Shown in pieces: positions 1 to 64,000 of a stretch of DNA of 64,000 nucleotides. The stretch covers positions 1 through 64,000 of the forward strand of contig CASDYG010000001.1 in the NCBI GenBank assembly GCA_949285555.1, read 5' to 3'. Position 1 is the stretch's first letter. Each line of letters starts with the position of its first letter. A program made the translations under genes and the position numbers. The notes under the pieces are model-generated. The model did no database searches, was not told where the DNA came from, and saw only the letters and a list, made by a program, of their open reading frames with translations. The DNA comes from an uncultured Eubacteriales bacterium (GTDB taxonomy: Bacteria > Bacillota > Clostridia > Peptostreptococcales > Anaerovoracaceae).

Positions 1-78
1 ACACAGTAGTTAAGCTCCTTAGCGCCTATGATACTTGGTGGGAGACCGCCTGGGAAAGCAGGTCGTTGCCGGTTTATA
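1..78 (+). rRNA. rrf: 5S ribosomal RNA, 3' part
   Basis: The first about 78 bases match the second half of a bacterial 5S rRNA: the AGTAGTTAAGCTCC stretch of helix II-III and the GGGAGACCGCCTGGGAAAGCAG region of helices IV-V. The 5' part is cut off by the window edge, and the exact 3' end is an estimate. It is the tail of an rRNA operon that runs on into two tRNA genes. Confidence 0.85.
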
Positions 79-98
79 CCGCAGCTTTGCTGCGGTTT
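79..98 (+). terminator. GC-rich hairpin between 5S and tRNA-Glu
   Basis: CCGCAG (79-84) pairs with CTGCGG (90-95) around a 5-base loop and is followed by four T. It looks like a weak intrinsic terminator or a processing hairpin. The short T-run directly abutting tRNA-Glu suggests transcription continues into the tRNAs. Confidence 0.4.
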
Positions 99-99
99 T

Positions 100-174
100 G
101 GCTCCATGGTCAAGAGGTTAAGACACCGCCCTTTCACGGCGGTAACCCGAGTTCGATTCTCGGTGGAGTCACCA
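100..174 (+). tRNA. tRNA-Glu (anticodon TTC)
   Basis: A full cloverleaf is visible. Acceptor GGCTCCA (100-106) pairs with TGGAGTC (164-170). The anticodon stem CCGCC/GGCGG encloses loop CTTTCAC with anticodon TTC at 133-135. A T-loop TTCGATT is present, and discriminator A plus CCA are encoded at 171-174. Confidence 0.95.
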
Positions 175-177
175 TAT

Positions 178-260
178 GCGCGACTGGCGGAATTGGCAGA
201 CGCACTAGATTTAGGTTCTAGCGGGAGACCGTGGGGGTTCAAGTCCCTCGTCGCGCACCA
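178..260 (+). tRNA. tRNA-Leu (anticodon TAG)
   Basis: Acceptor GCGCGAC (178-184) pairs with GTCGCGC (250-256), and CCA is encoded at 258-260. The anticodon stem CTAGA/TCTAG encloses loop TTTAGGT with anticodon TAG at 212-214. The long variable arm expected of a class II tRNA is present. It follows tRNA-Glu by 3 bases, so the two are co-transcribed. Confidence 0.95.
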
Positions 261-264
261 AAAA

Positions 265-286
265 TTGCCCATTTGGGCTTTTTTTA
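265..286 (+). terminator. intrinsic terminator of the rRNA/tRNA unit
   Basis: GCCC (267-270), a 4-base loop and GGGC (275-278) are followed by a seven-T run. It lies directly after tRNA-Leu and probably ends the rRNA-tRNA transcript. The stretch from here to about 420 is AT-rich, without a gene that I can support. Confidence 0.7.
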
Positions 287-422
287 TTGCAATTATGTAT
301 GTAATTGTAGATTATATTTTTAATTATTATAGTATTCTACTATTTAATCTCAAATGCTCCTTATATCGTTGACACTAATATACTTTATTGTTATAATTTT
401 ATTAAATTAAATACTATATTTT

Positions 423-572
423 GAGTGTTTTTAACTTAATAGAGGAAGTCGGTCAAAGTCCGACACGGTACCGCCACTGTAGGTGAGGAATCTACTTCGA
501 TATACCACTGGCATGTATTGTTGCTGGGAAGGTGAAGTTAGGTGTTGATTCACGAGTCAGGAGACTTACTCA
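423..572 (+). ncRNA. cobalamin (B12) riboswitch
   Basis: The conserved core blocks of the cobalamin riboswitch occur in order. An AAGTCGGTCAAAGTCCGAC hairpin is followed by the B12-box-like CCGCCACTGTAGG, then CCACTGG, then CTGGGAAGG, and finally CGAGTCAGGAGAC. Order and spacing fit RF00174. A terminator-like hairpin follows at 614-646, so cobalamin should switch the long downstream operon off. The outer limits of the aptamer are approximate. Confidence 0.93.
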
Positions 573-613
573 AAATTTTTAGAGCGGAGTTCTCTTTTTG
601 TATATGCAATTGT

Positions 614-646
614 AAAACGGACTGTATTAGCAGTTCGTTTTTTTTA
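614..646 (+). terminator. riboswitch expression-platform terminator
   Basis: AAAACGGACTG (614-624) pairs with CAGTTCGTTTT (631-641), with one G-U pair and a 6-base loop, and runs into T638-645. It lies about 40 bases after the aptamer and is the natural OFF hairpin. A weaker AGAG/CTCT hairpin with a T-run sits between them at about 581-599. Confidence 0.75.
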
Positions 647-670
647 TTACTTTATCTGTTTGCATACATG

Positions 671-688
671 AACTCCCATTTTGGAGTT
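671..688 (+). promoter_or_regulatory. hairpin covering a Shine-Dalgarno sequence
   Basis: AACTCC (671-676) pairs perfectly with GGAGTT (683-688). The GGAG inside the 3' arm is the only good ribosome binding site for the ATG at 697, about 10 bases away. This could limit translation of the first gene. The regulatory role is inferred. Confidence 0.45.
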
Positions 689-696
689 GATTATTT

Positions 697-1062
697 ATGA
701 AATTATATTGTAAAGAAATAAAAATTTTAAAAAAACAGCTTTTATATTATTTGCTAAGTACAGCTGGTGATCCAAGCAAAGTTAAGCTTGGTATGCATAA
801 TAAAAGTAGTCTCATTTACAGAAACTTTTCTTTTGATTCTGTAAGTGGTCGTCTCATTTATGATTCTTTTACAGATGAAGAGCTTTTATATTTACTAAGA
901 CAGGTAGCATATAAGTTAGGTCATTCTCCAGCACAAGGAGAGATATTATGGGTTTTTAGATTATATATTAAACATCGCTTTAAAAAGTGGCCATATGCTT
1001 TAAAAAAAGCTGGTCTTTCTAAAAGCTGCGGCCCAGGAGGAGCTAGATTTGAAAAAAGTTGA
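697..1062 (+). CDS. small protein with a homing-endonuclease-associated (HNH) repeat-like region
   Basis: A 121-residue protein and the first gene after the B12 riboswitch. Residues about 58-107 contain a small helical module (DEELLYLLRQVAYKLGHSP then FKKWPYALKKAGL) that resembles the repeat found beside HNH homing endonucleases (PF18780-like) and in small Clostridial DNA-binding-like proteins. No nuclease motif is visible. The only ribosome binding site, GGAG at 683-686, lies in a hairpin. It may be a regulator or a decayed endonuclease fragment. The family assignment is from memory of its pattern and the function is unknown. Confidence 0.6.
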   Translation: MKLYCKEIKILKKQLLYYLLSTAGDPSKVKLGMHNKSSLIYRNFSFDSVSGRLIYDSFTDEELLYLLRQVAYKLGHSPAQGEILWVFRLYIKHRFKKWPYALKKAGLSKSCGPGGARFEKS

Positions 1063-1129
1063 TCTATCATTATTAGCATATTTTGAAGGTAAAGGAATAT
1101 ATGCATATGAGCTATCAAGGTGTATTTAA
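1049..1129 (+). CDS. possible 26-residue peptide ahead of ecfT
   Basis: TTG at 1049 follows a perfect AGGAGG (1035-1040) by 8 bases and opens a short reading frame (MKKVDLSLLAYFEGKG...) that ends at 1129, after overlapping the ecfT start. It could be a coupling peptide, where ribosomes reach the ecfT start by reinitiation, or a chance frame. No homologue is recognised. Confidence 0.25.
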   Translation: MKKVDLSLLAYFEGKGIYAYELSRCI

Positions 1130-2030
1130 TATATCTAATAAATCAAGAACAGGAGAATTCTATACCTATCATCCCATAGTGAATCTTGTGTATTTTTCAT
1201 TAGTAATTGGAATTACAATGTTTTCATTACATATTATCATGCTTGGGATTACTCTCCTAAACGCTGGAATATATTCATACTTATTATCTGGTAGAGAAAG
1301 TATAAAGAGTAATTTACAGCTTGCGACCATTGTAATTCTTTTAATTACTACCATAAATATGTTTTTTACCCATAACGGTGAGACAGTATTGTTTTATGTA
1401 AATGGCAACAGGATTACTTTAGAAGCAATATTTTTTGGAATAATATCTGCTTGCATGATATTGGCAGTGATAATATGGTTTACGAATTTCAATAGGATTA
1501 TTTCAAATGATAAGCTCATATATATTTTTGGAAGTATCTTACCAGTATTAGGACTTCTTATATCAATGGTATTAAGATTTATTCCACTATTAAAGCATAG
1601 ATATGATGAAATATCAATGGGCCAGAAATGTATGGGCAATGGTTACAGTAAAAATATAATAAAAAACATAAGACTTATTGTAAAGAAAATATCTATTTTG
1701 ATAGCCTGGTCACTGGAAAACTCAATTGAGCTTGCAGATTCAATGGCAGCCAGAGGATATGGCTTAAAGGGGAGAACTTCATTTAGTATATTTAAATGGA
1801 CAATGCGAGATACCATATTGCTATTATATTTTACCGTCCTAGGCATTATTGTAATTACAGGTAACATCATTGGATATACCAAGATGTACTTTTATCCTAA
1901 ATTGATTATTCCTGTGATAGATGTTAAAAGCATTGTTATATATATTGCTTTTATATTATTAGCTACAGGACCAATTATTTTAGATTTTCTAGGAGAATAT
2001 AAATGGAGAAAATTAGATTTGAAAATTTAA
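1101..2030 (+). CDS. ecfT: energy-coupling factor transporter transmembrane protein EcfT
   Basis: Integral membrane T component of an ECF-type vitamin transporter, which couples the two ATPases to the substrate-binding S protein. About 310 residues with five to six hydrophobic segments. The cytoplasmic coupling helix region holds the typical SMAARGYG motif (A-R-G of the EcfT signature) in the segment ELADSMAARGYGLKGRTS. ATG 1101 follows AAAGGA at 1091-1096 with only 4 bases, and ATG 1107 is an alternative. The gene overlaps the ATPase gene by 28 bases. The B12 riboswitch upstream points to cobalamin or a precursor as substrate. Confidence 0.9.
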   Translation: MHMSYQGVFNISNKSRTGEFYTYHPIVNLVYFSLVIGITMFSLHIIMLGITLLNAGIYSYLLSGRESIKSNLQLATIVILLITTINMFFTHNGETVLFYVNGNRITLEAIFFGIISACMILAVIIWFTNFNRIISNDKLIYIFGSILPVLGLLISMVLRFIPLLKHRYDEISMGQKCMGNGYSKNIIKNIRLIVKKISILIAWSLENSIELADSMAARGYGLKGRTSFSIFKWTMRDTILLLYFTVLGIIVITGNIIGYTKMYFYPKLIIPVIDVKSIVIYIAFILLATGPIILDFLGEYKWRKLDLKI

Positions 2031-3730
2031 GTTTTTCTTATCCATTATCCGAATATTTAGCTCTTGATAATATATCACTTGAAGTTAATCCATCTGAGTT
2101 TATTGTGATATGTGGAAGGTCAGGATGTGGCAAAAGTACACTTTTAAGACATTTCAAAAAATCTCTAACTCCATATGGTGTTCAAAAAGGTAAGGTGTTA
2201 TATGGGGATGTTGATATAAAAAATTTAAATGATAAGGTAGCAGCTGAAAAAATTGGATTTGTACAGCAAGATCCAGATAATCAGATAGTTACAGATAAGG
2301 TGTGGCATGAACTGGCATTTGGCCTTGAAAATATGGGTATTCCTAATCAACTTATGAAGTTAAGAGTAGCAGAGATGGCAAGCTATCTGGGGATACAGGA
2401 TTGGTATCATAGGGATGTAAGTACATTGTCAGGAGGACAAAAACAACTGTTAAATTTGGCTTCGATCTTGGTAATGCAACCAGAGATCTTGGTATTAGAT
2501 GAACCGGTATCGCAGTTAGATCCAATCGCAGCATCCGATTTTATCCAAACATTATATAAGATAAACAGAGATTTGGGAATAACAGTAGTAATTAGTGAGC
2601 ATAGGTTGGAAGATATTTTTCCTATAGCAGATAAGGTTATAGTAATGGATGAGGGGAAAATAATTTTCTCAGGTCCTCCTAAGCGTGTTGGCTACTTGTT
2701 GATGAAGCGTTCAAATATGGGAGATATAGTACATCCAATGTTTTACGCTATTCCATCAGTTATGCGAATATTTCAGCCTTTTTGTGATTATGATGAAGAT
2801 ATTCCAATTACTATACGAGAAGGACGTCTAAAATTACAGGGAATAGTTAGTAACAATAAAGCTGTAAGCGAGATAAATCCAAAAATTATTAAAAAGGAGA
2901 ATAGAAAAAGTTCAGATAGTAACGACAAGACAGATGAAATAATCAAGGTTGATAATGTATGGTTTAGATATAGTCAAGATAGTGATTTTGTCTTACGAGG
3001 ATTAGATTTTAATGCAAAGCGGGGAGAAATTCACTGTATGCTAGGAGGTAATGGCAGTGGCAAAAGCACTACTCTTAAAGCTATTTGCGGTATTGTAAAA
3101 CCTCAACGAGGTACAATAAGGGTTGAAGATAAAATCATATCCAAGAAGAACGAGAAGGGTATTTTTAATGAATTTTTAGCGATGGTGCCACAAAATCCAC
3201 AGGCGATTTTTACTGAAATTACATGTGAAGAAGAATTATATGAGTCAGTTTCAGAATCAAGGATAGATGATGCACTAAAAATAAAAAGAGTAGAAGATAT
3301 TTTGAAAATGATGGAGCTATCACATCTGCGAAAAGCAAACCCTTACGATTTATCAGGAGGAGAACAGCAAAGACTGGCTATAGGTAAAATACTCTTATTA
3401 AATCCTAAAATATTATTGCTTGATGAACCAACTAAGGGACTTGACCCTTTCTTTAAGATAAAGCTTGCAGAAATTCTAAATAGTTTGAAAAGACAGGGAG
3501 TAACAATATTTATGGTAAGCCATGATATTGAATTTTGTGCCAGCTATGCCGATAGATGCTATATGTTTTTTGATGGTGAGATAGTATCATCCGGAGCGCC
3601 AAATGATTTTTTTGCAGGAAATAATTTTTATACTACGGTTGCTAATAGAATTACAAGAGAAGTCGGCAACAATTTTATAACGGTTGATGATGTAGTTAAT
3701 TATATAGGAACATTTAATCATGAGAAATAG
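2003..3730 (+). CDS. fused double ECF ATPase (EcfA-EcfA')
   Basis: A 575-residue protein with two complete ABC ATPase domains in tandem, which power the ECF transporter. Domain 1 has Walker A GRSGCGKST at residues 38-46, a QQDPDNQ Q-loop, signature LSGGQ and Walker B ILVLDEP. Domain 2 has GGNGSGKST near 348, a VPQNPQ Q-loop, LSGGEQ and LLLDEP followed by D-loop and H-loop (VSHDIE). All catalytic motifs look intact in both halves. Most ECF systems use two separate ATPase genes. The fusion is a known arrangement in Clostridia. The gene overlaps ecfT upstream and the S-component gene downstream. Confidence 0.93.
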   Translation: MEKIRFENLSFSYPLSEYLALDNISLEVNPSEFIVICGRSGCGKSTLLRHFKKSLTPYGVQKGKVLYGDVDIKNLNDKVAAEKIGFVQQDPDNQIVTDKVWHELAFGLENMGIPNQLMKLRVAEMASYLGIQDWYHRDVSTLSGGQKQLLNLASILVMQPEILVLDEPVSQLDPIAASDFIQTLYKINRDLGITVVISEHRLEDIFPIADKVIVMDEGKIIFSGPPKRVGYLLMKRSNMGDIVHPMFYAIPSVMRIFQPFCDYDEDIPITIREGRLKLQGIVSNNKAVSEINPKIIKKENRKSSDSNDKTDEIIKVDNVWFRYSQDSDFVLRGLDFNAKRGEIHCMLGGNGSGKSTTLKAICGIVKPQRGTIRVEDKIISKKNEKGIFNEFLAMVPQNPQAIFTEITCEEELYESVSESRIDDALKIKRVEDILKMMELSHLRKANPYDLSGGEQQRLAIGKILLLNPKILLLDEPTKGLDPFFKIKLAEILNSLKRQGVTIFMVSHDIEFCASYADRCYMFFDGEIVSSGAPNDFFAGNNFYTTVANRITREVGNNFITVDDVVNYIGTFNHEK

Positions 3731-4649
3731 TTGTAGCCTAGCAAGAAATAAATTTGAAAAAGAAAGATTTAAAGTAGCTATATTTATGATTATTGTAGCT
3801 ATTCCATCTGTCATAGTAGCATCAATCTTTATACTACCAAGCAGCTGGTACATGCTGGTAAGCTTTTTGGTTTTGATTCTTATTATGGCACCATTTTTCA
3901 TGATATTTGAACATAGAAAACCAAAGGCACGAGAACTTGTATTATTAGCTACAATGAGTGCGATTACAGCAGGTTCACATTTATTTTTGCATATTGTGTT
4001 TCCTGTACAGATTGGATCAGCGTTAGTGATCATAGCTGGTGCATCACTTGGAGCTGAATCAGGATTTTTGATAGGTGCAATTGCCAGATTTGTTTGTAAT
4101 TTTTACATGGGACATGGACCGTGGACACCTTGGCAAATGCTTTGCTGGGGTATTTTAGGTTTTCTTGCTGGCTTGCTCTTTAACAAAGGAGAAGTAAAGC
4201 AACTAAATAAAAATAGCTTTTACGATGTCTTGTCGCCATTAATTGTAGTGATATTTTCTTTAGGAGCAGCATATCTAAGTTTATTAATTTGGCCTGGTAA
4301 AGATCAAGTTGTTGGATGGAGAATATATGCATTTGGTGCTTTTGGAATGTTAATAGCAATGTTGTTTAGAAGACGTAAGCTAAGTATCAATAGTATTTCT
4401 TTGTCACTGTTCACTTTCTTTTCCATTCTTATCATATATGGAGGAATAATGAACATGAGCACATACATAATTTCTTTAACTGCTAACACTACGGGAATAA
4501 GCTTTGATGCAATACGAGCATTATTTATTACAGGTCTACCATATGACTTAATGCATGCTGGAACTGCTACATTATGTATCTTCTTCATTGGACCAAATAT
4601 TATAAAAAAATTGGAGCGTATAAAAATAAAGTATGGAATATATAAATGA
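3720..4649 (+). CDS. ECF transporter S component, probably for cobalamin (CblT-like)
   Basis: A 309-residue membrane protein with about eight hydrophobic segments. It has the S-component features HIVFPVQIGSALVIIAGASLGAESGFLIGAIARFVCN and GPWTPWQMLCWGILGFLAG (the conserved G-P-W-T-P-W-Q-M run after the fourth helix), seen in S proteins that sit next to B12 riboswitches. It would bind the vitamin in the membrane. The start overlaps the ATPase gene by 11 bases, so it is translationally coupled. Cobalamin is inferred from the riboswitch; a precursor such as dimethylbenzimidazole or cobinamide cannot be excluded. Confidence 0.85.
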   Translation: MRNSCSLARNKFEKERFKVAIFMIIVAIPSVIVASIFILPSSWYMLVSFLVLILIMAPFFMIFEHRKPKARELVLLATMSAITAGSHLFLHIVFPVQIGSALVIIAGASLGAESGFLIGAIARFVCNFYMGHGPWTPWQMLCWGILGFLAGLLFNKGEVKQLNKNSFYDVLSPLIVVIFSLGAAYLSLLIWPGKDQVVGWRIYAFGAFGMLIAMLFRRRKLSINSISLSLFTFFSILIIYGGIMNMSTYIISLTANTTGISFDAIRALFITGLPYDLMHAGTATLCIFFIGPNIIKKLERIKIKYGIYK

Positions 4650-5190
4650 TCAGCAATCCACTAAGGACTTTGAAAAGAAAATAAGAAGAAAAAAATTTAA
4701 AAAATTTTGGTGTGCAATTATTGCTATAATAGTGCTTTTTGCCATAATAGTAACTACACGAATTGATGGAGTAAATTATGCATTTAAAAAGGTTACAGGG
4801 CAAAATAATGTAACTATAGAAATACGATGTGATGAGCTTTCAAATGATATGAGCAAATTAACAAAGCCAGAATTAAAAAAATATATACCAAAAGATGGCA
4901 TCATTTTACATAAAACAAAGACAGATATTAAAAGGAAGGATACAGTTTTCAATGTGCTAGATAGGGTGTGTAGAGAAAAAAACATTCAGATTGAATACAC
5001 ATATACACCACTTTATAAAGCGTATTACATAAAAGGTATTAACTATTTGTATGAATTTCATGGTGGCAGACGAAGTGGATGGCAATATACCGTAAATGGA
5101 GAAAAACCAAAGTATGGGTGTTCCCTATATGACTTAAAGGGTGGAGAGAATATAGTCTGGTATTATACGGTAGATTATCTTAAAAATTAG
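4633..5190 (+). CDS. membrane-anchored DUF4430 (transcobalamin-like C-terminal) protein
   Basis: 185 residues. A charged start, one membrane segment at about residues 27-44, then an extracellular DUF4430 domain at about 95-183. The signature is YLYEFHGG..SGWQYTVNGE followed by G-C-S-L-Y-D-L-K-G-G-E and WYYTVDY. DUF4430 (PF14478) is related to the beta domain at the C-terminus of intrinsic factor and transcobalamin, which caps bound B12. The gene overlaps the EcfS gene by 17 bases. A role as the membrane-proximal partner that hands cobalamin to EcfS is inferred. Confidence 0.85.
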   Translation: MEYINDQQSTKDFEKKIRRKKFKKFWCAIIAIIVLFAIIVTTRIDGVNYAFKKVTGQNNVTIEIRCDELSNDMSKLTKPELKKYIPKDGIILHKTKTDIKRKDTVFNVLDRVCREKNIQIEYTYTPLYKAYYIKGINYLYEFHGGRRSGWQYTVNGEKPKYGCSLYDLKGGENIVWYYTVDYLKN

Positions 5191-5233
5191 GAAAAGAACT
5201 AATTATATAGACATATGAGAGGAGTTAAATTTA

Positions 5234-6181
5234 ATGGAGAATAATAAAAAGCTGTGGCATATAGTAGATGAAATCAAAACTGAGGTAGGAAAGGTAATAA
5301 AGGGAAAGAATGATATTATTGATAAAACCTTAATGGCTATCATAGCAGGCGGACATATTCTATTAGAGGATATACCTGGTGTGGGAAAAACCACCTTGGC
5401 ACTTGCTTTTAGTAAGTCTATGGGTTTGAAATTTAACAGGGTACAGTTCACACCAGATGTAGTTCCTTCAGATATAACAGGATTTACAATGTATAACAAG
5501 CAAACTGGTAAATTCGAGTACAAAGATGGTGCAATTATGTGTAATTTTTTCTTAGCTGATGAAATAAACAGAACTTCCAGCAAAACACAGTCCGCACTAT
5601 TGGAAGCTATGCAGGAAGGCAAGGTTACAGTTGATGGACAGACGCATTATCTCAATATGCCTTTTATAGTAATGGCTACTCAGAACCCTGTAGGAACAGC
5701 TGGTACTCAAATGTTACCAGAGGCTCAGTTAGATAGATTTATGGTAAAACTATCTATAGGTTATCCAGATATTGCCACACAAGTGGATATATTAAAGGAT
5801 AGATCGAAGGAAGACCCGTTATCATATGTTCAGGAAGTTGCTTCATCAGAATTAGTTGTGGATCTATGCAATCAGGTGAAAGAGATATTTGTTGATGAAA
5901 AAATTTATACATATATAGCTACATTAGTAGAAGCAACTCGTAATGATGAGTATATAAGGCTAGGAGTAAGTCCAAGAGGTGCTATAGCAATTTTTAATAT
6001 GGCTAAGGCTGCAGCATATATGCAAAATAGAGATTTTGTTACACCAGAGGATGTTGATGACATATTTGTAGATGTATGCAGACATCGAATAATTTTGTTT
6101 CCAAAGGCTAAAATGGCTAATGTAAGTGTGGAAGACATATTGAAAAATATTGTAAGTAAAAATGTTGCAAACAAGCTTTAG
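5234..6181 (+). CDS. MoxR-family AAA+ ATPase
   Basis: 315 residues. Walker A EDIPGVGKT at residues 45-53, Walker B FFLADEINR near 109-117, sensor and arginine-finger region FIVMATQNPVGTAGTQMLPEAQLDRF, and a C-terminal lid. MoxR ATPases act as chaperones for maturation or activation of partner complexes and are typically followed by DUF58 and transglutaminase-like genes, exactly as here. Only 43 bases separate it from the DUF4430 gene, so it belongs to the riboswitch-controlled operon. Its client could be the surface complex encoded here, which is inference. Confidence 0.93.
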   Translation: MENNKKLWHIVDEIKTEVGKVIKGKNDIIDKTLMAIIAGGHILLEDIPGVGKTTLALAFSKSMGLKFNRVQFTPDVVPSDITGFTMYNKQTGKFEYKDGAIMCNFFLADEINRTSSKTQSALLEAMQEGKVTVDGQTHYLNMPFIVMATQNPVGTAGTQMLPEAQLDRFMVKLSIGYPDIATQVDILKDRSKEDPLSYVQEVASSELVVDLCNQVKEIFVDEKIYTYIATLVEATRNDEYIRLGVSPRGAIAIFNMAKAAAYMQNRDFVTPEDVDDIFVDVCRHRIILFPKAKMANVSVEDILKNIVSKNVANKL

Positions 6182-6229
6182 AAACATTTAAATCTAAAAT
6201 GAACTATTGAAACGTGACGGTGGAATATT

Positions 6230-7354
6230 TTGAAAAGAGAAAAGTTAATATTTTTGCTGATATTTGTTATTAGCTTAATTGCCTATGTTTTTACTGATAT
6301 AGCATTTGCTGCACCTATTCTCATGGGAATGTCAATATACGCTATCTTTGCATTGCTTCTGATTTTCATACAAGGACATGGCTTAAAAGTTGCCATAGAA
6401 GGCATAAGAAAAGCACAGAAGGGTGAGCATATAAGACATGATATTATATGTACGAATGAAGGGCTTTTCCCAATAATAAGTGGCAAAATAATTATCGAGA
6501 TTGAAAACAGATTGACTGGAGAAAAAGAAGTTATAAATGAAACAATTTCGATTTTTTCAAAGCAGAAAATAGTTATAGGTTTTGAAACATTTTCTAAATA
6601 TTGTGGTGCAATAAATGTAAAAATAAAAGAAGCTATAGTTCATGACCCCCTAATGCTTTTTCAAAAAAAAGTATATTTTAATGTGGCAGATTTTGACTTT
6701 TTCGTAATGCCCAATATACATGAGCTTCACCTAGATAAAGAAGATTTTGATAAATATGACATGGAAAGTTTTAAATACTCCGAAACTATGAGAGGGGATG
6801 ATTTAAGCGAAACTTTTGGTATCAAAGAATATGGAATAGGTGACAGTATAAAAAGTATACATTGGAAATTATCAGGTAAGCTTGGTAAGGTGATGGTTCG
6901 TATTCCAAGTTTACCCATTGAAAATAGCTTAATGATTATTATGGATAATAGATTAGAAAATGCTCTTAAATATGAAATGAATGAAGAAGATAGAACAATA
7001 AATTCTAAAAAAATTGATTCTACGATAGAAAGGTTTATTGCTTTATCTAACACACTGTGCCATGAAGGAATGGTACATTTTATAGGGTGGTATGACAAAA
7101 GACAAAGAGATTTTAAATCTATTAAGATAATAAGCGAAGAAGATATATATAAGGTTATTCCTGACTTAATATCATCCCCTTTTTATAGAGATAATATGAA
7201 TCCTATTGATATGTTTTTAGAAGCAGATGTACAGCATGATTTTGCATCATATATTTATGTCACAGATAGGGAAGATGATTTTGATGAAATAGAAAGGCTT
7301 AGAGAGTATGGAGATGTCAAGCTATATGGGCCAAGCGAATTGGAAAACAAATAG
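6230..7354 (+). CDS. DUF58 domain protein (MoxR partner)
   Basis: 374 residues. Two hydrophobic segments at the N-terminus (residues about 4-45), a beta-rich middle, and the DUF58 hallmark YGIGDSIKSIHWKLSGK followed by VMVR near residues 200-225, with a vWA-like C-terminus. The start is TTG with GGTGGA just upstream. It lies between the MoxR ATPase and the transglutaminase-like gene, the classic trio, and overlaps the latter's longest frame. It probably assembles with MoxR at the membrane. No substrate is known. Confidence 0.88.
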   Translation: MKREKLIFLLIFVISLIAYVFTDIAFAAPILMGMSIYAIFALLLIFIQGHGLKVAIEGIRKAQKGEHIRHDIICTNEGLFPIISGKIIIEIENRLTGEKEVINETISIFSKQKIVIGFETFSKYCGAINVKIKEAIVHDPLMLFQKKVYFNVADFDFFVMPNIHELHLDKEDFDKYDMESFKYSETMRGDDLSETFGIKEYGIGDSIKSIHWKLSGKLGKVMVRIPSLPIENSLMIIMDNRLENALKYEMNEEDRTINSKKIDSTIERFIALSNTLCHEGMVHFIGWYDKRQRDFKSIKIISEEDIYKVIPDLISSPFYRDNMNPIDMFLEADVQHDFASYIYVTDREDDFDEIERLREYGDVKLYGPSELENK

Positions 7355-9389
7355 TATGAGGCGAGAAAGGCTTAGGAATGTTGAAATTATATTTATATCT
7401 ATTTTGATTTCTCTTGCATTTCTACGCTCCATCCTTGATATGTTCAATATTAAATATAATGTAAGCTCTTTTTTCAAAGGAGGAATAGGTGAAGGCTTAA
7501 TAAGAACATGGAATGATATAGCTGATACCATAGGAGCACGTAGTTATGTTATTTTACCAAAGTTTCTTTCCACAGATGGTGGAAGTGAGGCATTTATAAC
7601 AGTTTTGGGCGTGGTACTCATATTCGTAGCATATTTAATCTTAAAAAATGGGAAAAAAGCATTTCTTTTAGTATTTGTATTGCCGCAATTAATTATGGTA
7701 CCAGCATTTAATCTTAGCATTTCAAATTTTGAAATTGGATTTTTAACTATTGCAATATTAAGTGGTTTGCTATTTAGTATATATCCTAAAACTGGCTTTT
7801 TTTTAAATTTTTCAGTAATTGTGGTAATTGTATGTATTGCTTTGGTAGCTTTAGGTACTGACATAGTCTCACCATTTGTTTCGGGAATTGGAAATGTGAA
7901 AGATATACGTGAAACAACCTCTAGTGCAGTAGCAAGGATGTATTATGGAGAAAATGCATTAAAAAATGGAGATTTGACTAAGCAAAGAAGAGGAAAAATT
8001 AGTGGAACTGCCCTTAAAGTAACGATGGATACTCCTCATTCAACTTATTTGAGAGGATTTGTTGGAGAGGTATATTCTGGAACTAATTGGAAACCTATGG
8101 AAGATTCATTTTACTATTCTAACAACAATCTTATGTACTGGTTACAAAAAGAGGGGCTTAATAAGATAGGGCAATTAGGGCAGGCTAATGATTTAGTGAG
8201 TCCAGATGATAAAAAAGGAAAAGAACAGAATAAGATAGTAATTGACAATGTGAAGGCAGATGCAAGATATGCATATGTGCCATATGGCGTTGATGATACA
8301 AAAGAAGTTGGAAGGGATTATGGGGGTAGTTTTATAAAAGCACCTAAATTTTCTAAAATGACAAAATATACTTATCGTGAGAGTGAAAATCCTGCGAAGA
8401 AGTGGACGACAATTGCCGCTGAACTTTTTACTTCACTTAATCATGATAATAATGAAAAATCAAGTGAGTATTTAAAACTTGAAAGTCATTACAATAAATA
8501 TGTCTATAGTAATTACAGATATATTTCTCCTAGTGTAAGAAAAACTTTATTGGAAGCTATTGGCTCTCCGGGAGATCAATCCAAAGGACATGTTGATTAT
8601 AAAAAAGCCATATTAGGAATACGAAAATATTTAGATGAAAACTTTATTTATACAGAGCATTTTGGTGATGAAAATAAGCCGATAAATGGTGACATGCTTT
8701 CTAATTTTATTAAAAATAAGAGAGGTTATGATGTACAATTTGCTACTGCCGCTACTTTAATGTTCAGGTACTATGGAATCCCTGCAAGGTATGTTGAGGG
8801 ATACTTAATAACACCAGAAGACGCAAAGAGAATGAAAAGTGTAGAAAAATATAAAATCCCTATGGACAGAATTCATGCGTGGACTGAAATATATGTAGAT
8901 GGTATAGGATTCGTGCCAATAGAAGTATCTCCAAAATATTTCGGACTTATGGAAGAAGCTGATTTAGAAATAGGCTTATCGAATGACAGCTTATCCCGAG
9001 CTTTTGAAGAAGAAAAAGGTTCAAGCGGAAATGAGATGAATAGATATGGAGGTGATGAAAAGCAGCATCCAAAATTTAGACTATTAATCCTCATACTTAT
9101 TATAGTTGGAATTTTATTGATTATTCTTGTGCTATTTTTCCTTATTAAACAGTTGCTTTCAGTTTTAAGGAATAATCGTAAATACACAAGACTTTTTAAA
9201 CTATCAGATTATAAAATTGCAGTGAGCGCAATGTACGCATATACGGAGTATAAAGGATATGAAATTACAGAAGAAATTCGAATGCTAGGAAACAGGGCTG
9301 CATATGGCAATGAAAAAATTACTGAAGAGGACAAAGATAAAATGTTAGCAATGATTAAATCTGCCAAGGATAACAAGAAGAGGTTTTAG
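7308..9389 (+). CDS. TgpA-like membrane transglutaminase-fold protein, catalytic Cys replaced
   Basis: 693 residues (677 if started at ATG 7356, which lies just after the DUF58 stop). About six membrane helices at the N-terminus, an extracellular transglutaminase-core domain at about 440-560, a membrane helix near 590-615 and a cytoplasmic tail, as in TgpA/YebA proteins. The core reads RGYDVQFATAATLMFRYYGI then PARYVEGYL, with HAWTEIYV and PIEVSP. The position that is the nucleophilic Cys in active family members (G-Y-C-x-x-F-A) is Asp475 here (codon GAT at 8730), while the His is kept. It is therefore probably a non-catalytic structural or binding version, unless this is a sequence error. 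Confidence 0.88.
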   Translation: MEMSSYMGQANWKTNSMRRERLRNVEIIFISILISLAFLRSILDMFNIKYNVSSFFKGGIGEGLIRTWNDIADTIGARSYVILPKFLSTDGGSEAFITVLGVVLIFVAYLILKNGKKAFLLVFVLPQLIMVPAFNLSISNFEIGFLTIAILSGLLFSIYPKTGFFLNFSVIVVIVCIALVALGTDIVSPFVSGIGNVKDIRETTSSAVARMYYGENALKNGDLTKQRRGKISGTALKVTMDTPHSTYLRGFVGEVYSGTNWKPMEDSFYYSNNNLMYWLQKEGLNKIGQLGQANDLVSPDDKKGKEQNKIVIDNVKADARYAYVPYGVDDTKEVGRDYGGSFIKAPKFSKMTKYTYRESENPAKKWTTIAAELFTSLNHDNNEKSSEYLKLESHYNKYVYSNYRYISPSVRKTLLEAIGSPGDQSKGHVDYKKAILGIRKYLDENFIYTEHFGDENKPINGDMLSNFIKNKRGYDVQFATAATLMFRYYGIPARYVEGYLITPEDAKRMKSVEKYKIPMDRIHAWTEIYVDGIGFVPIEVSPKYFGLMEEADLEIGLSNDSLSRAFEEEKGSSGNEMNRYGGDEKQHPKFRLLILILIIVGILLIILVLFFLIKQLLSVLRNNRKYTRLFKLSDYKIAVSAMYAYTEYKGYEITEEIRMLGNRAAYGNEKITEEDKDKMLAMIKSAKDNKKRF

Positions 9390-9391
9390 AA

Positions 9392-10360
9392 ATGTTAGTA
9401 GTGCAAGAAGGTTCAACGTATAAAATGGATACCAAAAGAAATAAAATAATAAGACCAATTACCATATTGCTCATTTTGAGTGTTATGATTTCCTGCATTT
9501 TAGGTGGATGTGCACAAAAAAACAGTGATAGTATTGAGAATAAAGTTCAAGAGACTGCAAGCTTTTTGAAGGAACATGTATCATCTCCAGAAACAGCTTC
9601 GATAGGTGGAGAATGGACTATTAAGGGATTAGTTGTAAGTGGAATTGATGTAGAGCAGGATTACTTTGACATGTATTATGATAGCCTAAGAGCAAAGGTT
9701 AAATCTACAAGAGGAGTTCTAAATGATAAGTATAATACCGAATACGCACGTGCTGTTATAGGCGTATGCGCCATAAAAAAGGATCCAAGCAATGTGGAAG
9801 GATATGATTTAACTTTACCTCTTGATGATTACGAAAAAGTGACAGAACAAGGGCTAAATGCTGTTTCATATATTCTTGTCGCAGCACGGATATCTGGTAC
9901 TAAATTAGAAAATGAGGATAAATATATTGATTTTATTATTGAACAATTAAAAACAGATTCTCTCGACAAGGATGAATTTTTTTCTGATTATATATCAATG
10001 GCTATACTGGCATTATCTTTTTATAAAGATAGAAGTGAGGTAAATGCGGCTCTTGATGAATATTTAGATAAGTTATCTAAGCTGCAAAATAAGGACGGTG
10101 GTTTTGGTAATTGTGAATCCAATGCAGAGGCAATAATGGCACTATCTCAGGCGGATATAAATATATTAAAAGATAAGCGATTTATAAAAAATGGGAACAG
10201 GTTAGATGAGGCACTTTTGAAATATAGGCTTAAAAATGGTAGTTTTTGCCATGTCTTGGAAAAGAAAGATACTGACTTTATGGCCACTGAGAAGGGACTT
10301 TTGGCTTTAGAGGCTATTATGCTGGCTAAGGATGGCAAAAAATTATATGAAAGCAGGTAG
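9392..10360 (+). CDS. lipoprotein with terpene-cyclase/cobalamin-binding-like alpha/alpha repeats
   Basis: 322 residues (311 from ATG 9425). Signal peptide ending in lipobox LGGC, so it is anchored to the outer membrane face by lipid. The mature part is helical with QW-like repeats: KYNTEYARAVIGVCAIKK, a middle DYISMAILALSF, then KDGGFGNCESNAEAIMALSQ and NGSFCHV...DFMATEKGLLALEAIM. This pattern is shared by prenyltransferase/squalene-cyclase alpha/alpha barrels and by the N-terminal domain of intrinsic factor and transcobalamin (PF01122). It abuts a DUF4430 gene 2 bases downstream, so the two halves of an intrinsic-factor-like protein lie side by side as separate genes. Cobalamin binding is inferred. 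Confidence 0.72.
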   Translation: MLVVQEGSTYKMDTKRNKIIRPITILLILSVMISCILGGCAQKNSDSIENKVQETASFLKEHVSSPETASIGGEWTIKGLVVSGIDVEQDYFDMYYDSLRAKVKSTRGVLNDKYNTEYARAVIGVCAIKKDPSNVEGYDLTLPLDDYEKVTEQGLNAVSYILVAARISGTKLENEDKYIDFIIEQLKTDSLDKDEFFSDYISMAILALSFYKDRSEVNAALDEYLDKLSKLQNKDGGFGNCESNAEAIMALSQADINILKDKRFIKNGNRLDEALLKYRLKNGSFCHVLEKKDTDFMATEKGLLALEAIMLAKDGKKLYESR

Positions 10361-10362
10361 TA

Positions 10363-11691
10363 ATGAAGTTAATAAGCAAACTCAAAAATAATAAATTTGG
10401 TATATTTGCAATTTTAATTTTGATTGCGATTATATTTTTTTCATCTATCTATGTATTTTCATGCAATCAGGATCACGGTAAAAATCCAATAGATGGCATT
10501 GCTGAGGAAAGATCACAAATTCTTCTGACTGGTAACGGATATTCCATGAACTATGAACAGGAACAGGAATATTTAAAAGAAGAAGAAAAGCGGCATGAGA
10601 TTATTCAAAATAACCAAGAACAAATAGCCAGAGAGACTGGAAATACTCATGAGATAACCGAATCTATTCAGGAAAAGAAAGAAAATGAAGAAAAAAAGGA
10701 AAGTATTATTGAGGATAAAGGAGGAAGTGTAGATAATAATTCATCCTCAGATGGTGATGGAAATAAAGGTAGCGGTAATGGTGGCAAACCCTCTGAAGGA
10801 AGTGATTCTGACAAAGACGAAAATGGAGGTAGCGGAGGCAAGGGTCCTGGGAATGGAAACGATGGAGATAACACAGGTGGAAATATTGATGAAAGCAAGC
10901 TTCCTACTATAATTTGCAGTCTGGAAAATGGACAAGAAATAAGTGGAAATTTCCTTGGCTTTACCGTAAAAGGTATAAGTTATAAAAAGGAAGTTATTAG
11001 TTCATTTAATATGAATGTACTGGCTAATGGTAATAGGCTAGGCAGTACTGGTGAAAATAGTGATGGCTCATATAGCTTTAAGACTAGTAAATATTTACAA
11101 GATGGCTTAAATGAAATAGCAGTTACTGTAACGGACAAAGATGGTAATACTGCTACAAAAAAATATCTCATAAATGTAGATATAAATGGAGAACGACCAA
11201 GAACTGGTACAGTTAGGGTCATACTGGACGCACGAACCGTAGGAAAAGGAATATTAATGGATTTAAATGTTCCTTTGTATGATCAAGATAATGCATACAT
11301 GGTGGTAGATCGTGCTTTTAAGCAGGCTGGAATTACGCCAGTTTGGCAAAATTCTACAAATGAATTTGGAGGTGTTTATCTGGCTAGTGTTATATATCCA
11401 GGCATATTTGCGAATTGGACGTATGATCTAATACCAGCGCCATTAAAAGAAAAGTTAGATGATGAGGGGGTAACGGAGCAAGGAATTCCTTCTGACATAA
11501 ATAAGATTGGTGAAAAAGATATATATCAATGGTCCGGATGGTGTTATGACATTGATGGTACCCCAGGAGACTTTACAGAAAATGGCATGGCAGTGGAGCA
11601 GGTGGATGATAGAGATGTTATCACTGTAGCCTTTACATTACACATGGTTTATGAATTCAACGGTACATGGTTCTCAAGGGGTGAATGGTAA
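10363..11691 (+). CDS. secreted or lipid-anchored protein with Ig-like and DUF4430 domains
   Basis: 442 residues. Hydrophobic N-terminus (residues about 12-34) ending in VFSC, which may be a variant lipobox. A charged Glu/Lys-rich helix follows, then a Gly/Ser/Asp-rich linker at about 120-180, an Ig-like beta sandwich at about 187-277, and a DUF4430 domain at about 285-440 (VPLYDQDNAYMVVDRAF ... WSGWCYDIDGTP ... ITVAFTLHMVYEF). The flexible linker would span the cell wall. It is coupled by 2 bases to the upstream alpha/alpha lipoprotein. A cobalamin-capping role is inferred from domain relationship and operon. Confidence 0.82.
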   Translation: MKLISKLKNNKFGIFAILILIAIIFFSSIYVFSCNQDHGKNPIDGIAEERSQILLTGNGYSMNYEQEQEYLKEEEKRHEIIQNNQEQIARETGNTHEITESIQEKKENEEKKESIIEDKGGSVDNNSSSDGDGNKGSGNGGKPSEGSDSDKDENGGSGGKGPGNGNDGDNTGGNIDESKLPTIICSLENGQEISGNFLGFTVKGISYKKEVISSFNMNVLANGNRLGSTGENSDGSYSFKTSKYLQDGLNEIAVTVTDKDGNTATKKYLINVDINGERPRTGTVRVILDARTVGKGILMDLNVPLYDQDNAYMVVDRAFKQAGITPVWQNSTNEFGGVYLASVIYPGIFANWTYDLIPAPLKEKLDDEGVTEQGIPSDINKIGEKDIYQWSGWCYDIDGTPGDFTENGMAVEQVDDRDVITVAFTLHMVYEFNGTWFSRGEW

Positions 11692-11723
11692 TATGCTTAT
11701 AGCCGTCATGAACGGTAATATAT

Positions 11724-11753
11724 AAGGAGGTTGATATGAAGGAGGTAAAAATG
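11724..11753 (+). promoter_or_regulatory. two consecutive perfect ribosome binding sites with in-frame starts
   Basis: AAGGAGG at 11724-11730 serves ATG 11736, and AAGGAGGT at 11739-11746 serves ATG 11751. Both starts are in the same frame, so the protein could be made with or without five extra N-terminal residues. Both versions keep the signal peptide. Confidence 0.6.
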
Positions 11754-14700
11754 AAGAGCGGATTAAGAAAGTTACTTTCTGTTGCTATCATTTTCACGTG
11801 GGTTGTGAGCATGCTCTCGACAACGGTATATGGATTTACACGTATAGAAGATGATAGGAATAATGATATTGTTTGGTATAATTTTGCCAATAATCAGGAA
11901 AACAACAGAGTAACGGAATATCCTGGCCCTACTGATGATAAAACAGCATCATTAAAGTGGGCGAAAAAATATGGTACGGGTTGGGCAGCTTCTTGCACTC
12001 CACCTATTATCATTAATAACAAGCTGTATGTAGGAATGGCTAAAAAGGTCATGGAGTTAGACAAGGATACGGGTGAGATTTTAAGAGAAAGTGATGAAAT
12101 GGTATCCAATGTGGGCTATGCGATGAATCCAATTCTATATGCTGACGGAATGCTATTTGTACAAGTCGGTAATGGAATCATACAAGCAATAGATCTACAG
12201 ACTTTAAAGTGTGTATGGCATTCTGAAAAAATTGGAGGCCAAACAGTTTCCAATATAAGCTACAATAAGGTTAATGGTAAAGGATACATATATACCGGTA
12301 CATGGACAGGTGAAAATAGAGATGGATACTTCATTGCAGTTACCACTGATAATGACGAGAAGTATAAATTAGATGAAGGAAAAGGAAAGGGTGGCTGGAC
12401 TAAGGCACCAGCATGGAAATTCCAACCTTCAGGATCTTCTAAGGATAAGGTTAAGGATTTAAAATATGACCCAGACCTTAATGCAACACTTGAGCAGGAA
12501 AATAATGTTGCAAAAAGAGGATTCTATTGGGCAGGTGCATATACAACAGAAAAATATGTAGCTGTCGGAACAGATGATGGAACAAATGAAGGCGATTATA
12601 CTGCAAATGGTATATTCTATACGCTAAATCCTACAACGGGTGAAATTATAGATAAGGTAGAAAACATAAAAGGCGATATTAGAAGTACAGTTGTTTACGA
12701 CAATGGACAGTTATTTTTCTGTACTAAAGGCGGTTTAGTTTGTAAGGTGGATGTAGATAGTGAAGGGCATTTAAGTAACTATACACAGCTGCAGCTTACA
12801 GATCCAAAAAATGGAAATAAAAATCGAATGATAACTGCGGCACCTGTTATATATGGAAACAAAATATATATAGGAGCAAGTGGAGCTGGTGGACAGTTTG
12901 ATAAGGACGGAGGACATGTCTTTGCAGTAGTAGATAAGAGCAATGATCAGCTTAAACTATTATATGACATCCCTATTGCCGGATATCCACAGGCAGCTAC
13001 TTTACTATCAACTGCTTATGCTGGTGAGGACTATGATAATGATGGACAGCCAGATGGTAGAGTATACATTTACTTTACATACAATGCTCCTCCAGGAGGC
13101 ATATATTATATTTATGATACACCTGAGGCAAAAGAACCAATTACCAAAGGAAAGGAACTCTTTATTCCAGAGAAGAATATGCAGCAGTACTGTATTAGTA
13201 CAATAATAGCTGATCTTCAAGGAAATCTTTATTATAAGAATGATAGCTGTTACCTTATGTCCATAGAAACCAATGCTGCATTTATTACAAATGCAGAGGT
13301 AAAGACGGACAAGGGTACAGACGCTGTATGGGACAAAAGCTTTGCCCAAAACTCCACCGAATATAATTTGAAAGTAGGAGAGGATGTTAGCTATGTTACA
13401 CTTAAGCTACAAAAGCCAGATCCTACTGGAATCAAGGTTAATGATAAGCCTTATGAAGAAAATATGAAGGTGCAGTTAAATGAAACAGGTGAGACTGAAA
13501 TAAGGTTAGAAGCGAAGGCTGGTGAGCAGACTAAAACATATACTTTAAAGGTGAAGAAAATAGGAGCAGATGCAAGCTTGGCATCATTACAAGCAAGTAC
13601 CAGCAATCGTGAGGGAGCAGATATTTTAAGCATGGAGCCGGAATTTTCAGCAGAAAAACTGAAATATAAGGTGGATATTACAGATGTTGATATAGATGAA
13701 GTTGGAATAATAAGAGTTTGGCCAAAGCCTTCTGCCGAGAATTCTTCGGTAAAGGTGGAGGGAACTGATAATGTTGAATCAGTAGTAGATTTATTTAAGC
13801 GTAAGGGATATTTTGGTGTATATTTTGATGATCCTAATAAGCCTGCTTCAATAAATGTTACTGTAACATCTGAGAATGGAGCAAAAACTCAGACATATAA
13901 GCTTACATTTGCTAAGAAAGTAAAGGTAAATTCTGTAAGCATTGAAAATAAACAGGCTGCATTAGATATGGCAGATAGCCCATTAAAGCTTAAGGCTAAT
14001 ATTAATCCTGATAATGCTACAGATAAAACGGGTACATGGTACATCATGGATACAGAAAAACACGATAATGAAGATGATCTACCAGCTACAATAACACAAG
14101 ATGGCGTAGTTACACCAGCAAAGAAAGGTAATGTGAGAATAACATTCATAACTAATGATGGTTCAAAAACAGACCAGTTTGATATGAATATTACTGATCT
14201 AGGTTTAGATGTAGCAGATGAAGCTAAGAAGCTGAATGTAAGTACGCTTAAAGATAAGGCAAATATTGATGCTGTAAAAGGTAAGTATGAAAAACTAACC
14301 AAGAAACAGAAGGAAAGAGCCGATAAGCTAGGATATAGTACAGCTATAAGCAAGGCAGAAGCTGAATACAATAAGTTGGCTGAAGCTGCAGCTCAGGAGG
14401 AGAGAGATAAAGCAGCTGCAAAAGCTGTTGAGAACAAGATTGATGCAATAGGTGCCCTTGAAGATATTGCTTTAGATAAGATGAATGAAGTGGCTGAAGC
14501 GCGTACTGCATATGATGCACTTACTGAAACACAAAAATCATATGTACCAGCTGAAAAACTAGATAAGCTTGTAAAAGCAGAAAATAAGATTAAAGAGTTG
14601 AAGCTGGACAAGGCAAAAAAGGATGCAAAAGAAGCAGTAAATTCATATAAGGATTTAAACAATTATCGTCCAGATGAACAGAGGGTAATAAAAGGCATCA

Positions 14701-15557
14701 TAGCCAATACCTTAAAGTTGATAGATGTAGCTAAAGATGAAGATGAAATTCTAGATAGGGTGAAAAAAGCTAAAGCTGCTATGGATCAGGTTAAGACTGA
14801 TGCAGAACTAACCTTAGAGGAAAAAGCGAAAGAAAGAGCAGCCCAAGTAGACGCAGTAATCCAAGATATAGGTGAGGTAACATTTAGTGTTGATAGCCGT
14901 GATAAAATTCTAAAAGCAAGAGATGCTTATAATAATTTAGATGATTCTTCAAAGAAAAAAGTAAAGAAACTAGCTGAGCTAGAAGCTGCCGAAAAGAAGT
15001 ATGCAGAACTTGTAAAGAATGCTGAGCTAAAGACATTATCAGATGAAGCTACAAAGTTAGAAGTAGTGGGCAAGTTTATGGATAGTGCAAAACTGGTAGC
15101 TAATGAACTCAGTGCGGATGATGCAAATAAATTAAAAGATGCATTTAAACTTGAAAATCTTGACATCGAAAAGTATTTTAGTGTAGATGCAAGAATTGAG
15201 GGCGGATATGAAGAAGCATTAAAGGTTGTATTTAATGTAGGTGATGAATACGAAGGTAAGAAAGTTATTGTAAAGGCTATTTTGACTGATGGTAGTATAG
15301 GTACATATACTGCATATGTAAATGAAGGTAAAGCCTCCATATATGTGGATTCCTTAGCTAAATACATGATTGGCATTGAAAAAGAAAAAATAAATCAGCC
15401 TGGTGGTTCTGACAGTAGCTCTGTATCAGGAGGTCATAATAAAACTACTAGGGCAGCTAAGACAGGAGATGCATCAGATCCCGAATTATGGATTATAACA
15501 TCTTTATTATCTTTAGGATTGTCGATAATTCTATTAAGAAAAAGGAATAACCAATAA
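11736..15557 (+). CDS. giant surface protein: beta-propeller, cadherin-like, Ig-like and helical repeats with sortase tail
   Basis: 1273 residues (1268 from ATG 11751). Signal peptide (about 6-35), then PQQ/YVTN-type beta-propeller blades to about residue 510 (KWAKKYGTGWAASCTPP, NNKLYVGMAKKVMELDKDTG, VYDNGQLFFCTKGGLV). A cadherin-like sandwich follows at about 515-610, a second sandwich to about 725, a BIg2-like domain at about 730-815, helical repeats at about 820-1130 (DALTETQKSYVPAEKLDKL type), and a beta domain. The tail is AAKTGD at about 1238, a hydrophobic stretch and RKRNNQ, a variant LPXTG sorting signal. It probably is wall-anchored. In this operon the propeller may be a corrinoid receptor, by analogy with BtuG; that is inference. 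Confidence 0.85.
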   Translation: MKEVKMKSGLRKLLSVAIIFTWVVSMLSTTVYGFTRIEDDRNNDIVWYNFANNQENNRVTEYPGPTDDKTASLKWAKKYGTGWAASCTPPIIINNKLYVGMAKKVMELDKDTGEILRESDEMVSNVGYAMNPILYADGMLFVQVGNGIIQAIDLQTLKCVWHSEKIGGQTVSNISYNKVNGKGYIYTGTWTGENRDGYFIAVTTDNDEKYKLDEGKGKGGWTKAPAWKFQPSGSSKDKVKDLKYDPDLNATLEQENNVAKRGFYWAGAYTTEKYVAVGTDDGTNEGDYTANGIFYTLNPTTGEIIDKVENIKGDIRSTVVYDNGQLFFCTKGGLVCKVDVDSEGHLSNYTQLQLTDPKNGNKNRMITAAPVIYGNKIYIGASGAGGQFDKDGGHVFAVVDKSNDQLKLLYDIPIAGYPQAATLLSTAYAGEDYDNDGQPDGRVYIYFTYNAPPGGIYYIYDTPEAKEPITKGKELFIPEKNMQQYCISTIIADLQGNLYYKNDSCYLMSIETNAAFITNAEVKTDKGTDAVWDKSFAQNSTEYNLKVGEDVSYVTLKLQKPDPTGIKVNDKPYEENMKVQLNETGETEIRLEAKAGEQTKTYTLKVKKIGADASLASLQASTSNREGADILSMEPEFSAEKLKYKVDITDVDIDEVGIIRVWPKPSAENSSVKVEGTDNVESVVDLFKRKGYFGVYFDDPNKPASINVTVTSENGAKTQTYKLTFAKKVKVNSVSIENKQAALDMADSPLKLKANINPDNATDKTGTWYIMDTEKHDNEDDLPATITQDGVVTPAKKGNVRITFITNDGSKTDQFDMNITDLGLDVADEAKKLNVSTLKDKANIDAVKGKYEKLTKKQKERADKLGYSTAISKAEAEYNKLAEAAAQEERDKAAAKAVENKIDAIGALEDIALDKMNEVAEARTAYDALTETQKSYVPAEKLDKLVKAENKIKELKLDKAKKDAKEAVNSYKDLNNYRPDEQRVIKGIIANTLKLIDVAKDEDEILDRVKKAKAAMDQVKTDAELTLEEKAKERAAQVDAVIQDIGEVTFSVDSRDKILKARDAYNNLDDSSKKKVKKLAELEAAEKKYAELVKNAELKTLSDEATKLEVVGKFMDSAKLVANELSADDANKLKDAFKLENLDIEKYFSVDARIEGGYEEALKVVFNVGDEYEGKKVIVKAILTDGSIGTYTAYVNEGKASIYVDSLAKYMIGIEKEKINQPGGSDSSSVSGGHNKTTRAAKTGDASDPELWIITSLLSLGLSIILLRKRNNQ

Positions 15558-15597
15558 GATTGGCAAAATCGGCAATATGTTTAAATAGGAGTATGTC

Positions 15598-17400
15598 ATG
15601 GAAATAAAATTAAAAACTAGACGCATTTTAGTATCCCTAATAACTCTTATAGTTTTATTTGCATTTAGTATTCCCAATATATCGGTAGTGTCTGCGGACA
15701 CTACCGATGCAGTGGATGATGGCATAGTCATCACTACAACGCTAGATGATAATATAACACAAAAAGGTTCTAAAAAAACTATCGATGTTATAGCAAGACA
15801 AAATGGAAATAAGATTGATTCAGAAGTTTATCTAAACAATGAAGAGGTGAAGATAAATTGGAGTGATTCCAATAAAGATAGCTATACTCTTAACTTTGTA
15901 AATGAAGGACCTAATGTTGTTAAAATTATAGGGAAAGCAGGAGATAAACAGAAAGAAATAATACGTAATGTAAATTATGTAAAAGCTCAGCCTGGTGAGA
16001 TAATAGGATATGCAACATTTTCATTGGAAGCGCTTACTATAGGTAGTGGCTATCTAATTGAGCCATTAAAGCTACCAATTTATGAAGGTGAAAATTCAGC
16101 ACAGATGCTTGTGAGATGGCTAGAGGATCATAAGTATTCATACCGTTATACTGGAGAAATAACAAAAAGCTTTTATCTTGCTACAATTGGTAATGGTGGA
16201 AAATGGAAGAATGGTTGTCAGGAAGCAAACACAAATCTTAGTGTTTTGCCAATTACCGTTGATAAAAATAATATACCAGCACCTTTATGGAAGCAGATGG
16301 AAGAAGATGATGTGTGGATTGAGGAAAATGGTAATGTGAAAGATGGAAAGGTAGTAGCATTGGGAGAATTTGATTATACTGGAAGTTCCGGCTGGATGTA
16401 CTCCGTAAATGATGTTTTCCCTAATGTAGGATTTGCTGATACTTTTTTAAGTGATGGAGATGTAGTTAGAGTACAGTTCACATTACATGGTCTTGGCGCT
16501 GATATTGGCGGAAGATATTCTATGGGAGGATCTGATACTACTGATTTTTATGATACTCCTAATAAAACACAGTTACTAAATGCCATTGCAGATGTCAATT
16601 CATCCGAAGATAAACAAAAATTGTTGTCAGATTCAGATGTAAAAGCTGCTTATGATCAAGCTATGACTTTGGGACGTACATTAGTAGAGCCACAAGAGAA
16701 AGTAGATGAAGCAACAAAACATCTCATTGAGGCAATAGGAGCGTACAAGGAAAAAATTAATTCTGCTAAAAGTGATGCTGCCAAAGTAGATGCACTCATT
16801 GATTCCATTGGAACAGTTGAGTATAATGATTCAAGCAAGAAAAGTATTAGTGCAGCACGAGCAGAATACGATAAGCTTAGCACAGAGGCAAAAGCTCTTG
16901 TAACTAAGTTAGATGTACTAATTAGTGCAGAAAAAAGATATGAAGAGCTTAAAGCTAAAGCAGAAGAAGGAAATAAGGAAAAGCCAACACCAGATGATGA
17001 AAAACCTGTACCAAAACCAAATCCAGAATCATCTGATGATATTAAAGCTGCCAAGGATGTAGATAAAATTATTGAAGATATAGGTGATATAAATAATATT
17101 ACATTAGATAGTATAGATAAGATTAACCAAGCTACAAAAGCTTATAATGCACTATCTGAATCACAGAAGAAATTAGTTAAAAATTTAGATAAGCTAAAAT
17201 TAGCAATAGAAAAGTATAATAAGCTAAAAAATGATAAAAATATTAACAAACATACCGATAAAAATACTTCTTCTGAGCTTATAAAGCTAAATGAAGTAGC
17301 CAATAATCCAAAGACGGGTGACAATGATCTGATATTTGTATGGCTAATGTTAATATGCACCTGCTCAGGTGTAATAGTTTATGGCAGAAAGCGAATATAA
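15598..17400 (+). CDS. cell-wall-anchored DUF4430 protein with helical repeats
   Basis: 600 residues. Signal peptide to about residue 37 (ISVVSADTTD), an Ig-like domain at about 40-135, a DUF4430 domain at about 140-300 (KLPIYEGENSAQMLVRWLED ... GSSGWMYSVNDVFPNVGFAD ... VRVQFTLHG), and a helical segment. Two repeats of the type KVDALIDSIGTV...AYNALSESQKKLV flank a Pro/Lys/Glu linker. The end is NPKTGD, a hydrophobic segment and GRKRI, a sortase signal with N in place of L. It is the last operon gene, 40 bases after the propeller protein, and a terminator follows. DNA copies of its 3' end recur at 21875 and 23222. Confidence 0.88.
   Translation: MEIKLKTRRILVSLITLIVLFAFSIPNISVVSADTTDAVDDGIVITTTLDDNITQKGSKKTIDVIARQNGNKIDSEVYLNNEEVKINWSDSNKDSYTLNFVNEGPNVVKIIGKAGDKQKEIIRNVNYVKAQPGEIIGYATFSLEALTIGSGYLIEPLKLPIYEGENSAQMLVRWLEDHKYSYRYTGEITKSFYLATIGNGGKWKNGCQEANTNLSVLPITVDKNNIPAPLWKQMEEDDVWIEENGNVKDGKVVALGEFDYTGSSGWMYSVNDVFPNVGFADTFLSDGDVVRVQFTLHGLGADIGGRYSMGGSDTTDFYDTPNKTQLLNAIADVNSSEDKQKLLSDSDVKAAYDQAMTLGRTLVEPQEKVDEATKHLIEAIGAYKEKINSAKSDAAKVDALIDSIGTVEYNDSSKKSISAARAEYDKLSTEAKALVTKLDVLISAEKRYEELKAKAEEGNKEKPTPDDEKPVPKPNPESSDDIKAAKDVDKIIEDIGDINNITLDSIDKINQATKAYNALSESQKKLVKNLDKLKLAIEKYNKLKNDKNINKHTDKNTSSELIKLNEVANNPKTGDNDLIFVWLMLICTCSGVIVYGRKRI
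15681..15708 (+). repeat. perfect 12-bp inverted repeat inside the coding region
   Basis: ATCGGTAGTGTC (15681-15692) and GACACTACCGAT (15697-15708) are exact reverse complements around loop TGCG. The hairpin encodes the signal-peptide cleavage region. In mRNA it would be very stable about 85 bases after the start codon, and might slow translation during export or block RNA decay. Confidence 0.8.
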
Positions 17401-17499
17401 GACTTGTTATGCTAATACTCAAAATAATACCTAAACAGCTTTCCATATGGAAGGCTGTTTTTTTCAAAATAAAAAACCATGGGAGACACACCATGGTTT
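17322..17499 (+). repeat. direct repeat copy 1 (gene tail plus terminators)
   Basis: About 178 bases covering the last codons of the DUF4430 wall protein, the trailer and both terminator hairpins. They recur almost unchanged at 23221-23397. The pair brackets the island at 17500-23220. Confidence 0.85.
17433..17465 (+). terminator. terminator of the B12 operon
   Basis: AAACAGCTTTCCATATGGAA folds with GGCTGTTT (one mismatch-tolerant stem centred on CCATATGG), followed by a T-run. It lies 33 bases after the last gene of the riboswitch operon. Confidence 0.85.
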
Positions 17500-17503
17500 T
17501 TAG
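17472..17503. terminator. bidirectional hairpin between the operon and the island
   Basis: AAAAACCATGG and CCATGGTTTTT flank a GAGACACA loop, with A-run and T-run on either side. It could stop transcription from either strand, including the minus-strand peptide cluster that ends just beyond it. Confidence 0.7.
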
Positions 17504-17551
17504 TACGAAAAGGTTTAAATTCTAGCAAATTAAAATGCATACCACTAAATT

Positions 17552-17725
17552 CTAATTATTTCCTATATATACGAGGCATCCTCTCTTAGGACATTTAGGA
17601 CCACCTACCTCAATTGGACAAAATCCTTTATTTTTTTTACATTGTGATCTACATGGACACATATAATCCGTGTTACAAGCATCTAATGGTTTACTAATAT
17701 TATCTACATTTTTAACCCATTCCAT
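17552..17725 (-). CDS. seven-cysteine peptide, putative RiPP precursor
   Basis: 57 residues beginning MEWVKNVDNISKPLDAC, with Cys at 17, 23, 25, 29, 36, 45 and 50 (CPCRSQC, GFC, PKC, RGC). The ATG lies inside the 3' end of the radical SAM gene (14-base overlap) and is preceded by AGGAGAAAAGGA, so translation is coupled. The M-E-W-V opening matches the M-[EN]-W-I openings of the other two peptides, which suggests a shared recognition leader for the same enzyme. It is also possibly a metal-binding accessory peptide. No signal peptide or double-Gly site is visible. Confidence 0.7.
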   Translation of the reverse strand: MEWVKNVDNISKPLDACNTDYMCPCRSQCKKNKGFCPIEVGGPKCPKRGCLVYIGNN

Positions 17726-19019
17726 TCCTTTTCTCCTTTTTAATATGATGAAGTTTAAGTAAATAATTCATACTATCTTCAAAATTATATTTTAATGGTA
17801 TGCATTTTCTATCTTTACATTTAATAAAATAATTAGGACATCCTCCCATGCATAGTGGGAGAAATTTACATTTCATACAGCTTTTATCATCATCTATATT
17901 ATAATTTAACCATTTTAAGCTATTGTGCCTTATAATTGAATTATCGTCATCTATTCTTCCCGAACTTTCATTCCTATTACCTATGTCGTCCCAACATCTA
18001 TACAGATATCCGCAAGGATCGATGATAATACTATTTGTACTAACAGCACCACATATGCCATAATTTACGGAAGGGAAGTCATAATCATTAATTACCGTGG
18101 TATCATTCATCATGATACCAAGTTCTTCTTTAGCAAACTCACTACCGCTAAAACAAATCATATCATCCGTGGTATCATTTATATTATCTACGGGAGCTAA
18201 ATAATAATTTATTCTGTCGCGAAATTCAAGAGACTCAAAAAAAGTGACTAATTCATTTATATCATCTATATTACTTTTATCTACATTTATTCTTATAGAA
18301 ATATTAATTTTATTATTTAGCTTTAGTAAATTTTCTATATTACTTATTATTGTAAAAAATGTATCTCCTCCATTGGGCAAACATCTCCTAGAATTATGAA
18401 TCTTAGGTGGACCATCTATAGTTATCTGTATATCGCTGATATGAAGATCATCTAATTTTTTTATAATATTCTCATTCAATAAAAACCCATTAGTTACTAT
18501 AGAGGCACTGTATTCTTCACCAAAACATTCAATTGCATATTTAGATAAATCTTCAATTTGTTTAAATGCCAAAAGGGGTTCGCCGCCGTACCAAATTATA
18601 TTTAAAGATTTGTAAACTTGTTTATCAGATAAAAATTTTTTCTTAATAGAATTTATAACATCAGATGTCATATAAGATTTATCTTGGATATTTTCATAGC
18701 AATATGGACATCGAAAATTACAATCCAAAGTAGGGGCGATTGTATAATGTGCTGAAATAGTTGAATATCGCATTATTTTATTTTTTAAAAGTATGGCAGA
18801 CAATTCATCAACATCATTATCTACAATCATACCTCCAATTTTAAGATTATTAAATAAATCCTCATCTAAAATTTCACCAGGTAAAAATGAGTGGTTTAAA
18901 TTTTCAAGAATTGTTCCATATTCGGGTTCCAAAAGTAGAATCCCTCCACTTATAGTATTATAAACTATAAGATTATTTTTATTATCTTTGTGATATAGGT
19001 TGTATTCAGATTTTTTCAT
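17712..19019 (-). CDS. radical SAM/SPASM peptide-maturation enzyme
   Basis: 435 residues. The N-terminal about 90 residues (VYNTISGGILLLEPEY...) resemble the peptide-binding N-terminus of RiPP-modifying radical SAM enzymes. Then comes the [4Fe-4S]-SAM motif C100-x3-C104-x2-C107 (CNFRCPYC), followed by WYGGEPLL. The SPASM region holds further Cys (GICGAV, DPCGYLYRCWDDIG, CMKCKFLPLCMGGC, KCKDRKC) for auxiliary clusters. Such enzymes install thioether or C-C crosslinks in small peptides. The gene overlaps the membrane protein gene upstream and the seven-Cys peptide downstream. The substrate being the three small peptides is inferred from context. Confidence 0.92.
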   Translation of the reverse strand: MKKSEYNLYHKDNKNNLIVYNTISGGILLLEPEYGTILENLNHSFLPGEILDEDLFNNLKIGGMIVDNDVDELSAILLKNKIMRYSTISAHYTIAPTLDCNFRCPYCYENIQDKSYMTSDVINSIKKKFLSDKQVYKSLNIIWYGGEPLLAFKQIEDLSKYAIECFGEEYSASIVTNGFLLNENIIKKLDDLHISDIQITIDGPPKIHNSRRCLPNGGDTFFTIISNIENLLKLNNKINISIRINVDKSNIDDINELVTFFESLEFRDRINYYLAPVDNINDTTDDMICFSGSEFAKEELGIMMNDTTVINDYDFPSVNYGICGAVSTNSIIIDPCGYLYRCWDDIGNRNESSGRIDDDNSIIRHNSLKWLNYNIDDDKSCMKCKFLPLCMGGCPNYFIKCKDRKCIPLKYNFEDSMNYLLKLHHIKKEKRNGMG

Positions 19020-19506
19020 TGTTTTTACCTAGATAAATATATTTCATAATGATGGTTAATATAGAAAATCCTAAAAACTCAAAATTTATTGGATTAACTA
19101 GTAAAAATTTCCCAGTCAATATACTAATCATACTTTGAATCAATATATCCTTAAATGTTACAATTAGTAGACTAATAATAATAAAATTAAAAGTTGAAAT
19201 ACTAATATTGTCATTTTTTACTGCCCGTATAAGTTTTATTATAGCAAGTAATAAAGGTAAAGAAAATAAAAGTAATTCTAATATAATTATTACTAAAGCA
19301 TTGCTATTTGTTAAAACTCCAGTACTAATATTCGCTTGGTGAGATATTAATGATAAAAGTCTAGTATCTGGAAATGCATCTGTAGAAGAGGATTTGTAAA
19401 ATCCTATAAAAAATAAATTTACAACTAAAAATAATGTCTTGACTATTATAGGCATGCTGAGTAAAAATATCCATTTTTTGATTTTTTTCTTATCTAAAAT
19501 ATTCAT
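19006..19506 (-). CDS. small membrane protein of the peptide cluster
   Basis: 166 residues from ATG 19506, which is preceded by GAGGG at about 8 bases; a longer frame starts at 19524. About four hydrophobic helices (IFLLSMPIIVKTLFLVVNLF, ALVIIILELLLFSLPLLLAI, a third near 105-125, and FLGFSILTIIMKYIYL). No family is recognised. Position between precursor peptides and the maturation enzyme suggests immunity, export help or signalling, all inferred. It overlaps the radical SAM gene by 14 bases. Confidence 0.75.
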   Translation of the reverse strand: MNILDKKKIKKWIFLLSMPIIVKTLFLVVNLFFIGFYKSSSTDAFPDTRLLSLISHQANISTGVLTNSNALVIIILELLLFSLPLLLAIIKLIRAVKNDNISISTFNFIIISLLIVTFKDILIQSMISILTGKFLLVNPINFEFLGFSILTIIMKYIYLGKNNEKI

Positions 19507-19524
19507 TGCTTTAACCCTCACCAT

Positions 19525-19701
19525 TTATTTTGTTTTTTTATTTTTTCTTTTTCTTTTTTTTGATTTTCTTTTTCTTTTTTTTGGTGATAAATCAGCAAAA
19601 CAATGATATAAACTACAACCTCCATGATTAGAAGGGCAGATTCTTAATCCACAAAATGGATAATCATTATTGTCATTACTTGATGGGGTAATCCATTCCA
19701 T
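19525..19701 (-). CDS. CxLxxC peptide with polybasic tail, putative RiPP precursor
   Basis: 58 residues: MEWITPSSND, then PFCGLRICPSNHGGCSLYHC (Cys 17, 22, 29, 34, two CxLxxC units), then a tail almost entirely Lys/Arg (PKKRKRKSKKRKRKNKKTK). The ribosome binding site AGGAG overlaps the stop of the preceding peptide. The tail is written in A-rich DNA that repeats, so it may have grown by slippage. The tail could be a follower sequence removed later, or give a strongly cationic product. Confidence 0.72.
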   Translation of the reverse strand: MEWITPSSNDNNDYPFCGLRICPSNHGGCSLYHCFADLSPKKRKRKSKKRKRKNKKTK

Positions 19702-19710
19702 AATATACTC

Positions 19711-19854
19711 CTAATAATTTATGTAACAATATCTAGTTAAACATACTCTTAGTATACAGGTGCCATCATCTTTCTTTCTTTTTCCACAGATGTGGAGTCC
19801 GCAATGAGTATTAGGTACTACTTTTTTATTACTAGGTTCTTTTATCCAGTTCAT
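19711..19854 (-). CDS. CxLxxC peptide, putative RiPP precursor
   Basis: 47 residues: MNWIKEPSNKKVVPNTH, then CGLHIC (Cys 18, 23), a nine-residue charged spacer, CILRVC (33, 38) and a last Cys at 43. It has a perfect AAGGAGG ribosome binding site. It shares the M-x-W-I-x-x-P-S-[SN] start and the CGL-x-IC motif with the next peptide, 9 bases downstream. I could not assign it to a named RiPP class. Confidence 0.72.
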   Translation of the reverse strand: MNWIKEPSNKKVVPNTHCGLHICGKRKKDDGTCILRVCLTRYCYINY

Positions 19855-19870
19855 AGTTATCCTCCTTTTG

Positions 19871-19920
19871 GAAAATATTATATTCCTATATTTTTGAAAA
19901 TATTATATTCCTATATTTTT
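19871..19920. repeat. perfect 25-bp tandem duplication
   Basis: GAAAATATTATATTCCTATA plus TTTTT occurs twice in immediate succession (19871-19895 and 19896-19920), between the exporter gene and the first precursor peptide. It could hold duplicated promoter or operator elements, or may simply be a recent slippage. Confidence 0.9.
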
Positions 19921-19926
19921 TCATTG

Positions 19927-21528
19927 TCAACTATTAAACATTATAATTTTATCATTTAATATACGATTATCATGACTTATCACTATTACAATGTTGTCAT
20001 TAGATAAAACTCTTATAATTTCATTAAACTCTGCTACAATGTTTTCATCTAAATTACTTATTGGCTCGTCAAAAATATATAAACTGGCTTTTTTGGAAAT
20101 AGTTCTTAAAATACCTAATTGTTTTATTTCTCCAGTCGAAAGATTTCGCTCGTCTGAACTTAAATATTTATCCTTATATGTTAAGTATAATCTTTTTAAA
20201 GAAATAGCTGAAGATTTGTTTAAAATTTCCATCAAAACTTCTAAATTATACTTTTCTGAAATTTCAATATTATTTTTAAAAGTATCATCTAAAATGAAAG
20301 TGTTTTCTTCCATATATGAAATATGATTTTTGATTAGGCTTTCGATATTTAGGCTTTTTAAATTGTATGTTTTATTATAAATTATATCTCCATCATATTC
20401 GTAATTAAATAATCCTGATATAAGGTCAATAATTGTCGTTTTGCCTTTACCATTTTCGCCGACAATTTGATATATACCTGAATCATTAATATAAAATGAT
20501 AAGTTAGAAATAACTTTTTCATTATTTCTATAAAATTCTATATTTTTTAATTCTAAACTACTGACATTGTTTATTTCTATATCACCAGATTTGTTTTTTA
20601 CATTTAAGTAATATTGCAGATTATCATAAGATGATTTCATATCTTGATATTCTTTCCCTATATCTATAAATCCTTTTATTGCACTCATTGAATAGGTGAG
20701 CATTGCAGTTACAACAGTAAATTCTCCTATTGTAATTTCATTTCTAATAACTTTTAATCCACAGAAAATAATAGCAACTATATCAAATATAATTTGAATA
20801 ACATTTTCTATACTTCCATATAAATAATAAAAATTTTCAATTTTGATTATCTTATTAATATATTTTTTAAACCTATTAACAAGCTCTATTTTCATTTTTT
20901 CATTTATGGATAATATTTTTATAGATTTTATCCTGGTAATTTGTAATAAAAGTAAATTGAAAAAAGCTGCTTCTTCACTTTTTTGTTGAAATGATTTATT
21001 GTATATTCTACTTTGAAATATAATATATAAAATAGAATCAAAAATCACTAAAGAAAAAATTACAAATGTTAAAGTATAATCTATGTGAATTAAGATAAAC
21101 ATATAATATATTAAACTGACTATATAAGTAAAAATTGAAGAAATACTTTCTAAATAAAATCTAGCTATTGTATTAGAATCAGAATTTATTCTTTGGCTTA
21201 ATTCTCCAGGATGTAAATTTGAAGTATATATCATAGAATATTTTTGCAAATGCCTTATTACTCTATGATTAATTTTAAATGAAATATTACTTTCTATTTT
21301 ATTGTATATCATGTTACTAAAGTATCCTATAACTTCTTTTATAATATAAATAACAAAATAAAAAATAGCAAAAAATATTAATGCTGAAAATACTTTATTG
21401 GTTACTGAATCTATCATTTTACCTAAAATGACAGGTATTGTAGCCTCTAAAGAAGCTATTACTCCAGTAAAACATAGATATAAAATTATTTTTAACTTAT
21501 ATTTAGATAAGATGTTTTTAATATTCAT
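19927..21528 (-). CDS. ABC exporter (permease-ATPase fusion) of the peptide cluster
   Basis: 533 residues from ATG 21528, which has AGAGGTG at a good distance; an upstream GTG adds three residues. About six membrane helices in residues 10-300, then an ATPase domain with Walker A GENGKGKTT near 358, a variant signature LSTGE near 463, Walker B LYIFDEP near 488 and H-loop SHD near 517. There is no N-terminal C39 peptidase, so leader removal would need another enzyme. It probably exports the matured peptides. It may be first in the minus-strand unit. Confidence 0.9.
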   Translation of the reverse strand: MNIKNILSKYKLKIILYLCFTGVIASLEATIPVILGKMIDSVTNKVFSALIFFAIFYFVIYIIKEVIGYFSNMIYNKIESNISFKINHRVIRHLQKYSMIYTSNLHPGELSQRINSDSNTIARFYLESISSIFTYIVSLIYYMFILIHIDYTLTFVIFSLVIFDSILYIIFQSRIYNKSFQQKSEEAAFFNLLLLQITRIKSIKILSINEKMKIELVNRFKKYINKIIKIENFYYLYGSIENVIQIIFDIVAIIFCGLKVIRNEITIGEFTVVTAMLTYSMSAIKGFIDIGKEYQDMKSSYDNLQYYLNVKNKSGDIEINNVSSLELKNIEFYRNNEKVISNLSFYINDSGIYQIVGENGKGKTTIIDLISGLFNYEYDGDIIYNKTYNLKSLNIESLIKNHISYMEENTFILDDTFKNNIEISEKYNLEVLMEILNKSSAISLKRLYLTYKDKYLSSDERNLSTGEIKQLGILRTISKKASLYIFDEPISNLDENIVAEFNEIIRVLSNDNIVIVISHDNRILNDKIIMFNS

Positions 21529-21540
21529 AAGAATCACCTC

Positions 21541-22043
21541 TATATTTACATTTTAATAATATACTAAATTTTGTCAATAAAAAGCCATTTGTAGATTTTA
21601 TTTATAATCTTAATACTATAGAGTGGGTTGAAATGAATATAGAAAGCAGATCAAAATATGAAATTGTAACAGCACTGCATATGGAGAACTTGTATCAATT
21701 TATCACTATGATAAGTTTCTACTGAGATGTTGAAGCTAAGTGCTGACTTATAAATCGGCAGATGTACTTTAAATTTTAGTATATAGATCTTTTTGATATT
21801 TGTTTGAATATCTCAAATTTCAATGTTATAGTTAATTCATTATATTATGTTATGTTGCAAGAAAAAATAGTACAAAGCTAAATGAAGTAGCCAAAAATCC
21901 AAAGACGGGTGACAATGAGCCTGTATTTGGATGGCTAATGTTAATATGCACCTTCTCAGGTATAATAGTGTATAGCAGAAAGCGAATATAAGACTTGACA
22001 TTTGCAATTTTTTAAAAGATTATGGAGATAAAAGAGGCATAAG
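21541..22043. other. gene-poor stretch with gene debris
   Basis: About 500 AT-rich bases between the exporter and the next plus-strand gene. The reverse strand has a TTGACA at 21569-21575 that could be part of the exporter promoter. A 30-codon frame at 21633-21725 (MNIESRSKYEIVTALHMEN...) has no recognised relatives. A copy of the wall-protein tail lies at 21875-21991. Otherwise nothing supported. Confidence 0.5.
21875..21991 (+). pseudogene. remnant of the DUF4430 wall protein: C-terminal sorting signal only
   Basis: 39 in-frame codons (KLNEVAKNPKTGDNEPVFGW ...) match the last 39 codons of the gene ending at 17400, including NPKTGD, the hydrophobic segment and the terminal RKRI and stop. 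There is no start codon or upstream domain. It is a duplicated gene end, copy 2. Confidence 0.85.
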
Positions 22044-22559
22044 ATGAAGAAGAAATTTTTATTATGTATTATGATAATAATTGTATTTGCAGTATTATTG
22101 ATTGGATATGGCTATTATAATTTAAAATCAAACTCTGTATATTATGCAAAACACACCCCTCATAAGGAAGGTACTGAGCCGGTACTTATGATGTTAGTTG
22201 ATAATTTGTATTGGGTATATAACCCTGATATAGATGGAATAGAGTATGATTTTGATGGGGGCAATAGCATTTACAATTATAATTTTAAGGCGGAAGATAT
22301 CCCTTTTTTATCCAGTTATGGCGGCGAAATATATTCATATGGTAGCAATGGCTTTAAGACATATAAATTTGATTACCATTTTAATTTGATATCGTCCAGA
22401 GATAGACGTAATGGAAAGATTGATATAAAGGATGTAGATATTGAAGAAGTCAAAAAAGAAATTTATAAAATCGTTCAACCGGTAATTGATGAGCAAACAA
22501 AACCTTTGAAAAATCTTCAATGGCTTTTTGATAGAGTATATCGAGACAAATTTAATTAA
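22044..22559 (+). CDS. membrane-anchored protein of unknown function, paralogue 1
   Basis: 171 residues. Lys-rich start and one membrane segment (residues about 4-26), then an extracellular part with YYAKHTPHKEGTEPVLMMLV and a conserved end LQWLFDRVYRDKFN. GAGGC lies upstream of the ATG. It is a close paralogue of the next gene; the first about 65 codons are nearly identical in DNA while the middle has diverged. No family is recognised. Its place in the island suggests a link to the peptide cluster (immunity or sensing), without direct proof. Confidence 0.75.
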   Translation: MKKKFLLCIMIIIVFAVLLIGYGYYNLKSNSVYYAKHTPHKEGTEPVLMMLVDNLYWVYNPDIDGIEYDFDGGNSIYNYNFKAEDIPFLSSYGGEIYSYGSNGFKTYKFDYHFNLISSRDRRNGKIDIKDVDIEEVKKEIYKIVQPVIDEQTKPLKNLQWLFDRVYRDKFN

Positions 22560-22582
22560 TAAAATGAATGAGTAGCTAGAAA

Positions 22583-23110
22583 ATGAAAAAGAAATTTTTA
22601 CTAGGGATTATGACGACAATTGTTTTGGCAGTATTATTGATTGGATATGGCTATTATAATTTAAAATCAAACTCGGTATATTATGCGAAAAATACACCTC
22701 ATAAAGAAGGCACTGAACCAGTACTTATGATGTTGGTTGAAAATCTATATAGCGTTTACAACCCTGATATTAAAGGTGTTAAATATGAATTTGATGGAAA
22801 TCCAGCTATTAAAATTTTTGATTCTGAAGGGAGTCAATCATCTTATTTCTCTTTTATGAAAAGTGATGGAGGGTACATATTTAGTAACAAAGATAAAAAT
22901 GTAGTATATAAATTTAATGAAAAATTTAGTCTAATAAGAGCATACGATACAAATGATGGATTTACTCAAATTAGTATTGAAGATATTGACGAAAATGAGG
23001 CAAAAAATGAACTTCGTGCTAAATATCAACCTATACTGGATAAACAAACAGAGCCACTGATAAATTTGCAGTGGATTTTCGATAGAGTCTATAGAAATAA
23101 ATTCAATTAA
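22583..23110 (+). CDS. membrane-anchored protein of unknown function, paralogue 2
   Basis: 175 residues with the same plan as its neighbour 23 bases upstream: N-terminal membrane segment, YYAKNTPHKEGTEPVLMMLV, a variable middle, and a shared C-terminus LQWIFDRVYRNKFN. The near-identical N-terminal DNA points to a recent tandem duplication. Only a weak ribosome binding site is visible, so it may depend on translation of the first gene. Confidence 0.75.
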   Translation: MKKKFLLGIMTTIVLAVLLIGYGYYNLKSNSVYYAKNTPHKEGTEPVLMMLVENLYSVYNPDIKGVKYEFDGNPAIKIFDSEGSQSSYFSFMKSDGGYIFSNKDKNVVYKFNEKFSLIRAYDTNDGFTQISIEDIDENEAKNELRAKYQPILDKQTEPLINLQWIFDRVYRNKFN

Positions 23111-23221
23111 TATATTATGAGCAACTAGAATTAGTTAGTAAATTGATTCTAGTTGCTTTTTTATGGTAGAGGGGGTGCATTAGAGTTTTATATCGTATAA
23201 TTGTATCCATTTCATAGTCGC

Positions 23222-23299
23222 AATGAATCTGTATTTGTATGGCTAATGTTAATATGCACCTGCTCAGGTGTAATAGTGTATGGCAGAAAGCGAATATAA
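23222..23299 (+). pseudogene. remnant of the DUF4430 wall protein tail
   Basis: 26 in-frame codons (NESVFVWLMLICTCSGVIVY GRKRI) match the membrane segment and stop of the gene ending at 17400. It lacks the KTGD motif and any start. It is probably the original downstream end left behind when the island entered. Confidence 0.8.
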
Positions 23300-23331
23300 G
23301 ACTTGCTGTGCTAATACTCAAAATAATACCT

Positions 23332-23363
23332 AAACAGCCTTCCATATGGAAGGCTGTTTTTTT
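23332..23363 (+). terminator. intrinsic terminator (repeat copy)
   Basis: AAACAGCCTTCCATATGGAA and GGCTGTTT form a perfect long stem followed by a seven-T run. It is a copy of the terminator at 17433, here with the stem mismatch repaired. Confidence 0.85.
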
Positions 23364-23370
23364 AAAATAA

Positions 23371-23397
23371 AAAACCATGGGAGACACACCATGGTTT
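23371..23397 (-). terminator. terminator of rpsT
   Basis: On the minus strand AACCATGG, a GTGTCTCC-type loop, and CCATGGTT run into TTTTATTTT. It lies about 45 bases after the rpsT stop. Confidence 0.75.
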
Positions 23398-23441
23398 GCT
23401 CATCTGTGTATTTAACTTATACACGTGGGGACGGGTGAGAC

Positions 23442-23714
23442 TTATTTTGCTGCCTTTGCAGCGTTGAATCTCTTTGTTAGTCTGGAAACCTTTCTGGAAG
23501 CTGTAGTCTTTTTGAAAGTACCTTTTGCAGCTGCCTGCATAAGCTTCTTTTCTGCAAGTACAAGCTTTTCCTTGGCTTCTTCTAAATTTCCTGCTTCGAT
23601 GGCAAGGTCAAATGCCTTTAGAGCCTCTTTAACATGAGTTTTTACTCTTCTGTTACGAGCAGTTTTTTTGTCGATAACACGGATTCTCTTCTTAGCTGAT
23701 TTAATATTTGCCAT
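23442..23714 (-). CDS. rpsT: 30S ribosomal protein S20
   Basis: 90 residues, starting MANIKSAKKRIRVIDKKTAR and rich in Lys, Ala and Arg, with the classic S20 three-helix pattern ending KRFNAAKAAK. ATG 23714 is preferred over the GTG 9 bases upstream because GGGGTG lies at the right distance and the protein then begins as usual for S20. It binds 16S rRNA in the body of the small subunit. It is transcribed from a consensus promoter divergent from lepA. Confidence 0.97.
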   Translation of the reverse strand: MANIKSAKKRIRVIDKKTARNRRVKTHVKEALKAFDLAIEAGNLEEAKEKLVLAEKKLMQAAAKGTFKKTTASRKVSRLTKRFNAAKAAK

Positions 23715-23765
23715 AATTTTCACCCCACTTTATTAAATTAACAATTGTTTAAATCGCCGACATCT

Positions 23766-23794
23766 ATTATACAATAAACCCTTGTATCTTGCAA
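23766..23794 (-). promoter_or_regulatory. rpsT promoter
   Basis: On the minus strand -35 TTGCAA (23794-23789), a 17-base spacer and -10 TATAAT (23771-23766), with TSS expected near 23759 and start codon at 23714. The -35 hexamer is palindromic and is shared with the lepA promoter. Confidence 0.75.
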
Positions 23795-23817
23795 GGTTTC
23801 AGGTTTTTTTATATAAT
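23789..23817 (+). promoter_or_regulatory. lepA promoter
   Basis: -35 TTGCAA (23789-23794), a 17-base spacer, -10 TATAAT (23812-23817). It uses the same six bases as the rpsT -35 box on the other strand, so only one RNA polymerase should be able to occupy the site at a time. Confidence 0.75.
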
Positions 23818-23847
23818 AGAAAATGTACTATTTTTTCTGGAGGGAAA

Positions 23848-25650
23848 TTGGATCAGAAATTTATTCGTAATTTTAGCATAATCGCACATATTGACCACGG
23901 AAAGTCTACACTGGCAGATAGGATCATTGAAAATACAGGTCTTGTATCAGATCGTGATATGAAGGAGCAATTCCTTGATAACATGGAGCTTGAGAGGGAA
24001 AGAGGTATAACAATCAAGTTGCAAAGTACCAGATTAGTATTCAATAGTAAGGATGGGAATCAGTATATTTTTAATCTTATTGATACACCAGGTCACGTAG
24101 ATTTTACATATGAGGTATCACGTAGTCTTGCAGCCTGTGAAGGGGCTGTTCTTGTTGTAGATGCAAGTCAAGGTGTAGAAGCTCAGACTATGGCAAATGT
24201 GTACCTGGCACTTGATGAAGATTTGGAAATTTTACCATGTATTAATAAAATAGATTTACCTAGTGCAAGGCCAGATGAAATAAAGGAAGAGATTGAGGAG
24301 TTTATAGGTCTTGATGCATCACAGGCTCCTCTTGTAAGTGCTAAGTCAGGCATAGGTATAGAGGAGCTATTGGAAGAAATAGTTAGGGTAATACCAGCTC
24401 CTAATGGAGATTCAGCAAAACCTCTTAAAGCTCTAATATTTGATTCTGTCTATGACAATTACAAGGGTGTAGTTATTTTCACTAGAATATTTGATGGCAA
24501 GGTAAAGGCAGGAGATACAATACTGCTTATGAATAGTGGAAAAAAATATGAGGTAAATGAAGTGGGAGTTATGGCTCCTGGTCACGTTCCAACAAGAGAG
24601 CTAGCTGCCGGCGATGTTGGTTATATTCTTGCTAGTATCAAGGAAGTAAAGGATGCCAGAGTAGGTGACACTATAACATTAGCTGCTTCTCCAACAAGTG
24701 AGCCTCTTCCTGGATATAAACAGGTGCAATCCATGGTATATTGCGGTATATATCCTGCTGAAGGAGAAAAATATGAGGCTGTCAAGGATGCTTTGGAGAG
24801 ATTGCAGGTAAATGATGCTGCATTTTTATTTGAGCCAGAAACATCAACGGCTTTGGGCTTTGGCTTTAGATGTGGATTTCTTGGTCTTTTACATATGGAA
24901 ATTATTGTCGAAAGATTGGAAAGAGAGTTCGATCTTGGAGTTGTTACCACTTCACCGAGCGTAGTATATAAGGTGGTGATGACAGATGGAAGGCAGGAAT
25001 TTATTCAAAATCCTACAAACCTCCCACCACTTACTGAAATAAGTCATATAGAAGAACCCATAGTAAAAGCAGACATTATAATTCCAAAGGAGTATACAGG
25101 TTCTATTATGGAGCTTTGCCAGGATCGAAGAGGAAATCTAATTCATATGGAATATATTCCTGGAGACAGAGTTCAGCTTCATTATGAAATGCCTTTAAAT
25201 GAAGTCATCTATGATTTTTTTGACGCTCTAAAATCAAAAACAAGAGGTTATGGATCATTAGATTATGAAATGCTACGCTATGAAAGAAGCAAGCTGGTAA
25301 AACTGGATGTATTATTAAACAAAACGGTTGTTGATGCTTTTTCTATGATAGTGCATGAGAGTAAGGCGTATGCTAGAGGAAAATTCATATGTGAAAAGCT
25401 TAAGGAAGTGATTCCAAAGCATATGTTTGAGATACCAATACAGGCAGCTGTGGGCCAGAAGGTTATAGCAAGGAGCACTATCAGAGCGCATCGAAAGGAT
25501 GTAATAGCCAAGTGCTATGGTGGTGATATTTCAAGAAAGAAAAAGCTTTTAGAAAAGCAGAAAGAAGGAAAGAAGAGGATGCGACAGTTCGGAAAGGTAG
25601 AAGTTCCTCAGGAAGCCTTTACAGCAGTTTTAAAATTTGATAATAAATAA
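23848..25650 (+). CDS. lepA: elongation factor 4 (LepA)
   Basis: 600 residues from TTG 23848, preceded by GGAGGG; the N-terminus then reads [21 protein letters not shown] as in other LepA proteins. G1 [10 protein letters not shown]3 DTPGH and G4 NKID are intact, followed by domains II, III, V and the LepA-specific C-terminal domain ([24 protein letters not shown] region). It is a ribosomal GTPase that aids initiation/back-translocation. The length matches the family. Confidence 0.97.
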
Positions 25651-25653
25651 AAG

Positions 25654-25683
25654 TATGCCGAACTTTTATGGTTCGGCATTTTA
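25654..25683 (+). terminator. lepA terminator
   Basis: ATGCCGAAC pairs with GTTCGGCAT around a short AT loop, followed by TTTTAAT. It lies 4 bases after the lepA stop. Confidence 0.8.
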
Positions 25684-25715
25684 ATATTAAAAGAAGCGGA
25701 GTGCGTTAAGTAACA

Positions 25716-26906
25716 ATGGGTTATGTGGAAATGAAAAAAATTGGAGTATATATACATGTTCCTTTTTGTAATAGCAGGTGTATCTATTGTGGCTTTTATT
25801 CCAATGCAATAGAGGGCGTAGCTGGAAATGAAAAAAATACTCTCTTTGAAAATTATTTTAGTGAGGTTCAAAGAGGAATTATATCTATCAGAGAGGAAAT
25901 TGCAAAAAACTATAAGGACTACGAAATAGATTCCGTTTTTTTTGGTGGAGGCACTCCATCGATTCTTCCATTAAAATTCATTGAAAAGCTGTTAAATGAA
26001 GTTGCAGGCTTTGGGCTTAAAATAAGTGAAGCTTGTGAAATAACAATAGAAGCTAATCCAAATAATCTTGATTATCATAGGCTGATAAAATACAGAGAAA
26101 TGGGAATAAACAGGCTTAGCATAGGAGTACAATCCTTAAATGATGATGAATTAGCTTTTTTGGGAAGAACACATAAAAAGAAAGATGTATATTTGGCTTA
26201 CGAAACAGCACGTAGGGCAGGATTTGACAATATAAATTTAGATTTAATATTTGCAATACCGGGGCAGGATATTGAAAGTTGGAATGCTAATGTAGGAAAA
26301 ATCTGTGAATTGGATCCAGAGCATATTTCCATATATAGCCTTGAATATGAAGAAGGTACCAGACTTTCAGAATTACTAAGAAATGAATTTATATTTCCAC
26401 AAAATGATGATATTGATAGAAAGATGTACTGGAGTGCTGTAGAGTGTTTAGAAAAGCATTCATATATTCAGTATGAAATATCGAATTTTGCAAAACAGAA
26501 TAAATTTTGTTTACAAAATAAAAAATATTGGGATTTATCCCCCTATATCGGCATAGGTAGAGGTGCGCACGGATTTATTTCTAATGTAAGATATGAATTT
26601 GCCAATTTAATAGATATACCTGCTGCTAATATGAACGGATTCTTTGATAGCCAGTTAGCAAAAGAAGATTTATGGGAGCTTGCTACCGACTATGTTTTTG
26701 TTGCATTGAGACGAAATAAAGGCATAGATTTTGATGAGTTTAAGCAAAGGATTGGACAAGATTTTTTTCATGTATTTTCAGATAAAAAGAAGATAACAGA
26801 CCTTGTGAAAATGACGCTCCTAAAATATACAGATAATGGCATAGCATTGACTAAAAAGGGAGTAGATTTAGCTAATTCTGTGATTTCAACGATTATAAGT
26901 AGATAA
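25716..26906 (+). CDS. hemW: radical SAM heme chaperone HemW
   Basis: 396 residues. The radical SAM motif HVPFCNSRCIYCGF is C-x3-C-x2-C without the fourth Cys found in HemN/HemZ, which favours HemW, a heme-trafficking protein, over coproporphyrinogen dehydrogenase. GGGTPSIL and IGVQSLNDDEL are typical of the family, and the C-terminal HemN domain is present. GGAG lies about 15 bases before ATG 25716, and ATG 25731 is an alternative. The lepA-hemW order is common in Firmicutes, usually followed by hrcA, which is absent here. Confidence 0.92.
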   Translation: MGYVEMKKIGVYIHVPFCNSRCIYCGFYSNAIEGVAGNEKNTLFENYFSEVQRGIISIREEIAKNYKDYEIDSVFFGGGTPSILPLKFIEKLLNEVAGFGLKISEACEITIEANPNNLDYHRLIKYREMGINRLSIGVQSLNDDELAFLGRTHKKKDVYLAYETARRAGFDNINLDLIFAIPGQDIESWNANVGKICELDPEHISIYSLEYEEGTRLSELLRNEFIFPQNDDIDRKMYWSAVECLEKHSYIQYEISNFAKQNKFCLQNKKYWDLSPYIGIGRGAHGFISNVRYEFANLIDIPAANMNGFFDSQLAKEDLWELATDYVFVALRRNKGIDFDEFKQRIGQDFFHVFSDKKKITDLVKMTLLKYTDNGIALTKKGVDLANSVISTIISR

Positions 26907-26947
26907 TCGATTTGGTCATAATAAAAGTTACAATAATAAATTATAAA

Positions 26948-26994
26948 TAAACTCCTATAGAAATATTATCAAATCTATCTATAGGAGTTTTAAT
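26948..26994. terminator. bidirectional terminator between hemW and the amidohydrolase
   Basis: AAACTCCTATAGA pairs with TCTATAGGAGTTT over a short AT loop, with A and T runs on both sides. It fits the convergent gene ends on either side. Confidence 0.8.
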
Positions 26995-27047
26995 TTGCAA
27001 TAAGGCTGATGCTGCACGTGGCAGCTAGCTACAGTCAGTTAATGTCA

Positions 27048-28634
27048 TTAGCCTTGATAAACTGTTTCACCAGCAACTATTGTTTGTAAGACCTTTACAT
27101 CCTTTAACTGTTCAGTAGGTATAGTAAATATATCGTCACTTAGCACGACCATATCTGCAAGCTTTCCTATCTCAATGGTACCTATATCATTTAAAGAATC
27201 CATGGTTGCAGCAGCTTTTCTTGTAAGTATATCTAAAGCGTCATATACACTAAGTGCTTCATCAGGCTGGAAAGCATCTCCACCAGAAAGAGATTTTCTT
27301 GTTACAGCACAATATATATTTTTAAGTGGTTCACAAGGCTCTATAGGATAATCGCTACCTCCACTGACAAGTACGCCGGCATCTATCAGTGATTTCCATG
27401 CATATCCATGATGATAATACTCCTTTTGTATTCTGGTTGGAATAACTGGAATATCACTATTAAGAAATATTGGCTGGATATAGGCCTGTATATTAAGCTC
27501 TGCCATACGCTTAATATCATTTGGACTGATAAACTGGCAGTGTACAATGCCATGTTTAGAATTTTCTCTACTACTTGATTTCATAACAGTTTCAAATGCA
27601 AGGATAACTTGTCTGGCAGTAGCATCTCCAATAGCATGTACAGCACTATCAATGCCATTTTCATCTGCTTGCTTTATTTTATTAACCAACTCATCAAAAG
27701 AATATGTTGGAATGCCTTTTGCATTTTCATCATCTATATATCCGTGTATCATGCAGGCTGATTTTGCTCCTAAAGATCCATCCTGAAGCAGTTTTCTTGG
27801 GCCTATCTTAAAAAATAGCCCTGGATTATCTCTGCGCCCTTTTGTAAAATCACAAAAAGCTTGGAATTCATTTTCATCACCATAGACCAGAGCCTGCTCA
27901 ACGACTCTTAGGGTCATTTTTCCTTCTTTCTCCAGCTCACTATAGGCGGTAATAATGTCCTTCCATGAAGCTCCGGGAATGTATGGTAGATCATCGCTGT
28001 GAATACAGGTAAGACCATAGGAATTAAGCTTTTTCTGTAGCTTAAGAAAAATTTCCTTGATATAATTCACATCTCGTCTAGGAACTATATCTTTGTAAAG
28101 TCTCATGGCACTTTCCTTTAAAAGACCGTTGGAAAAATCTATGTTTGACAGCATTTCCGAATCAAGCTGCATATCTTTGATGAGGTCAAGGGCATAGCTG
28201 TTAGCAACACCAATATGAGCACATGAACGCAGTAAAAGAACAGGAACATCTGTAGCTATTAGATCCATGTCATTTTTTGTTGGGAATTTTTTGCCAGGAA
28301 AAAATTCCTGATTCCAACCCATGCCAAAAACATAGCCTTTATTTCTTGCATATTCTGCTTTACCTTTGTCAATAACTTCATCAATTGATTTAGTCTCAAA
28401 TAAGTTAAGCTCTTCATCAAGGAAGGCAGAGTATAGGCCATGCATGTGAGTGTCGCTCATGCCAGGCACTACTAGATGTCCATTTAGATCCTGTTTTTTC
28501 TCCCAATGAATATTTTTTGCAGCATTTAAATCACCGGTAAAAATAATTCTATCACCTTCAACTCCAACAGCAGAAAAAGTTGAGCCGCTATCTGCCATTG
28601 AAATAAAATTACCATTATAAAATAGTGTCTTCAT
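27048..28634 (-). CDS. amidohydrolase 3 family protein (YtcJ-like)
   Basis: 528 residues. It has the metal-binding HxH of the amidohydrolase superfamily in GMSDTHMHG, a later SAVHAIGD and GIVHCQFISP, and SGGSDYPIEPCEPL near the end, followed by a beta-sandwich segment (GTIEIGKLADMVVL). This group hydrolyses amide or related bonds with one or two metal ions; the true substrate is unknown. It stands alone between two divergent transcription units. Confidence 0.88.
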   Translation of the reverse strand: MKTLFYNGNFISMADSGSTFSAVGVEGDRIIFTGDLNAAKNIHWEKKQDLNGHLVVPGMSDTHMHGLYSAFLDEELNLFETKSIDEVIDKGKAEYARNKGYVFGMGWNQEFFPGKKFPTKNDMDLIATDVPVLLLRSCAHIGVANSYALDLIKDMQLDSEMLSNIDFSNGLLKESAMRLYKDIVPRRDVNYIKEIFLKLQKKLNSYGLTCIHSDDLPYIPGASWKDIITAYSELEKEGKMTLRVVEQALVYGDENEFQAFCDFTKGRRDNPGLFFKIGPRKLLQDGSLGAKSACMIHGYIDDENAKGIPTYSFDELVNKIKQADENGIDSAVHAIGDATARQVILAFETVMKSSSRENSKHGIVHCQFISPNDIKRMAELNIQAYIQPIFLNSDIPVIPTRIQKEYYHHGYAWKSLIDAGVLVSGGSDYPIEPCEPLKNIYCAVTRKSLSGGDAFQPDEALSVYDALDILTRKAAATMDSLNDIGTIEIGKLADMVVLSDDIFTIPTEQLKDVKVLQTIVAGETVYQG

Positions 28635-28759
28635 AGTATCTCCATAGATAAATATTATTATATAACTAGAATAACAGAAAATATAAAAAATATAAATAGC
28701 AGATAGAAAATGGAGTAATCAAATAGAAAAATATGGTACATATTTTGTAGAATATATAG

Positions 28760-28765
28760 TATAAT
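28760..28765 (+). promoter_or_regulatory. -10 box of the tdk promoter
   Basis: TATAAT with a poor -35 match upstream, 28 bases before the tdk start codon. GGAGGA follows as ribosome binding site. Confidence 0.45.
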
Positions 28766-28792
28766 GAGATATATTGATTTTTTGGAGGAAAT

Positions 28793-29374
28793 ATGGCACA
28801 GCTTTATTATAGATATAGTACTATGAATGCGGGAAAATCCATTGAGCTTATTAAGGTAGCATATAACTACGAAGAAAGGGGCAAAAAAGTAATGACTCTG
28901 GCTCCATCTATTGACGACAGATATGGTAAGGGCATAATTACTTCAAGAATAGGTATCCAGCGGGAAGCTATACAGATAAATGATGAAACAAATATTTTGA
29001 AGCTTTTTATGGAGGAAGAGGCAAAGGGTCATGTGGATTGTGTGCTTATTGATGAATGTCAGTTTTTGAAAAAGCATCATGTACAAGAGCTGGTAGAAAT
29101 AGTAGATAGCTTTAATGTGCCTGTACTTGCATATGGTCTGAAAAATGATTTTAAAAATGAGCTGTTTGAAGGTTCATACTACATGCTGGTTTACGCAGAT
29201 AAAATAGAGGAAATCAAGACTATTTGCTGGTGTGGTAGGAAGGCTACCATGGTAGCGAGGATTGTTGACGGTAAGTTCGTAAAGGACGGTGAGCAGGTTG
29301 TAATTGGAGGAAATGATATGTATGTATCCCTCTGCCGCAAGCACTACAATGACGGACGACTTGGCGAAGACTAA
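28793..29374 (+). CDS. tdk: thymidine kinase
   Basis: 193 residues. P-loop YSTMNAGKS near residues 8-16, Walker B-like LIDECQFLKKHHV, lasso region CWCGRKATMVARIVDGK and later Cys giving the structural zinc site (CWC ... C). It phosphorylates thymidine in the salvage pathway. GGAGGA lies 6 bases before ATG 28793. It resembles the type II (tetrameric) thymidine kinases. Confidence 0.95.
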   Translation: MAQLYYRYSTMNAGKSIELIKVAYNYEERGKKVMTLAPSIDDRYGKGIITSRIGIQREAIQINDETNILKLFMEEEAKGHVDCVLIDECQFLKKHHVQELVEIVDSFNVPVLAYGLKNDFKNELFEGSYYMLVYADKIEEIKTICWCGRKATMVARIVDGKFVKDGEQVVIGGNDMYVSLCRKHYNDGRLGED

Positions 29375-29429
29375 GATTACCAGAATATAAGAATTAGTTA
29401 AAATATAATATAAGTAAAGTAGGAAGCCT

Positions 29430-29861
29430 ATGAGAAAAGATTGTGTTTGTTTTGTACCGATACAGGTAAGATATGGTGAAGTTGATCAGCAGGGTGTTGT
29501 GTATAATGTGCACTATTTAACATATTCTGATATTGCATTTGATGATTTTTTAAGACACTATGGTTCTTCATATATGGATATGACGAAAAATAAAGGCTTT
29601 GAAATTAGTCATATTAAAACTACCATAGAATATTTTTCAAGTGCCTATGAAGATGATTTAATCGAGGTGGGTGTCAGAGTAGGCCATATAGGTAATAAGA
29701 GTTTTTCCTTAATTTATGAATTTTACAGAAAAAATGAGGAAAAGCAGCTTGTGAATGTGGAGTGCTACTATGCTGGCTATGATATAAAAACTAGAAGCAG
29801 CAGACCTATATTTCCATGGCTAAGAAATATTTTAGAAGACGGGCTTGTGACTGAACAATAA
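29430..29861 (+). CDS. acyl-CoA thioesterase, 4HBT/YbgC family
   Basis: 143 residues, single hot-dog domain. It has the family pattern VRYGEVDQQGVVYNVHYLTYSD (catalytic Asp in D-x-x-G-V-V-Y) and the central beta strands ending in YDIKTRSSRPIFPWL. It would hydrolyse acyl-CoA or similar thioesters. It follows tdk by 55 bases and may be co-transcribed. Confidence 0.88.
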   Translation: MRKDCVCFVPIQVRYGEVDQQGVVYNVHYLTYSDIAFDDFLRHYGSSYMDMTKNKGFEISHIKTTIEYFSSAYEDDLIEVGVRVGHIGNKSFSLIYEFYRKNEEKQLVNVECYYAGYDIKTRSSRPIFPWLRNILEDGLVTEQ

Positions 29862-29874
29862 ATAATAGCAAAAT

Positions 29875-29956
29875 AAAAGCACTAGTTAAACATATTGATA
29901 GAATAAGCTTAATGCTTATAAGGACTTCTTTATGTAAGAATAGCTAGTGCTTTTTT
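29875..29956. terminator. long-loop terminator between thioesterase and flavoenzyme genes
   Basis: AAAAGCACTAG (29875-29885) pairs with CTAGTGCTTTT (29944-29954), followed by T-run. The loop contains a smaller AAGCTTAATGCTT hairpin. It serves the plus-strand gene; the opposite direction has four T. Confidence 0.65.
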
Positions 29957-29991
29957 GTGTAATGAGTATTTAGTTATAGTGCTCAGTTATA

Positions 29992-31992
29992 TTATAGATA
30001 ATCTCTCTTATCTAAAATACTGATTATATTTCTTCCTTCTTCCACACCCTCAATGATTCTTCGAGCACGGAAGCTATCACCGATATTTAGAATTTCAATA
30101 TTGCCGTCTTGACCAAATTCCTCCTGAAGCTTATCTACAAGAGGGGTTGCTGCCTTCATGCCGAGACATACAAATCCATAATCGAAATCTAAGGTTTTGA
30201 TACCCTCTGCATCTTCAACTATAAAGCAATCAGTTTTTACTTCTTTTAATGCAGTGTTTGTCATCTGAACTACATTATATTTCTTCATCATAGTTGAAGT
30301 GTCTACTTTTGAAATAGGGTCGATTCCATTTCCTATAACAGGCATCATTTCTACAATGCTAACATCAGCACCACGTGGAGCAAAGAATTCTACTACATCA
30401 AGACCTACAGCACCTCCACCTACAACTACTACCTTTTTACCACTCATATCCTCCGGATATTGATCTACATGATTTATCATACCTAGTATGGAAAAAACCT
30501 TACCATTTTCTTTGTCAATATTGTCATGAAGCCCTGTAATAGGAGGCAGTAGTGGAGATGAACCTGTTGCATTTACAATGATATTTGGCTTTAGCTTTTT
30601 GATGAAATCGGTATCTGCCTCAATTCCTGTGAACGTGTACAGGTTTGGAAGACTTTCGGTTCTGTGAATCATATAATTTGGAAAATCTGAAAGACGCTTT
30701 TTATCAGGAATTTTGGAAATTTCCCTGGCAAGTCCACCTAGGCTTTCTTCTTTTTCAATAAGAAATGCATTGCAGCCAACCTCTGCAGCTGTTGCTGCTG
30801 CCTCCATTCCGGCAGTACCACCACCTATTACAACTACATTGCAAGGTTTATTTACACGCAGCTTTCTATATACTTCACCATCAGTTACCGCAGGATTGAT
30901 AGTACATCTTATAGGTCTGTTAACTCCAATTCTGTTTCCAGCACATCCGATGTTGCAGGATATACATTTACGAATATCACACACCTTACCAAATTCTACT
31001 TTATTTACCCATTCTGGATCTGCAATCAGACCACGGCCAATACCTACAATATCAGCATCGCCTCTGCTTAATATATCTTCTGCTACCTGTGGATCGCGTA
31101 CATTTCCCATAGTTACACAAGGCTTGCCATAACGTTCTTTAACAGCTTTAGCCATATATGAACGCCATCCATCCGGGAAGTGGTTAGCATCTATCTGATA
31201 CTGTATTGATCCATTCAGCCCGCAGGATACATCGAATACATCTATTTCTTTTTCAAGATATTGCAAGTATTCCAGGGTGTCGTCAAGCGTATTTCCTCCC
31301 TCAATAAATTCATCAGCACTAATTCTCAGGAAAATAGGGAAGAAAGGTCCTACCTGGCGTCTTACCTCTTCGATTACCAGTCTGGCAAATCTGGCACGAT
31401 TTTCGGCACTGCCACCAAATTCATCAGTTCTTTTGTTAGTGGTAGGTGATAGAAACTGACTTAGAAGATAGGAATGTCCTGCATGAATTTCAACAGTATC
31501 AAAGCCAGCTATTTGTGCTCTCTTAGCAGCCTGTCCATATTTTTTCACAATTTCTAGTATTTCTTCTTTTTCCAGTGGTCTTGGTATATCACCACCATCT
31601 TTAGAAGGAATGTTGGATGCTGATACAGGCTGTATATTTGTACGAGCAGACATTGCAGATGCACCTGCGTGGTTAAGCTGAACACCTATGCAGGCACCGT
31701 GCTTATGAATAGTTTCTGTTAGCTTAAAAAGCCTTGGCAGATATCTGTCATGATCTATTCTAAGCTGCGTTGTTCCATTGGAGCCTGTAGGGGAGTCAAT
31801 GCTAATGTTTTCAACCATTATAAGTCCTGTTCCACCCTTTGCTCTCTGCTCGTAGTAGTTAATGTGCAAAAAGCTCATCTGTCCATTTTCCTCACCATAG
31901 TTGGTCCCTATAGGAGTCATCATGATTCTGTTTTTAAGAGTCATTCGTCTGATAGTAAGTGGCTCAAAAATATGTGGAAAATCTTTTTTCAT
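29992..31992 (-). CDS. Fe-S flavoenzyme of the 2,4-dienoyl-CoA reductase / BaiCD-type ene-reductase family
   Basis: 666 residues. Old-yellow-enzyme TIM barrel at about 1-360 (LKNRIMMTPIGTNYG, QLNHAGASA, FDTVEIHAGHSYLLSQFLSP, GGSAENRARF), then a [4Fe-4S] Cys set CISCNIGC...RCTINP near 340-370, then two Rossmann folds (VVVIGGGTAGMEAA, KVVVVGGGAVGLDVVEF) for FAD and NAD(P)H. Such enzymes reduce C=C bonds next to a carbonyl or thioester. It is divergent from a LysR gene that probably controls it. In this neighbourhood a cyclohexene or cyclohexadiene carboxylate derived from shikimate is an attractive but unproven substrate. Confidence 0.92.
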   Translation of the reverse strand: MKKDFPHIFEPLTIRRMTLKNRIMMTPIGTNYGEENGQMSFLHINYYEQRAKGGTGLIMVENISIDSPTGSNGTTQLRIDHDRYLPRLFKLTETIHKHGACIGVQLNHAGASAMSARTNIQPVSASNIPSKDGGDIPRPLEKEEILEIVKKYGQAAKRAQIAGFDTVEIHAGHSYLLSQFLSPTTNKRTDEFGGSAENRARFARLVIEEVRRQVGPFFPIFLRISADEFIEGGNTLDDTLEYLQYLEKEIDVFDVSCGLNGSIQYQIDANHFPDGWRSYMAKAVKERYGKPCVTMGNVRDPQVAEDILSRGDADIVGIGRGLIADPEWVNKVEFGKVCDIRKCISCNIGCAGNRIGVNRPIRCTINPAVTDGEVYRKLRVNKPCNVVVIGGGTAGMEAAATAAEVGCNAFLIEKEESLGGLAREISKIPDKKRLSDFPNYMIHRTESLPNLYTFTGIEADTDFIKKLKPNIIVNATGSSPLLPPITGLHDNIDKENGKVFSILGMINHVDQYPEDMSGKKVVVVGGGAVGLDVVEFFAPRGADVSIVEMMPVIGNGIDPISKVDTSTMMKKYNVVQMTNTALKEVKTDCFIVEDAEGIKTLDFDYGFVCLGMKAATPLVDKLQEEFGQDGNIEILNIGDSFRARRIIEGVEEGRNIISILDKRDYL

Positions 31993-32117
31993 AAATACCT
32001 CTTGTTTTTTATTTTGTAATTATTGACATATGATTAACAAACTGTGAGTATTCTATAATAAAAAGAAATATAAATCAAATATATTTTTTTTATATATTTA
32101 ATAAGATAAATTTATGT

Positions 32118-32123
32118 TATAAT
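32118..32123 (+). promoter_or_regulatory. -10 box upstream of the first lysR gene
   Basis: TATAAT 34 bases before the preferred ATG 32157, in the very AT-rich divergent spacer with the flavoenzyme gene. No good -35 match is visible, as expected for an activated promoter. Confidence 0.45.
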
Positions 32124-32156
32124 AATTATGAAATATTGAATATGGTAGGCAGGAGT

Positions 32157-33062
32157 ATGAACAATTTAAATTTAATTACATATTTTATAGCTTTGTATGA
32201 AGAGGGAAGCTTTACACGGGCAGCTGAAAGATTGAGTCTCAGTCAGCCTGCGCTAAGTATGGCAATAAGTAAGCTGGAAAAAGATATAGGTGTACAGCTA
32301 TTTGTAAAAAAGGGGAGAAAGCTGTTATTTACTTCCCAAGGGAAAAGGCTATATGATGTATCAAAGGAAAGCTATAGTAATATGCAGGATGTGATAGCAT
32401 CATTAAAGGATGAGGCACAGGGAAAGCTTGGGACTATAGATATTGGATATATTTATACGTTAGGAACACACTTTATTCCTGCATTATTAAGAGATTTTAG
32501 GCTGTCAATGGAGGAAAGAAGGATAGATTATAAATGCTATGTAGGCAGCACGAGAGCACTTATTAAAGGACTGATAGATGGAAAACATGATATAGTATTT
32601 TCTTCCTCTGTAGAGGAGGTAGAGGACATAGAATTTATTCCTATTTATAAGGAAAGGCTGGTTCTAGTCGTACCAACAAATCACAGGCTGGCAGATAAGA
32701 AAATTATTGATCTTGCAAGCATAAAAGAGGATAGACACATTTTTTACGATAAAAATAGTGGTATAAGACCACTCATAGACAGATTATTTAAACAGGCGGG
32801 AATAATGCCAAATATAGATTTTGAAATTGAAGACGACAGCTGTGTGGCAGGGCTTGTTGCATCTGGACTTGGTGTTGCAGTGATGCCGGATATACCGATT
32901 TTAGCTACAATGGATGTAAGAAAGATTCCACTTACAGAGGAATATCAAAAAAGACAGATTTACATCGCAAAAAATCGAAGTAGGAGACTTCCTGCTGTTG
33001 CTGCTGAATTTTACGAATTTGCCTTAACAAAGGATATGAATTTCTTAACTGCTGATATTTGA
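32157..33062 (+). CDS. LysR-family transcriptional regulator 1
   Basis: 301 residues from ATG 32157, which has AGGAG at the right spacing. N-terminal helix-turn-helix (NLITYFIALYEEGSFTRAAERLSLSQPALSMAISKLEKD) and a LysR substrate domain (GTIDIGYIYTLGTHFIPALL, VASGLGVAVMPDI). It is divergent from the flavoenzyme gene and convergent with a second LysR gene, whose 3' end it overlaps by 52 bases. It is likely the regulator of the flavoenzyme gene. The inducer is unknown. Confidence 0.93.
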   Translation: MNNLNLITYFIALYEEGSFTRAAERLSLSQPALSMAISKLEKDIGVQLFVKKGRKLLFTSQGKRLYDVSKESYSNMQDVIASLKDEAQGKLGTIDIGYIYTLGTHFIPALLRDFRLSMEERRIDYKCYVGSTRALIKGLIDGKHDIVFSSSVEEVEDIEFIPIYKERLVLVVPTNHRLADKKIIDLASIKEDRHIFYDKNSGIRPLIDRLFKQAGIMPNIDFEIEDDSCVAGLVASGLGVAVMPDIPILATMDVRKIPLTEEYQKRQIYIAKNRSRRLPAVAAEFYEFALTKDMNFLTADI

Positions 33063-33880
33063 TAGCCATTTTTCTTATAAGCCATATATACAGTATGGGT
33101 AAGCTTCATATCAGATAGTGTGAGTTTTTCAATAGGGAAAAGCTTTAGACTATCCACATCTGCAACAAGTCCACAACCAAATCCACTTGCTACAAGAGCA
33201 GCAATTGAATGCTCATCTGGGGCCTGACAAATTATATTAGGCGTAAGCCGGTTAACTTTATAAATTTGATTTGTATATTTGCCTAGCCCTGAATTTTTGT
33301 CATAACCAATAATTGGCTCTTTAGTAAGAGTATCAAGTGTTACGCTCTTGTGACCGGAAAGTGGGTGGTCTTTTCCAACTATAGCAACTATATTCTGCTT
33401 TAATACAGGCTCAAATACTATATCGCTCAGATTTTTTTCATAAGATGAAAAGATTACGTCATATTTTTCAGAAATAAGACCTGCTATTAAATCTTCTGTA
33501 TATCCCTGATGAAAGCTGAATTCCATGTTTTTATTTGCATCTAAAAAACTACGTACTAAACTAGGAATATAGTAATGTGCGAGTGGGAAAACATATGCTA
33601 TATCTATATGACCATTGGTATCGGTGAATTTTACCATATGATTTTTACATTCTTTTATTTTATTTGATATATCAATGGCGTAGCTGTAAAATTCCCTGCC
33701 ATATTTTGTAAGCTCTATGTGTCTGCCTTCTCTTGCAAATAAAAGTACTCCAAGCTCTGCTTCAAGATTGGCTATGGACTTACTTAGGGAAGGCTGAGAA
33801 ATAGCAAGCTTTTCTGCTGCCTTTCTAAAATGTTTTAACCGTGCAACTTCTAAAAAATATTCTATCTGTACAAAAGTCAT
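33011..33880 (-). CDS. LysR-family transcriptional regulator 2
   Basis: 289 residues. Helix-turn-helix QIEYFLEVARLKHFRKAAEKLAISQPSLSKSIANLEAEL and a LysR effector domain very similar in layout to regulator 1 (HIDIAYVFPLAHYYIPSLV, DEHSIAALVASGFGCGLVADVDSL). The two are paralogues arranged tail to tail with overlapping ends. It is divergent from aroE, with a T-N11-A motif between, so it probably controls the shikimate/quinate genes. Confidence 0.93.
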   Translation of the reverse strand: MTFVQIEYFLEVARLKHFRKAAEKLAISQPSLSKSIANLEAELGVLLFAREGRHIELTKYGREFYSYAIDISNKIKECKNHMVKFTDTNGHIDIAYVFPLAHYYIPSLVRSFLDANKNMEFSFHQGYTEDLIAGLISEKYDVIFSSYEKNLSDIVFEPVLKQNIVAIVGKDHPLSGHKSVTLDTLTKEPIIGYDKNSGLGKYTNQIYKVNRLTPNIICQAPDEHSIAALVASGFGCGLVADVDSLKLFPIEKLTLSDMKLTHTVYMAYKKNGYQISAVKKFISFVKANS

Positions 33881-33911
33881 ATTTCACCTCTGGCAAATAT
33901 TATAACACATG

Positions 33912-33926
33912 ATAGCTAAAAACTAT
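33912..33926. promoter_or_regulatory. candidate LysR operator
   Basis: ATAGCTAAAAACTAT has ATAG/CTAT arms and the T-N11-A spacing of LysR-type boxes. It sits between the divergent lysR2 and aroE genes, about 32 bases from the lysR2 start. A TATAAT at 33972-33977 could be the aroE -10 box. Confidence 0.5.
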
Positions 33927-34034
33927 CAAAAATGCGATTAAAATATATTAGAATTTATTATTTTTTTTGAGTATAATAGTTAAATGTAATTGTTGAATAT
34001 TTAACAAATTCATTTTTCGTTTTTGGAGGATAAA

Positions 34035-34907
34035 ATGGGAGAGAGAATTACCGGACATACCGAGCTTATTGGTCTTATTGCTTATCCTATAAGACATTCA
34101 AGCTCACCAGCAATGCAAAATGAAGCATTTGCAAAGTTAGGATTGGACTATGCTTACCTTGCTTTTGAAGTAGACAATGAAAGCTTAGAAGATGCAATTA
34201 AGGGCATTAGAGCATTAAAGCTAAGAGGTTCAAATGTATCTATGCCAAATAAAACCGTGGTACATAAGTACCTTGATGAGCTTTCACCTGCTGCTAAGCT
34301 TTGCGGTGCTGTAAATACAATAGTAAATGACAATGGTAAGCTAACAGGACATATTACTGACGGTACAGGATATATGCAGTCATTAAAGGATAATGACATT
34401 GATGTAATAGGAAAAAAGATGACTATTGTGGGTGCAGGTGGAGCAGGTACTGCTATTGAAATCCAGGCTGCCTTAGATGGTGTTAAGGAAATGAGCATCT
34501 TCAATATAAAGGATAAGTTTTGGGACAATGCAAAAGAGACAGTAGAAAAAATTAACAATAACACAGACTGTAAGGCTACATTATATGATCTGGAAGACTT
34601 AGACGCATTGAAAAGAGAAATTGCAGACAGTTATTTATTTGCCAATGCAACAGGAGTAGGTATGAAGCCTTTAGAAGGTCAGACTTATATCCCTGATAAA
34701 AGTTTCTTAAGACCAGATTTAATTGTCACAGATGTAGTATATTCTCCAAGAGAAACAGCTCTTTTAAAGATGGCTAAAGAGGTGGGATGCAAATGTATGA
34801 ATGGACTTGGAATGATGTTATTTCAAGGTTCTGCTGCATTTAAGCTTTGGACTGGACAGGAGATGCCTATCGAGCATATGAAAAAGGTGCTGGATATTAA
34901 ATATTAG
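34035..34907 (+). CDS. aroE: shikimate (or quinate) dehydrogenase
   Basis: 290 residues from ATG 34035, with GGAGGA 5 bases upstream; an in-frame TTG lies at 34023. The substrate-binding part has SSSPAMQNEAF and VSMPNK (catalytic Lys), then GAVNTIV and HITDGTGY. The last motif normally reads N-T-D; here Ile replaces the Asn while the Asp is kept. NAD(P) loop is VGAGGAGTAIEIQAAL. It interconverts 3-dehydroshikimate and shikimate, or the quinate pair. Neighbouring TRAP, MFS and AroD genes favour a catabolic role. Confidence 0.9.
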   Translation: MGERITGHTELIGLIAYPIRHSSSPAMQNEAFAKLGLDYAYLAFEVDNESLEDAIKGIRALKLRGSNVSMPNKTVVHKYLDELSPAAKLCGAVNTIVNDNGKLTGHITDGTGYMQSLKDNDIDVIGKKMTIVGAGGAGTAIEIQAALDGVKEMSIFNIKDKFWDNAKETVEKINNNTDCKATLYDLEDLDALKREIADSYLFANATGVGMKPLEGQTYIPDKSFLRPDLIVTDVVYSPRETALLKMAKEVGCKCMNGLGMMLFQGSAAFKLWTGQEMPIEHMKKVLDIKY

Positions 34908-34945
34908 AAGAAAATAGAGTATTAGAAAGAAAATAACAGGAGAAG

Positions 34946-36124
34946 ATGATGAATAAGAGATATTTACCAAGTATTGCTATTTTATACTTGAACTATTTTA
35001 TACACGGTATTGGAGTTTCTCTCTTAAGTCAGCAGGTTATTAAGGAGATGCTGGCTGATAACTGGGGAACAGGAGATGTAATGGGTGTTACGGCAATTGC
35101 TGCTGCACTGGGATTAGGAAGACTCATATCGCTTCCTTTTGCAGGACCACTTTCCGATAAGCTTGGAAGAAGGCTTTCTGTAATAATTGGTTGCTTTTCA
35201 TATGTAATATTTTTTGTGGGAATTGCTTTTTCGCCAAATACTACTATTGCATATATAGTTGCTGTAATAGGAGGTATAGCTAATTCATTCCTAGATACAG
35301 CCACATATCCAGCAGTTGCAGAAATAATAAATAAGTATACTGGAATTGCTACTATGGGAATTAAGTTTTTTATCTCAATTTCCCAGTTGCTTATGCCGTT
35401 TTTCTTGGGTATGGTTGTAGGTTCTTCACTTTCATACTTAATGCTACCTGTTGTTGCAGGAGTGAGCATTGCAATTTTGGGTATTTTAGCCATATTTTCA
35501 CCAATGCCTAAGATTGAGGGCGTAGGTAAGGACGAATCCTTTATCAGGAATTTAAAGAGTGCAAAGTTTACTCTTGAAAGTATAGCACTTATTCTTATTG
35601 GTTTTACAAGTACCGCAACATTCCAGCTCTGGTTAAATTGTGCACAGACTTTTGGTAAGGAAATTGCAGGCATACCATCGGAAACTGTAGCGATAATGCA
35701 GACTTATTATTCAGCAGGTACGCTGATTGCACTTGTTGTTACAAGTCTTTTGATTACTAAGTTTAAGCAGGTAAGATTCCTATTTATATATCCAGCAATA
35801 TGTGTTGCAATGCTTGTCGCTGTATACCTAATAAGAACACCTTTTATCTGTTATGTTGGTGCATTTGTAATAGGTTATGCTGCTTCAGGTGGTGTACTTC
35901 AAATGGCTACTGCGGTAGTAAATGATCTGTTTCCTAAAATTAAAGGTACCATCACAAGTCTTGTAATGATTGCTTCAAGTCTTTGTAACTACACAATTCT
36001 AACAGCAGCTGCAAAGATGACTGCAAGCAATGTTATCATCCTAAACCTTGTGATTACTGTAATAGGTGTATTACTTGCCCTATTTGTAAATCTAAGGTAT
36101 GGCAAGCTTACTAACAGAGGTTAG
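34946..36124 (+). CDS. MFS transporter
   Basis: 392 residues with twelve hydrophobic segments. The MFS loop motif is FAGPLSDKLGRRLSVIIG after helix 2. No large extra domain. GGAG lies before the tandem ATGs at 34946/34949. Located between aroE and aroD, it probably moves shikimate, quinate or a product of this pathway. Confidence 0.9.
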   Translation: MMNKRYLPSIAILYLNYFIHGIGVSLLSQQVIKEMLADNWGTGDVMGVTAIAAALGLGRLISLPFAGPLSDKLGRRLSVIIGCFSYVIFFVGIAFSPNTTIAYIVAVIGGIANSFLDTATYPAVAEIINKYTGIATMGIKFFISISQLLMPFFLGMVVGSSLSYLMLPVVAGVSIAILGILAIFSPMPKIEGVGKDESFIRNLKSAKFTLESIALILIGFTSTATFQLWLNCAQTFGKEIAGIPSETVAIMQTYYSAGTLIALVVTSLLITKFKQVRFLFIYPAICVAMLVAVYLIRTPFICYVGAFVIGYAASGGVLQMATAVVNDLFPKIKGTITSLVMIASSLCNYTILTAAAKMTASNVIILNLVITVIGVLLALFVNLRYGKLTNRG

Positions 36125-36168
36125 CACAGCAGATTATCGCATTTAAAAATATTGATACATAAAAGGCT

Positions 36169-36196
36169 TTGACAAATAAAAAATTTATGTTAAAAT
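36169..36196 (+). promoter_or_regulatory. promoter of aroD-TRAP unit
   Basis: -35 TTGACA (36169-36174), a 16-base spacer and -10 TAAAAT (36191-36196). It is 41 bases before the aroD start, so the aroD-dctQMP genes can be transcribed apart from aroE. Confidence 0.6.
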
Positions 36197-36237
36197 TTAA
36201 ACAATGATTAAAGCTTATCAAATTTTGAGGAGATTAT

Positions 36238-37002
36238 ATGAATAGCGTAACTGTTAGAAATGTAGAGATTGGAGTGGGAAGACCAAAAATTTGTGTTCCT
36301 ATAGTGGGAGAGAATGTCGATGAGATTATTTTTTCTGCAAAAAATATTTTAAAAAAACCGGTAGATATTATCGAATGGAGGGTAGACTGGTTTCAGGATG
36401 TATTTAATCATGATAAGCTTATTGCTGCTGCAAAGAAGCTTAGAGATACGGTAAAGGATGTAGCTGTACTATTTACTTTTAGAACAGCTGCTGAGGGCGG
36501 AGAAAGAGCAATCAGTAAAGAGGACTATGAAGAGCTAAATAAAGCCATAATCTCATCTGGATATGTTGACTTAGTAGATGTAGAGGTCTTTATGGATGAG
36601 GAGCTTTGCAAAAGGGTTTGCGAATTTGCAAAGGAAAATGGTGTAAAGGTGATAGGCTCAAATCATGATTTTGATAAGACGCCAGCTAAAGATGAGATAG
36701 TTGATAGACTAAAGCATATGCAAAAGGTAGGAGTAGATATTCCTAAGATTGCTTTAATGCCAAAGGATGCAGGAGATTTAATTATGCTGCTTTGCGCTAC
36801 CTATGAAATGAAAAGCAAGTTTGCAGATAGGCCTATCATTACCATGTCCATGGCGGGAGTAGGTGTTTTAAGCAGACTGGCAGGTGAGGTTTTTGGATCT
36901 GCTCTAACATTTGGAACAGTAGGAAAGAGCTCTGCACCAGGACAGATGGATGTAGATACCTTAAATGAGGTTATGGATATTATACATAAGAGTCTAAGCT
37001 AA
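36238..37002 (+). CDS. aroD: type I 3-dehydroquinate dehydratase
   Basis: 254 residues. Class I Schiff-base enzyme: substrate motif EWRVDWFQ, catalytic His in IGSNHDFDKTP, Schiff-base Lys in DIPKIALMPK, and TMSMAGVGVLSRLAGEVFGS. It dehydrates 3-dehydroquinate to 3-dehydroshikimate. GAGGAG precedes the ATG. Together with the dehydrogenase and transporters it suggests quinate or shikimate use rather than only aromatic biosynthesis. Confidence 0.95.
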   Translation: MNSVTVRNVEIGVGRPKICVPIVGENVDEIIFSAKNILKKPVDIIEWRVDWFQDVFNHDKLIAAAKKLRDTVKDVAVLFTFRTAAEGGERAISKEDYEELNKAIISSGYVDLVDVEVFMDEELCKRVCEFAKENGVKVIGSNHDFDKTPAKDEIVDRLKHMQKVGVDIPKIALMPKDAGDLIMLLCATYEMKSKFADRPIITMSMAGVGVLSRLAGEVFGSALTFGTVGKSSAPGQMDVDTLNEVMDIIHKSLS

Positions 37003-37048
37003 TTTATTAGGCTACAAATTTATTATTTTAATAGAAAAGTGATTAGGG

Positions 37049-37540
37049 ATGAAGAATATAATTAAATGTATTTATAAAAATCTAGAAGAAATTCTTATAG
37101 TGACAGCTCTTCTTATTATGGTTGTAGTAATGGGACTTCAGGTTTTTTCAAGATACATTTTATCTTCGTCCCTTTCTTGGTCTGAGGAGCTTACCAGGTA
37201 TCTTTTTATTTGGATAGGCTTTATGAGTATCTCATTTTGTATAAAATGTGACATTTCCATAAAAATCGATCAGCTTTTGCATCATCTGTCTAAAAGTTGG
37301 TGTAGCATTATAAAAATTTGTGTTTACATCGTTGAAATAATATTGTTTATATATTTGCTTCCATTTGCCGTAAGCTATTTAAGGCAGGCTGTAAGCAGTG
37401 GTCAGATATCGCCGGCTATGGGCATTAAAATGTATTATCTACAGATAGCTCCAGCAGTCGCTTTTTCTTTATCCATAATCCGTATAATAGAAAAACTTAT
37501 AAAGGAAATCTGTAGTATGAAAATAGGTAAGGAGGGGTGA
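37049..37540 (+). CDS. TRAP transporter small membrane subunit (DctQ type)
   Basis: 163 residues with four membrane helices and the DctQ features MGLQVFSRYILSSSLSWSEELTRYLFIWIGFMS. It pairs with the large subunit starting 2 bases downstream. It forms part of a secondary transporter that uses an extracellular binding protein and a sodium gradient. Confidence 0.93.
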   Translation: MKNIIKCIYKNLEEILIVTALLIMVVVMGLQVFSRYILSSSLSWSEELTRYLFIWIGFMSISFCIKCDISIKIDQLLHHLSKSWCSIIKICVYIVEIILFIYLLPFAVSYLRQAVSSGQISPAMGIKMYYLQIAPAVAFSLSIIRIIEKLIKEICSMKIGKEG

Positions 37541-37541
37541 T

Positions 37542-38831
37542 ATGTCAGTTGCAGGAATTTTTTTAATAGGTATTATCGCTCTTATTATGGCAATGCCTAT
37601 TTCTCTTGTAATGGCTATGATGTCAATCCTTCCAAGTGCCTTTGACAGTAGCTTTACAGCAAGTGCTACATATGTGATCAGATCAATGGTAGGTGGACTT
37701 GATAGTTTCCCGCTTTTGGCAGTTCCAATGTTTGTGCTATCGGGTATAATAATGGCAAGGGGTGGCATATCAAAGAGAATCTTTGATATTTTTTCTTATT
37801 TTATAGGTAATAAAAGAGCAGGCATGCCATGTGCCATAATTATAACCTGCCTTTTCTATGGAGCAATATCTGGATCTGCACCGGCAACAGTTGCAGCAAT
37901 TGGCAGCATGGGAATACCAATTTTATTAGAAATGGGGTATGAAAAAAGCTTTGTAACATCGCTTGTAGCAGTATCTGGCGGCCTTGGAGTAATTATTCCT
38001 CCAAGCATACCTTTTATTATGTTTGCTGTAGCATCAGGTGCATCAGTAAGTGATTTATTTATAGCAGGACTATTGCCCGGAATTTTTATAGCATTACTTC
38101 TAATGATTTATGCTTATTATCATTGTTGTAGGTATGGAGAAGATAAGGAGAAGAAGGAAAGGGTAGTAGCAGAGCTTAAGGCCAGAGGGTTAATTAGTGT
38201 TATTAAGGATGGACTCTTTGCTCTTCTAAGTCCGGTGATAATACTTGGATGTATATACACAGGCATTGCTTCTCCTACGGAGGCTGCAGTTATATCGGTG
38301 TTTTATGCACTTTTAATTAGCATGCTTGTATATAAAAGTATAAAAACTAAAGATATAATAAATATATTATTAGAAACTATAAAAACTTTTGCGCCAATTA
38401 TGTTTATATTGGCTGCTTCTATTGGATTTTCAAGAGTTCTGACACTTTTACACGTACCGCAGCAAACCAGTGAATGGATCTTATCCAGTGTGCACAATCC
38501 TATACTTTTACTAATTATCATTAATTTATTTTTGCTACTTGTAGGTATGGTTATGGATACGACTCCTGCCATTTTAATATTAGCGCCTATTATGCTTCCT
38601 ATAGTATCGTCTATAGGAATGAATCCTATACACTTTGGTGTAATAATGGTTGTAAATCTTGCTATTGGATTTGTAACACCTCCAATGGGAGTGAATCTTT
38701 TTGTAGCTTCCTCTCTCACCAAGGTACCTGTGATAAAGATTGCAGAAAGGGCTATGCCGATGATTTTTTATTTTTTAATAGCACTTTTATTAATTACTTA
38801 TATACCAGCTATTAGTCTTGTGCTTTTATAG
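37542..38831 (+). CDS. TRAP transporter large membrane subunit (DctM type)
   Basis: 429 residues with about twelve membrane helices and TRAP-DctM repeats (FYGAISGSAPATVAAIGSMG, VIIPPSIPFIMFAV, ASPTEAAVISVFYALLI, NLAIGFVTPPMGVNLFVAS). It performs the translocation step. It lies between the small subunit and the binding protein gene, in the usual order Q-M-P. Confidence 0.95.
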   Translation: MSVAGIFLIGIIALIMAMPISLVMAMMSILPSAFDSSFTASATYVIRSMVGGLDSFPLLAVPMFVLSGIIMARGGISKRIFDIFSYFIGNKRAGMPCAIIITCLFYGAISGSAPATVAAIGSMGIPILLEMGYEKSFVTSLVAVSGGLGVIIPPSIPFIMFAVASGASVSDLFIAGLLPGIFIALLLMIYAYYHCCRYGEDKEKKERVVAELKARGLISVIKDGLFALLSPVIILGCIYTGIASPTEAAVISVFYALLISMLVYKSIKTKDIINILLETIKTFAPIMFILAASIGFSRVLTLLHVPQQTSEWILSSVHNPILLLIIINLFLLLVGMVMDTTPAILILAPIMLPIVSSIGMNPIHFGVIMVVNLAIGFVTPPMGVNLFVASSLTKVPVIKIAERAMPMIFYFLIALLLITYIPAISLVLL

Positions 38832-38839
38832 GAGGTATA

Positions 38840-39880
38840 ATGAGCTGTAAAAACGAAAAAAAAAGATGTATAGTAAGTAGAATTACGACCTTTTTAACGA
38901 TTGTTATACTTGCTTTTACTTTAACATCATGTTCAAATGAAGATGGTAATAAAAAGCTGGGGGGAAGATATGCCATACCATTGGGAACAGCAAGTCCTGA
39001 GGATACGGTAACACAAATATATGCTGAAAGCTTTGCTAAGGAAGTAGAAGCTAAAAGTAATGGCCGCATTAAAATAGATGTATATGCAAATAGCGTACTT
39101 GGTGGCGATAGGGAACTGTTTGAAAGCTGCTACGACGGCGATATACCATTTGTAGTTCAAAATACAGCTCCTCAGGTTTCATTTATAAAGGATACTGCGG
39201 TATTTGATTTGCCCTGTGTTACTACGGATATATCGGACATACGCAAAAAAATAGATAATGATCATTTTATGCGTGCTATTAAGGCTGCATACAAAAAAGG
39301 TGGAATCATACTTTTGGGCTATGCAGATCAAGGCTTTAGAGTAATGTCTACTAATAAGCCGGTAGAAAAGGCCTCTGATTTTCGTGGTCAGAAAATAAGA
39401 ACTATGGAAAATCCATTTCAGCTTCGGTTTTGGAAAAAGCTTGGTACTAATCCCACGCCTATGACATTTAGTGAGGTGTATATTGGGTTGCAGCAGAAAA
39501 CTATTGATGCACAGGAAAATCCATATGAGGTAATTGTGTCAAACCGTCTGTATGAGATGCAGGATTACATCGTAGAGACTAATCATTTGCCACATTTAAT
39601 CTCACTTATTGTTAGCGACAAATTCTTCAGCAGTCTTACAAAAGAAGATCAAAATATTTTAATTGCAGCAGAAAAAAAGGCAAGAGATGTTGCAAGAAAA
39701 GCTTCGGATGATCGAATAGAAGAACGAAAGGAAATTATTAGGCAAAGTGGCACAACTATCATAACTTTAGATGAAGATGTAAGGTCGTATATGAAGGATA
39801 GTGCATATCCAATATATAAGCAAATAAAAAATAGGGTAGATCCTCTAATTTATGAGCTTTATGTCAATAGCGAAAGCTAG
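38840..39880 (+). CDS. TRAP solute-binding lipoprotein (DctP type)
   Basis: 346 residues. Signal peptide ending in lipobox LTSC near residue 32, then the DctP fold with KVEAKSNGRIKIDVYANSVLGGDRELFESC, GFRVMSTNKPVEKASDFRG (carboxylate-binding Arg in QKIRTMENPF) and EVYIGLQQKTIDAQENPYE. DctP proteins bind organic acids. With aroE and aroD adjacent, shikimate, quinate or a related cyclic acid is the likely ligand. Confidence 0.93.
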   Translation: MSCKNEKKRCIVSRITTFLTIVILAFTLTSCSNEDGNKKLGGRYAIPLGTASPEDTVTQIYAESFAKEVEAKSNGRIKIDVYANSVLGGDRELFESCYDGDIPFVVQNTAPQVSFIKDTAVFDLPCVTTDISDIRKKIDNDHFMRAIKAAYKKGGIILLGYADQGFRVMSTNKPVEKASDFRGQKIRTMENPFQLRFWKKLGTNPTPMTFSEVYIGLQQKTIDAQENPYEVIVSNRLYEMQDYIVETNHLPHLISLIVSDKFFSSLTKEDQNILIAAEKKARDVARKASDDRIEERKEIIRQSGTTIITLDEDVRSYMKDSAYPIYKQIKNRVDPLIYELYVNSES

Positions 39881-39936
39881 TTTGTTATCAATCGAAATTT
39901 TAGGCAGATTATAGAATTATATAGCGGATGATAGAG

Positions 39937-40668
39937 TTATATAACAGGGTCTCTGCTTTTTACAACAAGCAGGGAGCCTTTTTTTATACAAATTTCCACA
40001 ACAGATTCATTCCACTGATTACTGATAAATTTTGTAGATGTATTTGTAATTATTTCATCATCAAAATCATACAGTGAATTATGCACATACTCTACATGGC
40101 AACTTTCGTAAGCGGAGAATAAGCTGAAATATGTGAAGTGGTCTCTTTTAATTAAATGCTTGCCTGGCTGTAAAATAAATAGATTATTATTGAAGTCACA
40201 AAAGCTTATTTTGAGCTTTGAACTATTAAACTGCTCTAATATGCTAATATTGCCTAGGCAGTGATCCATTCGTCCACCTAGGCCTCCTATGATATTGATC
40301 TCATCAATATCAAAATTACATCTACATACGTGCCTGATAGCAATTTCACAGTCACTGGCGTCCTTCTCTACAGGTAGAAAAGTGGCTTCAATATTCTCTT
40401 TAATAAGATATTGCTTTACAAAATTACTTTCAATATTAAGGCTATCACCATCACCAATGTAATGAGTAGGGTGTATTCCCAGAAGCTTTGCCCAGACAAG
40501 ACCTGAATCACAGGCAATTATAATTTCATATTGTGATTGGTCAAGCGTAATAGGCAGGCAGCAGGAAAGAGCGCCAAAATATTCTGAATTATTCAAAATA
40601 GTGAGATAATCTGATTTACATTTAGACTTTATTCCATCTATAAATCCAGAAATAATAAGTGCTTTCAT
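39937..40668 (-). CDS. thiN: thiamine diphosphokinase
   Basis: 243 residues from ATG 40668, preceded by GGAG; a longer frame begins at 40707 without a ribosome binding site. Motifs IIACDSGLVWAKLLGIHPTHYIGDGDS and FLPVEKDASDCEIAIRH are typical of thiamine pyrophosphokinase, followed by GGLGGRMDHCLGNISIL. It makes thiamine diphosphate from thiamine and ATP. It is convergent with the TRAP operon. Confidence 0.9.
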   Translation of the reverse strand: MKALIISGFIDGIKSKCKSDYLTILNNSEYFGALSCCLPITLDQSQYEIIIACDSGLVWAKLLGIHPTHYIGDGDSLNIESNFVKQYLIKENIEATFLPVEKDASDCEIAIRHVCRCNFDIDEINIIGGLGGRMDHCLGNISILEQFNSSKLKISFCDFNNNLFILQPGKHLIKRDHFTYFSLFSAYESCHVEYVHNSLYDFDDEIITNTSTKFISNQWNESVVEICIKKGSLLVVKSRDPVI

Positions 40669-40818
40669 CTTATTCTCCAGTATATTACACATAGTAATCT
40701 GTACCATAAACTTCCATAGATATTATAGCATATATATGTGAATATTTTAGCTATTTTTTTGACATATAGAAGTATTAGTTATATAATAATTAAAGCTATT
40801 TTTAGAAAGGCGGTTTTT

Positions 40819-41823
40819 ATGTTTGTAGAAGCTACAACAAGTGAAATAAAAGCAATTGCTAGAAGGGTATTAAAGGGCAATTGGGGGAAAATCTTTGGTG
40901 TTTTGGTTGGTCTAAGCTTCCTAAATGCGCTAGTTCCTGAAATTATCAATTATATTTTTCCTAACTTTACTATCATTCCAGATTATGTAAATGATATGAT
41001 TAACATAAAGGTGCAGTCAAACGTACCATTAAATGCAGCGGTTATTAACAATTCAGTCAATAACTTATACTGGAACAATTGGTTGTACTTAATCTATGCG
41101 ATTTTCATTTTAATTCCATTACAGCTTGGTACTATAAATTTTATATACCGATTTGTTAGAAAAAATGAATTTAAAATAAAGAATCTATTTTTTGGTTTTG
41201 AGCATCTGCTAAGTAGTTTTCTTATTCCGATAATCACTAGTGTGCTTGTAGCTATTCCTGTTATTTTGGCGTTAGCTATAGGAGTAGTGGTAGGCTTAAT
41301 TTTCAGAGATGCAGGAGCTTTTGCGTTTCTAATTACATTCATACCAATTGTTGTAGGCTGCGTTTTCTCAGTTATACTTACTCTGGGACTTTATATGGCA
41401 TACTACATTAAATGCAGGAGTCCTCAAATGAGTGCATGGGCATGTATTAAGGAATCCTGGACGCTGATGAGAGATAATAAAACAAGGCTTTTTGCTCTGT
41501 TTATTACCTTCCTTGGATGGTTAATTTTAGCAGCAATAGTTACTGCTATAATAATTAAGTTCTTGGGTAATTTTGCAAGCAGCTCTTTGCTTTATAATAT
41601 TTTCGCATGGTTTGCTGCCTTTCCATCGATACTGGTGAACGTATATATGCAAGTAGCAGTCACTGTATTCTTCTTATTTAGTATAGGTAAGATAAGAGAA
41701 AAAAAAGCTACTATAAATGATAATGGAGTAACTATCTATCAAGAGGTAGTTAATCAAAAAAATGACACATTCATCGATGAGGATGAAGAGAGTATTGATG
41801 ATCATAAGAACCTTGAACAATAA
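40819..41823 (+). CDS. DUF975-type integral membrane protein
   Basis: 334 residues from ATG 40819, with AAAGGCGG upstream. It begins TTSEIKAIARRVLKGNWGKIFGVLVG and contains about six membrane helices and GLYMAYYIKCRSPQMSAWACIKESWTLMRDNKTRLFALFI, the pattern of DUF975/glycerophosphoryl-type membrane proteins of Firmicutes. The C-terminus is acidic (IDEDEESIDD). Function unknown. Confidence 0.75.
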   Translation: MFVEATTSEIKAIARRVLKGNWGKIFGVLVGLSFLNALVPEIINYIFPNFTIIPDYVNDMINIKVQSNVPLNAAVINNSVNNLYWNNWLYLIYAIFILIPLQLGTINFIYRFVRKNEFKIKNLFFGFEHLLSSFLIPIITSVLVAIPVILALAIGVVVGLIFRDAGAFAFLITFIPIVVGCVFSVILTLGLYMAYYIKCRSPQMSAWACIKESWTLMRDNKTRLFALFITFLGWLILAAIVTAIIIKFLGNFASSSLLYNIFAWFAAFPSILVNVYMQVAVTVFFLFSIGKIREKKATINDNGVTIYQEVVNQKNDTFIDEDEESIDDHKNLEQ

Positions 41824-41842
41824 CTGATAATGATTAATAAGA

Positions 41843-41884
41843 AAGACCATGGTTATAACATCTTTATAACCATGGTCTGTTTTA
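41843..41884. terminator. bidirectional terminator
   Basis: AGACCATGGTTATAA pairs with TTATAACCATGGTCT around a short loop, followed by GTTTTATT. It sits between the convergent DUF975 and pseudouridine synthase genes and overlaps the latter's stop. Confidence 0.85.
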
Positions 41885-42790
41885 TTTGTGGGATATATTA
41901 TCTAGTAAAACACTTATATCCTCAGGAAGATCGGCAAAAAATTCCACATGCTTTTTGGTATAAGGGTGGATAAAACTAAGAAAATAAGCATGAAGTACCT
42001 GTCTATTTATAACAGATGTATCTCCACCATATAGCCAATCTCCTACAATAGGATAGCCAAGATGACTTAGGTGTACTCTGATTTGATGAGTCCTGCCCGT
42101 GTCAAGTTTTACTTGCAGTAAGGAAAAATCACCGTTATCTGTTGAAATATGCGAGTTTTCACAGATTACTGTTCTACTTGGACTTCCATTTTCCATAACG
42201 CACCTTCGTATTTCATTAGGAGAAGGCCTTCCAATTGGAAAATCAATGGATTTTATATTTTGTGGAAAGAATCCATGAACAAGCGCCTTGTATTCCTTAT
42301 GAACAAGATTTTCTCGCATCTGCTTGGAAATACAGTCCTGAGCATATGAATTTTTACCAACAAGGAGAAGGCCGCTGGTATCAGTATCCAATCGATTTAT
42401 AAAGCGAATTTTATACTGCTCATTTTTATCTAACATATGTTTCATTATGGCATTTGCATATGTTCCGTCAGGACAGCCTTTTGTTGGATGAACGGTTATA
42501 CCGGGAATTTTATTTATGAGTAAAATGTCATCATCTTCATATATTATATTTAGCTTCATATCCATGGGCGGAAAGCTTGATGACTCATTTGGAAGAAATA
42601 TATCAATTTCATCACCAGTTTTAACCTTATGCCAGCCCTGTGCTTTCTTGCCATTGTGGAAAATAAGCTGCTGCATTTTCAGCTTAGTCCTGAGCCTGGA
42701 AGAAAAATCAAATGATCGTCTTATAACCTGACGTACTTCAAGTCCATCTAATGAAGCGTCTATCTTTAGCTTAAACTTTGGTTTTTTCAT
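41882..42790 (-). CDS. RluA-family pseudouridine synthase
   Basis: 302 residues. An N-terminal S4-like part (VRQVIRRSFDFSSRLRTKLK) and the catalytic motif FINRLDTDTSGLLLV with the essential Asp, then VHKEYKALVHG and TGRTHQIRVHLSHLGYPIVGDWLYGG. It isomerises uridine in rRNA or tRNA. The exact target (RluD-like or other) cannot be told from sequence alone. It starts 1 base after the nadK stop, so the two are coupled. Confidence 0.93.
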   Translation of the reverse strand: MKKPKFKLKIDASLDGLEVRQVIRRSFDFSSRLRTKLKMQQLIFHNGKKAQGWHKVKTGDEIDIFLPNESSSFPPMDMKLNIIYEDDDILLINKIPGITVHPTKGCPDGTYANAIMKHMLDKNEQYKIRFINRLDTDTSGLLLVGKNSYAQDCISKQMRENLVHKEYKALVHGFFPQNIKSIDFPIGRPSPNEIRRCVMENGSPSRTVICENSHISTDNGDFSLLQVKLDTGRTHQIRVHLSHLGYPIVGDWLYGGDTSVINRQVLHAYFLSFIHPYTKKHVEFFADLPEDISVLLDNISHK

Positions 42791-42791
42791 A

Positions 42792-43595
42792 CTATAAAAA
42801 TTTACTTTTCACCTTTTTCCAAAAATCATAATCACTGAATCTTACCAGATTCACATTTGTGGGTGAGTATTTTATTAATACCGACTTTATACCATCATAT
42901 TTAACAGCCATACCATCAAAATATATATTCAGTTCATGAGACTTTAGCCCTTGCATTGATGGTACGAGCAAAAGTGAAAGGTTATGAGGAAGCAAAATGC
43001 TTGAAGTAAAAGCTCGGTAAGCAGTAGTGTTCATTGGAGCTATAGGTGTAACCTGTATAAGCTGTAGACTGGGATCAACTATACTACCCCCCAGGGAATA
43101 GTTATATGCAGTACTTCCTGATGGAGTAGCAACTAGAAGCCCATCACCACTAAAGCGTTCGATAAATCTATCGCCTATGGATATGTCAAGATGTATGGCA
43201 TATACAGAAGCTCCACGAACGAGAACTTCGTTAAGTCCCTCGTGCTTGTAGCTTTCAGATTCAGTATTGATAATCGCTTCAACGGTAGATAGGGGTTGTA
43301 GCTTATAATCCTCCTTTTTCAGAAGCATACTTAGCTTTGGAATTTGCTTTACACTCATTTCCTGAAAGAAGCCTAAATGGCCAGTGTTTATGCCTAGAAA
43401 TGGGGTGTCTGGAAATGAACAGGAATGAACCGCTTCTAGGAAGGTACCATCACCACCAATGACAATTATCATATCTGCATCAGAGCAGCTTTTCACAAGC
43501 TGAAAGCCTGCATTTAAAAGGTGCTCCTCTGTAGCAAGCTTAGCACTTTGAGAAACGTGATTTTCATTGCTGTATATAAAAATTTTGGAAATCAT
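42792..43595 (-). CDS. nadK: NAD kinase
   Basis: 267 residues. GGDGT motif in VIGGDGTFLEAVH, LGINTGHLGFFQEM, and FSGDGLLVATPSGSTAYNYSLGGSIVDP, all hallmarks of the family. It makes NADP from NAD. The gene precedes the pseudouridine synthase gene in one unit. Confidence 0.96.
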   Translation of the reverse strand: MISKIFIYSNENHVSQSAKLATEEHLLNAGFQLVKSCSDADMIIVIGGDGTFLEAVHSCSFPDTPFLGINTGHLGFFQEMSVKQIPKLSMLLKKEDYKLQPLSTVEAIINTESESYKHEGLNEVLVRGASVYAIHLDISIGDRFIERFSGDGLLVATPSGSTAYNYSLGGSIVDPSLQLIQVTPIAPMNTTAYRAFTSSILLPHNLSLLLVPSMQGLKSHELNIYFDGMAVKYDGIKSVLIKYSPTNVNLVRFSDYDFWKKVKSKFL

Positions 43596-43632
43596 AACCT
43601 GCTTTTGCCTCTGACTTTCTAATAACTTGTAT

Positions 43633-45426
43633 TTAAATAAGTTTTTTTAGCTCATCTACCAGCTCTTTAAATACATTCATCGCATTTTTTATCGGCTCAG
43701 GACTTGCCATGTCAAGACCCGTATATTTGAGTAGTTCAACTGGATGATTGCTACTACCTGAAGATAGGAATTTCAGATAGCCTTGCAGGGCATCAGGAGA
43801 GCCATCTATAAGCGAAGCGGAGATTGCAGTTGCAGCTGAAAAGCCTGTAGCATATTGATATACGTAAAAAGGTCTGTAAAAATGAGGGATTCTAGACCAC
43901 TCATACTGTATAAGATCATCTTTTTGCATATCACTTCCCTGATATTTAAAATTCAGCTCGTTATAGGTTTCATTTAACCATGTGCTTGTAAGTGGCTGAT
44001 CATTTTCCACGGTGCGGTGAGATAGCATTTCAAATTCAGCAAACATAGTTTGTCTGAATAAGGTTGTACGAAATTCTTCAATATAAAAGCCTATCAAATA
44101 TTTTTTTATGTCCTTATCATCGGCTTTGTTGATAAGATCTCTGATAAGGAGCGACTCATTTACTGTTGATGCTACCTCTGCAGTAAAAATGGAGTGGTCC
44201 CCATATGTAAAAGGCTGATTCTTTCTGGTGTAGTAGGAATGCATAGAATGTCCTAACTCATGAGCTATGGTAAACACATCCTTTAAACTATTCGTATAAT
44301 TTAAAAGAACATAAGGCTTACTATCGTAAGAACCAAAGCTGTATGCACCAGATGTTTTTCCTGGAGTTTCATAAACATCCATCCAGCGGTCATTCATACC
44401 TTTTTTTAAGTCCCTGAGATACACCTCTCCAAGAGGACTAAGGCCATCAATAACCATATTTAGAGCCTCATCAAATGGTATATCGTCATGTGGAGGTTCG
44501 AAAAGAGGAGTGTAAATGTCCCACATATGAAGCTTTTCAACTCCAAGTATTTTTTTTCTGATAGCCATATATTCATGGAGAGTAGGCAGTGAATTGTTTA
44601 CGATTTCAATAAGGTTATCATATACACGCTCAGGAATATTACCACTAAATAGGCTAGCTGCTCTGGAGGATTCAAACCCTGCGATTTTACTATGTATAAC
44701 GGCAGATTTAACCTTAGATGCATAAGTGGCAGTTAGGGTGTTGTTAAAGCTTTTGTAAGTGTTGTACATTTTTTCATAAGCTCTTTTTCTGACATCACCA
44801 TTTTTATTTTCAAGAAAGCTGATATAATTTCCATGTGTTAGAGGAATATCATTATTAGCTTCATCTTTTATTGTACCAAAATCCATATCGGCATTGTTTA
44901 ACATGTTAAAAATCTCGTGCCCACTATCTGTAACTTCGCCGAGCTTGGCAATTATAGTCTCTTCTGCCTCTGAGAGAGTATGAGGCTTTTGCCTTATAAT
45001 TTCATTTAACAAAAATCTATACTGATTTAGATCAGGATTCTCATCAATAAATCCTAAAAGCTTTTGAACATCCTCATTTAACAGTTCTGGTGTAAAAAAG
45101 GCCAGACTGGCACTAACTTTTGAGATTACAGAATGTACCTTACTAAGTCTGCCCTGTCTTTTACCATCTCTATTATCTTCATCCATTGACATTCGTGCAA
45201 ATACAAAAGCTCTTTCCAGTATTTGCCACATTTCATCTCTTAAAGACAGAAATTCACTAAGACGTTTGCTACTGCTTCCCAGAGTACCTTTGTAGCCTGC
45301 CAGCTTATCTGTCAGTTCCAGAGCGGTTTTTAAGTCATCGTCCCACTTCTTATCTGATGGGTACATTTCATCAATAGACCATTTATATTTGGCTGGTATT
45401 TCATCACGATTAGTGTAATTTATCAT
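43633..45426 (-). CDS. pepF: oligoendopeptidase F (M3 family)
   Basis: 597 residues. Zinc-binding HELGHSMHSYY near residue 385 with a downstream Glu (TAEVASTVNE), the M3B pattern. It cleaves short oligopeptides in the cytoplasm. AAGGAG lies before ATG 45426. It is divergent from murI. Confidence 0.95.
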   Translation of the reverse strand: MINYTNRDEIPAKYKWSIDEMYPSDKKWDDDLKTALELTDKLAGYKGTLGSSSKRLSEFLSLRDEMWQILERAFVFARMSMDEDNRDGKRQGRLSKVHSVISKVSASLAFFTPELLNEDVQKLLGFIDENPDLNQYRFLLNEIIRQKPHTLSEAEETIIAKLGEVTDSGHEIFNMLNNADMDFGTIKDEANNDIPLTHGNYISFLENKNGDVRKRAYEKMYNTYKSFNNTLTATYASKVKSAVIHSKIAGFESSRAASLFSGNIPERVYDNLIEIVNNSLPTLHEYMAIRKKILGVEKLHMWDIYTPLFEPPHDDIPFDEALNMVIDGLSPLGEVYLRDLKKGMNDRWMDVYETPGKTSGAYSFGSYDSKPYVLLNYTNSLKDVFTIAHELGHSMHSYYTRKNQPFTYGDHSIFTAEVASTVNESLLIRDLINKADDKDIKKYLIGFYIEEFRTTLFRQTMFAEFEMLSHRTVENDQPLTSTWLNETYNELNFKYQGSDMQKDDLIQYEWSRIPHFYRPFYVYQYATGFSAATAISASLIDGSPDALQGYLKFLSSGSSNHPVELLKYTGLDMASPEPIKNAMNVFKELVDELKKLI

Positions 45427-45466
45427 ATTTTCTCCTTAAAAGCTATTATATTAAAAGTATATATAG

Positions 45467-45472
45467 TATAAT
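45467..45472 (+). promoter_or_regulatory. -10 box of the murI operon
   Basis: TATAAT 37 bases before the murI ATG in an AT-rich spacer. A -35 match is not clear. Confidence 0.4.
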
Positions 45473-45508
45473 ATCAATAGTATAGCATAAATGAAAGAGT
45501 AGTTGAAT

Positions 45509-46324
45509 ATGGATAACAGACCAATAGGCTTTTTTGATTCGGGGGTAGGAGGGCTGACAAGCATTCCTCATCTTTTTGAAAAATTACCCAATGAAAAGGT
45601 GATTTTTTTTGGTGATACAGCTAGAACGCCATATGGATCTAAGTCTCCTAATACAATAAATCTATTTGCACAGCAGATAGGAGATTTTTTGATGGCTGAA
45701 AATGTAAAAATGATCGTGATTGCATGTAACACGGTCAGTGCAATTGCCCTTGATAAGCTTCGGGAGAGATTTCCGGATATTCCTATTATTGGAGTGATTT
45801 CCCCTACTGCCAGAGTTGTTGCAAATCAGTGTAGTGCAAATAATAAAATAGGAGTTATGGCAACTAAGGCCACCGTTGAAAGTGGAGCGTATATAAATAA
45901 AATAATAGAAAAGTCGGATGAAAAGCTGAGCATATTTCAGATAGCATGTCCTGCCCTTGTGCCACTTATTGAAGAGGGATTTACCGGAACTGAAATTATG
46001 AGATTGACATTAAAGCATTATTTAGATGATTTTATAACCAATAACAAAATTGATACATTAGTGCTCGGATGTACACATTATCCTTTAGTAAAGGAAGCAA
46101 TAAAAAATCTTTATCCGAAAATAAAAATTATCAGTTCGTCAGAAGAGGTTATAGAAGCTATAGCTATAGAATTAGAAAAGGTGGACGGATTTGCAGTAGA
46201 AAATAACCTATCTAACAGATTTTATGCCAGTGACCTTTCAGCAGGATTTACAAATATGATCAAGGAAGTACTTGGTGAAAAGGAAGAAAGATATAGCATT
46301 AGATTTAAAAATTTAGATATTTAG
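45509..46324 (+). CDS. murI: glutamate racemase
   Basis: 271 residues from ATG 45509; an in-frame TTG two codons upstream is less likely. It has IGFFDSGVGGLTSI, GDTARTPYG, and both catalytic Cys in IACNTVSA and LGCTHYPLV. It supplies D-glutamate for peptidoglycan. First gene of a run of plus-strand genes. Confidence 0.96.
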   Translation: MDNRPIGFFDSGVGGLTSIPHLFEKLPNEKVIFFGDTARTPYGSKSPNTINLFAQQIGDFLMAENVKMIVIACNTVSAIALDKLRERFPDIPIIGVISPTARVVANQCSANNKIGVMATKATVESGAYINKIIEKSDEKLSIFQIACPALVPLIEEGFTGTEIMRLTLKHYLDDFITNNKIDTLVLGCTHYPLVKEAIKNLYPKIKIISSSEEVIEAIAIELEKVDGFAVENNLSNRFYASDLSAGFTNMIKEVLGEKEERYSIRFKNLDI

Positions 46325-46334
46325 GAGGAGTAAG

Positions 46335-46859
46335 GTGGATAAGCTTTATGATATTTTAGATATTAAGCAACCAGAAGATTTGGCATACTTTGAAAGTATA
46401 GCCAATTTTTTTGAATATGGTGGTGAAATAGATGATGAAGAGATGTATCAGCTAATTGATCAAGTGAATTTTCAAGCTTTGAAGGAAGTTTGCAGTGAAT
46501 ATTTTGAAGATCTTTTGGAAAATATTCCAGAGTATGAGACAGAGGTATATAGCTTGCTTAATAACCTTTCTCTAGCATTTCAGGGTATGATGGATATTGA
46601 AGAGGTAACAGAAGCGCCGGATTCCACATATCTGGTAGATGAGTTAAATAGATTTAGACTTTGGTATAGCGGAGATAGCGTGGTTATTATCAGAGACTTA
46701 GAAGGAAAAAGTCAGGAATTTTGTCTTAGAGATGCTATGATGCATATTAGACTTGCAAAGCTGGAAAATGAAGATTTAGACTGTGATTTTTCTCAGCTTT
46801 TAGATTATGAAATAGACGATTATATGTATAATTTTGCGTATATGGAGGATGATATTTAA
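46335..46859 (+). CDS. acidic hypothetical protein
   Basis: 174 residues from GTG 46335, which has GGAGGAGTAAG upstream. It is rich in Asp, Glu and Tyr, mostly helical, with YEIDDYMYNFAYMEDDI at the end and no signal peptide, membrane segment or metal motif. No family is recognised. It lies between murI and the EamA transporter, whose ATG overlaps its stop (TAATG), so it is a real translated gene. Confidence 0.8.
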   Translation: MDKLYDILDIKQPEDLAYFESIANFFEYGGEIDDEEMYQLIDQVNFQALKEVCSEYFEDLLENIPEYETEVYSLLNNLSLAFQGMMDIEEVTEAPDSTYLVDELNRFRLWYSGDSVVIIRDLEGKSQEFCLRDAMMHIRLAKLENEDLDCDFSQLLDYEIDDYMYNFAYMEDDI

Positions 46860-47809
46860 TGTATAGCAGGCATGAATATAAAAAGGGGCTTTCGGCTGCA
46901 CTTTTATGCTCAACTCTTTGGGGAATACTGCCAATTTACTGGTCATCTCTTGAACCTATTGACTCATTTGTAGTCATAATGTACCGCATACTTTTGTTAT
47001 TTTTAAGCTGTTTAATCCCTGCTATTTATTTAAAGTGTAAAAATAAGACAGAATTATTTGGTTCCATGACTGATTCTGCAAATAATCTATTTCGTTTTGC
47101 ATGTGCTGGTATTTTAATAGGGCTAAATTGGAGCATTTATATTTGGGCGGTTAGTAATGGACAGGTAATACAAACAGCAATGGGGTATTTCCTCGAACCA
47201 ATAGTTGTATGTATATTTGGGCTGCTCTTCTTTAACGAGAAGCTGAATATATACAAGCTTGTAGCTCTTATTTTTGCAACGGTAGGTCTTCTGGTTATGA
47301 TAATAGGATATCGTCAGCTTCCTGCTGTGGCACTTGGTCTTGCACTAACCTTTGCAATATATGCTGCGATAAAGAAAAACATTGATGCTACACCGCTACA
47401 GTCACTGCTTGGTGAGACGCTATTTGTTGTACCTGTAGCTGTTATTGGCATAATATATTTTGAAGCTACAGGAAAGGGCGTGACAAGTAATTTACAGTCA
47501 GATGATTTTTACAAGCTCATATTGCTCATGTTCTCAGGATTAGTGACAGGCGGACCACTGCTGTTATTTGCATATGGTGCTCAGAGATTACCTCTTTTTA
47601 CACTTGGAATTTCCGAATATATTTCTCCGACACTAAGTCTCATAATAGGAATCTTCTTTTTGAAAGAGAATTTTTCAATGATTCAGCTGTATGCTTTTAT
47701 AATTATATGGATAGGTTTGTTTTTCTTTACTGTTGGGGAATTTAAGGCTTATCGAAAAAGAAGTGAAATGGCTCATGAAATAGAGGAGGCGTTTAACAAA
47801 GGTGAGTAA
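46859..47809 (+). CDS. rarD: EamA/RarD-family transporter
   Basis: 316 residues with ten predicted membrane helices. It has the RarD start KKGLSAALLCSTLWGILPIYWSSLEPIDSF, then GLNWSIYIWAVSNGQVIQTAMGYF and ISPTLSLIIGIFFLKENFS. The substrate is unknown. Its 3' end overlaps the next gene by 8 bases. Confidence 0.9.
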   Translation: MYSRHEYKKGLSAALLCSTLWGILPIYWSSLEPIDSFVVIMYRILLLFLSCLIPAIYLKCKNKTELFGSMTDSANNLFRFACAGILIGLNWSIYIWAVSNGQVIQTAMGYFLEPIVVCIFGLLFFNEKLNIYKLVALIFATVGLLVMIIGYRQLPAVALGLALTFAIYAAIKKNIDATPLQSLLGETLFVVPVAVIGIIYFEATGKGVTSNLQSDDFYKLILLMFSGLVTGGPLLLFAYGAQRLPLFTLGISEYISPTLSLIIGIFFLKENFSMIQLYAFIIIWIGLFFFTVGEFKAYRKRSEMAHEIEEAFNKGE

Positions 47810-48989
47810 AGATAAAAAAGGAGCATGCTCGCCAGTCGAAATAGATTCCGATATGGCAGTTAGTATAGAAAGTGGTATAACCTCAGAAGAGGTGCAGGAA
47901 GTCTTTAGTAATGAGAAAACTAATGGAAATCAAAGTGTATTAGGCAGCTTCGCAGTAGGAATAATATATGTAAGCTCGGTAATAGGTGCTGGCTTTGCAT
48001 CAGGCAGAGAGATATGGCAGTTTTTTGGAGTTTTTAAAGATAAGAGTATGTGGGCAATGCTCATAGCTGCTGGGTTATTTGTAGTATTCGGCATGATGGT
48101 TTGCTATATTGGTGTGGCATTAAATACAACATCCATTGGAAAGGTGGTTCTTCCTTTTGAGAGTGATACTGCCACTGAAGGGCTTTCATATCTTATTTGT
48201 GCGCTCATTTATGTGGTCATTATTACAATGTCAGCTGCTGGTGGGTCTCTTGTGAATGAGCTTCTTGGTATTCCTAAAATAGCAGGCTCACTTTTAATAG
48301 TAATTTTGGTACTCATTACAGTATTAGGTGATTTTAGCAGTGTATCCAGAGTGTTTACAACTATTATGCCTTTTATGTTTGCCATTGTTATCATATCATC
48401 ATTTCTCATTCTTTTAAGCTTGCCCCAAAAAGAGCAGATTGATACAACAGAGGGTATTAGCCCGCTGGCACCAGTATGGTGGTTTTCGGCAATAATATAT
48501 TTTGCATATAATACACTTGGAACTATACCCATTATGGCTCAGACTGTGAGCAGGGCGAAAAATAAAAGATGTGCAGTAGTTGGAGGATTTCTCGGTGGAG
48601 TAGGACTAGGCATCATGGCAATGCTTCTTCTTTTAGCAGTAAGTAAGGATATGTCTTTGTCTATAAATTCGGATCTTCCTATGCTCACATATGCTATGAA
48701 AATGTCAAAGCCATTTGGTTATATATATGGAATTGTTCTTTTTATCTCCATATACTGTGCTGCCACAAGTACATACTATGGATTTACTACTAAAATTCCA
48801 GCATTTAAATACAGAAAACATTTAATCATATTGGCAGCCTTAATCGGCTTTGGCTTCAGTCAACTTGGCTTTAAGGAGATAATTGCATACTTATTTCCAA
48901 TTGAGGGTGCAATAGGGATATTAATAGTAATCTTTTTGACCCTTAATTTCTTAAAAGTGTTTACTAGCCGCTTAAAATCACTAAAATAA
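47802..48989 (+). CDS. YkvI-family membrane protein (APC-like fold)
   Basis: 395 residues from GTG 47802. A hydrophilic N-terminal 45 residues precede about ten helices. GIIYVSSVIGAGFASGREIWQFF and a later AYNTLGTIPIMAQ are typical of YkvI. These are thought to be amino acid or cation transport-like proteins, without a proven substrate. Confidence 0.85.
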   Translation: MSKDKKGACSPVEIDSDMAVSIESGITSEEVQEVFSNEKTNGNQSVLGSFAVGIIYVSSVIGAGFASGREIWQFFGVFKDKSMWAMLIAAGLFVVFGMMVCYIGVALNTTSIGKVVLPFESDTATEGLSYLICALIYVVIITMSAAGGSLVNELLGIPKIAGSLLIVILVLITVLGDFSSVSRVFTTIMPFMFAIVIISSFLILLSLPQKEQIDTTEGISPLAPVWWFSAIIYFAYNTLGTIPIMAQTVSRAKNKRCAVVGGFLGGVGLGIMAMLLLLAVSKDMSLSINSDLPMLTYAMKMSKPFGYIYGIVLFISIYCAATSTYYGFTTKIPAFKYRKHLIILAALIGFGFSQLGFKEIIAYLFPIEGAIGILIVIFLTLNFLKVFTSRLKSLK

Positions 48990-49004
48990 GGTATATATAA
49001 TATT

Positions 49005-50252
49005 ATGATAAAAGATATTAGATGGAATAATGGACTAAGAATTGCATATGAAAAAATGGATTCTATTGAATCAGTTGCCATAGGCATTTGGGTAGGAACA
49101 GGTGCAATATACGAAAGAAAAGAGATAAGTGGTATCTCACATTTTTTAGAACACATGATGTTTAAGGGCACTACCAATCGCAGTCCGCTTGATATTGTAA
49201 GTGATATTGATAAGATAGGTGGTAAAATTAACGCTTTTACGGGCAAAGAAGCTACCTGTTATTATGTCAAGGTTACAAAAGATCATTTTGAGGAGGCTGC
49301 TGATGTACTGGTTGATATGCTGGAAAACTCGATTTTCAACGATGAAGAAATTGAGCGTGAACGAAATGTCATTTTAGAGGAGATGAAAATGACACTTGAT
49401 GATCCGGCAGATCTGGCTTTTGAGCATTCGGAAGAGTTGATTTTTGGAGACAGCTCAATGGCAAATTCTATCATAGGAAGTAAGGAAAGCCTCTTAAATA
49501 TAAAGCGTGCTCACTTCATAGACTATGTCAAATCAAGATATACAAAGGATAATATGGTGATCTCTATCGCCGGAAATGTGGAAGAAAAAAGAGTAGTAGA
49601 TTTTTTTGAAAAATGTTTCAGTAAGTTTTCAGAGCACTGCAAAGGAGAGCCTGTATTTAATGGAAGTGTGAAATCATCGCCTATTATTGTGAATAAGGAG
49701 ATAGAGCAGTCACATATAGTATTTGGTCTTAAGATTCCTCGCCTCGAAAAAAAAGAAAGCTACGCATTAAGAATGCTTGCCAATATTATGGGTGGTGGCA
49801 TGAGCTCCAGATTATTTCAGAGCATAAGAGAGGAAAAGGGATTAGCTTATACCGTTCATAGCCACTATGTATATTACGATGAATGTGGAATATTCAGGAT
49901 ATATGCAGGTGTTTCTCATGAGAATGTATCTACATGTATAGATGAAATTATAAGACAGATGCAGCTTCTAAAAGATAATGGAATAACAGAAGATGAGCTT
50001 GTAATTGCTAGGGAGCAGTATAAAGCAGATCTAATATTCAGTGGAGAAAATCCTGCCTCCAGAGCATTTGTGAATGGAAAATCACTGCTTTTAGAAAATA
50101 CTGTGGAGGAAATAAGCAAGACAAGGGAGAGAATAGAGTCCATTGATTTGGAATTTATAAATTCAATGATTCCGTACATTTCCAATATAGATGAATATGG
50201 TCTTGTGATTATAACGGGAAAGGATAATGATGCTTTAGAAGCGTACCATTAA
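49005..50252 (+). CDS. M16-family zinc peptidase (YmxG-like)
   Basis: 415 residues. Inverse zinc motif HFLEHMMFKGT near residue 47, followed by an ERNVILEEMKM segment with the third ligand, and a second M16 lobe (MGGGMSSRLFQSIREEKGLAY). It is a processing-peptidase-like enzyme common next to dut in Clostridia. 15 bases after the YkvI gene. Confidence 0.93.
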   Translation: MIKDIRWNNGLRIAYEKMDSIESVAIGIWVGTGAIYERKEISGISHFLEHMMFKGTTNRSPLDIVSDIDKIGGKINAFTGKEATCYYVKVTKDHFEEAADVLVDMLENSIFNDEEIERERNVILEEMKMTLDDPADLAFEHSEELIFGDSSMANSIIGSKESLLNIKRAHFIDYVKSRYTKDNMVISIAGNVEEKRVVDFFEKCFSKFSEHCKGEPVFNGSVKSSPIIVNKEIEQSHIVFGLKIPRLEKKESYALRMLANIMGGGMSSRLFQSIREEKGLAYTVHSHYVYYDECGIFRIYAGVSHENVSTCIDEIIRQMQLLKDNGITEDELVIAREQYKADLIFSGENPASRAFVNGKSLLLENTVEEISKTRERIESIDLEFINSMIPYISNIDEYGLVIITGKDNDALEAYH

Positions 50253-50306
50253 AATTATAACGCTTTTGATTTTGCAAGTGTCATGATACAAACAGGAGTA
50301 GATAAA

Positions 50307-50738
50307 ATGCAGGTTAAATTTGTAAGCAAGAGTAAAAGTTTGCCTTCGTATGCCACAAAGGGTTCATCTGCAATGGACATTCGTGCCTACATAGATGAGC
50401 CAATTATAATAAAACCACTTGAGAGAATGCTTATACCAACTGGACTTTTCATGGAATTACCTGAAGGGTATGAGGCACAGGTGAGAGCAAGAAGTGGTCT
50501 TTCTATTAAGCAGGGGCTTACAATGGTAAATGGCATAGGTACTGTAGACAGCGACTATCGTGGAGAGCTTATGGTGCCTGTGATTAACCTTGGTCAGGAG
50601 GAAGTGGAAATAAAAAACGGAGATAGGATAGCTCAGATGGTAATATGCAGGTATGAACAGGTTACGCCAGTACTTGTAGATACGCTTTCAGAAACTGAGC
50701 GTGGAGATGGAGGATTTGGACATACGGGAGTAAAATAA
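50307..50738 (+). CDS. dut: dUTP diphosphatase
   Basis: 143 residues from ATG 50307, preceded by AGGAG. All five trimeric dUTPase motifs are visible: KGSSAMDIRAY, RSGLSIKQGL, GTVDSDYRGEL (catalytic Asp), GDRIAQMVI, and RGDGGFGHTG. It removes dUTP and supplies dUMP. Confidence 0.96.
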   Translation: MQVKFVSKSKSLPSYATKGSSAMDIRAYIDEPIIIKPLERMLIPTGLFMELPEGYEAQVRARSGLSIKQGLTMVNGIGTVDSDYRGELMVPVINLGQEEVEIKNGDRIAQMVICRYEQVTPVLVDTLSETERGDGGFGHTGVK

Positions 50739-50810
50739 TGTGTTTCATCGTAATGTAATAGGATTTACTCTCTTTTGTTGTTAAAATCATCCATGATGCA
50801 GTGAGGATTT

Positions 50811-51896
50811 ATGAACGAAAATGCTTTTAAAATATTGAGGAGAAAAGAGCTGGAAGAAAGGGAGCATCTCATTCTCTCACCACTTGCTACAAAGGCAGAT
50901 GAATCAAGAGGAAGACTTAATCCGGAGAAGCCTTGTGAGTACAGGACATGCTTCCAACGTGACAGGGATAGGATCATTCACAGTAAAGCCTTTAGAAGGC
51001 TTATGCATAAGACGCAGGTATTCATTGCCTCGGAGCTTGATCACTACAGAACAAGACTCACCCATACTCTTGAGGTGAGCCAGGTATCACGGACTATCGC
51101 AAGGGCTCTTAATTTAAATGAAGATCTAACGGAGGCTATTGCCCTAGGTCATGATCTGGGACATACTCCATTTGGTCATAATGGTGAGGAGGTACTTGAT
51201 ACTCAGCTTAAGGAGCATGGACTATCATTTAAGCATAGTATCCAAAGCCTAAGAGTGGTGGATGTATTAGAATCCAGAAATGGAAGTATGAGGGGCCTGA
51301 ACCTCACATTTGAGGTACGTGATGGCATAACAAATCATAGCGGTAAAAGCGAGGTAGCCACTCCAGAAGCTTCTGTAGTGCAGCTATCAGATAGAATTGC
51401 TTATTTAAATCATGATATTGATGATGCACTTAGAAGTGGTAAATTGAAAATTCATGATATACCTAAGGAATATCTGGAAATTTTTGGATATACTCATGGA
51501 GCCAGAATAGAGACTATGATTACCAATGTTGTAGAAAACAGTGTTGGAAAAGAACGAGTTTCACTTGATGAATTTCATCAGAAGGCTTTGCTCAGGTTAA
51601 GACAATTTATGTTTGCAACTATTTATCATAATGAGAGCGTTAAACCACAGGAAACTATGGATACGGTAGAAAGAATTGTAGGTGGGTTATTTCATTTTTA
51701 TTGTAATAATTCTCATTTACTGCCTTTGGAATTTCAACAGGTAATCAATGAGGATGGCCCCCTTATTGCAACAAAGGACTATGTGGCTGGAATGACGGAT
51801 AGATTTGCAACTAAAATTTTTGAAAAGTTAAAAGAAGAATATCCTTTAGAAATGAAGGAGGCAATAAGTAGAATCATTTCTCAGAAGGAGGCATAA
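50811..51896 (+). CDS. dgt: deoxyguanosinetriphosphate triphosphohydrolase-like protein
   Basis: 361 residues. HD domain with R-L-T-H-T-LEVSQVSRTIARAL, AIALGHDLGHTPFGHNGE, and ITNHSGKSEVATPEASVVQLSDRIAYLNHDIDDA. It hydrolyses dNTPs to nucleoside and triphosphate. Its stop directly adjoins the dnaG start, an order conserved in Firmicutes. Confidence 0.92.
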   Translation: MNENAFKILRRKELEEREHLILSPLATKADESRGRLNPEKPCEYRTCFQRDRDRIIHSKAFRRLMHKTQVFIASELDHYRTRLTHTLEVSQVSRTIARALNLNEDLTEAIALGHDLGHTPFGHNGEEVLDTQLKEHGLSFKHSIQSLRVVDVLESRNGSMRGLNLTFEVRDGITNHSGKSEVATPEASVVQLSDRIAYLNHDIDDALRSGKLKIHDIPKEYLEIFGYTHGARIETMITNVVENSVGKERVSLDEFHQKALLRLRQFMFATIYHNESVKPQETMDTVERIVGGLFHFYCNNSHLLPLEFQQVINEDGPLIATKDYVAGMTDRFATKIFEKLKEEYPLEMKEAISRIISQKEA

Positions 51897-53864
51897 GTGG
51901 CGCCATCTTATACGAAGGAAAGTGTAAATAAGCTGAAGTCAGAGGTGGACATTGTCGATGTAATAGGTAGAGTAGTTTCCCTTAAGAGAGCCGGAGACGG
52001 TTACAAGGGACTTTGCCCTTTTCACAACGAAAAGACACCTTCCTTTGTAGTGTCACAATCCAAGCAAATATATAAGTGTTTTGGTTGCTCAGCTTCGGGC
52101 GATGTTATATCTTTTGTTGAAAAATACTATAATCTTCCATTTAGTGAGGCTGTGGAGAAAATAAGTCAGGAAGAAGGCATTCCCATAGAACAGGTACGAA
52201 CAGGTCGAAGCTATGATGTGTACTATGAGGCTAATCGTATTGCTGGACATTATTATTGCAAGAATCTGTTTAGTGGACAAAACAGGGGTTACTCCTATGT
52301 GACAAACAGGGGCGTGTCAAATGAGATATTAAAGAAATTTGGCATTGGATATGCACTGCCCGAGTGGAAGGGGCTATATAATCATCTATCAAAGCATGGA
52401 ATTCCAAAGAATGTAATGCTTGAATTGGGTTTGATAATAGAAAAATCTGGTAATATATATGATAGGTTTAGAGATAGGCTGATGTTTCCTATTTTAGATA
52501 CCAGTGGACATGTAATCGGATTTGGAGGCAGAGCACTTGATAAAAATGCCACCGCCAAATATCTGAATTCTCCAGAAAGTGTTATCTTTCACAAAAGTAA
52601 AGGTCTTTATGGTTTTAATTTTGCACGTGACTATCTTAAGGAAGCCCCGATAATAGTGGTAGAAGGATACATGGATGTGGTATCTTTGCACCAGTACGGT
52701 GTAAAAAATGTATGTGCAAGTCTTGGCACTGCACTTACAAAGGAACATGGTAAATTTATTTCCAGATACACAAAGGATGTCATTCTTTCATATGATGGTG
52801 ATGAGGCGGGACAAAAGGCTAGTATAAGAGCCTACAATGCTATTAGAGAAGGATCTTTAGGATTTGATGTAAAGGTCCTTAGTCTGCCTGATAACCTAGA
52901 TCCAGATGAGTACATTAGAAAATTTGGAAAAGAAGAATTTATTAGACAGTGTAATGAAGCTAGTAGTTTTTTTGAATTTTATTTAAAAAGGCTTAATTCA
53001 AAATTTGATATTAAAAGCTATGAAGGAAAACTATCTGCTATAGATCAGTCGAAGGAGTTTTATTCTGAAATCAAAGATCCGTTACATAAGTATGCCTTTG
53101 TTCAGGAATTGGCAAGGGTATTTGAAATGGATGAAGGAGTTATTCAGGAAGCCCTAACTTCATTTGCCAATAAACATAATGAGCATAGGCATGAGAGCAG
53201 CAATCTAAATAATTCTTTCAGCAGCAGGAGCTACCTGATATCCAATCTTGAAAAAAATTTAGTAAAACTGCTTGTAAATGATGAGCTTGCGGATAGTACA
53301 TATAAAAAGCTTAAAGCAAATTCGTTTATTTTTTCATCTTTGCTTGGACAGTGGCTATATAGCTTTGTAGGGGAAATGCTAAAGCGTAAAAGTAATATGG
53401 ATATTCATGCATTAATGGATAGACTTGCGCAGGAGGATGAAACGCTTATAAGTCAGTTAGAAAAAATTATAAACGGGCCATCTAAAGCAGATCAGCAGGT
53501 GCTTGAGGATTGTATGGAATTTATAAATCGCAAACAAGCACAGGAGCTTATTCGCAGCAAGGAGAAGGAACTACAAATTTTTGAAGAGCAGGGAGCTTAT
53601 GAGGAGGCCAGAAGGCTTCAGAGTGAATTGCTGAATTTAAGAAAAGAAAAATTAGTTAGTGTAAAGGCTGAAGAAAATATTTCTAACTTAAGCTACAATG
53701 ATGAATCGGCAATCGAGAAACGCTCGAATGAAATTAATTCTAATTCATTTTCGGAAAATGAGATGAAGATAGAAAAAAAGGAAAAGACTTCTCAATCACA
53801 GGAGGATAGAGACTATTCCTGTCTGGTTGAAAAGTCACAAGATGACGATTATTTTGTATATTAG
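51897..53864 (+). CDS. dnaG: DNA primase
   Basis: 655 residues from GTG 51897, with AGGAGGCATAA upstream. The zinc finger is CPFHNEKTPSFVVSQSKQ..KCFGC (CHC2), then the primase N-terminal lobe, Toprim VVEGYMDVVSLHQYG and SYDGDEAG, and a long DnaB-interacting C-terminus. The last about 60 residues are charged and of low complexity. First gene of the classic primase-sigma factor operon. Confidence 0.97.
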   Translation: MAPSYTKESVNKLKSEVDIVDVIGRVVSLKRAGDGYKGLCPFHNEKTPSFVVSQSKQIYKCFGCSASGDVISFVEKYYNLPFSEAVEKISQEEGIPIEQVRTGRSYDVYYEANRIAGHYYCKNLFSGQNRGYSYVTNRGVSNEILKKFGIGYALPEWKGLYNHLSKHGIPKNVMLELGLIIEKSGNIYDRFRDRLMFPILDTSGHVIGFGGRALDKNATAKYLNSPESVIFHKSKGLYGFNFARDYLKEAPIIVVEGYMDVVSLHQYGVKNVCASLGTALTKEHGKFISRYTKDVILSYDGDEAGQKASIRAYNAIREGSLGFDVKVLSLPDNLDPDEYIRKFGKEEFIRQCNEASSFFEFYLKRLNSKFDIKSYEGKLSAIDQSKEFYSEIKDPLHKYAFVQELARVFEMDEGVIQEALTSFANKHNEHRHESSNLNNSFSSRSYLISNLEKNLVKLLVNDELADSTYKKLKANSFIFSSLLGQWLYSFVGEMLKRKSNMDIHALMDRLAQEDETLISQLEKIINGPSKADQQVLEDCMEFINRKQAQELIRSKEKELQIFEEQGAYEEARRLQSELLNLRKEKLVSVKAEENISNLSYNDESAIEKRSNEINSNSFSENEMKIEKKEKTSQSQEDRDYSCLVEKSQDDDYFVY

Positions 53865-53903
53865 ATTTGGTAAGACGTGGAAGCATAAAATATAGGAGGG
53901 TTT

Positions 53904-55037
53904 ATGTCTGATATAAGTAAAATTGAAGACACAAGTGTTATAAAGGAAAAGGTCATTAGCAAGCTAGTTAAGCTCAATAAGGAAAGAGACGGAAAGCTAA
54001 GATATAGTGATATTGCTGATGCAATCGGCGAATATGAGCTTGACAAGAATATTATGGACGATATTTGTGATAGCCTTCTTTCAATGAATATTGAGCTTGT
54101 TACCGATCATCATGATGACTTGGAATTGGATTTTGAAAATGTAGAGGCGGGGGAAAACGAGCTAGTTAACATGGATGATGATCTTGAATCCAATCTTCCT
54201 AAGGATGTTTCCATGGATGATCCAGTAAGACAATATTTAAAGGAAATAGGATCCATAGCGCTTCTTACTCATGAGGAAGAAATAGAGCTTGCAAAAAGAA
54301 TGGAACAAGGAGATACTACAGCAAAGGACAGACTTTGTGAAGCTAATCTAAGGCTGGTTGTAAGTATAGCAAAAAAATATGTTGGACGTGGATTGCTCTT
54401 TTTGGATCTAATACAGGAGGGAAATCTTGGCCTTATAAAAGCTGTTGAAAAGTTTGATTATACTAAAGGGTATAAATTTTCAACATATGCCACTTGGTGG
54501 ATAAGACAGGCTATTACAAGAGCGATAGCAGATCAGGCCCGTACAATCAGAATACCTGTACATATGGTTGAAACAATAAATAAGTTATTAAGAGTTTCAA
54601 GACAGCTTCTTCAAAAAACAGGCAGAGAACCTACCCCTGAGGAAATAGCACAAGAAATGAAAATTACCGTGGAAAAGGTAAGAGAAATTCAGAAAATTTC
54701 TCAGGAGCCTGTATCATTGGAAACTCCTATAGGTGAAGAAGAAGATAGTCATCTCGGTGACTTCATACCTGATTACGATGTGCCTTCACCTGCTGATGCA
54801 GCTGCCTATGCAATGCTAAAGGAACAGCTGTTGGAGCTTTTAGATACACTCACAGAAAGAGAAAAAAATGTTCTTACACTAAGATTTGGACTGACGGATG
54901 GTAAAGCAAGAACGCTGGAAGAAGTTGGTAAAGTCTTTAATGTAACAAGGGAGCGAATCAGACAGATTGAGGCAAAGGCGCTTAGAAAATTAAAGCAGCC
55001 TAGTAAGAGTATAAAGATCAGGGATTATCTAGAATAA
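53904..55037 (+). CDS. rpoD: primary RNA polymerase sigma factor RpoD
   Basis: 377 residues. Regions 1.2 ([33 protein letters not shown]), 2.4 ([21 protein letters not shown]), 3 ([20 protein letters not shown]) and 4.2 ([20 protein letters not shown]) are in order; region 1.1 is short, as in Firmicutes. It recognises the TTGACA/TATAAT promoters seen in the window. It overlaps trmK by 1 base. Confidence 0.97.
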
Positions 55038-55777
55038 TGAAGCTTAGCTATAGATTAGAACTATTAGCTCAAATGTGTGAAAAAGGAAAGGCCATGGCTG
55101 ATGTAGGAACGGATCATGGCTTTTTGCCTTTTTATCTGTTAGAAAACCAATTATTTTCTCATGTGTATTGCTGCGATATCAGCAGACAATCTTTAAATAA
55201 GGCAGTAGAAACCTTTTCCAACTGGGGTGCACGCTTTGTTCAAGAGGGAAAGGTTACTTTTGAACTTGCAGACGGTCTTAGTGATAATATTGCCAGAAAT
55301 GTTGATGTAGCAGTTTTTGCCGGTATGGGAGGGACGCTGATTATAAGTCTTTTGAATAAAATATCAGATGAGAACCTGCCACCCTTTATTTTAGCACAGC
55401 CACGTAATAAGCCAGAGCTTATAAGAAAGTGGGTTTATAATAAAGGATTTACTATAGATAATGAGGCGTATTTTATAGAGGGGCCAAGACCATGTGAAAT
55501 ATTTAAAATTAATACAAAATGTAATAATCCCTCTGCACATGTTACGGAAAAAAATAATGAAATAGATTTATTTTTCCCATATAGTATACTCACGGCAAAG
55601 GGGAACTTAGCTCAATATCTGAAACGGCAAAAAGTACGTTATACAAATGTTCTAAAGACTTTAGAAGATCGAACAGATAATACATCAGCAGATGAACGAT
55701 ATAGGTTTTTCTCAGAGCTAATTGATAGAATAAATGAGATGGAAGATACATTAAAAAGATCCATGGAGGCAAGATGA
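55037..55777 (+). CDS. trmK: tRNA (adenine22-N1)-methyltransferase
   Basis: 246 residues. SAM-binding MADVGTDHGFLPFYLL near residue 21, then FAGMGGTLIISLL and LAQPRNKPELIRKWV, the TrmK pattern. It methylates A22 in some tRNAs. Start TAATG overlaps the rpoD stop, so translation is coupled, as usual. Confidence 0.93.
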   Translation: MKLSYRLELLAQMCEKGKAMADVGTDHGFLPFYLLENQLFSHVYCCDISRQSLNKAVETFSNWGARFVQEGKVTFELADGLSDNIARNVDVAVFAGMGGTLIISLLNKISDENLPPFILAQPRNKPELIRKWVYNKGFTIDNEAYFIEGPRPCEIFKINTKCNNPSAHVTEKNNEIDLFFPYSILTAKGNLAQYLKRQKVRYTNVLKTLEDRTDNTSADERYRFFSELIDRINEMEDTLKRSMEAR

Positions 55778-56556
55778 ATAAAGAACTTTTCATAAATGAA
55801 TTGTATAAGATGATTCCTTTAGAGCTTGATGAAGCTTGGGATAATTCTGGAATTCAAGTTGAAAATTCAAAAGATAAGACTGATAAAGTGCTTGTTTCAC
55901 TAGATGTAGATGAGAATATTGTGAAGGAAGCTGATAGCATAGGAGCAGATACAATCATAACTCATCATCCATTATTTTTTAATGGGATTAAAAAAATCGG
56001 TAATAATGACAGAATAAGTAGAGTGATACGTGAGCTTGTAAAAAGCGATATTCAGTTAATTTCCTTTCACACCTGCTTTGATAAGATGGAGGGTGGAAAT
56101 AATACATATCTTGGCAAACTTATTTTTGGGGGTGGGATTATATCTACACTTGATGATCAAGGACTTTTAAAAGGTGTATATTTAAAGGATGCTATGCGAA
56201 TTTCAGAAATAGCCGATATAATTTCTGAAAAAATTCCCATGCCAAAAGAAAGGATGCTTTTAGTTGGAAGCAAGGATGAATATGTAAGAAAAATTGCATG
56301 GTGCAGCGGAGCAGGAATGGACCTTTACAAGCTGGCATTGGATAAGGGCGCGGAGCTTTTTATTACTGGTGATGTAAAATATCATCAGGCTTTTGATGCA
56401 CTTAGCAATAATACAGCAATTTTAGATATAGGCCACTACGGAAGTGAAATAATCTTTGCTGAAAATTTAGTTGATATTTTAAAAGGAAATGAAGCTTTTA
56501 AAGAATTGGATGTTGTAAAAAGTAAACTTGATACAGATCCGTTTAATATGTTATAA
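55774..56556 (+). CDS. Nif3-like dinuclear metal centre protein (YqfO)
   Basis: 260 residues, the short form. Metal-binding set TIITHHPLFF, SFHTCFDKMEGGNN, and later GDVKYHQAFDA and DIGHYGSE. Possibly a GTP cyclohydrolase 1 type 2-like fold; the activity is unclear in most species. Start overlaps trmK by 4 bases (ATGA). Conserved neighbour of trmK. Confidence 0.92.
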   Translation: MNKELFINELYKMIPLELDEAWDNSGIQVENSKDKTDKVLVSLDVDENIVKEADSIGADTIITHHPLFFNGIKKIGNNDRISRVIRELVKSDIQLISFHTCFDKMEGGNNTYLGKLIFGGGIISTLDDQGLLKGVYLKDAMRISEIADIISEKIPMPKERMLLVGSKDEYVRKIAWCSGAGMDLYKLALDKGAELFITGDVKYHQAFDALSNNTAILDIGHYGSEIIFAENLVDILKGNEAFKELDVVKSKLDTDPFNML

Positions 56557-56564
56557 TAAATGGT

Positions 56565-56902
56565 TGGGTAAGTCAGACAATCGCGGGAAATCCTGAGGAA
56601 AGTCCGGGCTCCATAGAGCAAGGATGCCGGATAACGTCCGGCGTAGGTAACTATAGGGAAAGTGCAACAGAAACATACCGCCGAAACGGATAATGCCGTG
56701 GCAAGGTTGAAATGGCGAGGTAAGAGCTCACCAGCAGTATGGAGACATACTGGCTGTGTAAACCCCATCCGGAGCAAGACCAAAATAGGCCAGTAGTGTG
56801 GCTGCTCGTCACGGGCCGGAAGGTGGGTCGCAAGAGCCTGCAGTAATGTAAGGCCACAGATAGATGATTGTCAGATACAGAACCCGGCTTATGACTTGCC
56901 CA
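56565..56902 (+). ncRNA. rnpB: RNase P RNA
   Basis: The conserved core GAGGAAAGTCCGGGCTCC (CR-I) is near 56598, then ATAGGGAAAGTGCAACAGAA, and the 3' core AACCCGGCTTAT is near 56881. The ends TGGGTAAGTCA (56565-56575) and TGACTTGCCCA (56892-56902) pair to form P1. It is the catalytic RNA that trims the 5' ends of tRNA precursors. No long T-run follows, and the MATE gene begins about 20 bases later. Confidence 0.95.
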
Positions 56903-56922
56903 TATTTTTGGAGGTGTTTTTT

Positions 56923-58272
56923 TTGATTGAAAATAAAATGGGTACTCAGCCCATAGGTAAGCTTTTAGCTTCTATGGCATGGCCAGCAATATTATCCATG
57001 ACCATAAATGCACTGTATAATATTGTTGATAGTGTATTTGTAGCAAGACTGGGTGAGGCTGCCTTGACAGCTGTTTCTCTTGCGATGCCTATACAGATTT
57101 TGATAATTGCACTTGCAGTTGGATCTGGAGTAGGTATAAATTCACTAATAGCCCGTAAATTAGGAGGGCGTAGATTTGATGAAGCTAATATTGCCGCAGA
57201 AACGGGATTAAAAATAGCTGCATTTAATGGATTGATTTTTTTGCTATTTTCAGTTTTTGTGACAAGAGTATTCATTAAATCCTACACTAGTGATACGGCA
57301 ATATTTGAAATGGGTGTACAATATCTCAGGGTAGTTACATTTTTTGCCACATTTTCCATGTTTCAAATAACATGTGAAAAGATATTACAGTCTACCGGAA
57401 ATATGAAAAGCCCTATGCTTATTAGCATGTCAGGTGCTATAACCAATTTAATATTAGACCCAATTTTCATTTTCGGTTTATTAGGATTTCCTAAGCTAGG
57501 TGTTAGAGGAGCTGCAATAGCAACAATTTGCGGACAATGCGTCGCAATGAGCGTGGGACTATTATTCTTATTTAAGCAAAAGCAGGCAGTTAAAATCAAG
57601 CTTCATAAGCGTGTAGATTGGAAAATAGTCAAAGAAATTTATGCAGTTGGCCTTCCTTCAATCATCATGCAATCTATTGCATCTGTTCTGGTTCTAGGCT
57701 TAAACTGGATTCTTTCTGTCTCTACAACTGCAATAGCTGTACTTGGAGTCTATTTTAAGCTTCAGTCGTTCGTATTTATGCCAGTATTTGGCTTAAATCA
57801 AGGAGCTATGCCAATAATCGGTTATAATTTTGGTGCAGGTAACAGAGATAGAATGATGGAAGCCTATAAAAAAGGAGCTATAACTGCATTTATATTTATG
57901 ACGCTAGGTACCATACTCTTTCATTTAATACCAGAGGTGTTCTTGGGGATGTTTAGTCCTTCTCCTGCAATGCTTGAAATGGGCATTCCTGCATTAAAAA
58001 CTATTAGCTGGTGCTTCATGCCCGCTTCCATAGGTGTTATGACGGCAACTTTATTTCAAGGCACCGGACATGGTATATACAGCTTAATTTCCTCACTTAT
58101 AAGACAGCTATTTATGGTGCTGCCTTCAGCATATTTTTTGAGCAGAACATATGGCATAAATGCTACATGGTATGCATTTCCGCTGGCTGAATGCTTCGGT
58201 ATCGTATATTGTGTCATAGTATTGAGATATGTTTATAAAAAACAATTGGCAAATTTGCAGCCGATTATTTAA
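56923..58272 (+). CDS. MATE-family efflux transporter
   Basis: 449 residues from TTG 56923, which has GGAGGTG 7 bases upstream; ATG 56938 is too far from it. Twelve hydrophobic segments in two homologous halves (NALYNIVDSVFVARLGEAAL and GLPSIIMQSIASVLVLGLNWIL), with GLNQGAMPIIGYNFGAGN typical of MATE. Likely a cation-driven exporter of drugs or metabolites. Confidence 0.93.
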   Translation: MIENKMGTQPIGKLLASMAWPAILSMTINALYNIVDSVFVARLGEAALTAVSLAMPIQILIIALAVGSGVGINSLIARKLGGRRFDEANIAAETGLKIAAFNGLIFLLFSVFVTRVFIKSYTSDTAIFEMGVQYLRVVTFFATFSMFQITCEKILQSTGNMKSPMLISMSGAITNLILDPIFIFGLLGFPKLGVRGAAIATICGQCVAMSVGLLFLFKQKQAVKIKLHKRVDWKIVKEIYAVGLPSIIMQSIASVLVLGLNWILSVSTTAIAVLGVYFKLQSFVFMPVFGLNQGAMPIIGYNFGAGNRDRMMEAYKKGAITAFIFMTLGTILFHLIPEVFLGMFSPSPAMLEMGIPALKTISWCFMPASIGVMTATLFQGTGHGIYSLISSLIRQLFMVLPSAYFLSRTYGINATWYAFPLAECFGIVYCVIVLRYVYKKQLANLQPII

Positions 58273-58299
58273 TGGTATATAATAATTTTAGGAGGTCTT

Positions 58300-59019
58300 A
58301 TGGGAAGACATGGAACTATAGCAGGCAGAAAGGCCGCACAGGATTCAAAGAGAGCAGCTCTTTTTACTAAATACGCAAAGGCAATAACTGTAGCTGCCAA
58401 GGATGGTGGGGATCCAGAATATAATGCGGGTCTACGAATGGCCATTGAAAAGGCAAAGGCTATCAGTATGCCTAATGATAATATACAAAGAGCTATCAAA
58501 AAAGGAACTGGTGAAATAGAAGGCGCTTCCTATGAGGAGCTTTCATTTGAGGGCTATGGTGCAGGTGGTGTAGCTGTAATGGTTGAGTGCCTTACTGATA
58601 ACACTAATAGAACGACTGCGTTCGTCAGATCTACTTTTGATAAGCACGGTGGAAATCTCGGAACTCCAGGATGTGTATCATATATGTTTTCAAGAAAAGG
58701 TGTTCTCATAATAGAGAAAACAGATGGTATGAATGAAGAAGAAATCATGGAGATTGCACTTATGGCTGGTGCAGATGATATGGAGCTTAGTGATGATGCC
58801 TTTGAAATCACAACTGATCCTTCTGCATTCCCCGATGTACATAAGGCACTGGAAGAAGCAGGATATACATTTGTAGATGCAGATGTGGAATATCTTCCAT
58901 CTATGGAATCAACCCCATCTGAGGATGATCTTCCTAAGCTTAAGAAGATGATAGATGTACTGGAGGATAATGATGATATTCAGAAGGTGCATACAAACTG
59001 TAGTATAGAGCTTTTATAG
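58300..59019 (+). CDS. yebC: YebC/PmpR-family protein
   Basis: 239 residues. GRHGTIAGRKAAQDSKRAALFTKYAKAIT and GGDPEYNAGLRMAIEKAKAISMPNDNIQRAIKKG are typical. The protein acts as a DNA-binding regulator or translation factor on difficult sequences. AGGAGG precedes the ATG. Confidence 0.95.
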   Translation: MGRHGTIAGRKAAQDSKRAALFTKYAKAITVAAKDGGDPEYNAGLRMAIEKAKAISMPNDNIQRAIKKGTGEIEGASYEELSFEGYGAGGVAVMVECLTDNTNRTTAFVRSTFDKHGGNLGTPGCVSYMFSRKGVLIIEKTDGMNEEEIMEIALMAGADDMELSDDAFEITTDPSAFPDVHKALEEAGYTFVDADVEYLPSMESTPSEDDLPKLKKMIDVLEDNDDIQKVHTNCSIELL

Positions 59020-59024
59020 ACAAT

Positions 59025-59195
59025 TTGCCTGGATTTCACGTTTAGGATTTTAATTGAACCTACATTATTGAACAGGGAGCTCGGGTTTTGCTGTGGAAAT
59101 TGTGCCCATAAGGGATCTTTGAAGCCGCAAATAGAGCACCCACCTATCTTAGATAGGGCGTCAATTTTTGTCCTGACGGCTTTCTGGGCTTTTTT
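59025..59195 (+). ncRNA. ssrS: probable 6S RNA
   Basis: The 193 bases between yebC and polA contain no open reading frame but several blocks that recall Firmicute 6S RNA: GGAGCTCGGGTTTTGCTGTG, GTGCCCATAAGGGATCTTTG, GCAAATAGAGCACCCACCT and GGGCGTCA. The ends GCCTGGA (59027-59033) and TCTGGGC (59183-59189) pair with two wobbles, closing a long stem, and a T-run follows. 6S RNA binds the housekeeping RNA polymerase holoenzyme. Assignment from memory of sequence pattern. Confidence 0.65.
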
Positions 59196-59212
59196 ATAGT
59201 TATAGGTGAAAC

Positions 59213-61894
59213 ATGAAGAGAATGATAGCTATAGATGGCAATAGTATACTTTTTAGAGCTTACTATGCCATGAAACAATCCAGCTTAACAAATCGTGAAG
59301 GTATTCCAACTGGTGCATTGTATGGATTTTTAAACATGCTTGGCAGGCTTAAACAGGAATATCCTTATGATTATGTAGCTGTTGCATGGGATGAAAAAGG
59401 GCCAACTTTTAGAAATGATCTGTTTAGTGAATATAAGGGTAATCGAAAGCCTATGGATGATGAGCTCAGGGTGCAGAGCAAAATCATCAGACAAATTTTA
59501 GATGCAATGAACATAATTCAGCTTTCTAAAGCTGGCTACGAAGCAGATGATATTTTAGGTACTCTTGCTCGTATGGGAGATGACTCTAATATTGAAACAA
59601 TTGTCGTGACAGGTGATAGAGATTGTCTTCAGCTTGTAACGGAGAATACCAAAGTTCTTTATACTGTAAAAGGAATTAGCCAGCATAAGCTATATACACC
59701 AGAGCTTTTATACAAGGACTATGAGATGACACCAGAGGAATTTATAGACTATAAGGCTTTGATAGGAGACTCTAGTGATAATTATCCTGGTGTGCCTAAG
59801 GTGGGAGATAAGACAGCGAAGAAAATACTGGCTCAGGCCAGCATTGATGAGTTTTTAAAAAATCATGAAGCAATTGAAACTCCTAAGCTACGAAAGCTCT
59901 TAGAAGAGCATGTTGATACGATAAAGCTATCGAAACAGCTTGCTACTATTAAAAGAGATGTTCCAATTGATATTAGCTTAGATGACCTTGTAGTAAAACA
60001 GGAAAATATTGATGAGCTGCAAAAGCTGTATAGAGATATGCAGCTTCAAACTATGCTAGCTAATCTTGAGAGCAATAATAAAAATAATATAGATGAAAAA
60101 AATACGGAAATATTATTGGATGTACTGTCTGGTAAGGATGAGCTAAAGAATTTTATTGATGATATAAAAGGGAAGGTTATCATTAAGATTGCATCGAACT
60201 TTTCTCATTTAAAACTACCAAAAGCCTATGCAATTTCAATGGCTCTACTAGATGATACGGCGAATATTAAAAAAGCTATACTATACTATTTCCAAGATGA
60301 TCAGGAAATAGGAGAGATCATAAATTGGATTAAAAATAATAAACGTATTAAATTTATCGGTAACCAATTAATAGATGAATATTATTTTATGAATTGGTTT
60401 GGATTTAATGAACAAAATACTGACGGTGATATGTCAATCGCTGCCTATCTTCTATCACCAGATAGACGTAGCTACAGTATAAGTGATATTTCATCCATAT
60501 ATCTTGGGGAAAACATTAGTATTGAAAGCTTTGATAATATTGTAAAGCTACATGAGGATGTCAAAAAGGGTAATGATCAATCAAAGCAAAATATAGAAAA
60601 GTGGTATAGCAATTATTTTTCCGTGCTTATAAGAGCAATTCCTGTTTTGGAAGGACTGCTCAAAGAGCAGGATATGATAAATTTATATCAGCAGGTTGAG
60701 CTTCCACTGGTTTCTATTCTTGCAGAGATGTCATTTAATGGTGTCCATATTGACAGAAATGAGCTTATTAAGCAGGATAAAGAGTTACAGGCAAAGATTT
60801 CAGATTTAAGTGAAAATATTTATGAGCTTGCAGGAGAAACATTTACAATCTCCTCACCTAAGCAGTTAAGCTCTATTTTGTTTGAAAAGCTAGGAATAAA
60901 AGGCGGAAAAAAGACAAAAACCGGATATAGCACTGCGGCAGATGTGCTAGCAAAGCTTAAGGATACACACCCAATCATTCCTAAGATAATGGAATATAGA
61001 GAGGTAACAAAGCTGAGCAGTACATATTTGAATGGAATGCAGAAATATATTGGAGTGGATGAAAAAATAAGACCACATTTTATGCAAACTGTTGCAGGCA
61101 CAGGAAGACTTAGCTGCACAGAGCCTAATTTACAAAATATCCCAGTAAAATCGCAGCTGGGCAGAAACATCAGAAAAGCTTTTAAAGTAGAAGATGATGA
61201 AAGGATACTTGTCAGTGCAGACTACTCTCAAATTGAGCTTAGAATGCTTGCACATTTGTCGAAAGACGAGCACCTTTTGGAAGCATTTAATGAGAAAAAA
61301 GATATTCATAAATCTACCGCAATGAAGGTATTTCATTTATCTGAGGATGAGGTTAGACCTATTGATAGAAGTAGAGCTAAGGCAATTAATTTTGGCGTAA
61401 TATATGGCATGAGCAGCTTTGGATTATCCGAAGAGCTAGGTATTTCCATTGGAGAAGCAGATTCGTATATAAAAGACTATTTTAAACGTTTTAGCAAGGT
61501 TAAAGAATTCTTGGATAATGAAATAGCATCTGCTAAAGAAAAAGGATATTGTACTACCATTTTAAATAGAAGACGAGAAATAACGCAGCTTAACGCTAAG
61601 CAGGATTTTATGGTCAAAATGGGAGAAAGGCTTGCTATGAATACGCCTATACAGGGTGGAGCCGCAGACATTATGAAGCTGGCGATGATAAAGGTGTATA
61701 ATAGACTAAAAAAAGAAGCGAAAGAGGTAAGGCTTATTCTTCAAATTCACGACGAGCTAGTAATAGAGACTCCCCGTGACCTTTTAGAAGATGTTAAATG
61801 TATACTTAAAGAAGAAATGGAAAGCGCTATAGATCTTAATGTAGATCTGGCTGTGAATGTAAGTCAAGGTGCTAGCTGGATAGAATTAAAATGA
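59213..61894 (+). CDS. polA: DNA polymerase I
   Basis: 893 residues. The 5' nuclease domain (IDGNSILFRAYYAM, YEADDILGTLAR, DYKALIGDSSDNYPGVPKVGDKTA) and the polymerase domain (DYSQIELRMLAHLS, RRKINFGVIYGMSSFGLS-like block, HDEL) are intact. The 3'-5' proofreading segment lacks the D-x-E motif at its start (KVIIKIASNFSHL) and is probably inactive, as in many Firmicutes. GTGAA lies before the ATG. Stop overlaps coaE (ATGA). Confidence 0.97.
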   Translation: MKRMIAIDGNSILFRAYYAMKQSSLTNREGIPTGALYGFLNMLGRLKQEYPYDYVAVAWDEKGPTFRNDLFSEYKGNRKPMDDELRVQSKIIRQILDAMNIIQLSKAGYEADDILGTLARMGDDSNIETIVVTGDRDCLQLVTENTKVLYTVKGISQHKLYTPELLYKDYEMTPEEFIDYKALIGDSSDNYPGVPKVGDKTAKKILAQASIDEFLKNHEAIETPKLRKLLEEHVDTIKLSKQLATIKRDVPIDISLDDLVVKQENIDELQKLYRDMQLQTMLANLESNNKNNIDEKNTEILLDVLSGKDELKNFIDDIKGKVIIKIASNFSHLKLPKAYAISMALLDDTANIKKAILYYFQDDQEIGEIINWIKNNKRIKFIGNQLIDEYYFMNWFGFNEQNTDGDMSIAAYLLSPDRRSYSISDISSIYLGENISIESFDNIVKLHEDVKKGNDQSKQNIEKWYSNYFSVLIRAIPVLEGLLKEQDMINLYQQVELPLVSILAEMSFNGVHIDRNELIKQDKELQAKISDLSENIYELAGETFTISSPKQLSSILFEKLGIKGGKKTKTGYSTAADVLAKLKDTHPIIPKIMEYREVTKLSSTYLNGMQKYIGVDEKIRPHFMQTVAGTGRLSCTEPNLQNIPVKSQLGRNIRKAFKVEDDERILVSADYSQIELRMLAHLSKDEHLLEAFNEKKDIHKSTAMKVFHLSEDEVRPIDRSRAKAINFGVIYGMSSFGLSEELGISIGEADSYIKDYFKRFSKVKEFLDNEIASAKEKGYCTTILNRRREITQLNAKQDFMVKMGERLAMNTPIQGGAADIMKLAMIKVYNRLKKEAKEVRLILQIHDELVIETPRDLLEDVKCILKEEMESAIDLNVDLAVNVSQGASWIELK

Positions 61895-62493
61895 TTAAAA
61901 TTGGTATAACTGGAGGAATTGGTAGTGGCAAGTCCGTTGTAGGCAAACTCCTAAAAGAAGCAGGAGCCACAATAATAGACAGTGATAAGGTTACATCTGA
62001 AATACTTGAGAAACAAAATATAAAAAACGAGATAAGTGCTATTTTAGGCTGTGAAGTTTTAGAGAGAAATATTCTAAATAAAGCTAAAATTGCCAGTATA
62101 ATCTTTAACGATAAAACTAAGTATGAAAAATATTGTAATTTAGTCACTAACAAGGTTATTGCCGAAATAGAGGGAAAAATAAAAGAACTGGAGGCCTCCG
62201 TCCATAACGAAGATTTCTTTATTTTCGTTGAAGCCCCGCTCCTCTTTCAGTATAATATGGAAGATTTTTTTGACTATATTATTTACGTAGAGGCTCCTAT
62301 TGAGCTAAGAGTAATAAGAGCCATGAAAAGGGACGGCGTTAGTCGTGAAAAAATAATGGAGAGAATAAAGGCTCAATGCTTTGATAAAGTAAAACAATGT
62401 CCTAATGTGCTTACTGTTAGCAATGAAGGAACGATTTTGAAGTTATATATTGAGCTAATTACTGCACTTCAAAAAATCAATTTAAGGAATTAA
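61891..62493 (+). CDS. coaE: dephospho-CoA kinase
   Basis: 200 residues. P-loop ITGGIGSGKSVVGKLL near residues 5-20, DSDKVTSEIL, VEAPLLFQ, and the lid RAMKRDGVSREKIMERI. It catalyses the last step of CoA synthesis. It is coupled to polA by a 4-base overlap, a frequent Firmicute arrangement. Confidence 0.95.
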   Translation: MIKIGITGGIGSGKSVVGKLLKEAGATIIDSDKVTSEILEKQNIKNEISAILGCEVLERNILNKAKIASIIFNDKTKYEKYCNLVTNKVIAEIEGKIKELEASVHNEDFFIFVEAPLLFQYNMEDFFDYIIYVEAPIELRVIRAMKRDGVSREKIMERIKAQCFDKVKQCPNVLTVSNEGTILKLYIELITALQKINLRN

Positions 62494-62494
62494 G

Positions 62495-64000
62495 ATGAAA
62501 ATTGAAAAAAAGAAGGGTGAAGCGTTTAGAAAAACAATTGATTTTATGCATAGTCATGCAGTGGTACTTGTGGTATTGTTAATCATAATTGCAAGTGCTA
62601 TTGCTTTTCTTGTAATTATCAGGGATGGAAAAGGAAGAGGTGAAGGTAAGGATGAGCAGGGCTTTAATGTTACAAAAGAGTTAACTTTTCCCGTAAAGAC
62701 AATAGATTCCTTTAACCCGCTAAACACCAGTAGTTCAGATGCTATAAATGCATGGCAGCTTCTATTCACCAGTTTATTTTCCTTTAATGAGGATCTTTCG
62801 GTTCGTGAGGAATTAGTTAGTTCATATGATGTGGATAAGGAAAATGGCATCGTCAGAGTAAAGCTGAAGAATGCCACCTTTAGCGACGGGGAGAAGATAG
62901 ATTCTAGTGCAATAAAGAACGCAGTTGAAATATTAAAGGATACGGATTCAAGTAATCCATTTTATTCATATGGAGCAAAAATATCTGATGTAGAAGTGGT
63001 AGATGATATTACAGTTAATATATCATTTAAAGATCCTAAAGATGCTGATTTGAACAATCTGGTTTTTCCGATTGTAAAAGATTATAAAAGTACGCTTACT
63101 CCAGTAACCTCAGGTCCTTATACGTTAGAAAAGCCAAAAGAGGATGGAAATGAAACACTGTATTTATTAAAGTCACGAGAGGATTTTTATAATAGCGACA
63201 GGAAGGGGAGCAAAGATATAATATTAAAGGCCTCCGTTGATACGATAGATACATTTGGGCTTGCAACAATAGGTGCATATTCTGGATATTTAACTGCCGA
63301 TAGAAGCTTAGATGATATAGCTAAGCAAAAGGGCCTTTCTGTAAAGCATATAACTAGCTCGGATGCAGAGGTGATTGTTTTTAATTTTAATAATGCACTT
63401 CTTGGTGATCAAAGGTTTAGGAAGGCGATTGAGTCAGCAATAAATGTAAAAGAGCTTATAAGAGATAACTACAATGGTGCTATAGAATATAGTGATACTA
63501 TATTTTATCCTAATTTCTTGGGAGTAAGTGTAAAAAAAAGCTCGTATAATCCACAAAATAGTGAAAAGCTGTTAAACAAGTTAGGTTATACATTTGATAG
63601 AGCGAATAAAAGAATGAAAGATCAGCAGGGAAGTACACTTACCCTTAGATTACTTTATAATAATGATCTTGCATTTAGAAGAGAGGTGGCAAGCAGTATT
63701 AAGGAAGATCTTGAGGCTGCAGGCATAGAGGTTCAGCTTGTTGGAGCTAATGGTGCAGATTATACAGCTGCTCTAGAAAAAAAGGATAGCTATGATATTG
63801 CTCTTGTGGGTATTACCATGGATCCCAGATTTAATGTTAAGAAAATATTTGACAAAGGTGGGATAATAGGTTATTCTAATGAAGGACTTTTGTCCGAAAT
63901 AGATAATCTTAATAGTTGCAATTTACCTGAAGAAAAGTCTAAGGTATTTAAAAGGGTGCAGGATGATTTGAGAAGTCAGGTGCCATGTATTGTTATTGGA
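62495..64000 (+). CDS. family 5 extracellular solute-binding protein, 3' end cut off
   Basis: The reading frame from ATG 62495 stays open for 502 codons to the window edge, so the C-terminus is missing. One membrane helix at about residues 23-46 (VVLVVLLIIIASAIAFLVII) and no lipobox Cys, so the protein is probably tethered by an uncleaved helix. SBP_bac_5-type motifs follow: FNPLNTSSSDAINAWQLLF, LKNATFSDGEKIDSSAIKNA, TSGPYTLEK, and FNNALLGDQRFRKAIESAIN. It likely binds peptides or related solutes for an ABC importer. AAGGA lies upstream of ATG. Confidence 0.85.
   Translation, partial: MKIEKKKGEAFRKTIDFMHSHAVVLVVLLIIIASAIAFLVIIRDGKGRGEGKDEQGFNVTKELTFPVKTIDSFNPLNTSSSDAINAWQLLFTSLFSFNEDLSVREELVSSYDVDKENGIVRVKLKNATFSDGEKIDSSAIKNAVEILKDTDSSNPFYSYGAKISDVEVVDDITVNISFKDPKDADLNNLVFPIVKDYKSTLTPVTSGPYTLEKPKEDGNETLYLLKSREDFYNSDRKGSKDIILKASVDTIDTFGLATIGAYSGYLTADRSLDDIAKQKGLSVKHITSSDAEVIVFNFNNALLGDQRFRKAIESAINVKELIRDNYNGAIEYSDTIFYPNFLGVSVKKSSYNPQNSEKLLNKLGYTFDRANKRMKDQQGSTLTLRLLYNNDLAFRREVASSIKEDLEAAGIEVQLVGANGADYTAALEKKDSYDIALVGITMDPRFNVKKIFDKGGIIGYSNEGLLSEIDNLNSCNLPEEKSKVFKRVQDDLRSQVPCIVIG

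Follow-up and report, generated by a model that had tools for sequence, protein, structure and literature searches.

A B12 riboswitch in the 64,000-nucleotide stretch of DNA analysed here (the window) is followed by a long series of same-strand genes for transporter, membrane and wall proteins, which raises the question of what such an operon does for the cell. An earlier note had read it as a complete cobalamin capture and uptake machine. Capture and uptake are supported by the kinship of the EcfS protein to 6FNP, the predicted fold of gene 9, the structural matches of a fused relative and the B12 riboswitches standing before each sub-block elsewhere, whereas the word "complete" is not. The operon is probably a split, surface-anchored transcobalamin-like system that catches corrinoid outside the membrane, joined to ECF-CbrT import and repressed by B12. 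This reading is based on computed evidence, namely operon anatomy, the riboswitch, EcfS kinship, the predicted alpha fold, beta kinship, and the recurrence of gene order and riboswitches.

Operon anatomy and the ECF transporter

The features of the operon are collected in Table 1. As the earlier note had claimed, a B12 riboswitch heads it, and its score exceeds the Rfam gathering score of 31.5. The same-strand run is also present, although it comprises 12 ORFs (697-17400) and not about 13. The spaces from gene 1 to gene 12 are 20, -28, -11, -17, 43, 48, -47, 2, 2, 44 and 40 bases (minus denotes overlap), which agrees with the tight spacing proposed before, the largest gap being 48 bases and four gene pairs overlapping by coordinates. 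A 20-kb scan of both strands found no terminator-like site between two operon genes. Plus-strand sites at 4127, 7056 and 17356 fall inside genes 4, 7 and 12, respectively. Another plus-strand site, at 671, has a 6-pair stem and lies 5′ of gene 1. The scan returned 13 terminator-like sites against 7.7 expected and 108 promoter-like sites against 104 expected, and with counts so near expectation single matches mostly mean little. The operon, as a riboswitch with 12 same-strand genes, is confirmed, and the 12 genes are presumably co-transcribed. Gene 1, which encodes an HNH-repeat protein of 121 aa, was missing from the earlier listing; it probably lies outside the uptake function.

Table 1. Position, strand and evidence for the control elements and genes of the operon.
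Feature	Position	Strand	Evidence
Sigma-70-type promoter match	369..397	+	TTGACA-17-TATAAT, TG before second hexamer; 12/12 consensus matches
Cobalamin riboswitch aptamer	406..587	+	Rfam RF00174, 97.2 bits, E 5e-23
Terminator-like hairpin, probable expression platform of the riboswitch	614..641	+	12-pair stem and T run
Gene 1, HNH_repeat protein	697..1062	+	PF18780 E 2.8e-11
Gene 2, EcfT (CbiQ family)	1083..2030	+	PF02361, 32.1 bits (cut-off 25)
Gene 3, fused EcfA-EcfA′ ATPases	2003..3730	+	Two ABC_tran stretches; TIGR04520 373.5 bits (cut-off 315)
Gene 4, EcfS, relative of CbrT	3720..4649	+	PF07155 51.3 bits (cut-off 26.7); PDB 6fnp_A
Gene 5, DUF4430 protein with N-terminal membrane anchor (by eye); transcobalamin beta-like domain 4939-5169	4633..5190	+	PF14478 E 1.1e-17
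Gene 6, MoxR AAA ATPase	5234..6181	+	PF07726 E 5.8e-57
Gene 7, DUF58-like	6230..7354	+	PF01882 15.9 bits, under cut-off 23.4; same post-MoxR place in relatives
Gene 8, membrane transglutaminase-like, Asp at catalytic Cys position	7308..9389	+	PF01841 E 2.7e-17; 8-protein alignment
Gene 9, lipoprotein, predicted transcobalamin alpha-like toroid (domain about 9527-10348)	9392..10360	+	AlphaFold2, Foldseek; lipobox by eye
Gene 10, anchored Big_13 and C-terminal DUF4430-like domain (about 11200-11682)	10363..11691	+	PF19077 E 1.3e-7
Gene 11, wall protein: PQQ-type beta-propeller, two cadherin-like stretches, Big_2, AAKTGD sorting-type tail	11736..15557	+	PF13360, PF12733, PF02368
Gene 12, wall DUF4430 protein, NPKTGD sorting-type tail	15598..17400	+	PF14478 E 2.5e-9
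Hairpin with flanking A and T runs, 3′ of gene 12, possible convergent terminator	17472..17501	listed for minus strand	11-pair stem

The ECF transporter, MoxR module and alpha/alpha protein named earlier all gave domain matches, and signals, as well as the sortase-type tails of the two giant proteins (genes 11 and 12), were read by eye. Genes 2 to 4 encode a full ECF set of EcfT, EcfA, EcfA′ and EcfS. By sequence, the only PDB match of EcfS at E<=1 was 6fnp_A (E 3.9e-5, residues 70-150), a 182-residue membrane chain that is taken to be the CbrT chain. According to the available text of PMC5997447, 6FNP is the ECF-CbrT of Lactobacillus delbrueckii. This supports the EcfS protein as a relative of the cobalamin S-component CbrT, and import of cobalamin by the ECF complex is putative.

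Candidate alpha and beta halves

Gene 9 was modelled with AlphaFold2 (pLDDT 94.1), and the model was compared with PDB structures using Foldseek. Among 523 matches at E<=10, the six best were transcobalamin, and so were all five at E<=0.001 (TM 0.61-0.66 by query length). Two alpha/alpha folds other than transcobalamin came near in TM, 6shd_A (0.61) and 3k7x (0.60), and a search of viral structures gave nothing at E<=0.001. The protein is thus predicted to adopt the alpha-domain fold of transcobalamin. The alpha/alpha lipoprotein keeps the place in the B12 reading that had been proposed for it, and judging by the model it best fits the role of the first half, until now missing, in a transcobalamin-like pair.

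Sequence models were less direct. The gathering cut-off (25 bits) of PF01122, the eukaryotic cobalamin-binding protein model, was reached in none of the scans made; the scores were 15.4 bits for the gene 9 domain, 22.6 for a homologue (L035) and 23.8 for the best among 99 genomes. PF01122 gave a signal in two of these 99 family genomes, both within an alpha-DUF4430 system and both below the cut-off, whereas in the genome of the window itself nothing matched it at E<=0.001. Transcobalamin was not found by PDB sequence searches with proteins 9 and 5 singly, nor with the first alignments as queries, because SLH anchors and linkers of low complexity in the related proteins dominated; later searches used trimmed alignments. 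By sequence, the alpha profile alone found squalene cyclases in the PDB and not transcobalamin, which counts against a pure sequence argument for transcobalamin.

The beta half is represented by DUF4430, which the available part of PMC4350170 links to the C-terminal domain of transcobalamin and intrinsic factor. The earlier note had stated this kinship, and it is borne out by that source and by weak profile matches: among six PDB sequences matched by the DUF4430 profile at E<=10, the four best were transcobalamin (best E 0.0069). The count of three DUF4430 proteins is accepted in part. Genes 5 and 12 exceed the Pfam DUF4430 cut-off, whereas the C-terminal piece of gene 10 has no Pfam match even at E<=10 and is assigned by alignment, with 28% over 160 aa to gene 12 (E 1e-8) and an SGW motif that is retained and aligned with the DUF4430 domains.

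Both domains are also encoded together elsewhere. Among relatives, 24 ORFs contain both an alpha and a DUF4430 domain, and DUF4430 follows alpha, as in animals, in 22 of them. No such single chain occurs in the window, where the halves are separate genes, but another protein of the same genome (C13) carries alpha then beta in one chain. The 14 best PDB matches of a model of a relative's fused protein were all transcobalamin, haptocorrin or intrinsic factor (E 3.0e-9 to 5.4e-7, 385-449 columns). The placement of the domains in this model is unlike that in transcobalamin, and the whole-chain TM of the 14 best is 0.26-0.37 by query length.

Recurrence in relatives and rival explanations

The gene order was sought elsewhere in a survey of 80 loci from titled genome records, and the order alpha-DUF4430-EcfT recurs in 46 of them. 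Many relatives have EcfS fused to EcfA-A′, and 21 of the 80 loci have no ECF gene in view. Riboswitches were located with Rfam and a model, R1; a hand-written pattern was dropped after missing sites found by Rfam. With a training set of 15 sites taken from the same kinds of loci and only 9 base pairs in the model, R1 is a sequence-heavy detector; its three matches above E 1e-3 (L125, minus; L086 and L076, plus) were left out of the count. A same-strand B12 riboswitch lies upstream of alpha in 45 of the 80 loci, and all 53 matches at E<=1e-3 are on the strand of alpha. No match at this threshold was found in 33 loci, of which a contig end explains only some.

The pairing of DUF4430 with riboswitches was also counted in 21 genomes, including that of the window. 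A same-strand B12 riboswitch lies within 10 kb upstream of 21 of 35 DUF4430 places against 0.54 expected, where places sharing one operon are not independent, two of the 21 pairs include a partner that scores under its curated cut-off, and scoring in several genomes was confined to 74 riboswitch candidates. In total, curated cut-offs are not reached by 2 of the 35 DUF4430 places and 6 of the 98 riboswitch places. Control pairs for the same 35 places numbered four on the same strand downstream and one on the opposite strand. For 14 places the 10 kb upstream contain no riboswitch, and for 10 this holds out to 18 kb, a distance chosen to take in gene 12 of the window; the 10-kb figure is independent of that choice.

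Gene 9 and its kin might instead be secreted prenyltransferase/terpene-cyclase-like enzymes with an incidental location in a B12 operon. Two plasmid-collection records name such kin "prenyltransferase/squalene oxidase repeat-containing protein" and "terpene cyclase/mutase family protein", squalene/prenyl cyclase models weakly match 38 and 35 of 42 family members (PF01122 matches two), and the top PDB sequence match of the family profile is squalene-hopene cyclase. This explanation is nevertheless very improbable. The cyclase match of gene 9 itself is under the curated cut-off (PF00432, 16.4 against 26.5 bits), the protein looks like an exported lipoprotein, and by eye it reads S-D-Y-I-S where cyclases carry the DXDD acid motif. 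The solved folds nearest to its model are transcobalamins, and a DUF4430 protein and EcfT adjoin alpha in the 46 loci mentioned above. The surface proteins could also bind another ligand, such as a glycan or peptide, or be adhesins that merely respond to B12 as a signal, since their size, sortase tails, and Ig-like and cadherin-like domains give the large ones the look of adhesins. The transcobalamin likeness of both halves, by fold or kinship, and the CbrT-type ECF transporter that often accompanies them leave little probability for this explanation too.

It is somewhat less improbable, though still unlikely, that the B12 system consists of the ECF transporter and the small DUF4430 protein only, while MoxR-DUF58-transglutaminase, the propeller and the giants form a separate downstream unit for surface assembly. 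MoxR-DUF58-transglutaminase modules are widespread without B12 genes, and of the 19 places in the family with a gene-8 homologue, 7 have no alpha domain beside them, one of these being near DUF4430 and B12 riboswitches. By eye, the other 12 have an alpha domain within 5 kb on the same strand, and a gene-8-type transglutaminase is fused to an alpha domain in L135. A MoxR gene directly follows a B12 riboswitch in L092 (5729-5860, Gallibacter intestinalis, of which strain DSM 108706 carries the operon) and L137 (7182-7354), as does a propeller gene in L034 (9283-9458), and in a genome of the same genus MoxR-DUF58-transglutaminase-alpha stands behind its own B12 riboswitch. Because their own riboswitches precede them in relatives, the MoxR-DUF58-transglutaminase and propeller genes are taken to belong to the system. 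The propeller part and DUF4430 share a single ORF in 7 of 80 loci, L124 and L126 among them looking like near copies; only these seven were counted because the PQQ tag is loose, and four further co-tagged ORFs matched only other parts of gene 11.

The motif G-x-C-x-x-[FY]-A is taken here to mark the catalytic Cys of transglutaminases and proteases, and gene 8 lacks this Cys. Seven of eight B12-linked gene-8 homologues align and have D or S at the position, two of which (L039 and L090) have a Cys one residue earlier; the remaining one (L071) aligns poorly at the site and has no Cys there. The transglutaminase-like protein is therefore more likely a scaffold than a cross-linker.

Proposed mechanism and comparison with known systems

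In the split transcobalamin-like system proposed here, low B12 would let the leader RNA read through its terminator, as expected from the riboswitch class. The alpha lipoprotein of gene 9 and the DUF4430 beta proteins would make up a split transcobalamin, with the products of genes 5 and 10 on the membrane and that of gene 12 on the wall. Wall-bound gene 12 and the propeller of gene 11 may be the outermost binders. The alpha and beta halves would close around a cobalamin, which would then pass to EcfS, the CbrT-like product of gene 4; import would be powered by EcfT and EcfA-A′ (genes 2-3). The most likely task of MoxR-DUF58 and the transglutaminase-like protein is to help assemble or display these surface proteins. 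We infer corrinoid binding, the pairing of the halves, the hand-over and the whole MoxR/transglutaminase role.

The animal carriers transcobalamin, intrinsic factor and haptocorrin combine an alpha toroid with the DUF4430 beta domain also seen here, and they are the best structural matches of both models. According to the accessible text of PMC5599065, the alpha and beta domains of human transcobalamin made apart assemble only when cobalamin is present; the halves in the window are separate anchored proteins. Compared with the animal carriers, the window has its beta half in three copies, identity is 12-16% in the listed matches, the PF01122 alpha model is not reached and corrinoid binding is putative. 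The ECF-CbrT of L. delbrueckii, which transports cobalamin and cobinamide, has a related S-component, EcfT and two EcfA domains; its CbrT is one of eight S-components predicted on one shared ECF module, in the order nrdJ-cbrS-cbrT-pduO (available text of PMC5997447). In contrast, the S-component of the window has its own EcfT/EcfA-A′ within a B12 operon that includes surface proteins.

BtuG and DUF4465 of Bacteroides are surface B12 binders, as proposed here, and BtuG is a seven-bladed beta-propeller that passes B12 to a transporter (accessible parts of PMC6143338, PMC13398666 and PMC10404256). They belong to an outer-membrane system with BtuB, and those parts of the three papers mention no DUF4430 or alpha toroid. 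The propeller of gene 11 is predicted, and no kinship to BtuG is claimed because gene 11 gives only a generic PQQ_2 match (E 1.7e-7).

A further precedent is an annotation in the available portion of PMC9963975, "Additional lipoprotein component of putative cobalamin ECF transporter", which places a lipoprotein beside a cobalamin ECF transporter, as here. A DUF4430 gene adjoining rtpR is noted there as well, whereas no function, alpha partner or surface operon is described in that portion. The rtpR gene encodes the B12-dependent ribonucleotide reductase. The full-text literature searched, in which subscription journals and preprints are thinly covered, gave no description of a bacterial transcobalamin-like system or of Gram-positive surface B12 capture ahead of an ECF importer.

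The operon is thus a concrete and widespread candidate for Gram-positive surface B12 capture, and it suggests what a pair of proteins that bear the annotations terpene cyclase and DUF4430 may do. It also bears on the origin of human B12 carriers. Lack of intrinsic factor leads to pernicious anaemia. If the proposed binding is true, it suggests that such bacteria would compete with intrinsic factor for B12 using a related fold. It can be hypothesized, with slightly less than even confidence, that the B12 carriers of animals have their bacterial counterpart, and perhaps their ancestor, in Clostridia and Paenibacillus. This would be a transcobalamin bound to the cell surface and in many cases split, with halves that are joined by corrinoid and dock on ECF-CbrT, and it would lie masked by the names "terpene cyclase" and "domain of unknown function".

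A large set of genes for anaerobic corrin synthesis is present elsewhere in the genome, and uptake may therefore be dispensable, which suggests scavenging rather than a strict need for B12. Own corrinoid synthesis by the cell is thus possible, an observation beyond what the window could reveal. One sortase gene was found in the genome.

Operon organization and the ECF transporter

One cobalamin riboswitch heads a run of same-strand genes extending from 697 to 17400. The earlier note had described about 13 genes behind a single riboswitch with small gaps or overlaps; ORF coordinates and the Rfam match uphold this layout (spacing of 2-48 bases or overlapping) and reduce the count to 12. In many relatives (loci L052, L053, L061 and others), EcfS and EcfA-EcfA' form a single chain of ~800-1050 aa, an ECF architecture that is not known to be common. 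Among PDB sequences, the only match of the window's EcfS at E<=1 was 6fnp chain A (E 3.9e-5). PDB 6FNP is ECF-CbrT, for which transport of cobalamin and cobinamide has been reported (PMC5997447).

Features of the B12 operon in the window
Feature	Position	Strand	Remark
5S rRNA and two tRNA genes	window start		
Sigma-70-type promoter match	369-397	+	12/12 consensus positions
Cobalamin riboswitch	406-587	+	Rfam
Terminator-like hairpin	614-641	+	3' of riboswitch
HNH-repeat protein	697-1062		gene 1
EcfT			gene 2
Fused EcfA-EcfA'			gene 3
EcfS			gene 4
Membrane DUF4430 protein			gene 5
MoxR			gene 6
DUF58-like			gene 7
Transglutaminase-like	7308-9389		gene 8
Alpha/alpha lipoprotein			gene 9
Big_13 and DUF4430-like			gene 10
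PQQ propeller/cadherin-like/Big_2 wall protein			gene 11
DUF4430 wall protein			gene 12

The ECF importer, the riboswitch and the animal B12 carriers are already known, and an existing annotation reads 'additional lipoprotein component of putative cobalamin ECF transporter' (PMC9963975). Full-text searches of the open literature found no description of a bacterial transcobalamin-like alpha/beta pair or of this surface operon, in agreement with the earlier note, to which no described Gram-positive surface B12 system of this composition was known.

A proposed transcobalamin-like carrier in two halves

In animal B12 carriers, DUF4430 forms the C-terminal domain (PMC4350170), which bears out the relationship proposed in the earlier note. 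A DUF4430 profile was built from 33 bacterial domains, including the window's three; transcobalamin accounted for the top four of its six matches to PDB sequences at E<=10, the best E being just 0.0069. Gene 9 reached the cut-off of no family in a Pfam scan. Its AlphaFold2 model, from a 42-sequence alignment (pLDDT 94.1, pTM 0.90), had transcobalamin as its six top matches among PDB structures, including the only five at E<=0.001. Because other alpha/alpha proteins reach a TM-score of 0.61, against 0.61-0.66 for these five, the modelled fold class is firm, and transcobalamin ranks as its nearest neighbour with good rather than overwhelming support.

In relatives, the gene 9-type alpha domain and DUF4430 share a single ORF in 24 cases, with DUF4430 3' of the alpha domain in 22. 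For the model of one fused stretch (L078:6870-8087, pLDDT 82.8), each of the 14 top matches was transcobalamin, haptocorrin or intrinsic factor (385-449 columns, E 3.0e-9 to 5.4e-7), although the model's domains are placed differently from those of the carriers (whole-chain TM 0.26-0.37 by query length). The window's genome itself has such a protein on contig C13: it is 2024 aa long and sortase-tailed, has DUF4430 after an alpha match, and lies downstream of a B12 riboswitch. Pfam's model for the alpha domain of the animal carriers, PF01122, matched in 2 of 99 family genomes, each time under the cut-off: in G077, where the match is the gene 9 orthologue, and in a 903-aa alpha and DUF4430 protein of G002 with a B12 riboswitch upstream and, by eye, an SLH-like tail. 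The same scan gave no match in the window's genome, and by the PF01122 cut-off and the single-chain feature the window proteins fall outside the transcobalamin family in the strict sense.

Gene 9 relatives are present in 71 of 148 family genomes. Instead of a lone alpha domain, some carry SLH domains (PF00395 in 10/20 members) or, at L051, a Cu_amine_oxidN1 domain. Two large plasmid-collection records of the human-associated Vescimonas fastidiosa (NZ_AP023416, NZ_AP023417) also carry relatives, labelled prenyltransferase/squalene oxidase repeat and terpene cyclase/mutase.

All four Pfam DUF4430 places in the window's genome, which has five cobalamin riboswitches in total, lie 2.7 to 15.8 kb downstream of one on the same strand. 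Across 21 genomes including this one, 21 of 35 DUF4430 places had a same-strand riboswitch <=10 kb upstream (0.54 expected), compared with four same-strand downstream pairs and one opposite-strand pair. From 261 candidate alpha loci in titled genome records, 218 were confirmed and the best 80 were compared; their titles include Clostridia and Paenibacillus. Of these best 80, 46 had the order alpha-DUF4430-EcfT, 71 had at least one DUF4430, 59 had at least one Ecf gene and 45 had a riboswitch 5' of alpha. All 53 riboswitch matches at E<=1e-3 shared alpha's strand, and 33 of the 80 loci had no match at that threshold.

The alpha and beta domains of human transcobalamin, when made separately, assemble only with cobalamin present, and the beta domain has been crystallised alone with cobalamin (PMC5599065). 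Because the human halves made apart join on cobalamin, a split carrier is, by analogy, a workable design. Corrinoid would be picked up by the wall- and membrane-anchored DUF4430 domains, the alpha lipoprotein would shut the clamp close to the membrane, and the ligand would then pass to EcfS. The system would work like transcobalamin feeding an ECF-CbrT importer, with corrinoid binding predicted.

Accessory genes of the operon

Gallibacter intestinalis DSM 108706 (L092) and G130 (L034) have the large operon with its gene order unchanged, whereas L052, L071 and L090 have it in rearranged form, which answers the earlier suggestion to search for this order elsewhere. A second B12 riboswitch stands immediately 5' of MoxR in L092, and one stands immediately 5' of the propeller gene in L034. 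In the same-genus genome G136, MoxR-DUF58-transglutaminase-alpha follow one B12 riboswitch, and a BLAST match to genes 10 and 12 follows a separate one. Gene 8 homologues (E<=1e-10) occupy 19 places in 17 of 148 family genomes; 12 of the 19 places lie (by eye) <=5 kb from a same-strand alpha domain. G040 has the order DUF4430-MoxR-DUF58-transglutaminase/alpha-propeller, with transglutaminase and alpha as a single 971-aa protein. In 7 of the best 80 of 218 loci, one ORF combines DUF4430 with the propeller portion of gene 11. Owing to this recurrent order, the separate riboswitches and the fusions, the MoxR, DUF58, transglutaminase-like and propeller genes look like members of the B12 regulon.

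Gene 8 has Asp at the catalytic Cys position of the transglutaminase fold, as placed by the catalytic motif. In an eight-protein alignment, the seven homologues that align there have D or S, two of them with Cys one residue earlier, and the eighth has no Cys at the catalytic place. Cross-linking by this protein is therefore unlikely, and it is apparently a conserved pseudo-enzyme.

HNH-repeat (homing-endonuclease-associated) proteins repeatedly adjoin B12 operons: in the window, L038 (two), L041 and 8 of the 80 loci (L060, L065, L075, L081, L100, L115, L128, L131). They are the first gene 3' of the riboswitch in L060 and L128. Repeated insertion and a regulator are both possible.

Corrinoid synthesis and other B12 loci

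Of the corrin pathway proteins searched for, one region of the window's genome matched CbiL, H, F, G, D, J, ET, C, A, P, B and CobD, as well as an adenosyltransferase and a protein resembling sirohydrochlorin chelatase, with some of these matches under NCBIfam cut-offs; CobS matched elsewhere. CbiM and CbiQ lie downstream of a B12 riboswitch; by eye, ORFs between and after them resemble CbiN and CbiO. The genome also encodes two B12-dependent enzymes, lysine 5,6-aminomutase and ornithine 4,5-aminomutase. From its gene content, the source organism looks like a corrinoid maker that scavenges too.

The synthesis cluster (L132 and L134, G000:C2:37001-70000) is large, of the anaerobic type, and adjoins haem genes; all five cobalamin riboswitches of the genome lie elsewhere. 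A strong riboswitch (108.9 bits) at L012 18019-18211, minus strand (G000:C7:84019-84211), has no evident B12 gene downstream and is possibly an orphan; the next sizeable same-strand gene, PcrA-like by eye (a helicase), lies ~400 bases on, past a terminator-like hairpin also seen by eye. A third B12-riboswitch locus, L011 196-3866, encodes a DUF4430 protein of 1137 aa that is sortase-tailed; genes for ornithine aminomutase lie further 3'.
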